DNA from: Diabrotica undecimpunctata
Lineage: Eukaryota; Arthropoda; Insecta; Coleoptera; Chrysomelidae
NCBI RefSeq assembly: GCF_040954645.1
Contig: NC_092803.1
Coordinates: 77,972,263 to 78,036,262, forward strand
Length of the DNA stretch: 64,000 bases
Direction of reading: 5' to 3'
Shown: positions 1 to 64,000 of the stretch, piece by piece
Layout of the letters: every line of letters starts with the position of its first letter
Numbering within the stretch: position 1 is the first letter of the stretch
Translations under genes and position numbers: made by a program
The notes under the pieces: generated by a model
The model's input: the letters and a program-made list of their open reading frames with translations, nothing else
The model's database searches: none
What the model was told of the DNA's origin: nothing

Positions 1-117
1 TTCATTTTATAACCCTCGAGCTGAAAACTCGAATTTACGCAGAAAGTTCTTTTAGAATTTTTTTTACATTTCCAATACGACGCTGCTTCAGGTCATTATT
101 TATTCCTTATCCTACAG

Positions 118-225
118 TAGTTTAATGGATAGTTTCCGAATACATGGATTGGCAGAAGAAAAGCAATTGGGTGGCCCGTGGCCTCCAATATCACCGGAAT
201 TAAATCCGTTAGATTTTTTGAATCT
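118..225 (+). pseudogene. Remnant of a Tc1/mariner-type transposase
   Basis: One frame reads GGPWPPISPELNPLDF, which matches the conserved catalytic block around the last acidic residue of IS630/Tc1/mariner transposases (usual form WPPRSPDLNPLDFFLW). Here the block sits without an open reading frame on either side, so it is a fragment of a decayed DNA transposon. No terminal repeats were found around it. Confidence 0.5.
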
Positions 226-235
226 CCTAAATTTT

Positions 236-759
236 TTGTTTATAAAATACAACCCGACTTTAAAATATTGATGAATTTAAACGACGAATTACAGTTTTTT
301 AAAATGTTAGGAATTTAGACATGAATTTGAAATTCGGAAACAAACTGTATTATAGCTTAAAGTAAAATAGACAATTTTGAACAATTATTAAGACAGAGCC
401 TATTTGTGCGTATTTTATTTTTCAATTATTTTTTTTTTCTCGAAGGAGGTTATTCTTATAAAAGAAAAATATCCAAAATCGAACGTGTCTTATGTAGACT
501 ACATTTTTTTCTGGTATTCTGTTGTTGAACTGGAAACAAACTTTATTATTGTTTAAATAAAAATTGTTTACTTTAAGGTTTATTAAAAAGTAAAGTTTTG
601 CCTTTTTTTTTCTTTATTATTGCTGTATTATTCTGGAAACGACAATCAGCAGATAAATCCAAACTGAGTCGGAATTTCGGTGAATAAAATTACCAATAGA
701 CCAATCACTTTTATTATTTCTCTATTAGTTAATTACAACTTCATACCCCAAAGCACCTA
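236..759. other. AT-rich sequence, no gene seen
   Basis: Long A/T runs with stops in all frames. No repeat or RNA gene was recognised. Confidence 0.5.
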
Positions 760-2045
760 CAGCTCAGAGTGAAGACAAGGATATCGAGGAATTTCACGGT
801 TATATTGAATAATATTATTTTAAACAAGTAAATATTGAACTCGATAAAAAAAAGTTAATGAAGAACAGAAGGATCATTAAAACTGTAAACAAAACAAGAT
901 AGGCCAAGATACACAGAGAAATAAATAAGAAAATAAGGGCAGCAAAGTAAAATTGGTTAAATGAGAAATGCTGTGATATAGAAAATCTATAAGAATTACA
1001 TGACTAGTTTAACTATAAGAAGATTTAAAAAGTTGCAGAGTCAGATATGGAAATAAACCAATTAACTGCAATGGACAAATAGCAGCAGACAATAAAACAA
1101 GTATGAACATGGAAATAATATATAGAAAGCCTTTTTCAATATGAAAGACTTGTTCCAACAATATCAGATGAACCAGAGAGCGGACCGATGATAGGCTCCT
1201 CTTTCTGACGACAAGTCCAGAGATGTCTGTTAAAATATTTCGGTCTATGAAATATGACAAATACCAGAATATTAGTTGACCTCTACTTTCATTGTAATTC
1301 TTAAGAAAAACAACTCTAAAGTTTGGTAAGGTTATAGAATAATAAGTTTAATGAGATTAGGTATCATTGAAATTATTTTTAAATATTATACATAACTGTA
1401 TTTATAAAACCGCCAGAAAATTTAACATGTTAATTTCCCAAAAAAGACAAAATGCAAATTACAATAGCAAATTTACTAAGATGTAAATTGGAGCTGGAAG
1501 GTCAGATAATAGAACAAGTTACGGAGTTTAAATATCTAGGCATCACATCATCTAGCTACGGAAAGCTCGAAACTAAAGTGGAAGATCAAGTGAATAGAGC
1601 AGAGCCGCAATCTGCTTTAATGTAACAATAATGGGAAATAAAAATATCGGGAATAAAATGAAAGGCAAAATTTACAAAATAGTCATCAGACCAATAATGA
1701 CATACGCGGCCGAAACAAGATCTGACATAGAGAGGACAAAAAGGATGTTAAAAACAGCACAGATGAAAACACTTGGAAACATTGATGGTAAGACACTACG
1801 GGTCAGAGCTAGAAGTACAGATATACGACATAGATGAAAGGTGGAGAACATCAAGAACTGGGTAAGAAATAGAAGAGTAGAATGGAACTCGTATAAGCCG
1901 AATGACAATAAATAGAGTAGTAAAGACGGCAAGAGATGGTTCCCCGGTAGGAAGACGATCAGTAGGAAGACCACGAAAACGATGGAACGACAACTTACTG
2001 GAGGCACATTAAAAACAGACAGAGTCATGTCTATATAAAAAGAAG
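760..2045 (+). pseudogene. Degenerate non-LTR retrotransposon (RTE-like), linker to 3' end
   Basis: Conceptual translation in shifting frames gives pieces of the linker between endonuclease and reverse transcriptase (near 840-1010, lysine-rich with INKKIRAAK and NWLNEKC) and then the C-terminal part after the RT (about 1630-2030), ending in an A/G-rich tail. The 3' portion is homologous to the minus-strand fragments at 20832-21235 and 31915-32335. Many stops and frameshifts; dead. RTE-like assignment is from family resemblance only. Confidence 0.55.
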
Positions 2046-2204
2046 AAGTAGAAGAAAAAGAAGTATTTACAAACAGTTTTATTCTAGCATAAATTACACA
2101 CAGTTTGGGTTCGAGTTTCGCAATTGAGTGGGAATTAGAGAGGCTTTATTCTGTTGAAATGTATTAACGCAATGCTATTTGGGCGTGAATAAATATTAGA
2201 ACAA

Positions 2205-2320
2205 AAGGCGTTTGACAGAGTAAGGCATGACCAGCTCATAACAATTGTGACACAAAAGCTTTCGGATAAAGACCAAGTAGGAAATCTACAACACTAATAT
2301 ATATCACGTAATTTAATGAA
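2205..2320 (+). pseudogene. Short reverse transcriptase fragment
   Basis: A short frame reads QKAFDRVRHDQLI, the usual block A of LINE reverse transcriptases (KAFDxVxHxxL). It is followed by stops. It is a separate scrap from the LINE remnant upstream. Confidence 0.45.
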
Positions 2321-2671
2321 AAAAAAAAACTAGACCAGAAACATAAAAACCAAAAACTACAGGAAACAAACATATGAAGTACCTATCATGAAGTCATGAA
2401 GTACTTATGCTTATACTTCGTAGAATAAAATGGAAAAAAGGAATGTTTGTAAAATATAAAAGAGAATAAAACAATTACAAAAACACAAAAAACGAATTTA
2501 GATAACAACTAGCTAAAAAGTTAGAAAAGTAGTATGTAATAATAAACAATTCAAATCCAGCAGCAAATATTTTTAAGTTATATTAAATCTTAAAGTAAAT
2601 GTTTATCATGGCATGACAATAGTTGGTATGTCAATCTAATAGCACATTTTGAAGTGTTTTATGTTACCCAC

Positions 2672-2789
<118 letters not shown>

Positions 2790-2991
2790 TTTTCGAAAAC
2801 TGGAAATAATATTACTAAAGGGCATATTAAAGAGCACACTTGGTCGACATTGTGATACATAAATTATTTAACTACAGATATAATAATAACAGAGACTTAC
2901 TAAAAATAATTTATTTAAAAAAAAATACAAAACATTTACCAAAAATATCGAATATCGTCATTTTGATTCTAACGGTAGTACTTCTGTGGGG

Positions 2992-3192
2992 CTAACACCC
3001 CTCACACCAACATTTCAGGCTAGCGCTGCAATGCCCACTTACTCGTCCCTCTTCCTTGCATACTCTGCGGCAGGTTTCGTTGTCCCATACTGCACATGGA
3101 CCTCCATATCTTCCGGAAAGGCAGTCACCAAAAGCCAATTCGGTGCCGATGGTGAGGATCAATAAGATGGCGAAGATGAAGTAACCTTTCAT
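2992..3192 (-). CDS. Drosomycin-type antifungal peptide precursor, copy 1
   Basis: A 66-codon single-exon gene. Residues 1-22 form a secretion signal (basic start, then a hydrophobic core), with predicted cleavage after Gly22. The 44-residue mature peptide starts Asp-Cys and has cysteines at mature positions 2, 11, 19, 23, 33, 39, 41 and 44, the eight-cysteine pattern of the drosomycin CS-alpha-beta fold with four disulfides. From family knowledge, Drosophila Drosomycin is a secreted antifungal peptide made on Toll signalling; this product probably acts likewise in haemolymph. From memory, the mature peptide differs from the fly peptide only at positions 8 (Gly), 29 (Val) and 35 (Ala). Mature peptide is identical to copies 2, 5, 6 and 7. 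The flanks are the most diverged of the seven copies. Precise function is inferred. Confidence 0.92.
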   Translation of the reverse strand: MKGYFIFAILLILTIGTELAFGDCLSGRYGGPCAVWDNETCRRVCKEEGRVSGHCSASLKCWCEGC

Positions 3193-3277
3193 TTTGTAAA
3201 TGTTCTTTGTAGATCGGTAGTCTACTGTTTGCTTGTAGTGCTGGCTTGTTTGTGTCGATGAACAGTAAAACAGAAAG

Positions 3278-3285
3278 TTTATATA
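3278..3285 (-). promoter_or_regulatory. Putative TATA box of drosomycin copy 1
   Basis: TATATAAA on the minus strand, about 90 bases upstream of the start codon, where the other copies have theirs. A kappaB-like GGGAATTTTA lies at 3314-3323. The initiator seen in the other copies is not clearly kept. Confidence 0.5.
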
Positions 3286-3323
3286 CTAATTTCGAAGTAT
3301 TTGTTGACCACCTGGGAATTTTA

Positions 3324-3749
3324 TTGGTTTTACCAGTAAGAAGAATATATTTTTTTTGGTATTGTTTACGCGAAATACAAGAAGTGGTTTTTCCATATTA
3401 ATCTAGTTAATGTTGATACTTGATGCGAATTTTTGAATTATATATTTCACTGAATTATTGTTTAATTGTTAAAATAGCAAGGCTGTGGTAATACAGAATG
3501 TCTCATATGTGAAAAACTTTTCAAGAAAAAATATTTCTGAAAATAAATTTAATATTTTTAACGTTTGGATGTACTAGTAACCAAAATATGATAACGTACG
3601 ATAATTTTTTATTAAAAATATAGCTTGACATTGACTAAAAATTGGAATTTGTTGAAACGTTGATGACAATTTTTTTTACTGTTGTATTTTTCGAAAAAGG
3701 TTAATAAAAGGGTCACTAAGATATATATAAACAAAGGGTCACATATATA
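3324..3749. other. AT-rich flank of copy 1, no gene seen
   Basis: Sequence upstream of copy 1; a stretch near 3395-3415 (minus strand) resembles the TTAACTAGATT block found upstream of the other drosomycin copies. Nothing else recognised. Confidence 0.4.
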
Positions 3750-6700
3750 ATAGCCCAGTCTGGTTATACAAAAATCATCGATTTCACGGCAAAATGTGTC
3801 GCAGATATCTGAAGCTTTTAAGACATAGGTGGGGGTTACTAGATGACGAATAGATAAAAAGATACTCCTATTTTTACCTTGCGTTTTTTTAAACAATAAT
3901 TTATGGTCAGAATTTGATTTTTTATCTATAAGTTTTTTCCCTTATAATTTAAATGAACAGTATTTATACAATTTTTTTATATCAAGAATATCTTTATTTT
4001 CCCGTTTTTTCAATTAAAATTGATAAATAATTTACGGAGATATTTGCAAAAAAGCAGTTTTTTTGCACTAATTTATAAATTTAACTAATTTTTTTATTAA
4101 CAAAATAAAATGTTATTAATACATTTCAACATTGAGGAATTACCGTCCTTTAAATTTGTGCGAAATTTCCCCCCGATCGGTCAAATAGTTTAAAAGTTAT
4201 TTAATTTGTTTATCCCTGGGACTAATTATTTAAACCATTGAAGTTGCCCTATGAATGATGCTAGACATATTTAACAAATTTCATATGATTCTTTAAGACT
4301 TATACTATCTTAGAAATTAAATGAATATTGAGTTTTCATCGAAATTATTTACAAAATAAACGTTTGAAAAAGGGGTATGTTTTTTACTTATAAACAATTG
4401 TAATAACTTCTACATTTTGTAAGCTACAGACTTGTACGTACAACCATTAGATAGCTGGTAAAAAAACTCACATTTAACAAAAAAATATACCTTCTATGAA
4501 CAACAGGAACGAAGTTAGCGACAATTTTTTTGTTAATTATATCTCCATTGTTTATAAACATTAAGAAGTAAAATTTGCACAAATTTTGAATGAAAATCTA
4601 AACTTTATATTGAATTTTATAGCTATAAAATTCATCCAATTTTTCGAAACTTAAAACCTTTCGAAACGAAGTTACTTTCGAAAGATCGACATAGGAAAGT
4701 GGGGGGGAAACTGTTTTAGCTCCTCGCTGCAAAATTTAATATTATGGTTACGGATTTATCATTCAAAAGCTTCAACAGTTCTGTAGGAATTTCATCAGGT
4801 CCATTTGCTTTTCCATTTTTAGCGTTTCTTATTGCGTATTCTACTTCTTCTTTCAATATGTCTGGCTCAGTTGCATTAATTATCTGAGTTAAGTTGTTTC
4901 TATCGTCTTCAAATAATTCATTCAGGTATTCTGTCCATTTTTTTATTTTATTCTCTAGATCTACAATAAGATTTCTATCTTTGTCTTTAAGTTTACCTAT
5001 TTGGCTTTTCTTTATGCTTCCTGTTATCTCTTTTACTTTTTTGTGCATATTGAACGCATCGTACTTTTTCTCATAGGTTTTCATTTCTTCACATTGTTCT
5101 TTAATCCACTTCTCTTTGGCTTCTTTTATTCTCTTTTTTATGTGTTTATTTATTTCTTTGTATTTGTCTGGGTAATTCTTCATCTTTTTTCTTTGTTCCA
5201 TCAAGTCTAGTATATATTGTGTCATCCACTCCTTATTCTTTGTTCTTGTTTTTGTAAGATGTTTCTTTCCTGCTGTTTGTATAGCTGTATTTATGTACTT
5301 TAATGTTTGGTTAACGTTGTTTGTATCGTTAATTTGTTGCTGCACTGAACGGAGGTTTTCATTTATTTCTTCTCCTGTTTCTTGTCGTATATTTTTGTTT
5401 CTAAGTTTATTTAAATCAAGTGCCTTTCTGTGTGGTCTTCTAATCTATTTTGGTCTCGCCTCTATCACAGTAACTACCGGGTTATGATCTGAGCCCATAT
5501 CAGCTCCTGGGTACGTCTTAGTACATTTAACAGCATTATGATACCTCCTTGCTATCATAATGTAGTCTATTTGATTTCTCACTATTTTTTCTTTGGTATG
5601 TTGTGGAGATTTCCATATATATAACCGTCGAGGAGGTAATTTGAAAAAGGTATGTGTTATTACGAAGTCTTCACTTTTTCAAAATTGAATCAATCGATCT
5701 CCTCTGTCATTTCTGTTTCCAAGCCCATATTTTCCTACTTGTTCTCCTACCTTACCTTGACCCACCTTGGCATTAAGATCGCCCATTAATATGTTAATGT
5801 ATGGAAAGACTGACTTAATAAGTGAAGACAAACAACCTGCAACAAAAAGGTTCAGACGTGACAGTGAAGTCGAATAAATGAACCAAATTTTAACTTTTAA
5901 ACCAATGTATGTAAAGAAAATAAAAAAAGTAAAGTTCAATAAACATTGCAAAATTTAATAAGGCAAGTGATGAAAAAATCGACTTATTTTATCAAAGCAG
6001 TAAGGCAGATTAGATTAATATTGTATATCATATTTGTGAGAAAAATACAATAAAAATCAATATTGTTAATTATAAAAATACAAACAATTATAATTATTAT
6101 AAGGAATATAATAATATAATGTGTAAAAAATTACCTGAAATTTAATTTATAAAATATATAAGTATTATTACATCATTGATATAAAATGAAAAAACATATG
6201 TTGATTTTCCGGGATTTTCCGAGATTTATGGGGGGTGAAAATTATGTCATCATTATTAATACTGCGACAGACTATTCGAGCAAAAAAAAAAGTAAGTATT
6301 TAGGGTGAATTTCAAATGGACTCAATTTGTCCGAGTTTTCCCATATTTTCCGGCCTGTGAAAACTATGTAGTTATTCATCTTTCGACGAGCTACCCCAGA
6401 ATAAAAAAAGAGGCTTGCAGCTGCAAAGGAAGCTGAGATAATGTAAATTTTTCCTACGTGTTGCAATTTGAAGTTCCGATGCTGAAAAAAAAACGGAGCT
6501 GAAACAGATATCCTCTCCACTTTCCTATGTCGATCTTTCGAAAGTACCGTCGTTTCGAAAAATTAGATAAATTTTATAGCTATAAGTTTCAATATAAAGT
6601 TTAGATTTTCATTCAAAATTTGTGCAAATTTTACTTCTTAATGTTTATAAAAAATGGAGATATGATTTTTTTAAAAATAGTGACTAACGTCGTTCCTATT

Positions 6701-7451
6701 GGTCATAGAAGGTTTTTTATTTTTTAATGTGAGCTTTTTTACCAGCTATCCAATGGTTGTACGTACAAGTCTGTAGCTTGAAAAATATAGAAGTTATTAC
6801 AATTGTTTATAAGTAAAAAACATACCCCTTTTTTCAAACGTTTATTTTGTAAATAATTTCGATGAAAACTCAATATGCATTTAACTTCTGAGATAGTCTA
6901 AGTCTTAAAGAATCCTATGAAATTTGCTGAATGTGTCTAGCATCATGCATAGGGCAAGCTCAATAGTTTAAATAATTCACCTGGGGGATAAACAAATTAA
7001 ATAACTTATTATTAATAATAAAATATTTGACTGATCGGGGGGAAATTTCGCACAAATTTAAAGGACGGTAATTCCTCAATGTTGAAATGCATTAATAATA
7101 TTTTATTTTGTTAATAAAAAAATTAATTAAATTTATAAATTATTGCAAAAAAACTGCTTTTTTTGCCAATATCTCTGTAAATTATTTATCAATTTTAATT
7201 AAAAAAACAGGAAAATAAAGATATTCTTGACATAAAAAAATGACATAAATATTGTTTATTTAAAATATAAGGGAAAAAATTTATAGACAAAAAATCAAAT
7301 TGTGACCATAAATTATTGCTTAAAAAAACGCAAGGTCAAACTAGGAGTATCTTTTCATCTATTCATGATCTAGTATCCCCCACCTATGTCTTAAAAGCTT
7401 CAGATATCTGCGAAACATTTTTCCACCTTTTTTTTAACCAGACTGGGCTAT
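3750..7451. mobile_element. Foldback-type element with about 0.97-kb terminal inverted repeats
   Basis: The left arm (about 3750-4730) is matched in inverted orientation by the right arm (about 6485-7451). The outer ends both read ATAGCCCAGTCTGGTTA inward; the inner ends run through GATCGACATAGGAAAGTGG and on to an AGCTCC block. Arms differ by scattered substitutions and small indels, so the structure is old. The centre holds a minus-strand RTE-like LINE fragment (4716-5830) plus unassigned AT-rich sequence. No transposase was found in it, so it would be non-autonomous. The superfamily is not known. Confidence 0.7.
4716..5830 (-). pseudogene. RTE-like LINE fragment: endonuclease end to RT start
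   Basis: On the minus strand, 5830-5679 encodes an APE-type endonuclease motif (MGDLNAKVG followed by RNDRGDRL). A 209-codon open frame at 5345-4716 covers the lysine-rich linker and the first RT block (NGKANGPDEIPTELLK). The two parts are in different frames and the RT catalytic region is missing. It sits inside the foldback-type element and seems to have inserted there. Confidence 0.7.
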
Positions 7452-7469
7452 AAACAGTTCTGTAATTTT

Positions 7470-7850
7470 TTCAGTAATGAAAACATGTTGGGATGTTTCG
7501 AAAGAAAAGTACTAAGGCGAATCTATGGAGCAGTGAATGACAATGGAGTGAATGAAAACCTGATATCGTAAAACATATTAAGATAGGACGTCTGATGTGG
7601 ATAGGGCATGTAATGTGGATGGAACAAAATGACCCAGCTAGAAAAACGCTCCTTAATAGACCCATTGATCAGAGAAGAAGACGAAGATCCAGAACAAGCT
7701 TCCTTGATAACATAGATGAAGACATGAGAAATATGGGAATACGTGCTTGGCGGAGAAATGCGATGGATAGGGACGACTGAAGAGAAATTCCTGAGGAACC
7801 TAGGACCCACGCAGGGTTGTAAAGCCAGAATGATGATGATGAGTAGTACG
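7470..7850 (+). pseudogene. 3' fragment of the same RTE family as 41920-44850
   Basis: Encodes the C-terminal tail of an RTE-type polyprotein (VLRRIYGAVNDNGV, then GRLMWIGHVMWMEQNDPARK) and ends in a GATGATGATGAT tail, as does the near-complete element at 41920-44850. An internal deletion removes about 15 codons after GVN. It starts right after the foldback-type element. Confidence 0.75.
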
Positions 7851-9299
7851 ATGAGTGATGAAGTTTCACAGCTCCTTGAAGGCGCACTCTTTGCTTTCTA
7901 CCGAAAAATTTTTGATTCTATAAAACCTGAATATAGAGAAATGTTTATATCAAGTTGATTTTTCACAACTATGTCCTTATGTTAATTACATACCTAAGGC
8001 ACAAAGCTTTTAGGTGGGAATAAAACGTATTCCATACTTCAAAAACCATTTTTTCTGGTACTATTTTGTATAGAAAAAAATAAAATAAATAAAAGCGTTT
8101 TATTTGTTTAATTATCTTTAAAAAAAAGTTGTTTTAATTAAAAATTATACTTTTCAAATTCAATTTTTCTTTTGTTTTTGTTGTCATAATTATTATTGTT
8201 CTCAATAATTGCTCTCTGTTTTAGTTTAAATATGTTTGTTTTGATTAATCTAAAAAATACCATGTGCTATTTGTTTTATTTGCTAACGGGTTGTGTCTTC
8301 AATTTCAGGTAATTTAAAAATGTGTTAATAAAAACAGTAAACAACCTTTATAGCGATAAAATGTAAATCAGTGTAATAAAAACGATGTTGTATTTTGTTA
8401 AATTGAATCAAGGTTTTATTTATAGTATAATTGCGAACATTAACTACTAATTTAATGATGCATAGTTGTAAAAGAAAAACAAGTAGCGATTACTATTTTT
8501 TATAACAAAGTATCATTTAAGTATACAGAAGATTTGTTGTTCATTTCCTAAATTACATATAAAAAATTTTTCTATCGATTTTTAGTAGTAGAAATTAATG
8601 ATTTCATTAAATAAAATGTTGGCCACATTTTTTACTTTAACAGATTCGATAAATATTTCTTCTAACTGACGTGTAGGATTGGCAGTAGTCGCAGATCATC
8701 TGCGTGAGCTATAATCTGCAAAGTCTTAAATATTTTTTCCTGTTACCGTATTTGACTTATCTTACGACTTTCTACAGGACAGTGTTTAAAGTATATTGCT
8801 GTTGCTGAAGAAAAACGTGATAAATCAAAATAATTTTTTTTAACAAGAGACATTTTAACTTTTATAAAGTTTAAACAGTATCACAGTGGGGCGAAAACGC
8901 CAAAAAGCGCTTAAAAATGTTTTTTTTCCTTTATCCAATCAATTAATTGTTAGTAACTTTGCATGTGCCTACCTTTCAGGCAATCAGAACTAGAATTTTA
9001 TAGCATTTTGTCTAGTATAAAGCTAATGGTAGCCTTTAAACGACGAAGAACCAAGAGTGCGAGAGTTTGAAATTTTTTTTAAGAAATAGTCTATAATTTT
9101 TTTATTAGTAAAGGCGGGTATATTAATTTCTCTCAAGTTTAACGATAGATATAGGAGGAAGAAAATAAATAATTCAATATTCAAATCTAAAATCGGTTTT
9201 GATCAGTTCCGAAAACCTAAGGAATTCATGTTTTTCCTTTCCAAGACCCTACAAAAAATAGCCTCCTATGTACTCTTTGAAATACATATTAATTAGTCA
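7851..9299. other. AT-rich sequence, no gene seen
   Basis: A short frame runs to 7958 past the LINE tail but matches nothing I recognise. The rest has stops in all frames and no clear repeat. Confidence 0.4.
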
Positions 9300-10795
9300 T
9301 CAAGGGTCTGAGCAAACCAGATTTTTGTATAAACTCCATTGCTGTACGGGCAATATGAGAAATTACGTTATACTGTTAAAAGATCGCATTTGGAATGGAT
9401 TATATGTAGGGATGTAAAACAGGTTGCACTACTTCACCAATATATCGTCGTGCTGTCATAATACCGTTTATAAGAACTAGAAGTGATCTGCTTAAGAAGC
9501 ATATAGAACTTCATACGTATGCTGTACTTCGTCTTGCTGTATAACGTTTAACAACCAAGTCAATATTTTGTCTCTTACCTCCAAAACGTCTTCCTTCGTG
9601 GCCCATTAGAATCACCCAAACAAAACCTAGATTCTTCACTGAAGCAAACAAAATTCACAAGGAAACTAAGTTCCTGTAGCTGGCTGTATACCATGTATCA
9701 CAAAAATTTTTAAGTAAAAATCCTTTATAAAAGGTATATAAATTCAAAACTCAAACGGGCTATATCCATGTTCCATCATCAGTTTCTAGGTGTACATGTT
9801 TTGAGCCACTAAATATCAGGGTAAAAACCAGTAAAAAGTTATATTTTACAATTTAGATTACATTATTTGGTATTATATTTTTAAGATGTTAAAGTTATCA
9901 GTGGATATGACTGATATTTAACGGGTTTTTACCCTGATATTTAGTGGCTCAAAACATGTACACCTAGACACTGATGATGGAACATGGTTTCCGAAAACGT
10001 GTTGTCTTCATGACAGCCCGTTTGGGTTTTTAATTTATATACCTTTTATAAAGGATTTTTATATAAAAATTTTTCAAACAAAATTTCATTGGCCATTCCA
10101 GTTTTTCTGAGCTCTGCACCAATCTATGCGTCGAGCCTTATGTTGTGGTGTCTAAGGTAACACCAATAGCGGACAGTAAGCTCTCAGTCCTATTTCAAGT
10201 AATCTTTAATTAACTGTTCTTCTAGAGACTACCCTTCCTGTAGCTGCAAATAAATCATCTCGTACTTTATGTACATAGACCTGTATATTTCTGAGAGCAA
10301 GAAGTCTAAGATGGTTCAAATCACGGCCTTTTAATATTCTAGTACGGCCAAACCCTCCACGAAGCCAATCAGTCTCGTCATTACCAGCTTCTCTAAACTC
10401 TTAACACCGTTGATGCATTAGATTTAATTATCAATTAAATTTCACGTGAACTAAAATCGAACTTTTTCATTTTTTCGAAGTTGCATAAATGGCAAAATTG
10501 CCGACGTACGCAAACTTTTGACATTTTAATTTTTTGCTTAAATAAAAAACAATCAAAAGTAATTAAAAATTACAAATAAACTAAAGTTAAATACATAGAA
10601 ATAGACTTTCTTATCTTTATGTTTTTGTGAAAAACAAAAAAAAAAAAGAAAAAAACTTCAGTTAAAGACAAGACAGTGAGATAAAAACTTTATCACTTAT
10701 ACTCGTATATTTTAAGATAAGATTTACAATGAAATACTTTTTTAAATTCAAATAATTAACCGTATACAAAATGTTGTATTTTTTGGCCATCGGTA
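9300..10795 (-). pseudogene. Tc1-like transposon remnant, disrupted by a MITE
   Basis: Minus-strand pieces of a Tc1-like transposase. It is colinear with the remnant at 36301-37500, which keeps the WPSRSADLSLTEHVWDM block; the copy here starts just after that block. The right terminal repeat is retained near 10770-10795 (minus strand reads ACCGATGGCCAAAAAATAC), matching the left terminus kept only in the other copy. The body is interrupted at 9656-10074. Stops throughout; inactive. Confidence 0.7.
9656..10074. mobile_element. MITE-like hairpin element
   Basis: About 419 bases absent from the homologous Tc1 remnant at 36.99 kb. It is flanked by the direct repeat CAAACAAAATT (9645-9655 and 10075-10085). 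Long inverted arms (about 9702-9840 and 9913-10074) share blocks such as CTAGGTGTACATGTTTTGAG, CAGGGTAAAAACC and CCTTTTATAAAGGAT. Non-coding. An 11-base target duplication is a guess, because part of the repeat could be chance. Confidence 0.7.
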
Positions 10796-11035
10796 TATAT
10801 GTACCCATCGACTAGACCTGTATAAGCTAGTACGTGGTTAGAGAATTCTGGAATGGGTATCATAAAGGAATGGAAGATGTACAATAACATTTGTACATGA
10901 AGATGTACATTTTCAGTTATTCATTTCTACTAATTTGCATTTGAGAAAACGTTTACCATAACATAAACATATACACGCAACAAGTTTTGATCTTCAACTT
11001 TCATCGAACTTTACATAAGTTATAGTGAAAGACCA

Positions 11036-11046
11036 GGGTAATCCCT
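11036..11046 (+). promoter_or_regulatory. kappaB-like site upstream of copy 2
   Basis: GGGTAATCCCT, about 160 bases upstream of the inferred start site, a one-base-longer relative of the NF-kappaB/Rel consensus. Conserved in copy 5. Confidence 0.4.
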
Positions 11047-11168
11047 TTATCGACCGTTCGCAGAAATAAACGAAAACAACAATTTTGCGAAAACTGCTAA
11101 ATATAAATTATATTTTATTGGAAAACTCGTAAACACTCGTTCTTTATGTAATTAACTAGATTTATTAA

Positions 11169-11200
11169 TATATATAAGAGCTTCCAAAACAGTGTCAGCA
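11169..11200 (+). promoter_or_regulatory. Core promoter of drosomycin copy 2
   Basis: TATATATAAG at 11169-11178 and an insect-type initiator TCAGCA at 11195-11200. The distance from the first T to the initiator A is 28 bases, the same as in copies 3 to 7. The 5' UTR would be about 83 bases. Confidence 0.65.
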
Positions 11201-11279
11201 CAAGAGTCCAACCAACGATAAAAAGAACTACATTTATATTCAACGTAGACCACAGATCTGCAAAATAAAAAATTTCAAC

Positions 11280-11480
11280 ATGAAAAGTTATTTCATCTTT
11301 GCCGTTTTGTTGATCCTTACCATCGGTACCGAACTTGCTTTCGGTGACTGTCTTTCCGGAAGATATGGAGGCCCATGTGCAGTATGGGACAACGAAACCT
11401 GCCGCAGAGTATGTAAGGAAGAAGGGCGAGTAAGTGGACATTGCAGCGCTAGTCTGAAGTGTTGGTGTGAGGGGTGTTAG
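11280..11480 (+). CDS. Drosomycin-type antifungal peptide precursor, copy 2
   Basis: A 66-codon single-exon gene with the 22-residue signal and 44-residue eight-cysteine mature peptide. The mature peptide is the Gly8 form, identical to copies 1, 5, 6 and 7. Signal residue 3 is Ser rather than the Gly of the others. Against copy 6, the mature region has 11 silent codon differences and no replacement, while the signal region has 4 replacement and 5 silent changes. A polyadenylation signal AATAAA lies at 11543-11548. It shares both flanks with copy 5 (upstream from about 10.9 kb, downstream to about 12.4 kb). Confidence 0.93.
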   Translation: MKSYFIFAVLLILTIGTELAFGDCLSGRYGGPCAVWDNETCRRVCKEEGRVSGHCSASLKCWCEGC

Positions 11481-11999
11481 CCTTTCACACCCATTATACA
11501 ATTTAGTTAGTTTTATATTATCACTATGTTATATTAGCAAATAATAAAATATAATTTTTTTTAAAATACTTGAATTTTATTTTTACGATACTAAACTATC
11601 ATTAGAGTCTTCAAAAAAGTAAACAGATAGGGTGAATTTACCAAAATTTGATTGTATTGATTTATTAATTTCCAATTATATTACACCTATTCGTATCATG
11701 TTGTTTATATATAGTTTTTTATTATCTACTTTATTTATTTATTATCTATTTTATTTTTAAAAGCTAACTAGGAACAAAAATATAAGAAAATTTTAGTTGT
11801 TAGCCAAACGCCACAATTAAATGCCATATGCCCGTAATAACTTACGGTAATACAACAATAGGCCAGTAAAATTGAAGTTGGATTCGCAATTGTTTTCTGT
11901 CGAGGTGCAAACTTCTTTTTTCTGACTAATAGTTGTCATTTAGTATTACTGCTGAAAACGTATTTCGCCTTAGGGCGAAGATGACATGGATTGATTTAG

Positions 12000-12430
12000 T
12001 CTCGTTAACTCTGATTTTTCCATATTCTTAATCATTTTTGGATTTTATTTAAGATTTAAGATAATTTATAGGTGAGACAGCCACTGCATTTTTATTGTGG
12101 GAAGATAATGCAGTATTACTGTGGTTCTTGTGGTTGGTAGATCTGCAGTGAAAATATTCTGATTCATATTTAACTGAAGAATATATATCACATAAGTAGC
12201 ATTTTAAGAAGTCATAGAATTTATAAAAAGTTTTTAGTTTGTAGAGTAGTCCTTTGGATCAGCCTTTATCGAAGGCCTGGCTTATTATAAAAAAAGGCTG
12301 CTCGAGCACTATCGTTTATTTTGAAGGTCACTACTGATTTACCTGACTAACCATGGGCTTGTTTTACGGTTTCACGTTCTTGTCCAAACCCAAAATGGAA
12401 GCATGGAATAGCTCAAACCACACATCTCTT
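12000..12430 (-). pseudogene. Jockey-like reverse transcriptase fragment
   Basis: Minus-strand translation gives scraps of a Jockey-type RT, including a FGFGQERETVKQAH block (usual FGFRxxxST) and sequence corresponding to FADNTAL at 38872-39093. It is homologous to 38780-39181 plus 40637-40790, where an RTE-type LINE has split it; this copy has the uninterrupted site near 12268-12277. Confidence 0.6.
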
Positions 12431-13225
12431 ACCATTATGTAATAATAAAATTATTATTTTCTTAAAATTTCAAATTAAAACCGTATGATAAGTCATACTG
12501 GAGTTACCTAAAATTACTGGAAATATATGGTAATAGCAATTGGTTTCTTTTATGAATAATAAGTGCACCATTATTAAGGAATAATAATTATTATTTTAAA
12601 ATGAATAATATAATAATATATGTGGTTATAAAACATGCAATAGCAAAATAAAAACTTAATTGCTTAAAGGACAAAGTACATGGTTATTACAAATAATTTA
12701 TATGATCATTCCGAAGCATTGAGAATAATAAACTATAATTGCGCTTGCGATCCTTGTGGATGTTTTTATTTCGAATTGTGATAGGTTAGTGGCAAGTAAC
12801 GTTGTCGATTTTTTTCTCCTTTATTTTTATATAATTATAATATAATATAATTTATATAATGTAATTTTATATTATACAACTTACACGTGTAATTTCTTCA
12901 CCAGTGTATTATCGAATAGAATATCTCCTAGAATACACGAATTTCATAAACCAGATCAGGCAGAATCTATAAAAGTAAACAGTATGATTAGAATACATAC
13001 ATATAGTAATAATGAAATTAATGAATCTACTATTGATGTATTCAGAACATTATTAAAGATATACACAAGGACGCTACTGTATACAACGTTTAACTTATTT
13101 GCCAGCACGCAACCAATTAAAATAAAAACAGGCCTTAGAGGAGTTTTGTGACTGAAACTGCTCATTAACGTATCGGACAATCTAATAAACATTTTATATT
13201 GGCAAAATCTATCTATCTATATAAG
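12431..13225. other. AT-rich sequence, no gene seen
   Basis: Runs of ATAATA and stops in all frames. No feature recognised. Confidence 0.4.
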
Positions 13226-13230
13226 GATTT

Positions 13231-14043
13231 TTACAGCTGTCGCCGCCTTCCTTCTTTCAGCCACCGTCTCCAGTCCTTTGTGTTCTGCCATTCTCCATCT
13301 CTAAGGTCTCGTCTTTCCATGGCCTCGTCCACTTCATCCCTACATGATCTTCGGGGTCTACCTCTTTTCCTCCTTCCTATTGGGCTCCAATCCGAAATCT
13401 TTGCTATCCACCTTGTATGATCTGTTCTTCTCACATGTCCATACCAAATTAAACGTTTTTCTTCTATGTAGCTGAGAATGTCTTGTTCTACTGCCATTCT
13501 TCGTTTTATCTCCTCATTTCTAATGCGATCCATTTTTGTTACTCTGTAGCTTCGTCTCATGAACTTCATTTCACTTGCTGTGATTTTGGACCTGTTTCGT
13601 TTATTTATTACCCAATTCTCTGCTCCATAGATCATTATACTGCGTACCAAGATGTTATAAATTCTCTTCTTTGTATTTCTAGTAATCTGTCTATCCCACA
13701 GTACCCCGTTCATTTGTTTAATACATGTTCTTGTCTGTGCTAATCTGCTGGTTTTCTCTTGCTCGGTGTTTCCATGTTCGGTCTTTTCTAGATTTATTTC
13801 CAGTCCATTTTTTGTGTATTCCTTTTCTAATTTTCGGAGCAAATAGCACAGATCTTCTTCATCTTGAGCCGTTACCACTTGGTCATCTGCAAAGCTTAAT
13901 GTGTACAAGAAGTTGTTCCGGATTGGTATTCCCATCCCTTCACATTTCCTTTTCCATGGTTTTAATATTTGTTCGAGGAATATCTTGAACAGTGTCGGAG
14001 ATGTAGAGCATCTACTAGGATGCTCTACATCTCCGATTGGCAA
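13231..14043 (-). pseudogene. LINE reverse transcriptase C-terminal fragment (unit 1)
   Basis: Open for 270 codons on the minus strand. It starts near the RT block SRCSTSPTLFKIFLEQ, contains SFADDQVV (the catalytic YADD block), then a thumb and a C-terminal GRRKRGRPRRS...GEWQNTKDWRRW tail typical of RTE-like elements. The endonuclease and RT front are missing; at the truncation point lies a perfect 17-base hairpin. An in-frame deletion after EKTEH removes about 40 codons present in the copy at 22037-22954. Confidence 0.75.
13996..14035. repeat. Perfect 17-bp hairpin at the LINE truncation point
   Basis: CGGAGATGTAGAGCATC (13996-14012), loop TACTAG, then its exact reverse complement (14019-14035). 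It marks the 5' end of the truncated LINE. The copy in unit 2 (about 22906-22945) has a shorter 14-base stem. Confidence 0.85.
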
Positions 14044-15103
14044 AATAAAGGAATAAATATTAACGGACGATATATGACAAATCTGAGAGAATATGCTATT
14101 AAAGAGTATGAACGAACTGGAGCAAAATCATATCAAAAATAAAAATGATAGCATACTGTTAAGATGTTACGATAAGTTGGGGAAGAAAATAATAACATAA
14201 ACACAGAATATTTACACGTATATTTAAATCGAAATCTGACAATACAAGAGCAAATACCATTAAGCCAACATTAAAGAAATAAAACAAAGGGTACAACTTG
14301 CTGGGATAGCATTCTACAAAGTAAAATCAGCCTTTAGAGACCCTTTTACCCATCAACAAAAATCAAAACGATTCGAAACCTTGTCTCTTATAGGAACCAA
14401 CATAGAAAACGTGAAAGTAACTCAAAGAAAATAAAAATGCTAAGATAAAGACTGAGAGACCGGAAAACATGTGGATTCGCAAGACAAAAGTTCAAAATGT
14501 AAGAAATCGCATAACTACCTAAAAATTGATGTTGCAGAATATTTAATCAGAACAGGGAACGAAATATGGAGCTAAGTGGTGCCTATCTGAAGACTGAGAA
14601 CAAGCAAAAGGAAAAGAGAAATCCCAAGTATATGACAATTTTTTTGAGTTTAACGGACCTCAAAACTAGAACATTTATGTTTCCTAGAGTGATTTCGGCG
14701 GACTTTTAAAATTATTAACAATTTATTGCTAAAAATGCATCACTTTTAAAGAATTTTTATCTATCTGTAAAAAGTACAGCATTTTGAACGGATTTGAAGG
14801 TAATTATCAATAAAAAACGTTTAAGCTTTAAAATGGTAATTTATGAATGTTGATTTACTAATTAATTACTTAGAAAACTGTAAAAAATCTAAGAATTGTA
14901 CATTTTCAATAAATGTTGTAATACTAAGTATTGTAAAAATCAAACTAGTGTAAAAATGAACCTAGAACCTTGATATTGCATAGAAAGAGCAGTTTGATAG
15001 TATTAAAAATGTTATTAAAATTTTAAATTTCCAAGTTATTCATTAATAAATTTCAATATATTTAAATTATTAAATTTGTTTATTCCAAACTACTTTTTTT
15101 GCA
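14044..15103. other. AT-rich sequence with LINE-like scraps
   Basis: Plus-strand frames near 14260-14340 give short LINE-like pieces (EIKQRVQLAGIAFYKVKSAF). The rest, from about 14640, is AT-rich with no feature recognised. Repeated at 22960-24015. Confidence 0.4.
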
Positions 15104-15141
15104 ATAGAGAGAGAGAGATAGAGATAGAGAGAGAGAGAGAG
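15104..15141. repeat. (GA)n microsatellite, short allele
   Basis: About 38 bases of GA/GATA. The duplicate at 24016-24132 is 117 bases, so the tract changed length after duplication. Confidence 0.9.
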
Positions 15142-15296
15142 CTTTCAAAGTTTGAAAAAGATTGCCTTTAAACAGAGTCGACTACAAAGCTTCAAAATGT
15201 GGAGCTCAAATTCGTTCAGCTTGGAGTAGTGGAGAGGTTATTTTAAAATCCGCGCTAAAAACTGTATCTCTTGTTCTTATTAATGGATTTAATAAT

Positions 15297-15545
15297 AGCA
15301 TAGCAGTGTATTATCTGTAAGCTATATCGTTTATTGGTGTTCTATTCTTCGGTTGACCATGAAAGCCACTCCTCCTTGGCGGTATGGTTGGTATGGTTCT
15401 GTTCTGAATTATGTTGGTATAAAGTGTGCCCAGATTTTAGGGTGGTCTTTTTCTCTCCTTGAAGTCCCGTTTCACATAAGCTTACAATATCCCATTTAAT
15501 AGCCCCTAGTTCCTGCTCTAATTCTAAAGATTCTTAGTTATAAAC
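15297..15545 (-). pseudogene. Endonuclease N-terminal scrap of a LINE (unit 1)
   Basis: Homologous to the 5' end of the minus-strand LINE at 26497-29060. The unit 1 copy starts abruptly at 15297, where unit 2 continues through the rest of the endonuclease gene. This shows that unit 1 lost the remainder of the LINE. Confidence 0.7.
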
Positions 15546-15744
15546 TCTACCCACCTGGGGTACTATATTTCTGAATCTCGATTTATGCATGAATATATTG
15601 AAGGGAAAATGGCAATTAAAACGCCAGTCTTGCCCAGCGGGTTGGCGAGTTTAGATTTCAGCCGCCCCTAACCTGGAGTCAGACGCTGTTTGCAACCATC
15701 CATTCTGGATCAGACGCTACTTGATTCTATACCAGACCTAAAAT

Positions 15745-16130
15745 AACGCATTGCCACTTCCGTCATCCACAAGACTAAACATATTGGTCATTAATTTTCG
15801 ACAAGCATATGATACAATAAACAGACATAAATTGATCGACACATTAAAATATTTTGACTCTTCGGATACAATTATACGATTAACTAAATCCCTTCTGAAT
15901 AAAACCAAAAGTAAAGTTATGATAGAAGGTCATGTCTCTAACAGCTTTAATATTACTAGAGGCCTTTGACAAGGTGGCCTCTGTCTACTGTATTTTTTAA
16001 TCTAATACGGGAAAGAATTCTAAGGGAAAGCCATATACACACTAAAAGCTCAATCTATGGATCTGGAGACCTGGATCTTAAGCAAAACCATAGAAATGAA
16101 GCTAGATATATAAGAGCGAAAGAAACTTAG
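15745..16130 (+). pseudogene. RTE-like reverse transcriptase fragment (unit 1)
   Basis: A 73-codon stretch with the RT block FRQAYDTINRHKLI, a finger region, then FNITRGL, a stop (TGA, where R is usual) and QGG. Truncated on both sides. Repeated at 29267-29650. Confidence 0.7.
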
Positions 16131-17190
16131 AAGAATATAAACTCACAGACTTTGCCTGTGAGAAGTAAACAACAAATGCTTTGTTGATACGCTAGCAGGT
16201 GGCGTCAGGAGAAAACATAATAATTTATTAAATTATTTTAATATAATATAATTTTTTTAAATATAAATAATAAGTGAATAATAAAATTACTTTCTTTAAT
16301 TTTAAAAATATTTAAATTTTTAAAATACAGAAAACATAAATATGTAATGAAGCTTTGCGATAGTCTACTGTACCGCCTGTTGTACCACCCTTTTTTGAAC
16401 TTGTCAGGTTTTCGAATATGAAATATAACTTTTCCCTGGGCAATAGCTAAAAATTATTTAAATTGTTTATAAGTAAAAAATTGTAACGTTTTTGCAATCA
16501 AATTGTGGAATATTGAAAATGGTCTTTTCTAACTTTTTTTTTTTAATTCTTTTGATAGAATAACTCTTTCCCTTGCTTATGCTACCTGTAGAATCATTGT
16601 AAGCTAATTTTTTTCTGACTCATGTTATTGCAAAACAAGTTATTTTGGATAAACAAATTGGATAACTTTTAAATTAATTTATGAATTATGTACCGAACTT
16701 ACTGTAAGAAACATGTGGTTTTGGTTATCGAGGTTCATAAAAACGAGGTTCACTATTTTAAAAATAACCTTTTTTGAAAACTATTTCCCGAGTGGAAATC
16801 GAAATGCCAAACAACAATTATAAAATGAAATTTTCATTACAATCAATCGTGTCTTAATCCCTTATAAACATAATATTTTCTTTTTTGTGTCGTCGTTTTT
16901 GACGATTTTTTATTACAAATTAATAAATATAATTAGGACATATTCCTTACATTTATTTTAAGATTCTGTTTTAGGTTGTTTTTCCTTTGCTTTTGAATTT
17001 TTCTGTTGTACAGATTAACAGACAAATGAATTAGTGAATTGGACAGAATATCTTCATCTATATTATAAGTATTACTGAAAGAGAATAATATTCTTTAAAA
17101 TGTATCATGAAAAAATCGTAAAGTTGTCATTAGGATTTATTATTTATTCCTTGTTAGCGAGAAAACATTTTTGATATACATATTAGCAAA
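16131..17190. other. AT-rich upstream region of copy 3, no gene seen
   Basis: Nothing recognised apart from homology to 29651-30713. The last 250 bases before the promoter align loosely with regions upstream of other drosomycin copies. Confidence 0.4.
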
Positions 17191-17425
17191 TTGTTATGTA
17201 ATACCAAAGATACATTTTTTCATGATCGTCGACATAACTCATCGAACTTAGTAGTTTTTCTCAAGAACGTATATGGAAATTCTATTGGATATTATTCTCA
17301 GAAATTTAATATAATTCAAAACAAAGATTGCGAATGCTCCATACATACAAATATATACATACAAATTTTTCTAATTGGAAAAACCGTAATGGTGGTATTT
17401 TTATGTAATCAACTAGATTTATTAA

Positions 17426-17457
17426 TATATATAAGAGCTTTTTGAACAGAATCAGCA
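17426..17457 (+). promoter_or_regulatory. Core promoter of drosomycin copy 3
   Basis: TATATATAAG at 17426-17435 and initiator TCAGCA at 17452-17457, spacing 28 bases to the A. The predicted 5' UTR is 78 bases. No good kappaB site is visible; GGAAATTCTA at 17275-17284 is a weak candidate. Confidence 0.65.
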
Positions 17458-17531
17458 CAGTAGTCAAACCAACGACAAATATAGAACTATATTCAACGTA
17501 CACCGCTGAACTACAAAAGAAAATTTTCAAA

Positions 17532-17732
17532 ATGAAAGGTTATTTCATCTTCGCCGTTTTGTTGATTCTCACCATCGGTACCGAACTTGCTTTCGGTGAC
17601 TGTCTGTCCGGAAGATATAAAGGCCCATGTGCAGTATGGGACAACGAAACCTGCCGCAGAGTATGTAAGGAAGAAGGACGAGTAAGTGGGCATTGCAGCG
17701 CTAGCCTGAAGTGTTGGTGTGAAGGGTGCTAG
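17532..17732 (+). CDS. Drosomycin-type antifungal peptide precursor, copy 3 (Lys8 form)
   Basis: A 66-codon gene with the common signal and eight-cysteine mature peptide, but mature position 8 is Lys (AAA) instead of Gly (GGA). Lys8 is the residue I recall in fly Drosomycin, so this and copy 4 are the closest to it (differences at 29 and 35 only). The frame is open 90 bases further upstream, but the inferred transcription start at 17454 and the signal peptide favour the ATG at 17532. Copy 4 differs by one silent base in the mature region. Confidence 0.93.
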   Translation: MKGYFIFAVLLILTIGTELAFGDCLSGRYKGPCAVWDNETCRRVCKEEGRVSGHCSASLKCWCEGC

Positions 17733-18169
17733 CTGTTTGACAAATATTTTTTAATTTCTTAAATTTTATGTTATTACGATGTTAATTTTGTGATGGTTAA
17801 TATATACGTTCAGATTAAAAATGTTTTTTCTTGATATTCTAATAATTTATATGACCTTAAAAAGGTAAAACCTTAAACTAAAAATAACTATAACTATTTT
17901 TCAGAATACGTTTTTGATATCCAAATTCATCTGCAAAATAATTTGAAAATCATTATACTTATAATACTCTCTACTTTATAATAATATATTCTACAATATT
18001 CTCATCTCATTTTAAAATACAATCGTTAATGCTAAGATAAAAGAAAGAAATAAGGTTAATTACTCAAATTTTGTTTATTCAATTAAGATGACCGCTTTTG
18101 AGATTTAAAATTTGCACCTCATCATCAGGTCATATTCAATATATTTAACTGCTAAAACAATATAAAATT
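17733..18169. other. 3' flank of copy 3, no gene seen
   Basis: AT-rich, repeated at 31256-31689. No other feature seen. Confidence 0.4.
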
Positions 18170-18256
18170 GGAATAAGCCACAATTAAAGGTTAAAATACG
18201 TTTATTGACGTTTCAATTTCCACTTCTATAATTTTAATACCAATATAAAATTGGTA
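18170..18256. repeat. MITE-like repeat end (unit 1)
   Basis: Contains AATAAGCCACAATTAAAGG and TTGACGTTTCAATTTCC, motifs also seen near 52.0-52.3, 54.7-54.9 and 61.0 kb. It ends in a small palindrome CCAATATAAAATTGG just before the piggyBac insertion site. Confidence 0.5.
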
Positions 18257-18260
18257 TTAA

Positions 18261-20685
18261 CCTTTCGCTACCGAAGGGTCAAGTTGTTTTGTAGTTGACG
18301 GAGGGGGTACATTATGTACCCCATGCATTTTTATAGATTAAATATTAACATAATGCAATAATTTTAGTTAAAGCATAATTAAAACAAATGCAAGTATTTT
18401 TTATTAAATATAAGTAACAATAAAAAAATATATGGTGTCTTGAAAAAATTAATTATCGTTTTTTTGATTAACTTTACATTTCGTACATATTATTGTTTGA
18501 ATTGTTGTGGTTGTTTGATGTTCAGCACAAACAAAGAATTTACAAGAATTGCACGTTTTTCTGCTTTTGCGGTCCTTCTTGCGTGGACAAAGTAAACATC
18601 GCCCTGAGGATTTCAAGATGGTGGCGTCGTTTTCGCGATTCTTCCTTGGTGGCGGTGGGCATAATTCGTACATCGTGTTTATAATTCGCTTATGGAATTT
18701 TTGTGGACTTCGTAGTCGCCTATCGACATGGGGCTTTATAAGTTCTTGACCCAGGTTTAGTAAAAATTCTCTGCGTCTGTGAGAAGCTTCATACGCACTA
18801 ATGGAATTCTTTGTCGTCCACAATACGTATGTATTCAGACCTGCAATGTCTAGAAGATTTTGAAACAAAACAAATGGCCATCTCTTAGAGGCTCTTTTAC
18901 AAGAATATTCATTTACCATCTTATCCATAGTATCTACGGCACCTTTTGTAGAATTGTAATGCAAGATTATGTCTGGCTTATAGTCCGTCTCTTCTCCGCT
19001 AATTTTATCGTCGTTATGTTCTGTACTTAATCAAATTACTGCCTTATTCTTTTTAGGAACGTAAGACGCCAGTGTTATTTCCTCAGTGAAGGCAAAAACT
19101 GAGGACTTTTCTTGTCTAGAAATATTGGGTAGTAGGGCTGGAGGGATATCCTGCTTGTTTTTTCGAAGTGTTCCACATAATGTTATTTGTCGATCTAGGA
19201 GTTGTTTTGCCAAGGGAACACTGGTAAAACAATTATCAGTAGTGATGCCATAACCAGTTTTTAGAAATGAGACCAAATCAAGTACTACTCTTTTGCCCTG
19301 GTCTTTTTCTGGTTTGTTACCATCTTTTCCAGTATAAATCTGAAGGTTAGCAGCATAGGTGATTGTTGCATCAACTAGAGCCCATATTTTGATGCCATAC
19401 TTGGCTGGTTTTGATTAAATGAAGACTCTAAATGGACACTTACCTCTAAAACTTACAAGTTGTTCATCAACAGTTAGATGAGAGTGGCACTTAAAACTTT
19501 CTTTACAGTGTTCTACAAACTTTGTAAACATTTCCCTAAAAGCTGCTAGTTTGTCAGAACTTCTACGTTCTTCTCTAGTGTTCAAATCATCGAATCGCAT
19601 AAGTGAAATTAAATCTAGAAATCGGTCGCGTGACATGGCAGCCGGAAAAATAGATCGACTGTACAAAGGGTTCCGACACCACAAAAAGTGCACTGGTTCC
19701 CTATTCGCTTTTAGCGCACCCGCCGTAATCAAGAGTCCCAAGACCGCCTAAATTTCCACTGAATCAGTAGGCAACCAGGTTCTTGTTTTATTAGCATTTT
19801 TTCCATTCCAATCCTGAAAGTATTTCTCCGCTTTCTGGTTTTTACATTTGACGATGATCTTTACAATTTTCTCATCTACAAATAATTTGAAGCAATCACT
19901 AATTTTAGCGACATTTTTAGATTTTTCTGTAAGCCCTGGTTTTTCGAGCAAGTTTTTTGTGCGACATCTAGTTTGTCGTAAAGGACGATTTTTCCAAACT
20001 GTACCATTCTTGGAAATAAATGTGGAATCTACTGCCCCCAAAACTGGTTTATCAGAATAGTTACTGTTGCTCTCAGATGGCTAAAATATAATAAACTCAA
20101 GATAGAAATATCGTACATAAAACAAAAATAAAAATTACCTGCAGAATTTCAGGCTCATATTCCGCTACTTCTAAATTATCATCTAATTCTGAATCATCCG
20201 ATAAACTATCTCTTTCAGAAAGGTAATCATCATCACTTTCCTCTAACCACTGCACCGCAGTTTCACGATCCTGTTTTTTCCGAAGGTCTAACTTTATTTT
20301 TTTCGACATATCGGTAAATCGTGTAATCACAAATGGATAAACTAAAACGGTATGATAGCACTAAGTCATCCACAGAACTGATTTGTGTATTATTGCAAAG
20401 AACAGGTTTGGTGCCGTGCGCAAAACGTCTGGTTTAGACAGTGGCGTCGACCGCAATGAACTGTACCGCGGTTGACGGAGGGGGTACAACTTGTACCCCA
20501 AGCACTGTGCTGCACTTTTCATAGGTAAAAATATGTCAAATTGAAAACAAATGGTTGGATATGCTTTTACACATCCCAATGAAGAAGTAACTAGAACAGT
20601 TAAACAAAATTCCATTATTTTTAAAAATTATTCATGAAAAATCGAATTTGGGGTACAATATGTACCCCCCTCCGGTAGCGGAAGG
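18261..20685. mobile_element. piggyBac-type transposon, 2425 bp, TTAA target duplication
   Basis: Terminal inverted repeats CCTTTCGCTACCGAAGGG (left) and, on the minus strand, CCTTCCGCTACCGGAGGG (right). The target TTAA is at 18257-18260 and again at 20686-20689. Subterminal copies of TTGACGGAGGGGGTAC lie near both ends. The duplicate segment in unit 2 carries a single TTAA at 31779-31782 with matching flanks, the empty site. It encodes one transposase on the minus strand, inactivated by three nonsense codons. Confidence 0.95.
18449..20309 (-). pseudogene. piggyBac-family transposase, three in-frame stops
   Basis: The first coding exon starts at ATG 20309 (acidic N-terminus) and ends at 20139. 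A 58-base GT-AG intron (20138-20081) joins it in phase to one long frame to 18449. That frame has stops only at about 19745 (TAG), 19412 (TAA) and 19028 (TGA), and no frameshift. The DDE domain keeps Asp in all three catalytic contexts: WALVDATITYAAN, GITTDNCFTSVPLAKQLL and KGAVDTMDKM. The C-terminus has the cysteine-rich zinc-binding domain (CLLCPRKKDRKSRKTC...CAEH...CTKC). It would bind the terminal repeats and move DNA by cut and paste at TTAA. Few lesions suggest recent loss of activity. Confidence 0.88.
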
Positions 20686-20831
20686 TTAAAATCATGCCGA
20701 GTTGTAGATTTTATAATTAAATCTGATGGGTAAATGCAAGTATACTTATATAACTCAATAGGTCTATGTTGTTTAGCATTATCATTTAAATTTAATGCTA
20801 AATAACATATACTTGATTAGATATTATTTTA

Positions 20832-21235
20832 AACTTCTTTTTCTTCTTTTTATGTAAACATGACTTTGTCTATTTTTCAATGTGCCTCCAGTAAGTGATT
20901 GTTCCATCGTTTTCGTGGTGTTTGTACTGATCGTCTTCCTATTGGGGACCGTCCTTTCCCGTCTTTACCACCCTATTTGTTGTCATTCGGCTTGTATGAT
21001 TGTTCTATTCTACTCTTCTATTTATTACCCAGTGCTTGACGGTCTCCACCCTGCATCTACGTCGTACATCTGTACTTTTAGGATTGTCCCATAGTGTTTT
21101 ACCATTATTTTTTTTAAGTGTTTTAATCTTTGCTGTTTTTAAAATCCTTCTTATCCTCTGCCGGGTCGTGTTTCTACCGAGTATGTCATTATTGGTCTTA
21201 TGACTGTTTTGCAAATTCTGCCTTTCATTTCTTTC
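20832..21235 (-). pseudogene. RTE-like LINE 3' fragment (unit 1)
   Basis: The minus strand encodes the C-terminal tail (SHKTNNDILGRNTTRQRIRR, then MKTL-type sequence), ending in an AAAGAAGAAAAAGAAG tail. Same family as 1630-2045. It abuts the Jockey-like RT directly. Confidence 0.6.
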
Positions 21236-21241
21236 CCACTA

Positions 21242-22031
21242 TCTCTAAGGAAGAAGAAGAATTTATTCACAAGAACTTAGATGAACCCTACCAGATGTCA
21301 CATCCTATAGAAAATATCAAAATTAACGAAATTAAAGAGATGGTTAAATATCTCAATACTAAAAAAGCTCCAGGGTATGATTTAATATCGGGAAAATTCT
21401 GCAAAAATTTACCCGAAGAAGGATTTCGGCTGGTTATATACACATTTAACGCTATACTAAAGTTAGGCTATTTTCCGTTTCAATGGAAAATGGCACAAAT
21501 TATTCTTATACTGAAACCTAATAAAGATCCACACGAACTATCATCCTATCGTCCAATCAGTTTGCTTCCCATTCTCTCTAAGATATTTGAGAGGATACTC
21601 CTTCAAAGAATGAATTCTATAATCGACAGACAAAAGTTAATACCTGATTATCAGTTTGGATTTAGGCAACAACATGGAACAATTGAGCAGGTACCTAGAG
21701 TTGCCAAAGTAGTAAGAGAGGCAATTGAAAAGAAAGAATACTGCACTGCAGCCTCTTTGGATGTCCCACAAGCATTTGATAAAGTATGGCATGAGGGGCT
21801 GCTATCTAAAATAAAAACTCACTTTCCTCATTCTCTTTATGTACTTCTGAGATCCTATCTTACCAATCGATATTTTCAGGTAAGATACAATGAAGCAGTA
21901 TCAAACATATATCCAATTATATCGGGAGTACCTCAGGGGAGTATATTGGGACCAACCTTATACTTACTCTATACGGCAAATATTCCCACAAGAGTAAACA
22001 GCACAATTGCTACCTATGCAGATGATACTGT
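21242..22031 (+). pseudogene. Jockey-like reverse transcriptase, 3' end cut off (unit 1)
   Basis: An open frame covers RT blocks in order: KKAPGYDLISGK, SSYRPISLLPILSKIFERIL, FGFRQQHGT, LDVPQAFDKVWHEGL, ISGVPQGSILGP and TYADDTVI. It stops at 22031 because the tandem-duplication junction falls just after YADD. The counterpart at 32342 continues to the 3' end. It is 5'-truncated (no ORF1 or endonuclease). Confidence 0.85.
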
Positions 22032-22036
22032 GATTT

Positions 22037-22954
22037 TTACAGCTGTCGCCGCCTTCCTTCTTTCAGCCAACGTCTCCAGTCCTTTGTGTTCTGCCATTCT
22101 CCATCTCTAAGGTCTCGTCTTTCCATGGCCTCGTCCACTTCATCCCTACATGATCTTCGGGGTCTACCTCTTTTCCTCCTTCCTATTGGGCTCCAATCCG
22201 AAATTTTTGCTATCCACCTTGTATGATCTGTTCTTCTCACATGTCCATACCAAATTAAACGTTTTTCTTCTATGTAGCTGAGAATGTCTTGTTCTACTGC
22301 CATTCTTCGTTTTATCTCCTCATTTCTAATGCGATCCATTTTTGTTACTCTGCAGCTTCTTCTCATGAACTTCATTTCACTTGCTGTGATTTTGGACCTG
22401 TTTCGTTTATTTATTACCCAATTCTCTGCTCCATAGATCATTATACTGCGTACCAAGGTGTTATAAATTCTCTTCTTTGTATTTCTAGTAATCTGTCTAT
22501 CCCACAGTACCCCGTTCATTTGTTTAATACATGTTCTTGTCTGTGCTAATCTGCTGGTTTTCTCTTGCTCGGTGGTTCCATTTTCTGAAAGTATGAATCC
22601 TAATTATTTGAATTTGTCAGTGACGTTAATTTCCCTATTATCATCCATTTCCAAGTTTCTCACTGGTTCTTGCTCTGTTTTTAAATGTTCGGTCTTTTCT
22701 AGATTTATTTCCAGTCCATTTTTTGTGTATTCCTTTTCTAATTTTCGGAGCAAATAGCACAGATCTTCTTCATCTTGAGCCGTTACCACTTGGTCATCTG
22801 CAAAGCTTAATGTGTACAAGAAGTTGTTCCGGATTGGTATTCCCATCCCTTCACATTTCCTTTTCCATGGTTTTAATATTTGTTCGAGGAATATCTTGAA
22901 CAGTGTCAGAGATGTAGAGCATCTACTAGCATGCTCTACATCTCCGATTGGCAA
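22037..22954 (-). pseudogene. LINE reverse transcriptase C-terminal fragment (unit 2)
   Basis: Same fragment as 13231-14043, but with about 120 extra bases and broken into two frames (22954-22604 and 22519-22037). It has the SFADDQVV catalytic block and the GRRKRGRPRRS tail. The extra piece, not the deletion, is probably ancestral. Confidence 0.75.
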
Positions 22955-24014
22955 AATAAAGGAATAAATATTAACGGACGATATATGACAAATCTGAGAG
23001 AATATGCTATTAAAGAGTATGAACGAACTGGAGCAAAATCATATCAAAAATAAAAATGATAGCATACTGTTAAGATGTTACTACAAGTTGGGGAAGAAAA
23101 TAATAACATAAACACAGAATATTTACACGTATATTTAAATCGAAATCTGACAATACAAGAGCAAATACCATTAAGCCAACATTAAAGAAATAAAACAAAG
23201 GGTACAACTTGCTGGGATAGCATTCTACAAAGTAAAATCAGCCTTTAGAGACCCTTTTACCCATCAACAAAAATCAAAACGATTCGAAACCTTGTCTCTT
23301 ATAGGAACCAACATAGAAAACGTGAAAGTAACTCAAAGAAAATAAAAATGCTAAGATAAAGACTGAGAGACCGGAAAACATGTGGATTCGCAAGACAAAA
23401 GTTCAAAATGTAAGAAATCGCATAACTACCTAAAAATTGATGTTGCAGAATATTTAATCAGAACAGGGAACGAAATATGGAGCTAAGTGGTGCCTATCTG
23501 AAGACTGAGAACAAGCAAAAGGAAAAGAGAAATCCCAAGTATATGACAATTTTTTTGAGTTTAACGGACCTCAAAACTCGAACATTTATGTTTCCTAGAG
23601 TGATTTCGGCGGACTTTTAAAATTATTAACAATTTATTGCTAAAAATGCATCACTTTTAAAGAATTTTTATCTATCTGTAAAAAGTACAGCATTTTGAAC
23701 GGATTTGAAGGTAATTATCAATAAAAAACGTTTAAGCTTTAAAATGGTAATTTATGAATGTTGATTTACTAATTAATTACTTAGAAAACTGTAAAAAATC
23801 TAAGAATTGTACATTTTCAATAAATGTTGTAATACTAAGTATTGTAAAAATCAAACTAGTGTAAAAATGAACCTAGAACCTTGATATTGCATAGAAAGAG
23901 CAGTTTTATAGTATTAAAAATGTTATTAAAATTTTAAATTTCCAAGTTATTCATTAATAAATTTCAATATATTTAAATTATTAAATTTGTTTATTCCAAA
24001 CTTCTTTTTTTGCA

Positions 24015-24015
<1 letters not shown>
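22955..24015. other. AT-rich sequence with LINE-like scraps (unit 2)
   Basis: Counterpart of 14044-15103. No gene recognised. Confidence 0.4.
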
Positions 24016-24093
<78 letters not shown>

Positions 24094-24132
24094 GATAGAG
24101 ATAGAGATAGAGATAGAGAGAGAGAGAGAGAG
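24016..24132. repeat. (GA)n / (GATA) microsatellite, long allele
   Basis: 117 bases of GA repeats with six GATAGA interruptions; 38 bases in unit 1. Confidence 0.95.
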
Positions 24133-24281
24133 CTTTCAAAGTTTGAAAAAGATTGCCTTTAAACAGAGTCGACTACAAAGCTTCAAAATGTGGAGCTCAA
24201 ATTCGTTCAGCTTGGAGTAGTGGAGAGGTTATTTTAAAATCCGCGGTAAAAACTGTATCTCTTGTTCTTATTAATGGATTT

Positions 24282-24715
24282 TGACGTTTCCTTTTTAATT
24301 TTTATATATTCTTATTTTTCATTGCCTGTACCTTTTGTTACTAAATTTAATGTTAAATTAACCATGTAAATTGTTTAAATAATGTTCGACAAATTTTTTT
24401 TAATAGATCGCTTACATCTAAATATACAATAAATTAGATACTATAAATAATTGTTAAAATTAAAATTGTTTGTAAAAGTTTAATACGATATTATATAATT
24501 ACAAATATAAACATTTGTAAATTACATGTGTGTCGTATTTAAAAAAAAAGATAATTTTCCTAATTTCGCGTTGTTTAAATAAATAAGTCATTGTAAATTT
24601 AACTGTAAATAATCTATTCTTATATTTTGTCAATAAAAATCGTCCCAAAAAAATCGTAATTTTTTCTATTGATTGTTTAAATAGTTTACAAGATTATTTT
24701 AACAATAAATTTATT
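24282..24715. other. AT-rich sequence, no gene seen
   Basis: First part of the segment missing from unit 1. Stops in all frames. Confidence 0.4.
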
Positions 24716-26200
24716 AGAGGAAAGTACCTAAATTCGGACCCCGGCCCAAAAGCGGACTCTTGGCCTTCCTGGTTTTCTAATGTGCTGCACTCTGTTGGAA
24801 ATGCCACTAAACATTAATTTATGCTTTCGCCACTATCAAACAATTAAGAACGACCTACTTTTTGATTGATACTAACAGGATATTGGAAGGTAAGTAATAA
24901 TCTATATATACATTCTTTAATGGGAAGGATTGGGGATCATTTTTGTATCTAAGTTATTTTATTTCGATGTTTATCGAAAAGGTTATTTTAACTATAAATC
25001 TGATCGTATGGTTGCTCAAATCGGACCCCATGCTTGTTTTTAAATCAGACCCTGCATTTTTAATGTAGAAATGTCAGTTTCTATCGCTTATACGTTTTCT
25101 TTTGGTTTCAGGGGTCGTTTTTGGTCTTTAAGGGGTGGAACTCATCAAGAATTAAAAAAGCTGTAGATGCTATTAGAAGTAAAAAAGTGGGTTGGAAAAA
25201 AGAAATAAGCAGTATAATGTACAGAAAACTACGCTGCTGAGATTATCTAACATGAAATATGGTGTTTCAGAGGAAGCAGTGAGTGTTAAAAGGGACAGAC
25301 GTACAGTTTTAAACAATAGCCTTGAGAGTGCGTGTCAATTATTGTCTTGCCAGAAAATAACAGCATCGAACATCCGTTTAAAAATGACATCGCAGGAAGG
25401 AAGTGAATTCGACTTTTTTAAAACGTAGTAGTACAATCCAAAATTGCGAAAGTAATTATCATGAAGGGGAAAAACAAATAGGTGATTTGACTTCAGCAGA
25501 AAGACAAGCTCTAATAACTATTGTCCGCTATATGGATGCTGCTGGTTCTTTTGTACCTCTTCTAGTAATTCCTCCTAGCAAAAACATGAACGAGCAATTG
25601 AAGAACGGTGCATCGCCGGGAACGATATTTGTGGTGCATTCTTTGGATTGGATACAATTTAATTTTTTCACCCAATGGTTTTAACATTTTATAGACTGGT
25701 ATCGCCCTACCGAGAAAAAGCCAGCATTATTCATTTTGGATGGCCACTTTAGCCATACACAGAATATTGATGTCATTAATCTAGCTAGAGCAGACCATGT
25801 TTCCATAGTGTCACTGCCTCCCCATTGTTCACTACCCAATGTGTCCTCTGCGCTTACGATATATTGGACTTATTTGGGAGAGGCTATGTCAAATGCCAAA
25901 TATCTCAAATTGTTATCAACGGATTTAAGACGATGGAGATATACCCTCTTAACAGGCATTTGTTCTCAGATGCAGAATATATTGAAGAGGTAAACAAAAA
26001 ACCAATCATTTTCTCTGTATGAAACCGGTGATAGACAACCGTTGACATCAGACTAACTATCGACATCTTCTGCAGCACAGGCACGCGAATTGTCAACATC
26101 TTTGAGTCTGGTACCGTCACTGTTTCTACATCACCAGAAATTAGCGACTCGAACGCGATATATGCACTCTCCCGAAAATAAAAAAAGATGTCCTAAACTA
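24716..26200 (+). pseudogene. pogo/Tigger-like transposase remnant
   Basis: Two parts are legible. Around 25190-25430 there is a psq-type helix-turn-helix region (KRNKQYNVQKTTLLRLSN...GVSEEAVSVKR). Around 25450-25990 there is a DDE_1-type catalytic region: VPLLVIPPSKNMN, GASPGTIFVVHSLDWI, KPALFILDGHFSHTQNIDVI and IVSLPPHCS. The CENP-B-like middle and the last catalytic block are lost or scrambled, and stops interrupt it. Repeated CGGACCC motifs near 24735, 24750 and 25019 suggest terminal or subterminal repeats. Inactive. Confidence 0.7.
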
Positions 26201-26490
26201 TGGAGTGGAAAGCTTGTCAGTCTACAGTCTACAGGCACAACTAATTGAAACCCATAAATGTAAAGAAGATAAAGAAGCACCAACTACGGCCACGAGAAGG
26301 CATCAAGAAATAGCGGTTTTTAGCAGAATAGCAGAAAAATAATAGATCGACGCTAGAATTCGAACGGTCAAAATTTAAAAGTCACAAATGTTATTCAATT
26401 ATTAACAATATTGAATCATCTAATTCAATTTCATTATCTGTTCGAATATTGTATTAAAAAGTTATTAGTAAAACATTTTAAGTTAAATTT
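26201..26490. other. Unassigned sequence
   Basis: Between the pogo-like remnant and the LINE 3' end. No feature seen. Confidence 0.35.
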
Positions 26491-27030
26491 TCATATTTAT
26501 ATAGTCGCGGCAGACATTTGAAAGAGTCGATTTATGTAACGAGAGAGGAGTGCGTTATTCAAAATGTCGAAACTTACAGCTGTTATATCGTCTATCCATC
26601 TCTTTTTATGTCTTCCCATGCTTCTTTTTGTTTCTCGAGGTCTCCAGAATGTCATTTTATGAGACCATATGTTGATGTCTTGTCTTGCTACATGTGCTAC
26701 CCATTGCCATCTCAATGTCGCTATTACTTTAGTTCTTCGACGTATTTCGGTGTTAGGAATTTTGTCTCTAAGGCTTATATTTAACATGGCCTTCTCCATG
26801 GCCCGTTTAGTTACTCTTAATTATTCTGTCATTTTTCTTGTTATTACCATAGTTTCCAATCCATAAGTTTCAACTGGTAGTAATATGAGTGTCATAGGTT
26901 TTTCGTTTTAAGTGTATTGGGATTTTTCTGTCTTTTAAAATGAAGCTCAACTTACCAAAAGCAGCCCATGACAATGGTGCCCTTTTAATTTTCTAGGGTT
27001 TGATTGTCCTTTTCGTTTTTAATTGCATGT

Positions 27031-27097
<67 letters not shown>

Positions 27098-29060
27098 CTA
27101 CCTTTTCTATATTGATGTTATCTATCATGGTGTTTTCTAGGCTGTTGCTTAATATCTTTGTTTTGTCGAGATTTATTTTTAATCCAATTTGATTCGATTT
27201 GTGATTTAAATCTTGTAGCATTGATTTTAGTTCATGGATATCTGTACTTATTGGTACTATGCCGTCTGTGAAACGCAAATGTTTAAGATATACTCCATCT
27301 ATTTTTAATCCCTTTTCGACCCAATTTAGTTTTTTTAAGACATTGCTGTCTTCTTCTTCTGTAGCCCATTTCTCGATACTGTCGAATGCTTTGTGATAAT
27401 CGACAAATGCCAGATGTAGTGGTATGTTGTAGGTACTCTATTGTTTTTTCAATAACTGTCCGGATTTTTTACAACTGATTGATAGTGCTAAAACCCTTAC
27501 GAAGCCTGCTTGCTCCACTGGTTGGTATGCATCTAGCTTAGCTGTCAATCTATTTGTTATTATTTGGCCTAGTAGTTTGTAAAGGTGTGACAATAAGCTT
27601 ATTGGTCGGTAGTGTTCTATATTTGCGGTGTCCCCTTTTTTATGGAGTAGAATGACTTCCGGATTTTTCCATGCTTTTGGTATTTGTCCTTCCAATAGGC
27701 ATTTATTCAGTAATGCTCTCATTGCCTCTTCTAATGCAGTGCCTCCCATTTTTAGCATCTCTGAAGTAATTTTATCTTCTCCTGGTGTTTTCCCATTTTC
27801 ATTTGTTTTAGGGCGGCTCTAATTTCTGCTGTTATTATTTCAGGGAGATCCTCTGAGCCCACATTTAAGATATGATTTGTTGGTATACCGGGGTTCGGAA
27901 TAGTAGAAGTATACAGCTTCTAAAGTTCTCTTTCTTATGCGAGCACAATGTTCCACGGTCGTCTTTTATCTTTATGATTTTATTCCTACCAGTGGATTTA
28001 CATGTTTTTAGTACTTTCATGTTCTTATTGTTCTCTATGGTTTCAAGAATCTGGTTTGTTCTATAAGCTCTGAGGTCTTTTCAAATGTTTTTCTTAACGC
28101 TTCTGTTGAGCGCTTTATAGTCCGGGTTATCTCTGTTCGTTCTTTTTCGTTTCTCTATCTGTTCTAGAGTCTCGGGTTTTAGTTTAGCTTCTTTTTGTTT
28201 TCTTATTCTGCAACAAAGTTTCTTAGTGACTGTGTGTATGTCTTTAGTTATTTTCTCAGCTAGTTCATCTATATTCTTGTGCTCAAAGGTATTTGCTACT
28301 AGTTTCCGTGCTAATTCCTCTTGGTATTTCTCTTTATTACTGGCTAGGATGTCTGCCGTCGGTAAAGGGTTTGTTGTTAATAGTTTTCGTCTTTCTCTCT
28401 TTATGTTAATACGTATATCGGCACGAACTAGTCTATGGTCACTACCGGTGTTAAATTTGTTCAGCACCTCGATGTTTTTACATATTGATCTATCACTGGA
28501 AAGGATAAAAACTATTTCATTCTCAACCTGGCCGTCAGGGCTATGCCATGTCCACTTTCTTTGTATTTGTTTTTTATAGAACGTGTTCAGGCAAAACATT
28601 TTTTCGGTGCTTATGTAATTAGCAATAGACCGAAAGATATATAGATATAGATTAAATAGACCGAAATTTCTTATGTAGTCTGAGTCGCCTGCTATTTGCC
28701 GCCCTATTTTTGCATTAAAATCTCCGGTGATGATAACATAGCGTATTTTTTCTAGGTCTTTAGCTCGCGTTATATCTTTGTAGAGTTGTTCTATTGACTC
28801 ATCCGCAGTGGAAGTTGGAGCATAGCAGTGTATTATCTGTAAGCTATATCGTTTATTGGTGTTCTATTCTTCGGTTGACCATGAAAGCCACTCCTCCTTG
28901 GCGGTATGGTTGGTATGGTTCTGTTCTGAATTATGTTGGTATAAAGTGTGCCCAGATTTTAGGGTGGTCTTTTTCTCTCCTTGAAGTCCCGTTTCACATA
29001 AGCTTACAATATCCCATTTAATAGCCCCTAGTTCCTGCTCTAATTCTAAAGATTCTTAGT
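26491..29060 (-). pseudogene. RTE-like LINE, most of its length, degenerate
   Basis: Read from 29060 down: endonuclease start (HCYAPTSTADESIEQLY, VIITGDFNAKIG), endonuclease end (WTWHSPDGQVENEIVFIL, TGSDHRLVRADI), linker, RT (ALEEAMRALLNKCLLEGQIPKAWK, VILLHKKGD, HYRPISLLSHLYKLLGQI), a damaged catalytic block (MRFTDGIV in place of YADD-type), and a C-terminal tail (WQWVAHVARQD...SMGRHKKRWIDDI). A TA microsatellite at 27033-27093 has grown within the RT gene. Several frameshifts. Only its 5' scrap survives in unit 1. Confidence 0.8.
27033..27093. repeat. (TA)n microsatellite
   Basis: 61 bases of TA repeats inside the LINE remnant. Confidence 0.95.
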
Positions 29061-29266
29061 TATAAACTCTACCCACCTGGGGTACTATATTTCTGAATCT
29101 CGATTTATGCATGAATATATTGAAGGGAAAATGGCAATTAAAACGCCAGTCTTGCCCAGCGGGTTGGCGAGTTTAGATTTCAGCCGCCCCTAACCTGGAG
29201 TCAGACGCTGTTTGCAACCATCCATTCTGGATCAGACGCTACTTGATTCTATACCAGACCTAAAAT

Positions 29267-29650
29267 AACGCATTGCCACTTCCGTCATCCACAAGACTAA
29301 ACATATTGGTCATTAATTTTCGACAAGCATATGATACAATAAACAGACATAAATTGATCGACACATTAAAATATTTTGACTCTTCGGATACAATTATACG
29401 ATTAACTAAATCCCTTCTGAATAAAACCAAAAGTAAAGTTATGATAGAAGGTCATGTCTCTAACAGCTTTAATATTACTAGAGGCCTTTGACAAGGTGGC
29501 CTCTGTCTACTGTATTTTTTAATCTAATACGGGAAAGAATTCTAAGGGAAAGCCATATACACACTAAAAGCTCAATCTATGGATCTGGAGACCTGGATCT
29601 TAAGCAAAACCATAGAAATGAAGCTAGATATATAAGAGCGAAAGAAACTT
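29267..29650 (+). pseudogene. RTE-like reverse transcriptase fragment (unit 2)
   Basis: Copy of 15745-16130 with the same TGA stop after ITRGL, so the stop predates the duplication. Confidence 0.7.
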
Positions 29651-30713
29651 AGAAGAATATAAACTCACAGACTTTGCCTGTGAGAAGTAAACAACAAATG
29701 CTTTGTTGATACGCTAGCAGGTGGCGTCAGGAGAAAACATAATAATTTATTAAATTATTTTAATATAATATAATTTTTTTAAATATAAATAATAAGTGAA
29801 TAATAAAATTACTTTCTTTAATTTTAAAAATATTTAAATTTTTAAAATACAGAAAACATAAATATGTAATGAAGCTTTGCGATAGTCTACTGTACCGCCT
29901 GTTGTACCACCCTTTTTTGAACTTGTCAGGTTTTCGAATATGAAATATAACTTTTCCCTGGGCAATAGCTAAAAATTATTTAAATTGTTTATAAGTAAAA
30001 AATTGTAACGTTTTTGCAATCAAATTGTGGAATATTGAAAATGGTCTTTTCTAACTTTTTCTTTTTAATTCTTTTGATAGAATAACTCTTTCCCTTGCTT
30101 ATGCTACCTGTAGAATCATTGTAAGTTAATTTTTTTCTGACTCATGTTATTGCAAAACAAGTTATTTTGGATAAACAAATTGGATAACTTTTAAATTAAG
30201 TTATGAATTATGTACCGAACTTACTGTAAGAAACATGTGGTTTTGGTTATCGAGGTTCATAAAAACGAGGTTCACTATTTTAAAAATAACCTTTTTTGAA
30301 AACTATTTCCCGAGTGGAAATCGAAATGCCAAACAACAATTATAAAATGAAATTTTCATTACAATCAATCGTGTCTTAATCCCTTATAAACATAATATTT
30401 TCTTTTTTGTGTCGTCGTTTTTGACGATTTTTTATTACAAATTAATAAATATAATTAGGACATATTCCTTACATTTATTTTAAGATTCTGTTTTAGGTTG
30501 TTTTTCCTTTGCTTTTGAATTTTTCTGTTGTACAGATTAACAGACAAATGAATTAGTGTATTGGACAGAATATCTTCATCTATATTATAAGTATTACTGA
30601 AAGAGAATAATATTCTTTAAAATGTATCATGAAAAAAATCGTAAAGTTGTCATTAGGATTTATTATTTATTCCTTGTTAGCGAGAAAACATTTTTGTTAT
30701 ACATATTAGCAAA
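29651..30713. other. AT-rich upstream region of copy 4, no gene seen
   Basis: Counterpart of 16131-17190, differing by scattered single bases. Confidence 0.4.
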
Positions 30714-30948
30714 TTGTTATGTAATACCAAAGATACATTTTTTCATGATCGTCGACATAACTCATCGAACTTAGTAGTTTTTCTCAAGAACGTATATGGA
30801 AATTCTATTGGATATTATTCTCAGAAATTTAATATAATTCAAAACAAAGATTGCGAATGCTCCATACATACAAATATATACATACAAATTTTTCTAATTG
30901 GAAAAACCGTAATGGTGGTATTTTTATGTAATCAACTAGATTTATTAA

Positions 30949-30980
30949 TATATATAAGAGCTTTTTGAACAGAATCAGCA
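30949..30980 (+). promoter_or_regulatory. Core promoter of drosomycin copy 4
   Basis: TATATATAAG at 30949-30958 and initiator TCAGCA at 30975-30980, 28-base spacing. Same as copy 3. Confidence 0.65.
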
Positions 30981-31054
30981 CAGTAGTCAAACCAACGACA
31001 AATATAGAACTATATTCAACGTACATCGCTGAACTACAAAAGAAAATTTTCAAA

Positions 31055-31255
31055 ATGAAAGGTTATTTCATCTTCGCCGTTTTGTTGATTCTCACCATCG
31101 GTACCGAACTTGCTTTCGGTGACTGTCTTTCCGGAAGATATAAAGGCCCATGTGCAGTATGGGACAACGAAACCTGCCGCAGAGTATGTAAGGAAGAAGG
31201 ACGAGTAAGTGGGCATTGCAGCGCTAGCCTGAAGTGTTGGTGTGAAGGGTGCTAG
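31055..31255 (+). CDS. Drosomycin-type antifungal peptide precursor, copy 4 (Lys8 form)
   Basis: Protein identical to copy 3: 22-residue signal and 44-residue mature peptide with eight cysteines and Lys at mature position 8. The coding region differs from copy 3 by one silent base (CTT versus CTG for mature Leu3). It lies in unit 2 of the tandem duplication, so it arose with the 11-kb segment and not by retroposition. The ATG at 31055 is chosen because the upstream in-frame extension starts before the inferred transcription start. Confidence 0.93.
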   Translation: MKGYFIFAVLLILTIGTELAFGDCLSGRYKGPCAVWDNETCRRVCKEEGRVSGHCSASLKCWCEGC

Positions 31256-31689
31256 CTGTTTGACAAATATTTTTTAATTTCTTAATTTTTATGTTATTAC
31301 GTGTTAATTTTGTGATGGTTAATATATACGTTCAGATTAAAAATGTTTTTTCTTGATATTCCAATAATTTATATGACCTTAAAAAGGTAAAACCTTAAAG
31401 TAAAAAAAACTATAACTATTTTTCAGAATACGTTTTTGATATCCAAATTCATCTGCAAAATAATTTGAAAATCATTATACTTATAATACTCTCTACTTTA
31501 TAATAATATATTCTACAATATTCTCATCTCATTTTAAAATACAATCGTTAATGCTAAGATAAAAGAAAGAAATAAGGTTAATTACTCAAATTTTGTTTAT
31601 TCAATTAAGATGACCGCTTTTGATATTTAAAATTTGCACCTCATCATCGGGTCATATTCAATATATTTAACAGCTAAAACAATACAAAA

Positions 31690-31790
31690 TTGGAATAAGC
31701 CACAATTAAAGGTTAAAATACGTTTATTGACGTTTCAATTTCCACTTTTATAATTTTAATACCAATATAAAATTGGTATTAAAATCATGC
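31690..31790. repeat. MITE-like repeat end with empty piggyBac site (unit 2)
   Basis: Counterpart of 18170-18256. The TTAA at 31779-31782 is single and uninterrupted, showing the target site without the piggyBac insertion. Confidence 0.75.
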
Positions 31791-31914
31791 CGAGTTGTAG
31801 ATTTTATAAGTAAATCTGATGGGTAAATGCAAGTATACTTATATAACTCAATAGGTCTATGTTGTTTAGCATTATCATTTAAATTTAATGCTAAATAACA
31901 TATACTTGATTAGA

Positions 31915-32335
31915 TATTATTTTAAACTTCTTTTTCTTCTTTTTATGTAAACATGACTTTGTCTATTTTTCAATGTGCCTCCAGTAAGTGATTGTTCCAT
32001 CGTTTTCGTGGTGTTTGTACTGATCGTCTTCCTATTGGTGACCGTCCTTTGCCGTCTTTACCACCCTATTTGTTGTCATTCGGCTTGTATGATTGTTCTA
32101 TTCTACTCTTCTATTTATTACCCAGTGCTTGACGGTCTCCACCCTGCATCTACGTCGTACATCTGTACTTCTAGGATTGTCCCATAGTGTTTTACCATTA
32201 TTTTTTTAAGTGTTTTAATCTTTGCTGTTTTTAAAATCCTTCTTATCCTCTGCCGGGTCGTGTTTCTACCGCGTATGTCATTATTGGTCTTATGACTGTT
32301 TTGCAAATTCTGCCTTTCATTTCTTTCCCACTATC
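31915..32335 (-). pseudogene. RTE-like LINE 3' fragment (unit 2)
   Basis: Counterpart of 20832-21235, frameshifted by a one-base difference in a T run. Confidence 0.6.
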
Positions 32336-32341
32336 TCTAAG

Positions 32342-34046
32342 GAAGAAGAAGAATTTATTCACAAGAACTTAGATGAACCCTACCAGATGTCACATCCTAT
32401 AGAAAATATCAAAATTAACGAAATTAAAGAGATGGTTAAATATCTCAATACTAAAAAAGCTCCAGGGTATGATTTAATATCGGGAAAATTCTGCAAAAAT
32501 TTACCCGAAGAAGGATTTCGGCTGGTTATATACACATTTAACGCTATACTAAAGTTAGGCTATTTTCCGTTTCAATGGAAAATGGCACAAATTATTCTTA
32601 TACTGAAACCTAATAAAGATCCACACGAACTATCATCCTATCGTCCAATCAGTTTGCTTCCCATTCTCTCTAAGATATTTGAGAGGATACTCCTTCAAAG
32701 AATGAATTCTATAATCGACAGACAAAAGTTAATACCTGATTATTAGTTTGGATTTGAGCAGGTACCTAGAGTTGCCAAAGTAGTAAGAGAGGCAATTGAA
32801 AAGAAAGAATACTGCACTGCAGCCTTTTTGGATGTCCCACAAGCATTTGATAAAGTATGGCATGAGGGGCTGCTATCTAAAATAAAAACTGACTTTCCTC
32901 ATTCTCTTTATGTACTTCTGAGATCCTATCTTACCAATCGATATTTTCAGGTAAGATACAATGAAGCAGTATTAAACATATATCCAATTATATCGGGAGT
33001 ACCTCAGGGGAGTATATTGGGACCAACCTTATACTTACTCTATACGGCAAATATTCCCACAAGAGTAAACAGCACAATTGCTACCTATGCAGATGATACT
33101 GTGATAATGGCTTCTAGCTCGGTTCCTATTAGAACCTGTCAAAATTTACAAATTCATTTAAATGAACTAGAGAAATGGTTAAAACTGAGGCGAGATAAAG
33201 TAAATAGCAAATCAGCACATATAACATTTACTTTACGAAAAGAGAGTATATCATTTGTGCGCATAAACAATACCATAATACCCAAAAAAAAGTGATGTTA
33301 AATACTTGGGAGTACATTTTGACAGCCGACTTAATTGGGGAAAGCACATCTGGACAAAGCGACTGCAACTAGGATTAATATACAGGAAAATGTATTGGTT
33401 CATGAACCAAAAATCCAAATTTAGTCTACATAACAAATTATTACTATATAAATGTATTCTAAAGCCAGTTTGGACCTAGCTACAGTATACAGATATGGGA
33501 TACAGCATCTAATTCTCATATACTGAAACTTCAACGTTTCAAATCTAAAGTTTTGAGACATATTACTAATGTACCATGGTATGTGCCCAATTATGTTATA
33601 CATCGAGACCTTCAGATCCAAAATATTAAAGACACCGTTGTCTCACTCAGTGGCACTTACAAGAATAGACTACTTAACCATCCAAATGCGCTTGCCCAAG
33701 ACCTACTTAAGCGACAGAGGAGAGGAAGACTAAAACGCCGTAATCCCTTAGACCTTTCTATACCTTTACATACATAAACGTATACTCTATCATTTTATAG
33801 CTACAACTTATACTATATGTACCTATAACTTATAATTGTGTGTGTATTTTAACTATTGCTATTTTTTTAATATGTTAGTAAATGTCTTTGTAAAGTGTTA
33901 TTTATATTTCTAATATTTATATATATTAGAAATTTATCTTAAAGGATTTTTGTCACTGGACGGATCTCCCCTGTGTTAATTACGTGATAAACTTATTGAT
34001 TATTGTTTGTATTGTACAAACAGATTACAATAAATAAAGGATGTAA
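32342..34046 (+). pseudogene. Jockey-like LINE with 3' end and poly(A)
   Basis: Same 5'-truncated element as 21242-22031, but complete to the 3' end. The RT runs through TYADDTVIMASSS to the thumb (LGVHFDSRLNWGKHI) and a C-terminal region (VPNYVIHRDLQIQNIKDTV, YKNRLLNHPNALAQDLLKR). The 3' UTR has AATAAA at about 34031 and ends in AAAAAAAA near 34046. Defects: TAG at about 32744 (CAG in unit 1), a 32-base deletion after it, and a frameshift near 33293. Intact elements of this type move by target-primed reverse transcription; this copy is dead. Confidence 0.88.
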
Positions 34047-34066
34047 AAAAAATCTTTCCCGATATT

Positions 34067-35801
34067 TTAATTTCTCCATATTGTTTGATTTAGGCAACGT
34101 GCGACTCTGTTTGCGCTATTAAGTCTGCTAGCATAGTTTTTATAGCATAAACTACATCGTCCTCTTGTTTCAGTTTCCTGAAGAATATGTGGTGAATGAG
34201 GAATAACTTCTACATTTATTTTCTTTACCAGTGATTGTACCAAATCTTCACGAAACTGTGTGATGCTAATACGATTTCCTGTAATATGTTGATAAATACA
34301 TTGACTGTTTACTACTACCGTGTTTGTAAGCAGTTCGAGTAAAACTTTTCGGTACCACTTGACACCCTTGCGAATCGTTGAAGCATAAGCGGCCTTTTGG
34401 TCGGATACATCTACATATGATTTTATTGAATTATATTCGACAATACTGGAAGGTTTTTTGACTATACCTCTTTTGGTTACAACATCTATCATTTCCGGAA
34501 CAGATTTCGTGGTCAAAAATAACACCTCTCTCTTATCTCTCCATTTTCCAACAATAACCTTTGAACTACTCTGAAGTACTTTCATTCCACCTTTTTGTAA
34601 TTTGCTTTTAACAATTTGTTGAGGATTTAACTTTCTCTTTCCTCGCAGTGTCCCAATTACAAATGTTTTGTTTTTATTTAGCTCGTGAGCCAATGTAACA
34701 CTGGTGTAATAGTTATTTATGGCAAGAGTTCGTCCATGATTTAACAATTTTGCCATCAACTCCATAACCACATCCATAGATACACTCTTGTTGATAGGTA
34801 CAGTCCCTTTTCCACCGTACACCTTTACATTATAAGTGTAACCATTCGGAATACATACTTTGAATAGTTTTATTCCGTACTTATGTCTTTTGCCAGGTAT
34901 GTACTGTCGAAATCCTAATCTACCACGGAAAGGCACCATAGTCTCGTCTATGCAAAGTTTCTCACCTGGAATATATACTTTTTGAAATTGTTTGTTTAGA
35001 ATTTCAAGTGCTGGACTAATTTTATATAGCTTATCATTTTCAGGAGCAGCTTCGTTATTGGCAACATGTAAGAAATGCATCAGACTGTCAAATCTGTTAC
35101 GACTAATACCACAACTAGCAGAAATTTCTTTTCTATAACACCTATTTGTACTATAATAATCTCGAAACCTTGGTTTTTTATTTAGTCCCATCCATATTAT
35201 CAGGCCAAAAAATACTTTCATTTCCTCTCGTGTCGTAGGAATCCATTTAGAAATCATACCATTCTTTGATATGATATGATAACAGCAAATAGAAGTCAAT
35301 AGGTAATTTATCTTTCATATGATCAACATTTCTAAAATTCATAATTTCGTCATCAAATTTAAATTGATTTAACTTATTACTATCAGTATCTCCCCAAATT
35401 ATTGTATTTTCTGACAAATCTAATGCGGATTCTTCAATTTCAATTTCGGAATTAATGTTTTCATCATTTTGTGACTGATTCCCGTCAGTTTGAGAATTAG
35501 TTTTGTTACTTACTTGTTGCACTCTCCCTGTAGATGTAGATGGTATATTTTCAGTTATTTTAATTTTTTTCGAAAACTGGTCATACATGCCGGATGTTTT
35601 TCTTTTAAAAGTGTTCTTATTAGCAACATTTGCAGTTCCCAGATAACTATCTTCACTAGTGCCATCACTGGATTGGTCAAAATTGTAATCGTTCAACGAA
35701 TTTTCCGACTCACTGTCACTTTCAAAAAAATCGCTCTCCTCTAAAATTCGTCTAAGTTCATCTTCACTTAACTTTTGTTTATTTTTCCACGATTTACTCA
35801 T
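34067..35801 (-). pseudogene. Second piggyBac-like transposase, one frameshift
   Basis: ATG at 35801 starts an acidic, serine-rich N-terminus. At about 35290-35250 (near PIDFYL) the frame shifts by one, then stays open for 410 codons to 34067. The DDE domain is recognisable (IPGEKLCIDETMVPFRGR, HKYGIKLFKVC, SYVDVSDQKAAY, GVKWYRKVLLELL). Of the three catalytic positions, the first reads CIPNGYTY and the second reads AINNYYTS where Asp is usual; only the third keeps Asp. The C-terminal cysteine motif is short and the Jockey poly(A) end lies about 20 bases beyond the stop. Different family from the element at 18261. No terminal repeats found. Confidence 0.8.
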
Positions 35802-35879
35802 TTTGCGTACTACAATAACTTTTATTTTGCAAGCTAACAGCGCGTGTAAATGATACAATGATAGGCTAAGTATCATAAC

Positions 35880-36300
35880 CTGTATTTACTCAAAAAATAG
35901 CGGGGGTAACAAACCATCGTCCACAGGCATTCTAGAGAATCCGTATGCCACGCCTATAGTCTATATCTGCGGTTATAAGAGGTACACACCGAAATGAACA
36001 AGGATAAGTTTTGTGCTCATCTGTGGGACACATGGGTTGAACGGAAATCTTACTGTGCCCACGGGTGGTGCACATGGGAGCTAAAGTGTTACCGTAGCTA
36101 GCTAGATAATATATGATATCTAGATATTTAAAACCCCATAACTTGTTTTAGTAAATGACCTTTCAGCTCCAATTTATATCTTAGTAAATTTGCTATTAGA
36201 ACCATGCATTTTGGCTTTTTTGGGGAAATTACCATGTTAAATTTTCTGGCGGTTTATTGCAGCATACGTTCTAAATCGAGAGGCAACGAAATGATTTGAA
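35880..36300. other. Upstream flank of the piggyBac-like gene, unassigned
   Basis: Relatively G/C-rich for the window (about 35900-36100). It may hold the 5' end of the piggyBac-like element but no terminal repeat could be matched. A short stretch at 36150-36260 resembles LINE sequence near 1400-1490 in inverted orientation. Confidence 0.35.
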
Positions 36301-37500
36301 ATATACTGATGGCCAAAATAAATGCAAACATATTTATTTATGGAAGTATATATTATATAATTTTTATTATTTGACAACATTATAAACAAATTTGCAATGT
36401 CATTTTCCTCAAAAAATTAATAATAAGTGGCTCCTCCTTGATTTTTTATACACTCAGTTACTCTGAGGGGCATTCTTCGAATAAATCTATATCATATTGC
36501 AGAATAATTATCCAGATTCTTCTTATGGCATCCCACAGGTCATCTAAGTTTGCTGGAGGACGCGGCAATCGATTTAGATTTCGACCTACCATATCCCAGA
36601 CATGTTCGGTGAGTGACAAATCAGCTGATCTTGATGGCCACTACAAAGTTTCTAAACCAGATTTTTGTATAAACTCCATGGCTACACGGGCAATATGAGG
36701 TATTACGTTATCCTGTTAAAAGATCGCATTTGGAATGGATTATATGTAGGGATGTTAAACAGGTTGCACTACTTCATCAATATATCGTTGAGCTATCATA
36801 ATGCCGTAAATAAGAACTAGAAGTGATTTGCTTAAGAAACATATAGAACTTCATATCATAATGCTTGGTTGTCTTGCTGTATAACGTTTAACAACCAAGT
36901 CAATATTTCGTCTCTCACTTCCAAAACGTCTTCCTCGTGGCCCATTAGAATTACCCAAACAAAACCTACATTCTTCACTGAAGCAAACAAAATTCCATTG
37001 GCCATTCCAGTTTTTCTCAGCTCTGCACCAATCTATGCGTCGAACCTTATGTTGTGGTGTCTAAGGTAACACCAAAAGCGGACAGTAAGCTCTCAGTCCT
37101 ATTTCAAGTAATCTTTAATTAACTGTTCTTCTAGAGACTACCCTTCCTGTAGCTGCAAATAAATCATCTCGTACTTTATGTATATAGTCCTGTATATTTC
37201 TCAGAGCAAGAAGTCTAAGATGGTTCAATTCACGGCCTTTTAATATTCTAGTACGTCCAAATCCTCCACGATGCCAATCAGTCTCGTCATTACCAGCTTC
37301 TCCAAACTCTTAACACCGTTGATGCATTAGATTTAATTATCAATTAAATTTCACGTGAACTAAAATCGAACTTTTTCATTTTTTCGAAGTTGCATAAATG
37401 GCAAAATTGCCGACGTACGCAAACTTTTGACATTTTAATTTTTCGGTTAAATAAAAAACAATCAAAAGTAATTAAAAATTACAAATAAACTAAATTTAAA
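36301..37500 (-). pseudogene. Tc1-like transposon remnant
   Basis: A terminal repeat at 36301-36330 (ACTGATGGCCAAAATAAATG) matches the right terminus of the copy at 10.78 kb. Minus-strand frames give WNGQWNFVCFSEECRFCLGN (first catalytic block), RRFGSERRNIDLVVKRY and WPSRSADLSLTEHVWDMVGRNL (last catalytic block). Stops and indels throughout. It has no MITE insertion, so it gives the pre-insertion state of the remnant at 9300-10795. Confidence 0.75.
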
Positions 37501-37814
37501 TAACCAAAAATAGACTTTCTTGTACACTATGTACAATAAGCCAATTATCTGCAATACGACCGGCTCATAACAGACGGCTTCTAAAAAAAAAGATGCTACA
37601 GAAAATAGCTTCAGAACCTACATTTTCAGTTACTTATTATGTCAAGTTTTCCTAAAATGTCTAATTAAAACTCACAAAGAATCACGCTATATAGTTATTC
37701 ATTTCTAATAATTTGCATTGGAGAAAACGTTTACAATAACATAAACATAATACACGCAACAAGTTTTGACCTTCAACTTTCATCGAACTTTACATAAGTT
37801 ATAGTGAAAGACCA

Positions 37815-37825
37815 GGGTAATCCCT
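37815..37825 (+). promoter_or_regulatory. kappaB-like site upstream of copy 5
   Basis: GGGTAATCCCT, identical to the site of copy 2 and about 160 bases upstream of the inferred start. Confidence 0.4.
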
Positions 37826-37947
37826 TTACCGACCGTTCGCAGAAATAAACCAAAACAACAATTTTGCGAAACCTGCTACTTATAAATTATATTTTATTGG
37901 AAAACCCGTAAACACTCCTTCTTTATGTAATTAACTAGATTTATTAA

Positions 37948-37979
37948 TATAAATAAGAGCTTCCAAAACAGAGTCAGCA
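37948..37979 (+). promoter_or_regulatory. Core promoter of drosomycin copy 5
   Basis: TATAAATAAG at 37948-37957 and initiator TCAGCA at 37974-37979, 28-base spacing, 83-base 5' UTR. Confidence 0.65.
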
Positions 37980-38058
37980 CAAGAGTCCAACCAACGATAA
38001 AAAGAACTACATTTATATTCAACGTAGACCACAGATCTGCAAAATAAAAAATTTCAAC

Positions 38059-38259
38059 ATGAAAGGTTATTTCATCTTTGCCGTTTTGTTGATCCTTACC
38101 ATCGGTACCGAACTTGCTTTCGGTGACTGTCTTTCCGGAAGATATGGAGGCCCATGTGCAGTATGGGACAACGAAACCTGCCGCAGAGTATGTAAGGAAG
38201 AAGGACGAGTAAGTGGGCATTGCAGCGCTAGTCTGAAGTGTTGGTGTGAGGGGTGTTAG
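38059..38259 (+). CDS. Drosomycin-type antifungal peptide precursor, copy 5
   Basis: A 66-codon single-exon gene, Gly8 form. The mature peptide is identical to copies 1, 2, 6 and 7, with cysteines at 2, 11, 19, 23, 33, 39, 41 and 44. It differs from its duplicate copy 2 by Gly instead of Ser at signal residue 3 and by a few silent changes. Flanks match copy 2 on both sides from the Tc1 remnant to the Jockey-like fragment downstream. Confidence 0.93.
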   Translation: MKGYFIFAVLLILTIGTELAFGDCLSGRYGGPCAVWDNETCRRVCKEEGRVSGHCSASLKCWCEGC

Positions 38260-38779
38260 CCTTTCACAGCCATTATACAATTTAGTTAATTTTATTATTA
38301 TCACTATGTTATATTAGCAAATAGTAAAATATATATATATTTTTTAAAATACTTGAATTTTATTTTTACGATACTAAACTATCATTAGAGTCTTCAAAAA
38401 AGTAAACAGATAGGTTGAATTTACCAAAATTTGATTTTATTGATTTATTTATTTCCAATTATATTACACCTATTCATATCATATTGTTTATATATAGTTT
38501 TTTATCATCTACTTTAGTGGGTCCTGGAGGTATAAGGTAAAGATGGATATTAAAAGCTAACTAGGAACAAAAATATAAGAAAATTTGAGTTGTTAGCCAA
38601 GCGCCCAATTAAATGCCATATGTCCGTAATAACGTCACTATAGCTTTATTTATTAATATCTGTAATTGCAATTTCTTGCCAATAGACCAGTAAAATTGAA
38701 GTTGGATTCTCAATTGTTTTCTGTCGAGGTGCAAACTTCTTTTTTCTGACGAATAATTGTCATTTAGTATTATTACTGA

Positions 38780-39181
38780 ACACGTATTTCGCCTTAAGGC
38801 GAAGATGACATGGATTGATTTAGTCTCGTTAACTCCAATTTTCCATATTCTTAATCATTTTTGGATTTTATTTAAGATTTAAGATAGTTTATAGGTGAGA
38901 CAGCCAATGGATTTTTATGGGAGGAAAATAATGCAGTATTATCTGCGAAAGTCTCTATTATTGTGGTTCTTGTGGTTGGTAGATCTGTAAAGATAGTGAA
39001 AACATTCTGATTCATCGGTAAGATATCGGTAAGATAGTTTCGAAACAAATTCATTTTATTCTGATTCATATTTAACTGAAGAATATCTATCACATAAGTA
39101 GCATTTTAAGAATTCATAGAATGTATAAAAAGTTTTTTAGTTTGTAGAGTAGTCCTTTGGACCAGCCTTTATCGAAGGCCT
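38780..39181 (-). pseudogene. Jockey-like RT fragment, distal part
   Basis: Minus-strand frame with ETFADNTALFSSHKNPLA (catalytic ADD block as ADN) and ECFHYLYRS-type sequence. It continues at 40637-40790 on the other side of an RTE-type insertion. Confidence 0.65.
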
Positions 39182-40636
39182 TCTTAGAGTGCCGTCTCCC
39201 TACGGAGGTTGGCAATCATAATGGCTATTTTTATTTTTGAACTTGCTGCTTTAAACAAATCAATCGATCTGCATTGATACCAATCACGTAGATTCTTGAA
39301 CCATGAGTTCTGCCTTCGGCCAACAGATCTTCTTCCTTGAGTCTTTCCCTGTATTATAAGTCTCAAAATTTCATATTTTGGTCCTCTCATCACGTGGCCT
39401 AGGTATTCCAGTTTTTTGGTTTGTATAGCGGTGATTAGTTCTGTTTCTTTATCAACCCTCTCTAGTACTTCTTTATTTGAAATTCTATCATTCCATGATA
39501 TTTTTAATACTCTGCGGTATAATCAGAGTTCAAAAGCCTCGATTCTTTTTAAATTGCATTTTTTTAATGTCCATGTCTCAGCTCCATATAATAATATTGA
39601 AAATATATAAAAATTTAGATTTTTGCACGTTAGGAGTGGCTTCATTCGTATAAATGCTGATCTGGCAATCTCTATTCGCCTGTTTATTTCTGCAGTATGA
39701 CCATTGGTTTCATTGATCAAAGTTCCCAAGTACTGATATTTTTCTCCTTGTTCTATCACGTTACCATTGATTGTCAATAGGTGATGGTATATTTTGTGGT
39801 CTCTTTGTAATTAGCATGTATATTATAGAAATTCCCATCTCAGCACTATTCATACTTAAGCTTTCGATAAAATGTTGTAGATCTTCTATACTCGTGGCTA
39901 TGATCACAGTGTCGTCTGCATATCGTAAGTAGTTAAATAATTTTCCGTTAACGGTAACTCCCGCTTTGATATTATTGAGCGTGTTTTGGAAAATTTCTTC
40001 AGAATATAAGTTAAACAAAAGTAGCGATAAAACTTTGCGTGGACAATAAAACAGTCTGAAATCAAAAAATTAAACTACTTTGAGATGTGGTGCTACAGAA
40101 GAATCCACAGAATATCGTGGACTGAAAAAGTAACTAATATAGAGGTGTTAAAAAGAATGAAGAAAGAATGTAAAGTCATAAAAACTGTTAAAATTAGAAA
40201 GATTCAATATCTGGGTCATATAATGAGGGGCGAGAAGTACGTATTACTTAGGTTAATTATGCAAGGGAAGATACAAGGGAAGAGAAACCCAGGACGACGC
40301 AAAATATCCTGGCTAAGAAATTTGAGAGAGTGGTTCGGTTGCAGCTCATTAGAATTATTCAGAAGCGCGGCCAATCAAATTAAAATAGCGATGATGATTT
40401 CCAACCTCCGATAGGAGAAGGAACCTGAAGAAGAAGCGATAAAACATATTCCTATCTAACTTCTCTACAGATTTTCATTTCTTCTGAGTGTTTCCCGATA
40501 ATTTGAACTATGGCACTTTGGTTCCAATATAATTTTTGCACTATATTTATGATTTTACTACCAATGCGCTAGTTCATAAGTATTGATATTAGTTTTTCAT
40601 GCCTTACTTTATAGAAAGCTTTTTCGTAATTAACAA
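39182..40636 (-). mobile_element. 5'-truncated RTE-like LINE with target duplication
   Basis: Inserted in the Jockey-like fragment with target duplication TCGAAGGCCT (39172-39181 and 40637-40646); the uninterrupted site is near 12268-12277. The minus-strand reading gives an RT front (EKAFYKVRHEKLISIL, NIVQKLYWNQSAI), LLFNLYSEEIFQNTLNNIKAG, the LRYADDTVII catalytic block, YLGTLINETNGHTAEINRRI, GAETWTLKKC and a C-terminal tail (IQGKTQGRRSVGRRQ...IANLRRETAL). Frameshifts and stops. A second LINE is nested inside it at 40034-40434. Confidence 0.88.
40034..40434 (+). mobile_element. Nested 3' fragment of a second RTE-like LINE
   Basis: Flanked by AGCGATAAAAC (40023-40033 and 40435-40445). Encodes only a C-terminal region (MWCYRRIHRISWTEKV, YLGHIMRGEKYVLLRL, GKRNPGRRKISWLRNLREW, MMISNLR) and a GAAGAAGAAG tail. 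Opposite in orientation to its host element. A heavily 5'-truncated insertion. Confidence 0.85.
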
Positions 40637-40790
40637 TCGAAGGCCTGGCTTGTATAAAAAAAGGCTGCTTGAGCAATATCGTTTATTTTGAAGGTCATTA
40701 CTGATTTAATTGACTAACCATGGGCTTGTTTTACGGTTTCACGTTCTTGTCTAAACCCAAAATGGAATCATGGAATACGGTTTTTGCTGT
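40637..40790 (-). pseudogene. Jockey-like RT fragment, proximal part
   Basis: The part of the Jockey-like fragment 5' to the insertion at 39182-40636, matching 12268-12425. Confidence 0.6.
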
Positions 40791-40905
40791 ATATCTATAA
40801 CTAGCTTAATAAGTTTTAATATTATTTTTTTCCTGTTGTAGGTACGGTGTTGTTATTGTGTTGAAAATTTGTAATATTGCCGTTATTAATTTTTTGCCAA
40901 TTTTT

Positions 40906-41479
40906 GCCTCCTGTTCTTTACAACAAAAATTACAATTGAAAAATTACTTTAATTGATGGAGGACAAAACCAAGCAATATACTTAAAAATACCATTAAAAC
41001 ATATTTAGAGGTTGAATCGGAGATAATTTGACCTACAAAAACTAACGTCTTATGAAGAGCAAATTCAAATTGATAACATCCACAAGTAACAAGAACACTG
41101 TTGTTTACAGAAGAAAAAACTGCATAGAAAGAAAAGCTTGGCAACAAAACAAAACAGTGAGAAATAAAAATAAATTTTATTAAACAGCATATGAACTAAA
41201 AAAATTTTTGGAATAAAAAATCAGTCTATACAAATGTAATAAGAAGAATTTACGTGAACAGAAGTAACCGACAACCCATTACAAAAAGCAACGAGAAAAC
41301 TAAAAAGTTCAAGTTACAATACCACTACTAAGGAAAATTTAACGAGGAATATTAAGGTATATTAAATTATTAATTAGTATCTCAGAAAGGAATGATGCCT
41401 TCGGTCACTATCTCTCACAAATCTATCAACTAAAATTTGTAATCAACACCTGAAGAATTGAAGAGTACATGGTGTACTA
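40906..41479. other. AT-rich sequence, no gene seen
   Basis: Inside the spacer of inverted repeat 2. No feature recognised. Confidence 0.4.
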
Positions 41480-41519
41480 TGTGTGTGTGTGTGCGTGTGT
41501 GTGTGTGTGTGTGCGTGTG

Positions 41520-41597
<78 letters not shown>
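41480..41597. repeat. (GT)n then (GA)n microsatellite
   Basis: About 85 bases of GT with a few GC interruptions, followed by about 32 bases of GA. Confidence 0.95.
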
Positions 41598-41704
41598 TGG
41601 CGTTAGACAAATAATCTTTTTTCCACAGAAAATTGTTATAAGGATGTTTAAATTTTTATCTTAGAATATAACGTTGATTAGAATATTATATATAAATTTG
41701 TCAG

Positions 41705-41905
41705 AATTTTCTTCTTCTTCTTTGGGTTTTTGCCTGTCAAATTTCTTTCGCCGCTTTCGTATTCTCCATTATCTGAAGATGACCCCATCAACTGAGTTGC
41801 CTTCTTTCTAGATATTCTAATGTGGACTTTATTTGTAAATCTTCTCTTATTTGAGTGTTCCGTAGTCTATCTCTTTTGGTAACTCTTCGAAATCGTCTCG
41901 GATAT
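41705..41905 (-). pseudogene. RTE-like LINE 3' fragment
   Basis: The minus strand encodes PRRFRRVTKRDRLRNTQIRE, then TLEYLERRQLS, a stop, and WGHLQIMENTK, the C-terminal domain of an RTE-like polyprotein, ending in a CTTCTTCTTC-type tail. It abuts the next LINE. Confidence 0.65.
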
Positions 41906-41919
41906 TTCATTTCATCATC

Positions 41920-44850
41920 ATCATCATTTTGGCTTTACAACCCTGTGTGGGTCCTAGCCTCCCCAAGAATTTTTCTCCAGTCGTCCCTATCCATCGCCTT
42001 CCTCCGCCAAGCACGTATTTCCATATTTCTCATATCTTGGTCTATGTTATCTAGGAATCTTGTTTTGGGTCTTCCTCTTCTTCTTTGACCAATAGGTCTA
42101 TCAAGGAGCGTTTTTCTAGCTGGGTCGGTTTGCTCCATCCGCATTACATGGCCTACCCTCCTCAGACGTCCTATCTTTATGTGTTTTACGATATCTGGTT
42201 CCTGGTATATCCTATAGAGTTCGAAGTTGTATCGTCTTCTCCAGACACCATTTTCATTTACCGCTCCATAGATGCGCCTTAGTATTTTTCTTTCGAAACA
42301 TCCTAACATGTTTTCATTGCTTTTTGTTAAAGTCCAGGTTTCTGAACCATATGTTAGGACTGGGCGTATTATTGTTTTGTAGAGTTTTACTTTTGTACTT
42401 CTTGATATAACTGTAGATTTAAAAAGGAGATTAAGCCCAAAATAGCATCTATTAGCCGTGCAAATTCTGCGGTTTATCTCTGAGGTAGTGTCATTTTCAG
42501 TATTGACGAGCGTTCCCAGGTATACAAATTCGTTAACTGCTTCGATGACGTCATTTTCTATAACAAGTGGCCGTAGTGTTTGTGGTTGCTTACCTATTTT
42601 CATGTATTTTGTTTTGTTGGTGTTTATTATTAAACCCATTTTTGTAGCCGCTTCCTTTAATGCTACGTACGCCTCTCGTGCTGCGTTTTCCGTTCTCCCA
42701 ACAATATTGATATCATCAGCATATGCTAAGATTTGCACAGATTTGTTATATATTGAACCGGTAGTTGTGATTTGTGACGTACGTATTACTTTTTCCAGAG
42801 CTAGATTGAATAGTATACAGGAGAGTGGGTCTCCCTGACGTAGCCCGTTATTTGTTTTAAAAGGTTCAGAGAGTTCCCCCTGGATTCGTACTTTGCATTC
42901 AACTTTTTCAAGGGTTAGTTTGGTTAAACTTACCAACTGATTTGGTACTCCTAGGTCTATCATTGCTCTAAACAATTCTCTTCTATTTACAGAGTCGTAG
43001 GCTGCCTTGTAGTCTATAAATATGTGGTGCGTGTCTACACCGTATTCCAGTGTTTTCTCTAGAATTTGTCTTAGGGTTGAAATCTGATGAATTGTTGATT
43101 TACCACCTCTGAAACCAGCCTGGTATTGTCCTAATATTCGCTCTGCATATGGTGCCATACGATGGCATAGTATATTGGAGAATATTTTATACGCTGCATT
43201 TAGGAGTGTAATTCCTCGATAGTTAGAGCATTCAAAGATATCACCCTTTTTGTGTATGGTGCAAAGTATTCCAATATTCCAATCATTGGGAAGGGACTTC
43301 TGTATCCATATTTCTTTTATAAGCTGCTGTAGGGCTATTATGATATCGTGGCCACCTTCTTTATATAATTCCGCTGGGAGATTATCTATTCCGGGTGATT
43401 TGTTTCTGGCTAGTTTGTTTACAGCGTCTTTAACTTCCAGGATCGTTGGTGGATCCTCCTCCCTCTCGTCTGCTCCGCTTACCTCGCAGCTTTCGTCTTC
43501 CGGGTTTTCTTCTTCCTCTATATTAAGTATCTGGTTAAAATATTCCGTCCATCGGTTTAGTACGTCTGTTCTTGTTGTTAAGAGATCGCCATTTAAACTT
43601 CTACATTGATTTGTGTTTGCCTTAAATTCTTTTCTGTTGATGTTAACTTTCTTATAGAATGTTCTGAATTCTTTCTCTCTGTTGAGGTTTTCTATATATT
43701 GAAGTTCCTTTTTTAAGTGGTTTCGTTTCTTCATTCTGTGTATTTTCTTTTCTTCTCTTCTCTTTGTCTGGTAATTCTCTATACTTGTTCTAGTTCGGCG
43801 GGTAAGCATTTTTGCATAGGCTTCATTTTTTTTCTGTGTTGCGTCTTTGCATTCATCGTCAAACCAGTGATTTTTTCGGGTACAAGTTTCTGTTCCTATT
43901 TCATCTTGTGCTGCTGACTCAATATCTTCCCTTATCCTGTTCCAGAATGAGTCTATACCTCTCTGGTCTTCTTCGCCTAGACTTTGATTCCTTAACCTAT
44001 TGGTAACATTTTCCCAGTACTGTTTTGCAACAGTTGCATCTCTCAGCTTCTGTACATTCCATTTATTTCTATTTATTTCTTTTTCTTTGTTGGAGTTTGA
44101 AATTCTAGCCCTTAGTGTTGAGATCACTAAACAATGGTGTGAGTCTATGTTTGCGCCTCTATAACTTCTGCAGTTTATTATGTCCGTTCCGTGTCTTGAA
44201 TCTATTAAGATGTGATCAATCTGACTAGTTGTTCTTAAATCAGGGGAGGTCCAGGTTACCTTGTGTATATTCTTGTGTTCAAAATAGGTGCTAGCGACGG
44301 TCATGTTCAGTGCTGCTGCTAAGTTTATCAGTCGTAATCCATTATCGCTACTGATGTTGTGTAGGCTATGCCTTCCTATAGTCGGCATAAAAACATGCTC
44401 TCGTCCTATTCTTGCATTCATGTCACCAAGCACTATTTTAATGTCATTTTTGGGGCATCTTCTGTAGGCTTGTTCTAGGTCTTCGAAAAACTGTTCTTTA
44501 ATGTCTTCTAGTTTGTCGTCGGTCGGGGCATGTGCATTAATTAAGCTGTAATTAGAGAATTTACCTTTTAAGCGTAAATAGCACATTCTTTGACTGTAGG
44601 CTTTAAAATCAATAACTAGGCCTTTTGTTCTTTGGTTTACTATAAATCCCACTCCATCTATGTGTTGATTTTCATTGCAGCTGTAATATATGGAGTGGGT
44701 TCTCTTGTCAAGAATGCCTGTTCCCGTCCATCGCATTTCCTGCAGTGCCAAAACATCTACTCTGTACATGTTCACTATGTCTAGTAGAGATGCGAGTGCT
44801 CCAGCTCGGTACAGGGTTCGGGTGTCCCATGTTTCATTTCTACTGCCTGT
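41920..44850 (-). mobile_element. RTE-type LINE, nearly full length
   Basis: The 3' end has the short ATGATGATGATGATG tail characteristic of RTE elements (41920-41935). The 5' end of the reading frame is open above the first Met but the usual endonuclease start (TWxVRTLYRAG-type) is reached only through a frame change near 44845, so the element is slightly 5'-damaged. It lies in the spacer between the arms of inverted repeat 2, and a 3' scrap of the same family is at 7470-7850. Confidence 0.88.
41935..44775 (-). CDS. RTE-type endonuclease/reverse transcriptase, 946 codons
   Basis: One uninterrupted frame. The apurinic-type endonuclease occupies about residues 1-230 (LALQEMRWTG, VLGDMNARIG, QIDHILID, SHHCLVIS). 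Then a basic linker. The RT is about residues 440-720: NKSPGIDNLPAELYK, CTIHKKGD, NYRGITLLNAAYKIFSNIL, GFRGGKSTIHQI, IDYKAAYDSVNR, GLRQGDPLSCILFNLALE and LAYADDINIVGRT. A C-terminal domain (ETWTLTKSN, GRLRRVGHVMRM, GQRRRGRPKTRFLDNI) follows. The translation continues about 20 codons above the first Met in frame (RTLYRAGALASLLDIV) before a TAA. It nicks target DNA and primes reverse transcription of its own RNA. All catalytic motifs are present, so it may be a recent arrival, though its start is damaged. Confidence 0.9.
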   Translation of the reverse strand: MNMYRVDVLALQEMRWTGTGILDKRTHSIYYSCNENQHIDGVGFIVNQRTKGLVIDFKAYSQRMCYLRLKGKFSNYSLINAHAPTDDKLEDIKEQFFEDLEQAYRRCPKNDIKIVLGDMNARIGREHVFMPTIGRHSLHNISSDNGLRLINLAAALNMTVASTYFEHKNIHKVTWTSPDLRTTSQIDHILIDSRHGTDIINCRSYRGANIDSHHCLVISTLRARISNSNKEKEINRNKWNVQKLRDATVAKQYWENVTNRLRNQSLGEEDQRGIDSFWNRIREDIESAAQDEIGTETCTRKNHWFDDECKDATQKKNEAYAKMLTRRTRTSIENYQTKRREEKKIHRMKKRNHLKKELQYIENLNREKEFRTFYKKVNINRKEFKANTNQCRSLNGDLLTTRTDVLNRWTEYFNQILNIEEEENPEDESCEVSGADEREEDPPTILEVKDAVNKLARNKSPGIDNLPAELYKEGGHDIIIALQQLIKEIWIQKSLPNDWNIGILCTIHKKGDIFECSNYRGITLLNAAYKIFSNILCHRMAPYAERILGQYQAGFRGGKSTIHQISTLRQILEKTLEYGVDTHHIFIDYKAAYDSVNRRELFRAMIDLGVPNQLVSLTKLTLEKVECKVRIQGELSEPFKTNNGLRQGDPLSCILFNLALEKVIRTSQITTTGSIYNKSVQILAYADDINIVGRTENAAREAYVALKEAATKMGLIINTNKTKYMKIGKQPQTLRPLVIENDVIEAVNEFVYLGTLVNTENDTTSEINRRICTANRCYFGLNLLFKSTVISRSTKVKLYKTIIRPVLTYGSETWTLTKSNENMLGCFERKILRRIYGAVNENGVWRRRYNFELYRIYQEPDIVKHIKIGRLRRVGHVMRMEQTDPARKTLLDRPIGQRRRGRPKTRFLDNIDQDMRNMEIRAWRRKAMDRDDWRKILGEARTHTGL

Positions 44851-45029
44851 ATTTTACTCTTTTGTCGTTCTATTAGTACCTCCCGACACCCATCCAAAAG
44901 TTCTTACTGGCATATATATTGACGTTAACATATTAATTTTTGTTTTTCTTGTAATTTCAATCTTTTTTATGAATTTATTGTTCATTGAATAGTATAGGTT
45001 CATCGTTTTTTGAATTCTATTATTAATAT

Positions 45030-46140
45030 CTGTTTCCTGTCTTCCGTTGTCTTCTAATTCTACTCCTAAGTATTGGAAGGTTCAGGCTTGTTCTATATTT
45101 ACTTCTTCTATATGTATATTTTATTTTTTCTTTATTTTCTCCTATCACGATAAATTTTGCTTTATTTTTAATAATTGTCATCCATATTTTTTTAGCACTT
45201 CATTCCATATTTCTATATTTCTTTGTAGTTGTTTCTCATTTTCGGCCAATATGACGACATCGTCGGCAAATACTTCTGAAATGTCTATAACCCACATCCA
45301 CTTTATTCACTTTCACGTTACAGTTCTTAATTATCTCATACATTTATATTATAAATAGTGTTGGACTTAATCCTCCTCCTTGTCTCAGACCCTTGTTTGT
45401 AGTAAATGGTTTTGATGTTCTATTTTGACTGATGACGTAGTTGATATTTTTGTTTTGTTTATGTTCTTGATTACCCTTATCATTTTGTTACTAATATCTC
45501 TCTTTTCTAATATTTCCCATAGTTTTTGTCTTGGTACCGTGTTTCAAAGCCTTTGTAAGGTCTATATACACCAGATACATCTTTTTTCTTGTTACTGATT
45601 TTTTTTTATATTATTTGTTTGATGGTAAATATATCATCATGGGTGCTTCTGCCTTTTCTGAATCGGCTTTGTGATTCTTCAAGTGTGCTCTCAATGTTTT
45701 CGGTTTTTTTTTTTAATAATTTTTCGTATATTTTCATGGCAGTACTTAAGAGTGTTCCTTTATAGTTGTTGCAATTCATTCTATCACCCTTTTTATAAAT
45801 CAGTACTATCTGAGCCTTCTGTCAGTCAATTGGTATCTGTTCCTCTCTTTGTGTGGCTTTAAATATCTTTAGTAATAACTGCTACGTTTTGTCCCATTTT
45901 TTTTATCATTTTACTTATTATTCTGTCATACCTCAGTGCCTTCCCGTTTTTTATTTCTGCAATAGCTTCTTGCAGCTCATTTATGGTTATTAGATCTACA
46001 TTATCATCTTGTATTCTTTGGTTCAACAAGTTGTTTTCTTCTTATAGCAGTGTGTTTGTAGCCTCTCTTGGAAATATTCTCTCCATCTGTTCATTATTTA
46101 ATTTTCTTCTGTGAGAAGTTCGTCAGTTTAATTCTTTAGG
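45030..46140 (-). pseudogene. Degenerate RTE-like LINE, RT region
   Basis: Minus-strand scraps in changing frames: a linker near 46100, an INCNNYKGTLLSTA-type block near 45770, KSRFRKGRSTHDD near 45660, then TNKGLRQGGGLSPTLF near 45390. Stops throughout. Different family from the neighbouring intact LINE. Confidence 0.65.
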
Positions 46141-46280
46141 TTTTTATGCATTTTTCATGGTGTATCAAATAAACATTAATAAACGGAGCAGCTGTTCAGT
46201 GAAGTTAGCTATATTATAATAAGGCAAATTAATCCTAAAAAAAGTCCCTCGTTGCGATCTGATAACTAACTGGATACTTC

Positions 46281-48134
46281 AAAAATTGGCAAAAAATTAA
46301 TAACGGCAATATTACAAATTTTCAACACAATAACAACACCGTACCTACAACAGGAAAAAAATAATATTAAAACTTATTAAGCTAGTTATAGATATACAGC
46401 AAAAACCGTATTCCATGATTCCATTTTGGGTTTAGACAAGAACGTGAAACCGTAAAACAAGCCCATGGTTAGTCAATTAAATCAGTAATGACCTTCAAAA
46501 TAAACGATATTGCTCAAGCAGCCTTTTTTTATACAAGCCAGGCCTTCGATTGTTAATTACGAAAAAGCTTTCTATAAAGTAAGGCATGAAAAACTAATAT
46601 CAATACTTATGAACTAGCGCATTGGCAGTAAAATCATAAATATAGTGCAAAAATTATATTGGAACCAAAGTGCCATAGTTCAAATTATCGGGAAACACTC
46701 AGAAGAAATGAAGATCTGTAGAGAAGTTAGATAGGAATATGTTTTATCGCTTCTTCTTCAGGTTCCTTCTCCTATCGGAGGTTGGAAATCATCATCGCTA
46801 TTTTAATTTGATTGGCCGCGCTTCTGAATAATTCTAATGAGCTGCAACCGAACCACTCTCTCAAATTTCTTAGCCAGGATATTTTGCGTCGTCCTGGGTT
46901 TCTCTTCCCTTGTATCTTCCCTTTCATAATTAACCTAAGTAATACGTACTTCTCGCCCCTCATTATATGACCCAGATATTGAATCTTTCTAATTTTAACA
47001 GTTTTTATGACTTTACATTCTTTCTTCATTCTTTTTAACACCTCTATATTAGTTACTTTTTCAGTCCACGATATTTTGTGGATTCTCCTGTAGCACCACA
47101 TCTCAAAGTAGTTTAATTTTTTGATTTCAGACTGTTTTATTGTCCACGCAAAGTTTTATCGCTACTTTTGTTTAACTTATATTCTGAAAAATTTTTCCAA
47201 AACACGCTCAATAATATCAAAGCGGGAGTTACCGTTAACGGAAAATTATTTAACTACTTACGATATGCAGACGACACTGTGATCATAGCCACGAGTATAG
47301 AAGATCTACAACATTTTATCGAAAGCTTAAGTATGAATAGTGCTGAGATGGGAATTACTATAATATACATGCTAATTACGAAGAGACCACAAAATATACC
47401 ATCACCTATTGACAATCAATGGTAACGTGATAGAACAAGCAGAAAAATATCAGTACTTGGGAACTTTGATCAATGAAACCAATGGTCATACTGCAGAAAT
47501 AAACAGGCGAATAGAGATTGCCAGATCAGCATTTATACGAATGAAGCCACTCCTAACGTGCAAAAATCTAAATTTTTATATATTTTCAATATTATTATAT
47601 GGAGCTGAGACTTGGACATTAAAAAAATGCAATTTAAAAAGAATCGAGGCTTTTGAACTCTGATTATACCGCAGAGTATTAAAAATATCATGGAATGATA
47701 GAATTTCAAATAAAGAAGTACTGGAGAGGGTTAGTAAAGAAACAGAACTAATCACCGCTATACAAACCAAAAACTGGAATACCTAGGCCACGTGATGAGG
47801 GGACCAAAATATGAAATTTTGAGACTTATAATACAGGGAAAGACTCAAGGAAGAAGATCTGTTGGCCGAAGGCAGAACTCATGGTTCAAGAATCTACGTG
47901 ATTGGTATCAATGCAGATCGATTGATTTGTTTAAAGCAGCAAGTTCAAAAATAAAAATAGCCATTATGATTGCCAACCTCCGTAGGGAGACGGCACTCTA
48001 AGAAGGCCTTCGATAAAAGCTGGCCCAAATGACTACTCTACAAACTAAAAAAACTTTTTATACATTCTATGAATTCTTAAAATGCTTTTTATGTGATAGA
48101 TATTCTTCAGTTAAATATAAATCAGAATGTTTTC
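46281..48134. repeat. Inverted repeat 2, right arm
   Basis: Reverse complement of 39000-40905 with few differences. It ends at about 48134, directly next to the outer end of inverted repeat 3. Confidence 0.9.
46550..48003 (+). mobile_element. Inverted copy of the RTE-like LINE at 39182-40636
   Basis: Same 5'-truncated LINE, now on the plus strand, with target duplications AGGCCTTCGA at 46540-46549 and 48004-48013. The nested fragment is at 46752-47152 (minus), with GTTTTATCGCT at 46741-46751 and 47153-47163. It has the LRYADDTVII catalytic block and the ANLRRETAL end. Not mobile as an independent insertion; it came with the inverted duplication. Confidence 0.85.
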
Positions 48135-48140
48135 TGTCAT

Positions 48141-48700
48141 CAAATCATCAATTTTACTGACTACTGACAGTTAGCTTCTTGGTCTGTAGTTCTATGGAAA
48201 AATGCTTTTTTTTCTGGTTTATGCATTGTGATCACATGGGCTTCCTTCTGTCGATTAGTCAGATAAACGACTGCTTTCACTCAGACATTTTTAAAGCCCA
48301 GTTGGCGCTTTGCATGCAGTGATTTACTAATATTAAAATTTTAAAAAACCTTTAATATTTTTTAAGTCAATTAAGGATCTCTTTTTGACGAAAAATGATT
48401 AGGCTTGCTTTAATAAATATGCACGTCGTAAATTATTGATTAAACAAAAACTTATCGTTGATTTCTTCTGTTTATTATAGCGTATTTGGTGCTATATACA
48501 AGTTAACTCTAATATATTGTTATTTACCATCAACCTCAATAATCTGGCAAAGTATAAAAATGGCTAATTTATGAATAAAAAAACATTAATTTTACAAATG
48601 TAACAGTGTGCATAAAATTATTAATTTCTAATTATTATTGCAGACGAAAATATTTATAATTACCAATTTTTTTGATAAAATTTGCACGCAACAAATTTTG
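48141..48700. other. Jockey scrap and AT-rich upstream region of copy 6
   Basis: 48146-48330 is the inverted counterpart of the Jockey RT start at 58680-58850. The rest has no recognised feature. Confidence 0.4.
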
Positions 48701-48731
48701 ACCTTCAACTTTCTCTAGAGTGAATAACCAC

Positions 48732-48741
48732 GAGAATCCCT
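48732..48741 (+). promoter_or_regulatory. kappaB-like site upstream of copy 6 (one mismatch)
   Basis: GAGAATCCCT; the paired copy 7 has GGGAATCCCT, a full Rel/NF-kappaB consensus match, at the same place. Confidence 0.4.
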
Positions 48742-48853
48742 TCGGAGAAATCAACCAAAACAAAAAATTGCATTAGTTATTTCACATAAATTGTATTTTT
48801 ATTGGAAAATCCGCAAATACTCGTATTATTATATAATAAACCTTATTTATTAG

Positions 48854-48885
48854 TATAAATAAGAGTTTCCAATATAGCGTCAGCA
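48854..48885 (+). promoter_or_regulatory. Core promoter of drosomycin copy 6
   Basis: TATAAATAAG at 48854-48863 and initiator TCAGCA at 48880-48885, 28-base spacing, 77-base 5' UTR. Confidence 0.65.
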
Positions 48886-48958
48886 CAATTGTCCAACCAA
48901 CGACAAAACAAAAACTATTCAACGTAGACCGCAGATTTGCAAAATAAAAAAATTCAAA

Positions 48959-49159
48959 ATGAAAGGTTACTTCATCTTCGCCATTTTGTTGATCCTCACA
49001 ATCGGTACCGAATTGACTTTGGGTGATTGCCTTTCCGGAAGATATGGAGGGCCTTGTGCAGTATGGGACAACGAAACCTGCCGCAGAGTGTGCAAGGAAG
49101 AAGGACGAGTAAGTGGGCATTGCAGTGCTAGTCTGAAATGTTGGTGTGAGGGATGTTAG
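48959..49159 (+). CDS. Drosomycin-type antifungal peptide precursor, copy 6
   Basis: A 66-codon single-exon gene, Gly8 form; the mature 44-residue eight-cysteine peptide is identical to copies 1, 2, 5 and 7. Its signal peptide differs from copy 2 at four residues (Gly3, Ile9, Thr20, Leu21), while the mature region carries only silent differences. It lies on the left arm of the large inverted repeat, facing copy 7. Confidence 0.93.
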   Translation: MKGYFIFAILLILTIGTELTLGDCLSGRYGGPCAVWDNETCRRVCKEEGRVSGHCSASLKCWCEGC

Positions 49160-49951
49160 CCTTTCACAGCCATTATACAATTTTATTTTATAATATTACC
49201 ATGTTAGGTTAGTAACTGTTAAAATATATTTTTTTTTGTTTTAAAATACTTGACTTTTACTTTTACTCCACGAATCTGCCATAAGAATCTTAGGCAAAAA
49301 AAGCGTGTATGGGACGAGTAGGTAGCAAAGAGCATAAACAATAGAACGGTTACTATTTTTTAACGTAGTGGTAATTATAATTACAGCTATTCGCATTGCT
49401 TTGTTTTGATGTAAGTATGTTTTATGGTTATATTGAGTATGGTGGATATTAAAATCAGAGTAAGTGCAAAAATAGAAGAAATAATAAGTTGGATTACGAA
49501 AGCTACTCCTAATATAATTTGAACAAATATGGACGGTGTTTTTGGGGATTTAAAAATTGAAATACTTAAACAATGCTGGGAAATAATTTTTAAAGTAAAA
49601 AGAACTGGTGGTTTTCAAACGAAGCCTAACAAAAATAAAACTTGCAAAGGAAAAATCATCAGTGGTTGGCTGTATACAGTAGTTTAAAAAAACAACACAA
49701 CAATTATGAAACTTCTAATGTAATTGATATAATAATTTATAAAATCATGGGAATATTCTATAGGATTACAAAATTGTTCCAAACGTTTTCGGTCCTTTGA
49801 GATATTAGTGATTCGCAAGAAGCCATTTACAAAACGATATAAAAATCTTTGATTTACATTTAAAATGTTAAAGAAATCTAAAATTAAACGACATAATGTC
49901 GATGATAAAGGATTTTTGACTAAAAGTAATCATACCCTTGATCAAAAATGG
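49160..49951. other. 3' flank of copy 6, no gene seen
   Basis: AT-rich; matches 57029-57812 inverted. No feature recognised. Confidence 0.4.
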
Positions 49952-50011
49952 CTACCACGTCTGGGTCAACTCAAAGTTACCAACTAACTTCAGTTTGACC
50001 CAGATGTAGTA
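49952..50011. repeat. Imperfect 26-base hairpin
   Basis: CTACCACGTCTGGGTCAACT pairs with AGTTTGACCCAGATGTAGTA across a short loop. The inverted copy is at 56966-57024. Confidence 0.65.
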
Positions 50012-50699
50012 AAAAATTTTCTTATTTTAATTTCATCTGCAGTCTGTAAATTAATATTTTATCTTTAAAAAAGTATATCTGGTTTTTCATGTCCAATATT
50101 TACTTCTGTCTCAAATTTACACTATGGATTATCCTTTATCCGACAGATCACACATGTTTAAATTTTTTCTTTGGTTTTTTCCATACTTATAATCAATCAA
50201 TATTGCCTTTTTATTTCTCATTAAAAAAAATACAATACAATATTCTCTTTTACCGACATTTAATCTCCTTGGCACATGCCACCAAGAGGGTTGGCAAGCA
50301 AATCTTATTCTCTAATATTCAAAAAGTTATACTAAGGTTGATTCTATCTAACAAGGTTATTAAAATTAATAAATAATTAATGAAATTAATATTCATATAA
50401 TTATTATACTTAGTAATAACTTAAATGTCCATATTCTGCTGAGTAAGACTTCGCACTAGACTAAACAATAATAACAATGTATAACAGTAAGGTATCACAT
50501 GCATTTGAAATGAGTGAATTTATTCCTTAGAGAGAGTGAAAGCTATTTCGCTTAAATCTGGATAATAATATTAACAATAATAATAAAAAGGTACAAGCAC
50601 AAGATAGATAAAAAGATATATAGCTATACGCAAACAGATTATTAATGCTAATTTATAATATTTTCTCCTATTGAACTAACACTATGTCAATCGATTTAG

Positions 50700-51230
50700 T
50701 AATTAAATAGGCTCACTAACCCATACCCATAACAACTAAGTTCATTTCTACCAAACCACTTAGACCTAATCTGTCTCAATACCGAACATTTTTCCAAAAA
50801 TTGTATCGCATCTTCCCTTTCCTTCGTGTTACACATTGAGCAAAACCTTCTTTCCCAAAAATTTTCCATTTCGATGCGATTCGAGCGCCCTATTCTCAGC
50901 TTGACACTGTATCTCCTTTTTCTTTTTTTTTTTTTTCATACTCTCAATCGCCCTAGGCCAGCTATCTCTGCATTCCCATTCATACCTAACCTCAATACCA
51001 AATTTTTCTCCCATGCTTATCCAGTCTTTAAACCAGGCATACCTTGCTCTCATCATTTCTTTCAAAAGAAATTTTAGCAACCTAACTTTTGAATATCCTT
51101 GAATTTTTTCAATATATTTTTTTATGTAAGTGCATTGTATATAGGCTGACTCTAGCAATACCTGTCTCCAAATCTAACATAAAGTTAGGACAATACCTTG
51201 GGTAAAAAAACATTTTTTTTTGTCTCAATA
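50700..51230 (-). pseudogene. Retroelement-like C-terminal remnant (left arm)
   Basis: Minus-strand frames give a 109-codon piece (YAWFKDWISMGEKFGIEVRY, then a lysine run) and, after a frame change, [20 protein letters not shown] followed by [12 protein letters not shown]. The Cys-x2-Cys...Cys pattern followed by LRxIRxxW resembles the tail of R1/LOA-type LINE polyproteins. A direct repeat (ACTTCTGTCTCAAA...CCGACAGATCA) flanks it at about 50100-50150 and 51225-51275. Assignment uncertain. Confidence 0.4.
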
Positions 51231-51889
51231 TTTACTTCTGTCTCAAACTTACACTATCGTTCATCCGACAGATCAAACGTGTTTTTGTTTGACTATTGTT
51301 TGCTGTTTAAAATTATCTTGCTACTATTGAGTAATTGATGGATTTGGCGATTACTTGATGAAAATTCGTATTCAATAACATAACGTAAAAGAAAAGATTG
51401 GTTTAAATTTTTTGTGCATTTGGGATCTGTGCCGATTTTGCCAGCCACATTTCTAAAAATGAACGCCTAGCTAAACCTACCCTACCATACACCAATACTA
51501 ATTTAATATATTTAATCAATAATCAAGGATACCAACCGAACAAGGATAACCTAATCGAACAATCAATGATAGGGAAGCGAAAAAAAAGTCGTTCAGGGTG
51601 ACTAACCTCAGAAAAGGGGTATTATTACCTGCGAAAAAAACAGAGATAACTTAAAGCTAGACCTAAGCTAAAGTTGCAATTTACAAGACATATCAAAACT
51701 TAGAAGAATCCTAAAAATTGACGGTTTTTTCCGAGCTAAACTCTAATTTCACTATTTGGGAGAGTGAGTCATCGTTTGAAGGCGTAGAAGTGGGGAAAGA
51801 CGTATGAAAATCCAGTGGCGTTCACTCACTTTTATTTCAACGTTAATTATATTATATTGTTTAAATATTATTGTTCAAAATAGGCCACA

Positions 51890-52290
51890 ATATATTTATC
51901 TGGTTTTTACTGAAGTTTCAATCTCTATATCCAAAGACCGTTTTCAAAGATATAAATTATAGTTATATTTATTTTATTTGTTTATTATTATATATTTATA
52001 TATTCTTATATTATTTTCTTTTTTTTTTCTTAACTTTAAAAACGGTCTCTGTAATAGAGATCGAAACGTCAGTAAAATAAACATGTAAATAGATGTATTG
52101 TGGCTTATTTCCAACATTCTCCCTAAAAATACAAAATGCCACAAGCAAAAAGCCACAAAAAAATATAAATATTGCTATCATTTGTATATTTGAAAACGAT
52201 CTCTTTATATAGAGATCGAAACGTCAGTAAATTAAACCTATGAATAAATATTTTGTGACTTATTCCCTACTGTCTCCTAAAAATACAAAT
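51890..52290. repeat. MITE-like cluster of GATCTC hairpins (left arm)
   Basis: Three related blocks (near 51920, 52040 and 52200), for example AACGATCTCTTTATATAGAG followed by ATCGAAACGTCAGTAAA. Each can fold on its GATCTC...GAGATC core and is followed by a TGTGGCTTATT or TTGTGACTTATT block. Non-coding. Inverted copy at 54690-55090. Confidence 0.55.
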
Positions 52291-52814
52291 TTTGCAGAAA
52301 GCTTACTGATGCCACCCGGTTGCCGCGGAAGTTACGCTAAAACGTCTTTTGACGTGACCCGCTCTTAAAGAGTTACACAATGAAATGTTTTTAAAACAAA
52401 TTTTAAGACAGTTTCCACACCACCCAAGAGGTATGTCTTGTGGCGCGTTACTTTTTTTTAAATGGGTGTTCGCCAAGAGCCATATTTTCCCGTTAAATAA
52501 AATAAACAAAACACTTAAACAGTATAAAACAAAACAAAATAAAATCCTATAAAACAAAATAAAGTTCTATAAAAACAAAATAAAAATAATTTTGAATGTA
52601 ACAAAACATTGTTCTATTCTAACACAAACACTATACACACTTACTATGTTCTTCTCGTTTTTTTTTGTTTTTGGTTTTTTTATGCTGATGTTCCTAATAA
52701 ACTATTAGAAAATATTATTCGCTGTCTAAATCTGAAGATGCAGTGCTGCTATCGCTGTCATTATCTTCACCTGGTGTAATTATAATTGGCTCTAGTAAAA
52801 CTTCGACATGAGTG

Positions 52815-53355
52815 TCAAGTTTCCCACATACGATATTCTTCTTTAATTATGTGGCCTATACATTTAGCCCATTTCTCTGGAGTTACATGGAGGATTGCTT
52901 GAATCAAAAGTTCCTTAACTTCGTTTAATTTGAACGTTTTGTTATTGCGTGCTACTTCTCCTTTCACTTGCGCCCAGATAAGTTCAATGGGATTAAGTTC
53001 GCAATGATAAGGTGGTAGACGCAGAACTTTAACACCATAATCTTTTGCAGTTTCATCCACAACATATTTAAGATATTCACTTTTCCTTAACCGTGCAATG
53101 TCAAGTAGTTGAATTTTGAGCATTGATTCTTCGTATGCAATCCCCTTTTCTGTAAGCCATTCTTGAATTCTCCCTTTCCGCCATGCCGTCGTCGGTAATT
53201 GTTCTAGTCTGCGGCTATGATATGGCGCATTGTCCATAACAACCACAGACCCAGATTCTAATTTTATTAAGATTCTCTTAAACCAGCGCTCAAATACTTC
53301 AGAAGTCATTTCTTCATGATAATCACCTGTTTTTTTCGACTCAAATTGAAGCAAA
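52815..53355 (-). pseudogene. DD82E Tc1/mariner-type transposase, C-terminal half (left arm)
   Basis: Minus-strand frame with the second Asp (VVVMDNAPYHS) and the Glu (LPPYHCELNPIELIWAQVKG), 82 residues apart. It lacks the first catalytic Asp because the inverted-repeat hinge at 53355 cuts the gene. Position 24 of that interval is Gln (CAA); the right-arm copy has a stop there. An extra A near 52825 shifts the frame at the C-terminus. From memory, DD82E spacing has been reported for the Sailor group of IS630-Tc1-mariner elements. Confidence 0.8.
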
Positions 53356-54263
53356 TAGAAAAAAATGAAATTATTCTGTGGAGAAGAAAATATTTAAAAG
53401 AAATACGAAAAATTCGCAGCACTGGATGCAAAATATTTTATTTGGATGAAACCTGGATTAACGAAGGTCATACAGTTGGAAAAGTTTGGCAAGATTTAAA
53501 TGTAAAAAGTAAACGCGAAGCATTTATAGAAGGCTGGTCTACAGGATTAAAGGTTCCATCAGGAAAGCGACGGCGTTTAATCATCACCCATATAGGAAGT
53601 AATACAGGGTTCCTTGATGATGGTTTGCTTCAATTTGAGTCGAAAAAAACAGGTGATTATCATGAAGAAATGACTTCTAAAGTATTTGAGCGCTGGTGTA
53701 AGAGAATCTTACCAAAATTGGAATCTGGATCTGTGGTTGTTATGGACAATGCGCCATATCATAGCCGCAGACTAGAACAATTACCGACGACAGCATGGCG
53801 GAAAGGGAGAATTTAAGAATGGCTTACAGAAAAGGGGATTGCATACGAAGAATCAATGCTCAAAATTCAACTACTTGACATTGCACGGTTAAGGAAAAGT
53901 GAATATCTTAAATATGTTGTGGATGAAACTGCAAAAGATTATGGTGTTAAAGTTCTGCGTCTACCACCTTATCATTGCGAACTTAATCCCATTGAACTTA
54001 TCTGGGCGCAAGTGAAAGGAGAAGTAGCACGCAATAACAAAACGTTCAAATTAAACGAAGTTAAGGAACTTTTGATTCAAGCAATCCTCCATGTAACTCC
54101 AGAGAAATGGGCTAAATGTATAGGCCACATAATTAAAGAAGAATATCGTATGTGGGAACTTGACACTCATGTCGAAGTTTTACTAGAGCCAATTATAATT
54201 ACACCAGGTGAAGATAATGACAGCGATAGCAGCACTGCATCTTCAGATTTAGACAGCGAATGA
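53356..54263 (+). pseudogene. DD82E Tc1/mariner-type transposase, longer copy (spacer and right arm)
   Basis: Starts in the 268-base spacer (IEKNEIILWRRKYLKEIRKI) and reads through IFYLDETWINEGHTVGKVW (first Asp), VVVMDNAPYHSRRLEQL (second Asp), a TAA at about 53814 where the left copy has CAA, then LPPYHCELNPIELIWAQVKG (Glu) and an acidic C-terminus ending at 54263. The DNA-binding N-terminus is absent, lost at the hinge. A working enzyme of this fold would cut and paste its own element; this copy cannot, because of truncation and the nonsense codon. Confidence 0.85.
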
Positions 54264-54689
54264 TATTTTCTAATAGTTTATTAGGAACATCAGCATAAAA
54301 AAACCAAAAACAAAAAAAAACGAGAAGAACATAGTAAGTGTGTATAGTGTTTGTGTTAGAATAGAACAATGTTTTGTTACATCCAAAATTATTTTTATTT
54401 TGTTTTTATAGAATTTTATTTTGTTTTATAGGATTTTATTTTGTTTTGTTTTATACTGTTTAAGTGTTTTGTGTATTTTATTTAATGGGAAAATATGGCT
54501 CTTGGCGAACACCCATTTAAAAAAAAGTAACGCGTCACAATACATACCTCTTGGGTGGTGTGGAAACTATCTTAAAATTTGTTTTAAAAACATTTCATTG
54601 TGTAACTCTTTAAGGGCGGGTCACGTCAAAAGACGTTTTAGCGTAACTTCCGCGGCAACCGGGTGGCATCAGTAAGCTTTCTGCAAAAT

Positions 54690-55090
54690 TTGTATTTTTA
54701 GGAGACAGTAGGGAATAAGTCACAAAATATTTATTCATAGGTTTAATTTACTGACGTTTCGATCTCTATATAAAGAGATCGTTTTCAAATATACAAATGA
54801 TAGCAATATTTATTTTTTTTTTGTGGCTTTTTGCTTGTGGCATTTTGTATTTTTAGGGAGAATGTTGGAAATAAGCCACAATACATCTATTTACATGTTT
54901 ATTTTACTGACGTTTCGATCTCTATTACAGAGACCGTTTTTAAAGTTAAAAAAAAAGAAAATAATATAAGAATATATAAATATATAATAATAAACAAATA
55001 AAATAAATATAACTATAATTTATATCTTTGAAAACGGTCTTTGGATATAGAGATTGAAACTTCAGTAAAAACCAGATAAATATATTGTGG
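54690..55090. repeat. MITE-like cluster of GATCTC hairpins (right arm)
   Basis: Inverted copy of 51890-52290. Confidence 0.55.
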
Positions 55091-55729
55091 CCTATTTTGA
55101 ACAATAATATTTAAACAATATAATATAATTAACGTTGAAATAAAAGTGAGTGAACGCCACTGGATTTTCATACGTCTTTCCCCACTTCTACGCCTTCAAA
55201 CGATGACTCACTCTCCCAAATAGTGAAATTAGAGTTTAGCTCGGAAAAAACCGACAATTTTTAGGATTCTTCCAAGTTTTGATATGTCTTGTAAATTGCA
55301 ACTTTAGCTTAGGTCTAGCTTTAAGTTATCTCTGTTTTTTTCGCAGGTAATAATACCCCTTTTCTGAGGTTAGTCACCCTGAACGACTTTTTTTTTCGCT
55401 TCCCTATCATTGATTGTTCGATTAGGTTATCCTTGTTCGGTTGGTATCCTTGATTATTGATTAAATATATTAAATTAGTATTGGTGTATGGTAGGGTAGG
55501 TTTAGCTAGGCGTTCATTTTTAGAAATGTGGCTGGCAAAATCGACACAGATCCCAAATGCACAAAAAATTTAAACCAATCTTTTCTTTTACGTTATGTTA
55601 TTGAATACTAATTTTCATCAAGTAATCGCCAAATCCATCAATTACTCAATAGTAGCAAGATAATTTTAAACAGCAAACAATAGTCAAACAAAAACACGTT
55701 TGATCTGTCGGATGAACGATAGTGTAAGT

Positions 55730-56280
55730 TTGAGACAGAAGTAAATATTGAGACAAAAAAAAATGTTTTTTTACCCAAGGTATTGTCCTAACTTTATGTT
55801 AGATTTGGAGACAGGTATTGCTAGAGTCAGCCTATATACAATGCACTTACATAAAAAAATATATTGAAAAAATTCAAGGATATTCAAAAGTTAGGTTGCT
55901 AAAATTTCTTTTGAAAGAAATGATGAGAGTAAGGTATGCCTGGTTTAAAGACTGGATAAGCATGGGAGAAAAATTTGGTATTGAGGTTAGGTATGAATGG
56001 GAATGCAGAGATAGCTGGCCTAGGGCGATTGAGAGTATGAAAAAAAAAAAAAAGAAAAAGGAGATACAGTGTCAAGCTGAGAATAGGGCGCTCGAATCGC
56101 ATCGAAATGGAAAATTTTTGGGAAAGAAGGTTTTGCTCAATGTGTAACACGAAGGAAAGGGAAGATGCGATACAATTTTTGGAAAAATGTTCGGTATTGA
56201 GACAGATTAGGTCTAAGTGGTTTGGTAGAAATGAACTTAGTTGTTATGGGTATGGGTTAGTGAGCCTATTTAATTACTAA
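55730..56280 (+). pseudogene. Retroelement-like C-terminal remnant (right arm)
   Basis: Inverted copy of 50700-51230. The Cys-x2-Cys segment runs at about 56117-56210 in one frame and ends at a stop near 56280. Confidence 0.4.
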
Positions 56281-56965
56281 ATCGATTGACATAGTGTTAG
56301 TTCAATAGGAGAAAATATTATAAATTAGCATTAATAATCTGTTTGCGTATAGCTATATATCTTTTTATCTATCTTGTGCTTGTACCTTTTTATTATTATT
56401 GTTAATATTATTATCCAGATTTAAGCGAAATAGCTTTCACTCTCTCTAAGGAATAAATTCACTCATTTCAAATGCATGTGATACCTTACTGTTATACATT
56501 GTTATTATTGTTTAGTCTAGTGCGAAGTCTTACTCAGCAGAATATGGACATTTAAGTTATTACTAAGTATAATAATTATATGAATATTAATTTCATTAAT
56601 TATTTATTAATTTTAATAACCTTGTTAGATAGAATCAACCTTAGTATAACTTTTTGAATATTAGAGAATAAGATTTGCTTGCCAACCCTCTTGGTGGCAT
56701 GTGCCAAGGAGATTAAATGTCGGTAAAAGAGAATATTGTATTGTATTTTTTTTAATGAGAAATAAAAAGGCAATATTGATTGATTATAAGTATGGAAAAA
56801 ACCAAAGAAAAAATTTAAACATGTGTGATCTATCGGATAAAGGATAATCCATAGTGTAAATTTGAGACAGAAGTAAATATTGGACATGAAAAACCAGATA
56901 TACTTTTTTAAAGATAAAATATTAATTTACAGACTGCAGATGAAATTAAAATAAGAAAATTTTTT

Positions 56966-57024
56966 ACTACATCTGGGTCAAACTGAAGTTAGTTGGTAAC
57001 TTTGAGTTGACCCAGACGTGGTAG
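56966..57024. repeat. Imperfect hairpin (right-arm copy)
   Basis: Inverted copy of 49952-50011. Confidence 0.6.
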
Positions 57025-57812
57025 CCATTTTTGATCAAGGGTATGATCACTTTTAGTCAAAAATCCTTAATCATCGACATTATGTCGTTTAATTTTAGAT
57101 TTCTTTAACATTTTAAATGTAAATCAAAGATTTTTATATCGTTTTGTAAATGGCTTCTTGCGAATCACTAATATCTCAAAGGACCGAAAACGTTTGGAAC
57201 AATTTTGTAATCCTATAGAATATTCCCATGATTTTATAAATTATTATATCAATTACATTAGAAGTTTCATAATTGTTGTGTTGTTTTTTTAAACTACTGT
57301 ATACAGCCAACCACTGATAATTTTTCCTTTGCAAGTTTTATTTTTGTTAGGCTTCGTTTGAAAACCACCAGTTCTTTTTACTTTAAAAATTATTTCCCAG
57401 CATTTGTTTAAGTATTTCAATTTTTAAATCCCCAAAAACACCGTCCATATTTGTTTAAACTATATTAGGAGTAGCTTTCGTGATCCAACTTAATATTTCT
57501 TCTATTTTTGCATTTACTCTGATTTTAATATCCACCATACTCAATATAACCATAAAACATACTTACATCAAAACAAAGCAATGCGAATAGCTGTAATTAT
57601 AATTACCACTACGTTAAAAATTAGTATAATTCTATTGTTTATGCTCTTTCTTACCTATTCGTCCCATACACGCTTTTTTGCCTAAGATTCTTATGGCAGA
57701 TTCGTGACGTAAAAGTAAAATTCAAGTATTTTAAAACAAAAAATATATTTTAACAGTTACTAACCTAACATGGTAATATTATAAAATTAAATTGTATAAT
57801 GGCTGTGAAAGG

Positions 57813-58013
57813 CTAACACCCCTCACACCAACATTTCAGACTAGCACTGCAATGCCCACTTACTCGTCCTTCTTCCTTGCACACTCTGCGGCAGGTTTCG
57901 TTGTCCCATACTGCACAAGGCCCTCCATATCTTCCGGAAAGGCAATCACCCAAAGTCAATTCGGTACCGATTGTGAGGATCAACAAAATGGCGAAGATGA
58001 AGTAACCTTTCAT
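57813..58013 (-). CDS. Drosomycin-type antifungal peptide precursor, copy 7
   Basis: Minus-strand gene of 66 codons encoding the same protein as copy 6; the coding sequences differ by one silent base (Gly43 codon). Gly8 form, eight cysteines at the usual positions, 22-residue signal. It lies on the right arm of the large inverted repeat and points towards the hinge, as copy 6 does from the other side. Confidence 0.93.
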   Translation of the reverse strand: MKGYFIFAILLILTIGTELTLGDCLSGRYGGPCAVWDNETCRRVCKEEGRVSGHCSASLKCWCEGC

Positions 58014-58086
58014 TTTGAATTTTTTTATTTTGCAAATCTGCGGTCTACGTTGAATAGTTTTTGTTTTGTCGTTGGTTGGACAATTG

Positions 58087-58118
58087 TGCTGACTCTATTT
58101 TGGAAACTCTTATTTATA
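58087..58118 (-). promoter_or_regulatory. Core promoter of drosomycin copy 7
   Basis: TATAAATAAG (58118-58109) and initiator TCAGCA (58092-58087) on the minus strand, 28-base spacing, 77-base 5' UTR. Confidence 0.65.
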
Positions 58119-58230
58119 CTAATAAATAAGGTTTATTATATAATAATACGAGTATTTGCGGATTTTCCAATAAAAATATAATTTATATGAAATAGCTAAC
58201 GCAATTTTTTGTTTTGGTTGATTTCTCCGA

Positions 58231-58240
58231 AGGGATTCCC
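58231..58240 (-). promoter_or_regulatory. kappaB-like site upstream of copy 7
   Basis: GGGAATCCCT on the minus strand, a full match to the Rel/NF-kappaB consensus GGGRNYYYYY, about 140 bases upstream of the inferred start. Confidence 0.5.
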
Positions 58241-58679
58241 GTGGTTATTCACTATAGAAGTTGTATCAAGTTGAGAAAGTTGAAGGTCAAAATTTGTTGC
58301 GTGCAAATTTTATCAAAAAAATTGGTAATTATAAATATTTTCGTCTGCAATAATAATTAGAAATTAATAATTTTATGCACACTGTTACATTTGTAAAACT
58401 AAAATGTTTTTTTATTCAGAAATTAGCCATTTTTATAATTTGCCAGATTATTGAGGTTGATGGTAAATAACAATATATTATTAGAGTTAACTTGTAGATA
58501 GCACCAAATACGCTATAATGAACAGAAGAAATCAACGATAAGTTTTTGGTTAATCAATAATTAACGACGTACATATTTATTAAAGCAACCCTAATCATTT
58601 TTCGTAAAAAAGAGATCCTTAATTGACTTAAAAAATATTAAAAGTTTTTAAAAATTTTAATATCAGTAAATCATTGCAT

Positions 58680-59450
58680 GCAAAGCGCCAACTGGCCTCT
58701 AAAAATCTCTGAGTAAAAGCAGTCGTTTATCTGACTAATCTGACAGAAGAAAGCCCATGTGATCACAATCCATAAACCAGGAAAAAACAGCATTTTTCCA
58801 TAGAACTACAGACCAATAAGCTAACTGTCAGCAGTCAGTAAAATTGATGAAAGACTCACACTCTTTAGACACGAAGAAGAAACAGAAATAATACAGGTGC
58901 TACCAAAAGCAAAATTTGGATTTAGAGCCAGATACTCAAGCAAACACTAAGTACAGTCGGAAAAATGAGAGATTACCCATAAACGATCATATCAATCACT
59001 TATTTTGTATTTGCTGTCTTTTTCTATAACAAACATTTGGCTCACAAAATGCATCGCAGTAAGCTTCGCCGATAGACAGTACACCGCAGCAACCTATTTA
59101 GATGTAAGCGAAACATTCGACAGAGTCTGGTACAAAGGACTAATCTACAAAATTATGAACTATGAATACAGCAATGCCAAGGCAGAGCTGCTCTCGCCGT
59201 TCCACGCCAACCGAAATTTCAGGGTTTGTATAAGAACAAGTCATATCCCTATTTGAAGTTCGGGAGGTAGGAATACTACAGGAAAACGTTCTGTTTCCGT
59301 TGCTGTATAACATATAAATAGATAATGCCTCCAGAACACTAGGCATCATGACCAGTCTTTATGAAGATGACACGTCAATACTAACAGACAGCAATAAACG
59401 CACTATAAGAATGGTGCATGCAGTAGAAAATTACAATAAATCCTGAGAAG
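58680..59450 (+). pseudogene. Jockey-like reverse transcriptase, degenerate
   Basis: Plus-strand pieces: NYRPIS-LSAVSKIDERL near 58800-58860, KAKFGFRARYSSKH near 58910, QYTAATYLDVSETFDRVWYKGLIYKI near 59080-59155 and FRVCIRTSHIPI near 59215, with stops between. Its first part is also at the outer end of the left arm of inverted repeat 3. Confidence 0.7.
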
Positions 59451-59524
59451 ACCCCAGCAGTGAAGTTAAAGATAACGTAGCCTACCAGTGAAATAAATAG
59501 AGATGTGAATAGTTAAAGTAAAAG

Positions 59525-59960
59525 TAGCTTCCTCCGTGGTTATTGTTAGTTGTTGCCCTCGAACCATCACGGTCTTCTAACTCTGTTGAGATCCTTTTTC
59601 AAGTTTTTAACTGGCTGCAACGTACTAAAGACGACCAGTAGTCAGAAATACGTATATACCGTTGCCTTCCATTGATATACCTATTTTGTTTTATTTTCCT
59701 CTTTTGCGAGACATGCCATTACATTTTACTTTTATTATTCACTCGCATTACTCACCATTTGTTTTAAACGTTTGATCGTTTGGCATGCCTTTCCTCTGGT
59801 AGCTGTAGCTATCTCCGTGGTTATTGTTAGTAGTTGCCCTGAAAACCATCAGGGTCTTCTAACTCTAACGCCACAAATTGATCGCATTGCTCCTCTAGTG
59901 GTCCTTTTCCAAGTTAACTGGCTGCAACGTACTGAAGACGACCAAAAGTCGTTAAAAGTT
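59525..59960. repeat. Direct repeat of about 120-145 bases
   Basis: Two related blocks, 59527-59645 and 59807-59952, share CTCCGTGGTTATTGTTAGT, GGTCTTCTAACTCT, TTTTTCAAG/TTTTCCAAG and AACTGGCTGCAACGTACT followed by GAAGACGACCA or AAAGACGACCA. The second is longer by about 30 bases. No coding role is clear. Confidence 0.7.
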
Positions 59961-60164
59961 GACGGTTCTTGTATTTGTACAGAACACGATACGATAAGTG
60001 TTAAGCCTGAAACGACAAAAAAAAGAAGACCACGGGGTTACAGCGCCTCACGCTGTCCTGTAATTAACGAAAATATGCCAAATGGGAGTTTCATTTCCCA
60101 AGACTCTCACGTGACAAGTATTAGTATGATAGTAGCTTCCTATGAGCACATCATCGTGCTGTGA
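59772..60164 (+). other. 130-codon open frame, unrecognised
   Basis: An open frame runs through the second direct repeat block and beyond. It begins with a hydrophobic stretch (VAVAISVVIVSSC) but the rest matches nothing I know, and the repeat unit it starts in is not open in its first copy. Most likely chance or repeat-derived; listed because nothing else explains the stretch. Confidence 0.2.
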
Positions 60165-60654
60165 CGGGGGTTATGGAGGAGTAGCTGGAGAACATTCGGT
60201 CTTGGATGATTCGTTCTTGATCTACTTGAACAATCCTCCTCACCTCAATTAGAATTATATGCCCAAATGTTCCTACAGATATGCAAGTCTCATTCAGTCA
60301 AAGCTACCTGCTTTTTATTGTGATTTTATGAGATGTTGCTCGCGTGTAAAGTTCATTTTATAGTTAGATGGATTGTATTTCTTTGATATAATACTACAAC
60401 TAATTAAAAATCATTTGTAATCTATTCATTCATAGTTCATTCAAGCATATTTGTTTATTATAACGTAACGAAGGTACTTATAGTACTTATAAACTTTATA
60501 CTTATACTTATAAGTACCTTATATGTACTTATAGTATATTTATACAATAAAAAAGTATTTGAATCAAAAATAAAGATCACAACATACAGAACATTCAGTA
60601 CTTAATTTTCATATTCAGATTACAAGAGATCTAAAGTTTTTTTCCAATACTCCA
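60165..60654. other. AT-rich sequence, no gene seen
   Basis: Contains a small inverted repeat at about 60472-60526 (AAGGTACTTATA ... TATAAGTACCTT) built from TACTTATA units. Nothing else seen. Confidence 0.4.
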
Positions 60655-60957
60655 TCACATGTATCGCTCATCGTTCAGGGTGAGGTCTTTAAGTGGGTAG
60701 CCTTCTGGCCAGGTACTGGTTATCCGATACCTTCCAGCAGGCACATCTCTTTTTATATTTAAAACTTCCTATGTATGAAATATCTCTTTATTGAGTGCTG
60801 CCAAATCTTCGACGATCATCGATATTGTTTTTAATTTGCTCTGTATAGTTCTTGAACCTTTTACGGGACTGGAGTCTTGATGGCTGCTTTGATTGACCGA
60901 ACAATAGACGTTGTCTGCTTCTTCCTTTATGCCTCCGATATGAATTGTCTCCTAATA
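60655..60957 (-). pseudogene. Unidentified coding remnant, about 100 codons with one stop
   Basis: The minus strand reads coherently from IHIGGIKEEADNVYCSVNQS through SRTIQSKLKTISMIVEDLAAL, one TAG (near 60773), then VPAGRYRITSTWPEGYPLK and DLTLNDERYM before TGA. Base composition is richer in G and C than its surroundings. It could be a LINE ORF1 (gag-like) piece or an old host exon. I do not recognise it. Confidence 0.35.
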
Positions 60958-61005
60958 GGAGATATTGAAATAAATTCTCCTATTAGTCGACTTGTGATAT
61001 GATAA

Positions 61006-61090
61006 AGAATTACTATTTAAATGGGAATAAGTCACAATTAAAGGTTAAAGTTAAATTGTGGCTTATTCCCATTTAAATAGTAATTACTTT
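61006..61090. repeat. Near-perfect hairpin of about 30-base arms
   Basis: ATTACTATTTAAATGGGAAT AAGTCACAATT on the left pairs with its reverse complement on the right across a loop of about 13 bases (AAAGGTTAAAGTT); one mismatch. Shares the AATAAGCCACAATTAAAGG motif with 18170 and 31690, so it may be a solo hairpin form of the same MITE. Confidence 0.75.
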
Positions 61091-61129
61091 AACATGCCAC
61101 AAGAAAATAGCTTCAGAACAATATTATAA

Positions 61130-61650
61130 AGACTGGGCAAAATCATCGACCGGTAGTGACGGTTTCTTTATACACAAAAGAATAGCCAATAACATCTTTT
61201 CGGTAAATTAAATCTCAACGAGACTTATTAAATATAAGATTATTGTATTATTAAATATAAAATTAAGCTCCAGGTACACTAAAATGTAACAAGGTTTACA
61301 CCCTACACTTCTTAATCAATGTGGAGATTTCAACGCTAAATTAGGAATCAGGAAAAACTCATTCGAAACAACACTCAGAAACTTTGGCAGTAATGGAAGA
61401 ACGAATAATGGCAAATAGCTATTAAACTTTCTTTTAGAAAATAATCTTTACTTATTAAATAGATAAAAAAAGCACAGGAGATGGATATGGGGAAACTCAG
61501 ACGGAAGAACAAAACTTTAGTCGATTTTTTTATTATGAACAACCTAAGAAACAGAAATGAACAGAAATGTTTAAAGACGTAAATGTAATAGATCAATTTG
61601 ATACCAGCGGTACAGCAGGTTAGTAAGGGCTAATCTAAAAATATCGATTA
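61130..61650 (+). pseudogene. RTE-like endonuclease fragment
   Basis: Plus-strand pieces: CGDFNAKLGIRKNSFETTLRN (endonuclease catalytic block), NGRTNNGK-LLNFLLENNLY, then RRWIWGNSDGRTKL (usual WTWxSPDGRTxNEID). Stops and frameshifts. No RT part follows. Confidence 0.65.
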
Positions 61651-61739
61651 ACAAAGAATACTCCAAATAATAAATATTACAAAGAAATATTTTACAAAAT
61701 AAATCAATATTGTTCTAAATGTATAGGCTTTCTCGGTCG

Positions 61740-62190
61740 TCGGGATTTACAGACCTTGCTTCGGAATTGTTAGTTTTTGACGTTTTATCAGGAGCTGAGC
61801 ATTATAAAAAGTTATGCTTGAGAGGATGTAGGTAGATTTGACCTTAACTAGTTGCTGCCGAAACGTCAGGAACAAAGAGTTCAGAACACGGACCATAAAC
61901 CTCGATAATAATGTACGTTTTATCATTTTGTCGCCAATTTATTGCAAAAAATTGGCATAATTCGGGATTCATAAACCGTGTTTGGCAATTATTGGTTTTT
62001 GTCGTTTCATCTACAACTGAGCATTATACAAAGTGGGGCGTGAGGGCATGTAGACTTGACCTTAACCAGTTATAGACGAAACTGCAAGAACACATAATTC
62101 CGACCACTGATCACAAACACCACTAACAATGTACGTTTTATTATTTTGCCGCTAATTGATTGCAAAATATTGGCATAATACATTTATTGT
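61740..62190. repeat. Tandem duplicate of an approximately 226-base unit
   Basis: Unit 1 from about 61740 and unit 2 from about 61966 align over their length; shared blocks include CTGAGCATTATA, TTTGACCTTAAC/CTTGACCTTAAC, AATGTACGTTTTAT and AAAATATTGGCATAAT. About three quarters identical by eye. Non-coding; possibly a satellite or transposon end. Confidence 0.7.
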
Positions 62191-62199
62191 TTTCTCCTT

Positions 62200-63214
62200 T
62201 TTTTTACAGGCCACCAGTATAGTTTTATAACAATTCCAAAAGAGAGTTGCCTGCTGATAAAACTGTTTTAACCTTATTTTACTTTTACTCTCTTTTACTT
62301 CTTCCATCAACTTCATACTCAGCGATCTTCAGATTGGGTGATTATCATTTCGGAGTTAAACATACCGTAACTATCGTATACCCTGCTCTCTCATTTTAAT
62401 ATCAATTGCTGCCACTCCTAGACTTTACCTTATTTATTCACCTTTTAATGTTATTCTCTTTTGTCACCCACTTTCTTTCCTGCAACTTGCATTCGTTGTT
62501 TCACTTTTTTTTTAATTTTCCAATATTCAGTGCCCTAAATTCTGGGTCTGTTGATTTTTTGTTTCCGATATTACCATAGCTATTACTTTTTACAATCATT
62601 TCACTATTCTAAAATAAAATCTTATTGGTACAAGAAATTGCATCTTCAATTTCACTTTCTGCACTGTTTATTTTACTTCCGTTGTATTTCCCTTTCACAT
62701 TTCATTTTTAAACCAGCGTACATTAAACATTGAGGAATGTCTTCTTGGAATTTCTCTTGCATCTGATCCAATACGAATTAGAATAGATAATAGATAATAG
62801 GACCATCTAAATGTGTTGCCAAAACGTTCCACATACTATAAAAGTAATTAAATAAAAGAAAGGATTCGAATCATGTTAATGGCTCTAAATTACAACCAAT
62901 TCCTGAAAACTACGAGATTATTGAATTTACCCCGCATGAGACAAAAATAGCAAAATTTACATTTACATTTCATTCAAAAGGTATCAAAATACTTTGTGGT
63001 ATGTCTTTTAGAAATACTAAACTCTTTATTATTAAAAATGTTTGGAAATATCAGCTGGTTAACAATTTGCATAAATGTTAACCAAAATACACGAACCTAT
63101 TTTGGTAAAATATATCATTTTGTTTTGGCACCTTCAAGATGCTAGTGGCCTCTGACCACACACCCATGTGTTATTGTGGAAAAACGTAATTAGTTTGACA
63201 TTATGATAATACAA
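62200..63214. other. AT-rich sequence, no gene seen
   Basis: No feature recognised. Confidence 0.4.
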
Positions 63215-63415
63215 TATTTTTATTTCAGAAACAAACATTATATTTCCTTAACTTTACTTGGTTTTACATAAGACCTTGGTAATTCCTTACTTGAGTATTC
63301 GCAAAAATTTAGAACAAAAAATTTTTTGCCTTGGTTTATATTTTATCCTTGATAGGAAAAACCATACGTATACACATTTATATAATAATAACTAATTACA
63401 AAGAGATGACTAATT
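63215..63415 (+). promoter_or_regulatory. Gene-less relic of a drosomycin upstream region
   Basis: Aligns with the region upstream of copies 2 and 5: TTTTACATAAG, GACCTTGGTAATTCCTTAC (GACCAGGGTAATCCCTTTA in copy 2), GTATTCGCAAAAAT (CGTTCGCAGAAAT), GAACAAAAAATTTTTTGC, then ATAGGAAAAACC. The kappaB-like position reads GGTAATTCCT. A TATA-like stretch is near 63380. No drosomycin coding sequence follows up to the window end, although it should start near 63550. Confidence 0.5.
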
Positions 63416-64000
63416 ATAATAGTAGTAAATAATTATATACAATGTGGAACAGTGAAAATTTTACGAAAATAAATAAATTAGGTATATACATTGTTGTAGT
63501 TCAAAATTAATTTAAAAATAAAATATTTTTTCTCATGCAAAAGATCACGGGATTATAAATTTTCAATGCCCTGTATATGAAATTTTTGTAAATGTAATAA
63601 TTTAGTTTTAAGAAGTGCGTTCATAGAAAATTGGATTTTTATGGTGATTTACATTCTAAGAATAAATATTGATAATCGGTAGAAAGTTAGGTAAAGATTG
63701 TTTAGAAAAGTATAACTCATTAGACCTGAAAATTTAACAATGGGTCATGGAACTGTGCGGTATTGAATAGACAATGCATCGGGTTTATCAGAGATAATGG
63801 TTTTTTTTTCAGATAACAATAGTTAGAGAGTTTGAATGTTTATTTAGAGATAAGAATCACTGCTTAAGTGAAAGGTAAATTTTCTAATTTGACTGTCTCC
63901 TAGAAATTTGCAAAACCCAAGCTGTGTACGATAACGTGGATTTTTAATAGTAAATATAATATACACCGGTATATAGACGCCACGCTCTTCCGGTAGGGAT
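63416..64000. other. AT-rich sequence, no gene seen
   Basis: Stops in all frames; no drosomycin-like coding sequence found on either strand. Confidence 0.4.

Follow-up and report, generated by a model that had tools for sequence, protein, structure and literature searches.

The 64,000-nucleotide stretch of Diabrotica undecimpunctata DNA analysed here (the window; bases 77972263-78036262 of the 209,253,556-base contig C1, in a genome of 1.74 Gb) carries one of five clusters that belong to the large drosomycin family of this leaf beetle (Chrysomelidae). The first-pass annotation had suspected a genome other than that of a fly, and the window indeed comes from a beetle and not from the melanogaster group. 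With a probability of about 0.8, we favour a joint reading in which the genes form an antifungal defence peptide family of old common ancestry, kept under severe purifying selection and enlarged by segmental duplication. The likeness to fly Drosomycin would be mainly due to this ancestry and to the selection acting on the mature part, and a recent fly-to-beetle transfer is not needed to explain it. The gene is of a known kind; the useful parts are its copy number and the evidence for extreme conservation found within one genome.

Seven intact 66-codon genes had been proposed in the window, and both the open frames and tblastn bore them out at every coordinate, five on the plus strand and two on the minus strand (Table 1). 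Strands had not been given at first pass, and the plus-strand readings at 2992-3192 and 57813-58013 are not the genes. In a tblastn search of the window, one copy matched all seven genes over their full length (93.9-100%, E 6e-43 to 7e-40), and the next matches were at chance level (E 3.4 and 4.2). The seven genes encode five distinct precursors, all of which matched PF00304 at 47.7-50.1 bits (cut-off 25.1). The window precursors also matched PF00537 (Toxin_3) at 21.0-21.4 bits, slightly under the cut-off of 21.5. All seven genes displayed eight cysteines in Drosomycin spacing, and their 44 mature residues aligned to Drosophila Drosomycin (PDB 1MYN) without gaps, the best match being 42/44 (E 8e-26). 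The mature peptides of genes 17532 and 31055 differed from 1MYN by S29V and P35A, and the other five by the same two changes and K8G. The earlier estimate of two or three differences out of 44 mature positions was therefore exact. Residues S4, R6 and K38 were present in 7/7 genes; according to the excerpted text of PMC9865768, these residues form a clip, and R6 and K38 matter for activity. In the window precursors, 22 hydrophobic residues precede the residue aligned with residue 1 of 1MYN, where cleavage would presumably take place. No tRNA was found in the window, nor was there any Rfam match at gathering level.

Table 1 Drosomycin genes, duplications and transposon frames in the window (positions in the window), and drosomycin clusters across the genome (contig and Mb).
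Feature	Position	Strand	Remarks
Drosomycin gene 1 (Du04)	2992..3192	-	66 codons, intact; mature 41/44 vs 1MYN
Drosomycin gene 2 (Du05)	11280..11480	+	66 codons, intact; mature 41/44 vs 1MYN
Drosomycin gene 3 (Du06)	17532..17732	+	66 codons, intact; mature 42/44 vs 1MYN
Drosomycin gene 4 (Du07)	31055..31255	+	Protein identical to gene 3; mature 42/44 vs 1MYN
Drosomycin gene 5 (Du08)	38059..38259	+	66 codons, intact; mature 41/44 vs 1MYN
Drosomycin gene 6 (Du09)	48959..49159	+	66 codons, intact; mature 41/44 vs 1MYN
Drosomycin gene 7 (Du10)	57813..58013	-	Protein identical to gene 6; mature 41/44 vs 1MYN
Segmental duplicate with gene 3	15297..18260	+	99.4% over 2965 columns to 28819-31782, self-BLAST
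Segmental duplicate with gene 4	28819..31782	+	Self-BLAST
Inverted repeat (10.7 kb), left arm, with gene 6	48145..53355	+	97.9% to right arm, self-BLAST
Inverted repeat, right arm, with gene 7	53624..58850	-	Self-BLAST
Older duplicate around gene 2	10915..12278	+	86.8% to 37693-39181, self-BLAST
Older duplicate around gene 5	37693..39181	+	Self-BLAST
LINE frame, 972 aa	41938..44853	-	Endonuclease PF03372 and reverse transcriptase PF00078
Transposase frames	34070..35885	-	DDE_Tnp_1_7 PF13843, 256 bits, query 34070-35314
Window cluster	C1		7 genes
Cluster	C1:72.69-72.71 Mb		4 genes
Cluster	C5:152.71-152.76 Mb		7 genes
Cluster	C5:13.84-13.99 Mb		10 genes
Cluster	C6:152.82-152.84 Mb		5 genes
Small scaffold	C1248		2 genes

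Each of the three duplications detected in the window carried one drosomycin gene per copy. The arms of the inverted repeat spanning 48145-58850 flank a 268-base centre, and the pieces of the direct duplication sat at unequal offsets of 8.9, 13.5 and 11.1 kb by self-BLAST. The copies thus multiplied at several times: drosomycin copy number grew by segmental duplication, direct and inverted. New copies would arise as pieces of about 1.4 to 5 kilobases duplicated in either orientation amid transposons. The description of the locus as transposon-packed held, with LINE reverse-transcriptase, DDE_Tnp_1_7 and DDE_3 frames present; LINE and DNA-transposon frames were interspersed among the drosomycin duplicates. 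The best database identity of the LINE frame was 49%. The DDE_Tnp_1_7 frame, which we take to be of the piggyBac type, is overlapped by a second frame (35250-35885) with no Pfam match. Transposons may be the cause of the duplications.

The high identity of the direct pair (99.4%) and of the inverted arms (97.9%, around a short centre) raised the question of an assembly artefact, in which haplotypes were placed side by side or a read was folded back on itself to form the inverted repeat. We consider it very unlikely that part of the array arose in this way. A divergence of about 2% between the arms would seem excessive for a folded-back read, and the differing offsets within the direct duplication speak against the artefact as well. 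Moreover, the C1:72.7 and C5:152.7 clusters also contain neighbours in inverted orientation, with identities of 71-93% when each cluster was compared with itself.

A protein search of the genome returned 36 places, made up of 35 stop-free copies and one fragment with a stop. A PF00304 profile search recovered the same 35, all over the cut-off (lowest 28.7 bits; 102 candidates scored), and this search of the genome gave no further gamma-thionin match at E 0.01. Genome copy counts are lower bounds, so that at least 35 stop-free drosomycin copies are distributed over five clusters on three long contigs (33 copies) and one small scaffold. The two copies on this scaffold, C1248, were 91-98% like their nearest C5 loci over longer aligned stretches and may therefore be haplotype copies. 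The genome encodes three database proteins from D. undecimpunctata without a single difference (P0009, P0017 and P0168); of a further one, P0172, two frames encode the first 85 and the last 66 residues. Going by titles and abstract openings, no description of the drosomycin family of this species was found among the papers listed. The 28 paralogues outside the window had 23-43 residues matching 1MYN. At one end of this range, the mature peptide of Du15 (C5:13873165) agreed with 1MYN at 43/44 positions and was nearer to fly Drosomycin than any window copy; at the other, an outlier in the C6 cluster (C6:152832826) agreed at 23/45 positions. Several signal-peptide types coexist in Diabrotica.

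Analysis of the upstream regions identified a TATA-like box 93-111 bases before the ATG of each window gene, and the coding part of these genes is uninterrupted. The pattern TATA[AT]A was present at -115 to -78 in 7/7 window genes, against 0.088 of 5000 random stretches, and in 18/18 genes when the window, C1:72.7 and C5:152.7 clusters are taken together. None of these 18 genes had a splice-acceptor-like end within 50 bases of the ATG. Such an end was found in all 17 genes of the C5:13.9, C6 and C1248 groups (random background 0.078), and two of these 17, both in C6, also had a TATA match in range. The acceptor pattern was written after inspection of the sequences, and the split of 17/17 versus 0/18 is thus descriptive. 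The acceptor-like ends in these 17 genes lead us to predict that about half of the family has an intron in the 5' UTR. Two gene types can be told apart in Diabrotica, one TATA-proximal without an acceptor and the other with an intron predicted immediately upstream of the ATG. With immune induction through Toll/IMD in view, the 35 upstream stretches of 600 bases were scanned for NF-kB sites, which yielded nothing worth claiming: the consensus GGGRNNYYCC was found in none of them, and GGGNNNNCCC in 2/35.

The mature part of the window peptides is under strong purifying selection; pN/pS pooled over the 21 window pairs, which are not independent of each other, was 0.034 in the mature part compared with 0.17 in the signal part. 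Synonymous differences across clusters were counted for genes of exactly 66 codons (29 of the 35); the four of the C1:72.7 cluster and two of C6, which have 67-68 codons, were left out. In the 70 pairs formed by a window gene and a C5:13.9 gene, synonymous differences in the mature part averaged 0.76 per site, near saturation, and on average 38.3/44 mature residues agreed versus 9.4/22 signal residues. Du15 had 41-42/44 mature residues in common with each of the seven window copies, with mature synonymous differences of 0.87, 0.91, 0.99, 0.96, 0.91, 0.68 and 0.72 per site. The peptide is thus nearly constant within one genome despite near-saturated synonymous sites. A drosomycin peptide can remain almost unchanged over long periods with no transfer involved, and its likeness alone is therefore no evidence of transfer. 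This weakens a tempting argument, as the near identity of an immune peptide in beetle and fly is not by itself a sign that a gene has moved.

The first-pass annotation had left strong conservation and horizontal transfer side by side. Conservation is the better supported of the two, given the near-saturated synonymous sites and the rejection of a clade of window and fly genes, and what remains of the transfer option is an old move between insect orders. That a recent transfer from a Drosophila-like fly produced the window cluster has a practically negligible chance. It would account for the 41-42/44 mature residues in common with Drosomycin, and it is contradicted on several sides: the genome holds 28 more paralogues of varying likeness to 1MYN, and the 22 of these that were compared with the window were all far apart from it at synonymous sites. 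The window signal peptides are like those of beetles and unlike those of flies, relatives are found in Agrilus, Callosobruchus and D. virgifera, and the clade tests described below reject the grouping that such a transfer would produce.

A search of the protein collection with one window precursor gave at least 39 relatives (40 candidates scored), and a profile search at least 79 (7991 scored). The genera among the matches listed were Drosophila, Callosobruchus, Acanthoscelides, Diabrotica, Agrilus, Anabrus, Blattella, Diachasmimorpha and Belonocnema, together with five unnamed proteins and one synthetic construct. With the genera other than Diabrotica placed in the orders to which we take them to belong, near-identical mature peptides were present in five orders among the matches listed (Orthoptera, Blattodea, Coleoptera, Hymenoptera and Diptera). 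Scans of viral contigs and of bacterial and archaeal genomes found no relatives. Orthologues at every intermediate node of the insect tree had been named as the mark of ordinary vertical descent; the five orders go some way towards this, against which the excerpted text of PMC4521149 reports a beetle, Hypothenemus hampei, in which no relative was found. Signal peptides of the MKGY type were unusually alike in Diabrotica, Agrilus, Callosobruchus, Anabrus (Mormon cricket) and Blattella (cockroach). The window signal had 15-16/22 residues in common with those of Anabrus and Blattella, which is more than we would expect of a signal given the age of these orders.

A tree was built from 56 precursor rows, comprising 29 distinct rows that represent the 35 genes and a selection of 27 from the 79 database proteins, which were picked for species spread and trimmed to the precursor by script. 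The other 52 proteins, which are not in the tree, include P0205 (a 52-residue piece), the four database proteins of D. undecimpunctata and many Drosophila rows. On one side of the tree, the window genes were accompanied by most of the other beetle rows, the polyneopterans and a wasp; on the other, the fly genes stood with the C5:13.9 cluster, C1248 and a second wasp. This two-way split had a support of 95/97 from a bootstrap that had not settled. A clade of the window and eight melanogaster-group genes was rejected (p-AU 3e-6 for precursors and 5e-5 for mature parts), and a clade of the window and one fly Drosomycin row was weakly rejected with mature parts (p-AU 0.023). Coleoptera as one clade was also rejected (p-AU 0.022 for precursors and 3e-5 for mature parts), as was Diabrotica as one clade with precursors (p-AU 0.037). 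The clades to be tested were chosen with the first tree already known, and these p values are softer than they look. A history of two lineages, with a fly-like half and an MKGY half, was dropped: the mature part alone rejects the two-way split (p-AU 2e-8), and the signal part does not (0.37). We take these results as signs that 22-66 columns under recurrent substitution would give no trustworthy history, which softens the tests favouring common descent as well.

These observations bear on an old horizontal transfer from one insect order to another (polyneopterans and beetles, say, or beetles and flies) that would have preceded the diversification of Diabrotica and been followed by multiplication. 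We regard this as unlikely, while giving it real weight. The patchy occurrence of the family among the matches listed, the near-identical mature peptides across five orders, the similar MKGY-type signals of beetles, Anabrus and Blattella and the failure of Coleoptera to form one clade all agree with it. A move of the whole family from plants to ecdysozoans has also been argued (Zhu and Gao 2014, as cited in excerpted text elsewhere). On the other hand, the peptide is equally constant across the copies of one genome with near-saturated synonymous sites, patchiness can be explained by losses, several signal types lie side by side in Diabrotica, and the trees were built on very short sequences. 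A more specific version, to which we give the same limited credence, is that genes moved between orders in deep time: the MKGY precursor, signal included, would be too alike in cricket, cockroach and beetles for ordinary descent, and the two gene types of Diabrotica would have arrived or separated independently.

Under the preferred reading of common ancestry and purifying selection, the window genes would encode a secreted precursor composed of a 22-residue signal and a 44-residue mature peptide with eight cysteines. Given its 41-42/44 identity to a solved structure, the mature peptide would adopt the Drosomycin fold, and it would most likely act as an antifungal defence peptide. It is quite improbable that a drosomycin-like sequence here serves a role other than antifungal defence, such as the response to diet stress or the control of gut microbiota. 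Some expression data point that way, as excerpts of PMC3424127 report drosomycin-like genes of Callosobruchus maculatus that increased about 19- and 22-fold in insects given a dietary plant compound and decreased with a protease inhibitor. The large copy number and the divergent C6 copy could be read in the same sense. Against this, the window mature peptide departs from a known antifungal at no more than two or three residues.

Drosomycin had been regarded as restricted to a few Drosophila species, a view that is outdated: beetle genes have been in print since 2012, when drosomycin-like genes were reported in C. maculatus (PMC3424127, as excerpted). Excerpted texts further include a 2016 review covering Callosobruchus and Trox (PMC4874388), a 2020 report of drosomycins in Blattodea, Coleoptera and Diptera with 13 genes in Blattella (PMC7712779), and drosomycin-like transcripts named in D. 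virgifera (PMC9505089). In the literature compared, Blattella has 13 copies and D. melanogaster seven, fewer than the 35 of D. undecimpunctata. Thirty-five stop-free drosomycins in one insect provide a natural series for tying sequence to function, which could cover the constant core, position 8 (variable within the window), positions 29 and 35 (which vary in addition between window and fly) and the outlier C6:152832826.

The window genes share a Pfam family with plant defensins (gamma-thionin, PF00304) and exceed its cut-off. They differ from these in that no named plant protein was among the matches listed, for which candidates were restricted to sharers of exact words. The proteins of other beetles, namely D. 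virgifera, D. balteata, Callosobruchus and Agrilus (aplamycins), have the same precursor architecture, and those of D. virgifera and D. balteata group with several Diabrotica clusters in the tree. Full-length proteins of other beetles among the matches listed were at most 86% identical to the 17532 precursor; as no listed full-length protein exceeded this value, the seven window genes seem to be missing from the searched protein sets, in a collection clustered at 90%. The drosomycins of Blattella germanica resemble the window genes in their 66-residue precursors, MKGY signal type and clustered copies (protein P0014; PMC7712779, as excerpted). They differ in precursor identity (77%, one sequence compared) and in their smaller number of genes, and Diabrotica also has clusters of other signal types. 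Finally, Drosophila Drosomycin (Drs, 1MYN) is matched in its eight cysteines, its 44-residue mature peptide with 41-42/44 identical residues, its membership of a multigene family and its intron-free coding part (fly side from the excerpted text of PMC9751787). Unlike the mature part, the signal peptide is different, as had been noted at first pass, with 5-8 identical residues when one window signal was compared with eight melanogaster-group signals, and D. melanogaster has seven genes (PMC9751787, as excerpted) where Diabrotica has 35.

A pattern scan of the Diabrotica undecimpunctata genome found a splice-acceptor-like end immediately 5' of the ATG in all 17 drosomycin genes of C5:13.84-13.99 Mb, C6:152.82-152.84 Mb (both long contigs) and the small scaffold C1248, and in none of the 18 genes of the remaining drosomycin clusters, a split that is descriptive because the pattern was defined after inspection of the sequences. 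Judged from sequence, the family in this genome is made of two gene architectures.

Trees built from 56 precursors indicated that the mature part and the signal part are in conflict. An exchange of precursor parts between genes may therefore lie behind this, or else convergence of the mature part.

The database protein P0007 (Callosobruchus chinensis, 110 aa) reads as an incomplete drosomycin with a whole precursor after it, and probably corresponds to two adjacent genes merged by prediction. In the NCBI protein P0172, a drosomycin precursor is joined to 85 initial residues from an unrelated upstream frame, suggesting a likely fusion made by gene prediction.

The centre of the larger inverted repeat in the window lies within or adjoining two transposase frames on opposite strands (52818-53816). 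The second inverted repeat contains reverse-transcriptase matches and ends 16 bases before the left arm of the larger one.

Drosomycin loci in the genome and repeat features in the window
Feature	Position	Strand	Match
L025, drosomycin locus	G000:C5:13985965-13987727		P0172
L028, drosomycin paralogue	G000:C6:152832826-152833029	minus	PF00304, 28.7 bits
Transposase frame	52818-53393	opposite to 53271-53813	DDE_3, 55.6 bits
Transposase frame	53271-53813	opposite to 52818-53393	DDE_3, below cut-off (22.7 vs 28.6 bits)
Second inverted repeat	39058-40906 and 46280-48128		98.8% identity, self-comparison

The paralogue L028 is a candidate for altered function; its signal peptide is nearly unaltered despite a divergent remainder, just 23 of 45 aligned positions being alike between L028 and the solved structure of Drosophila Drosomycin (1MYN).
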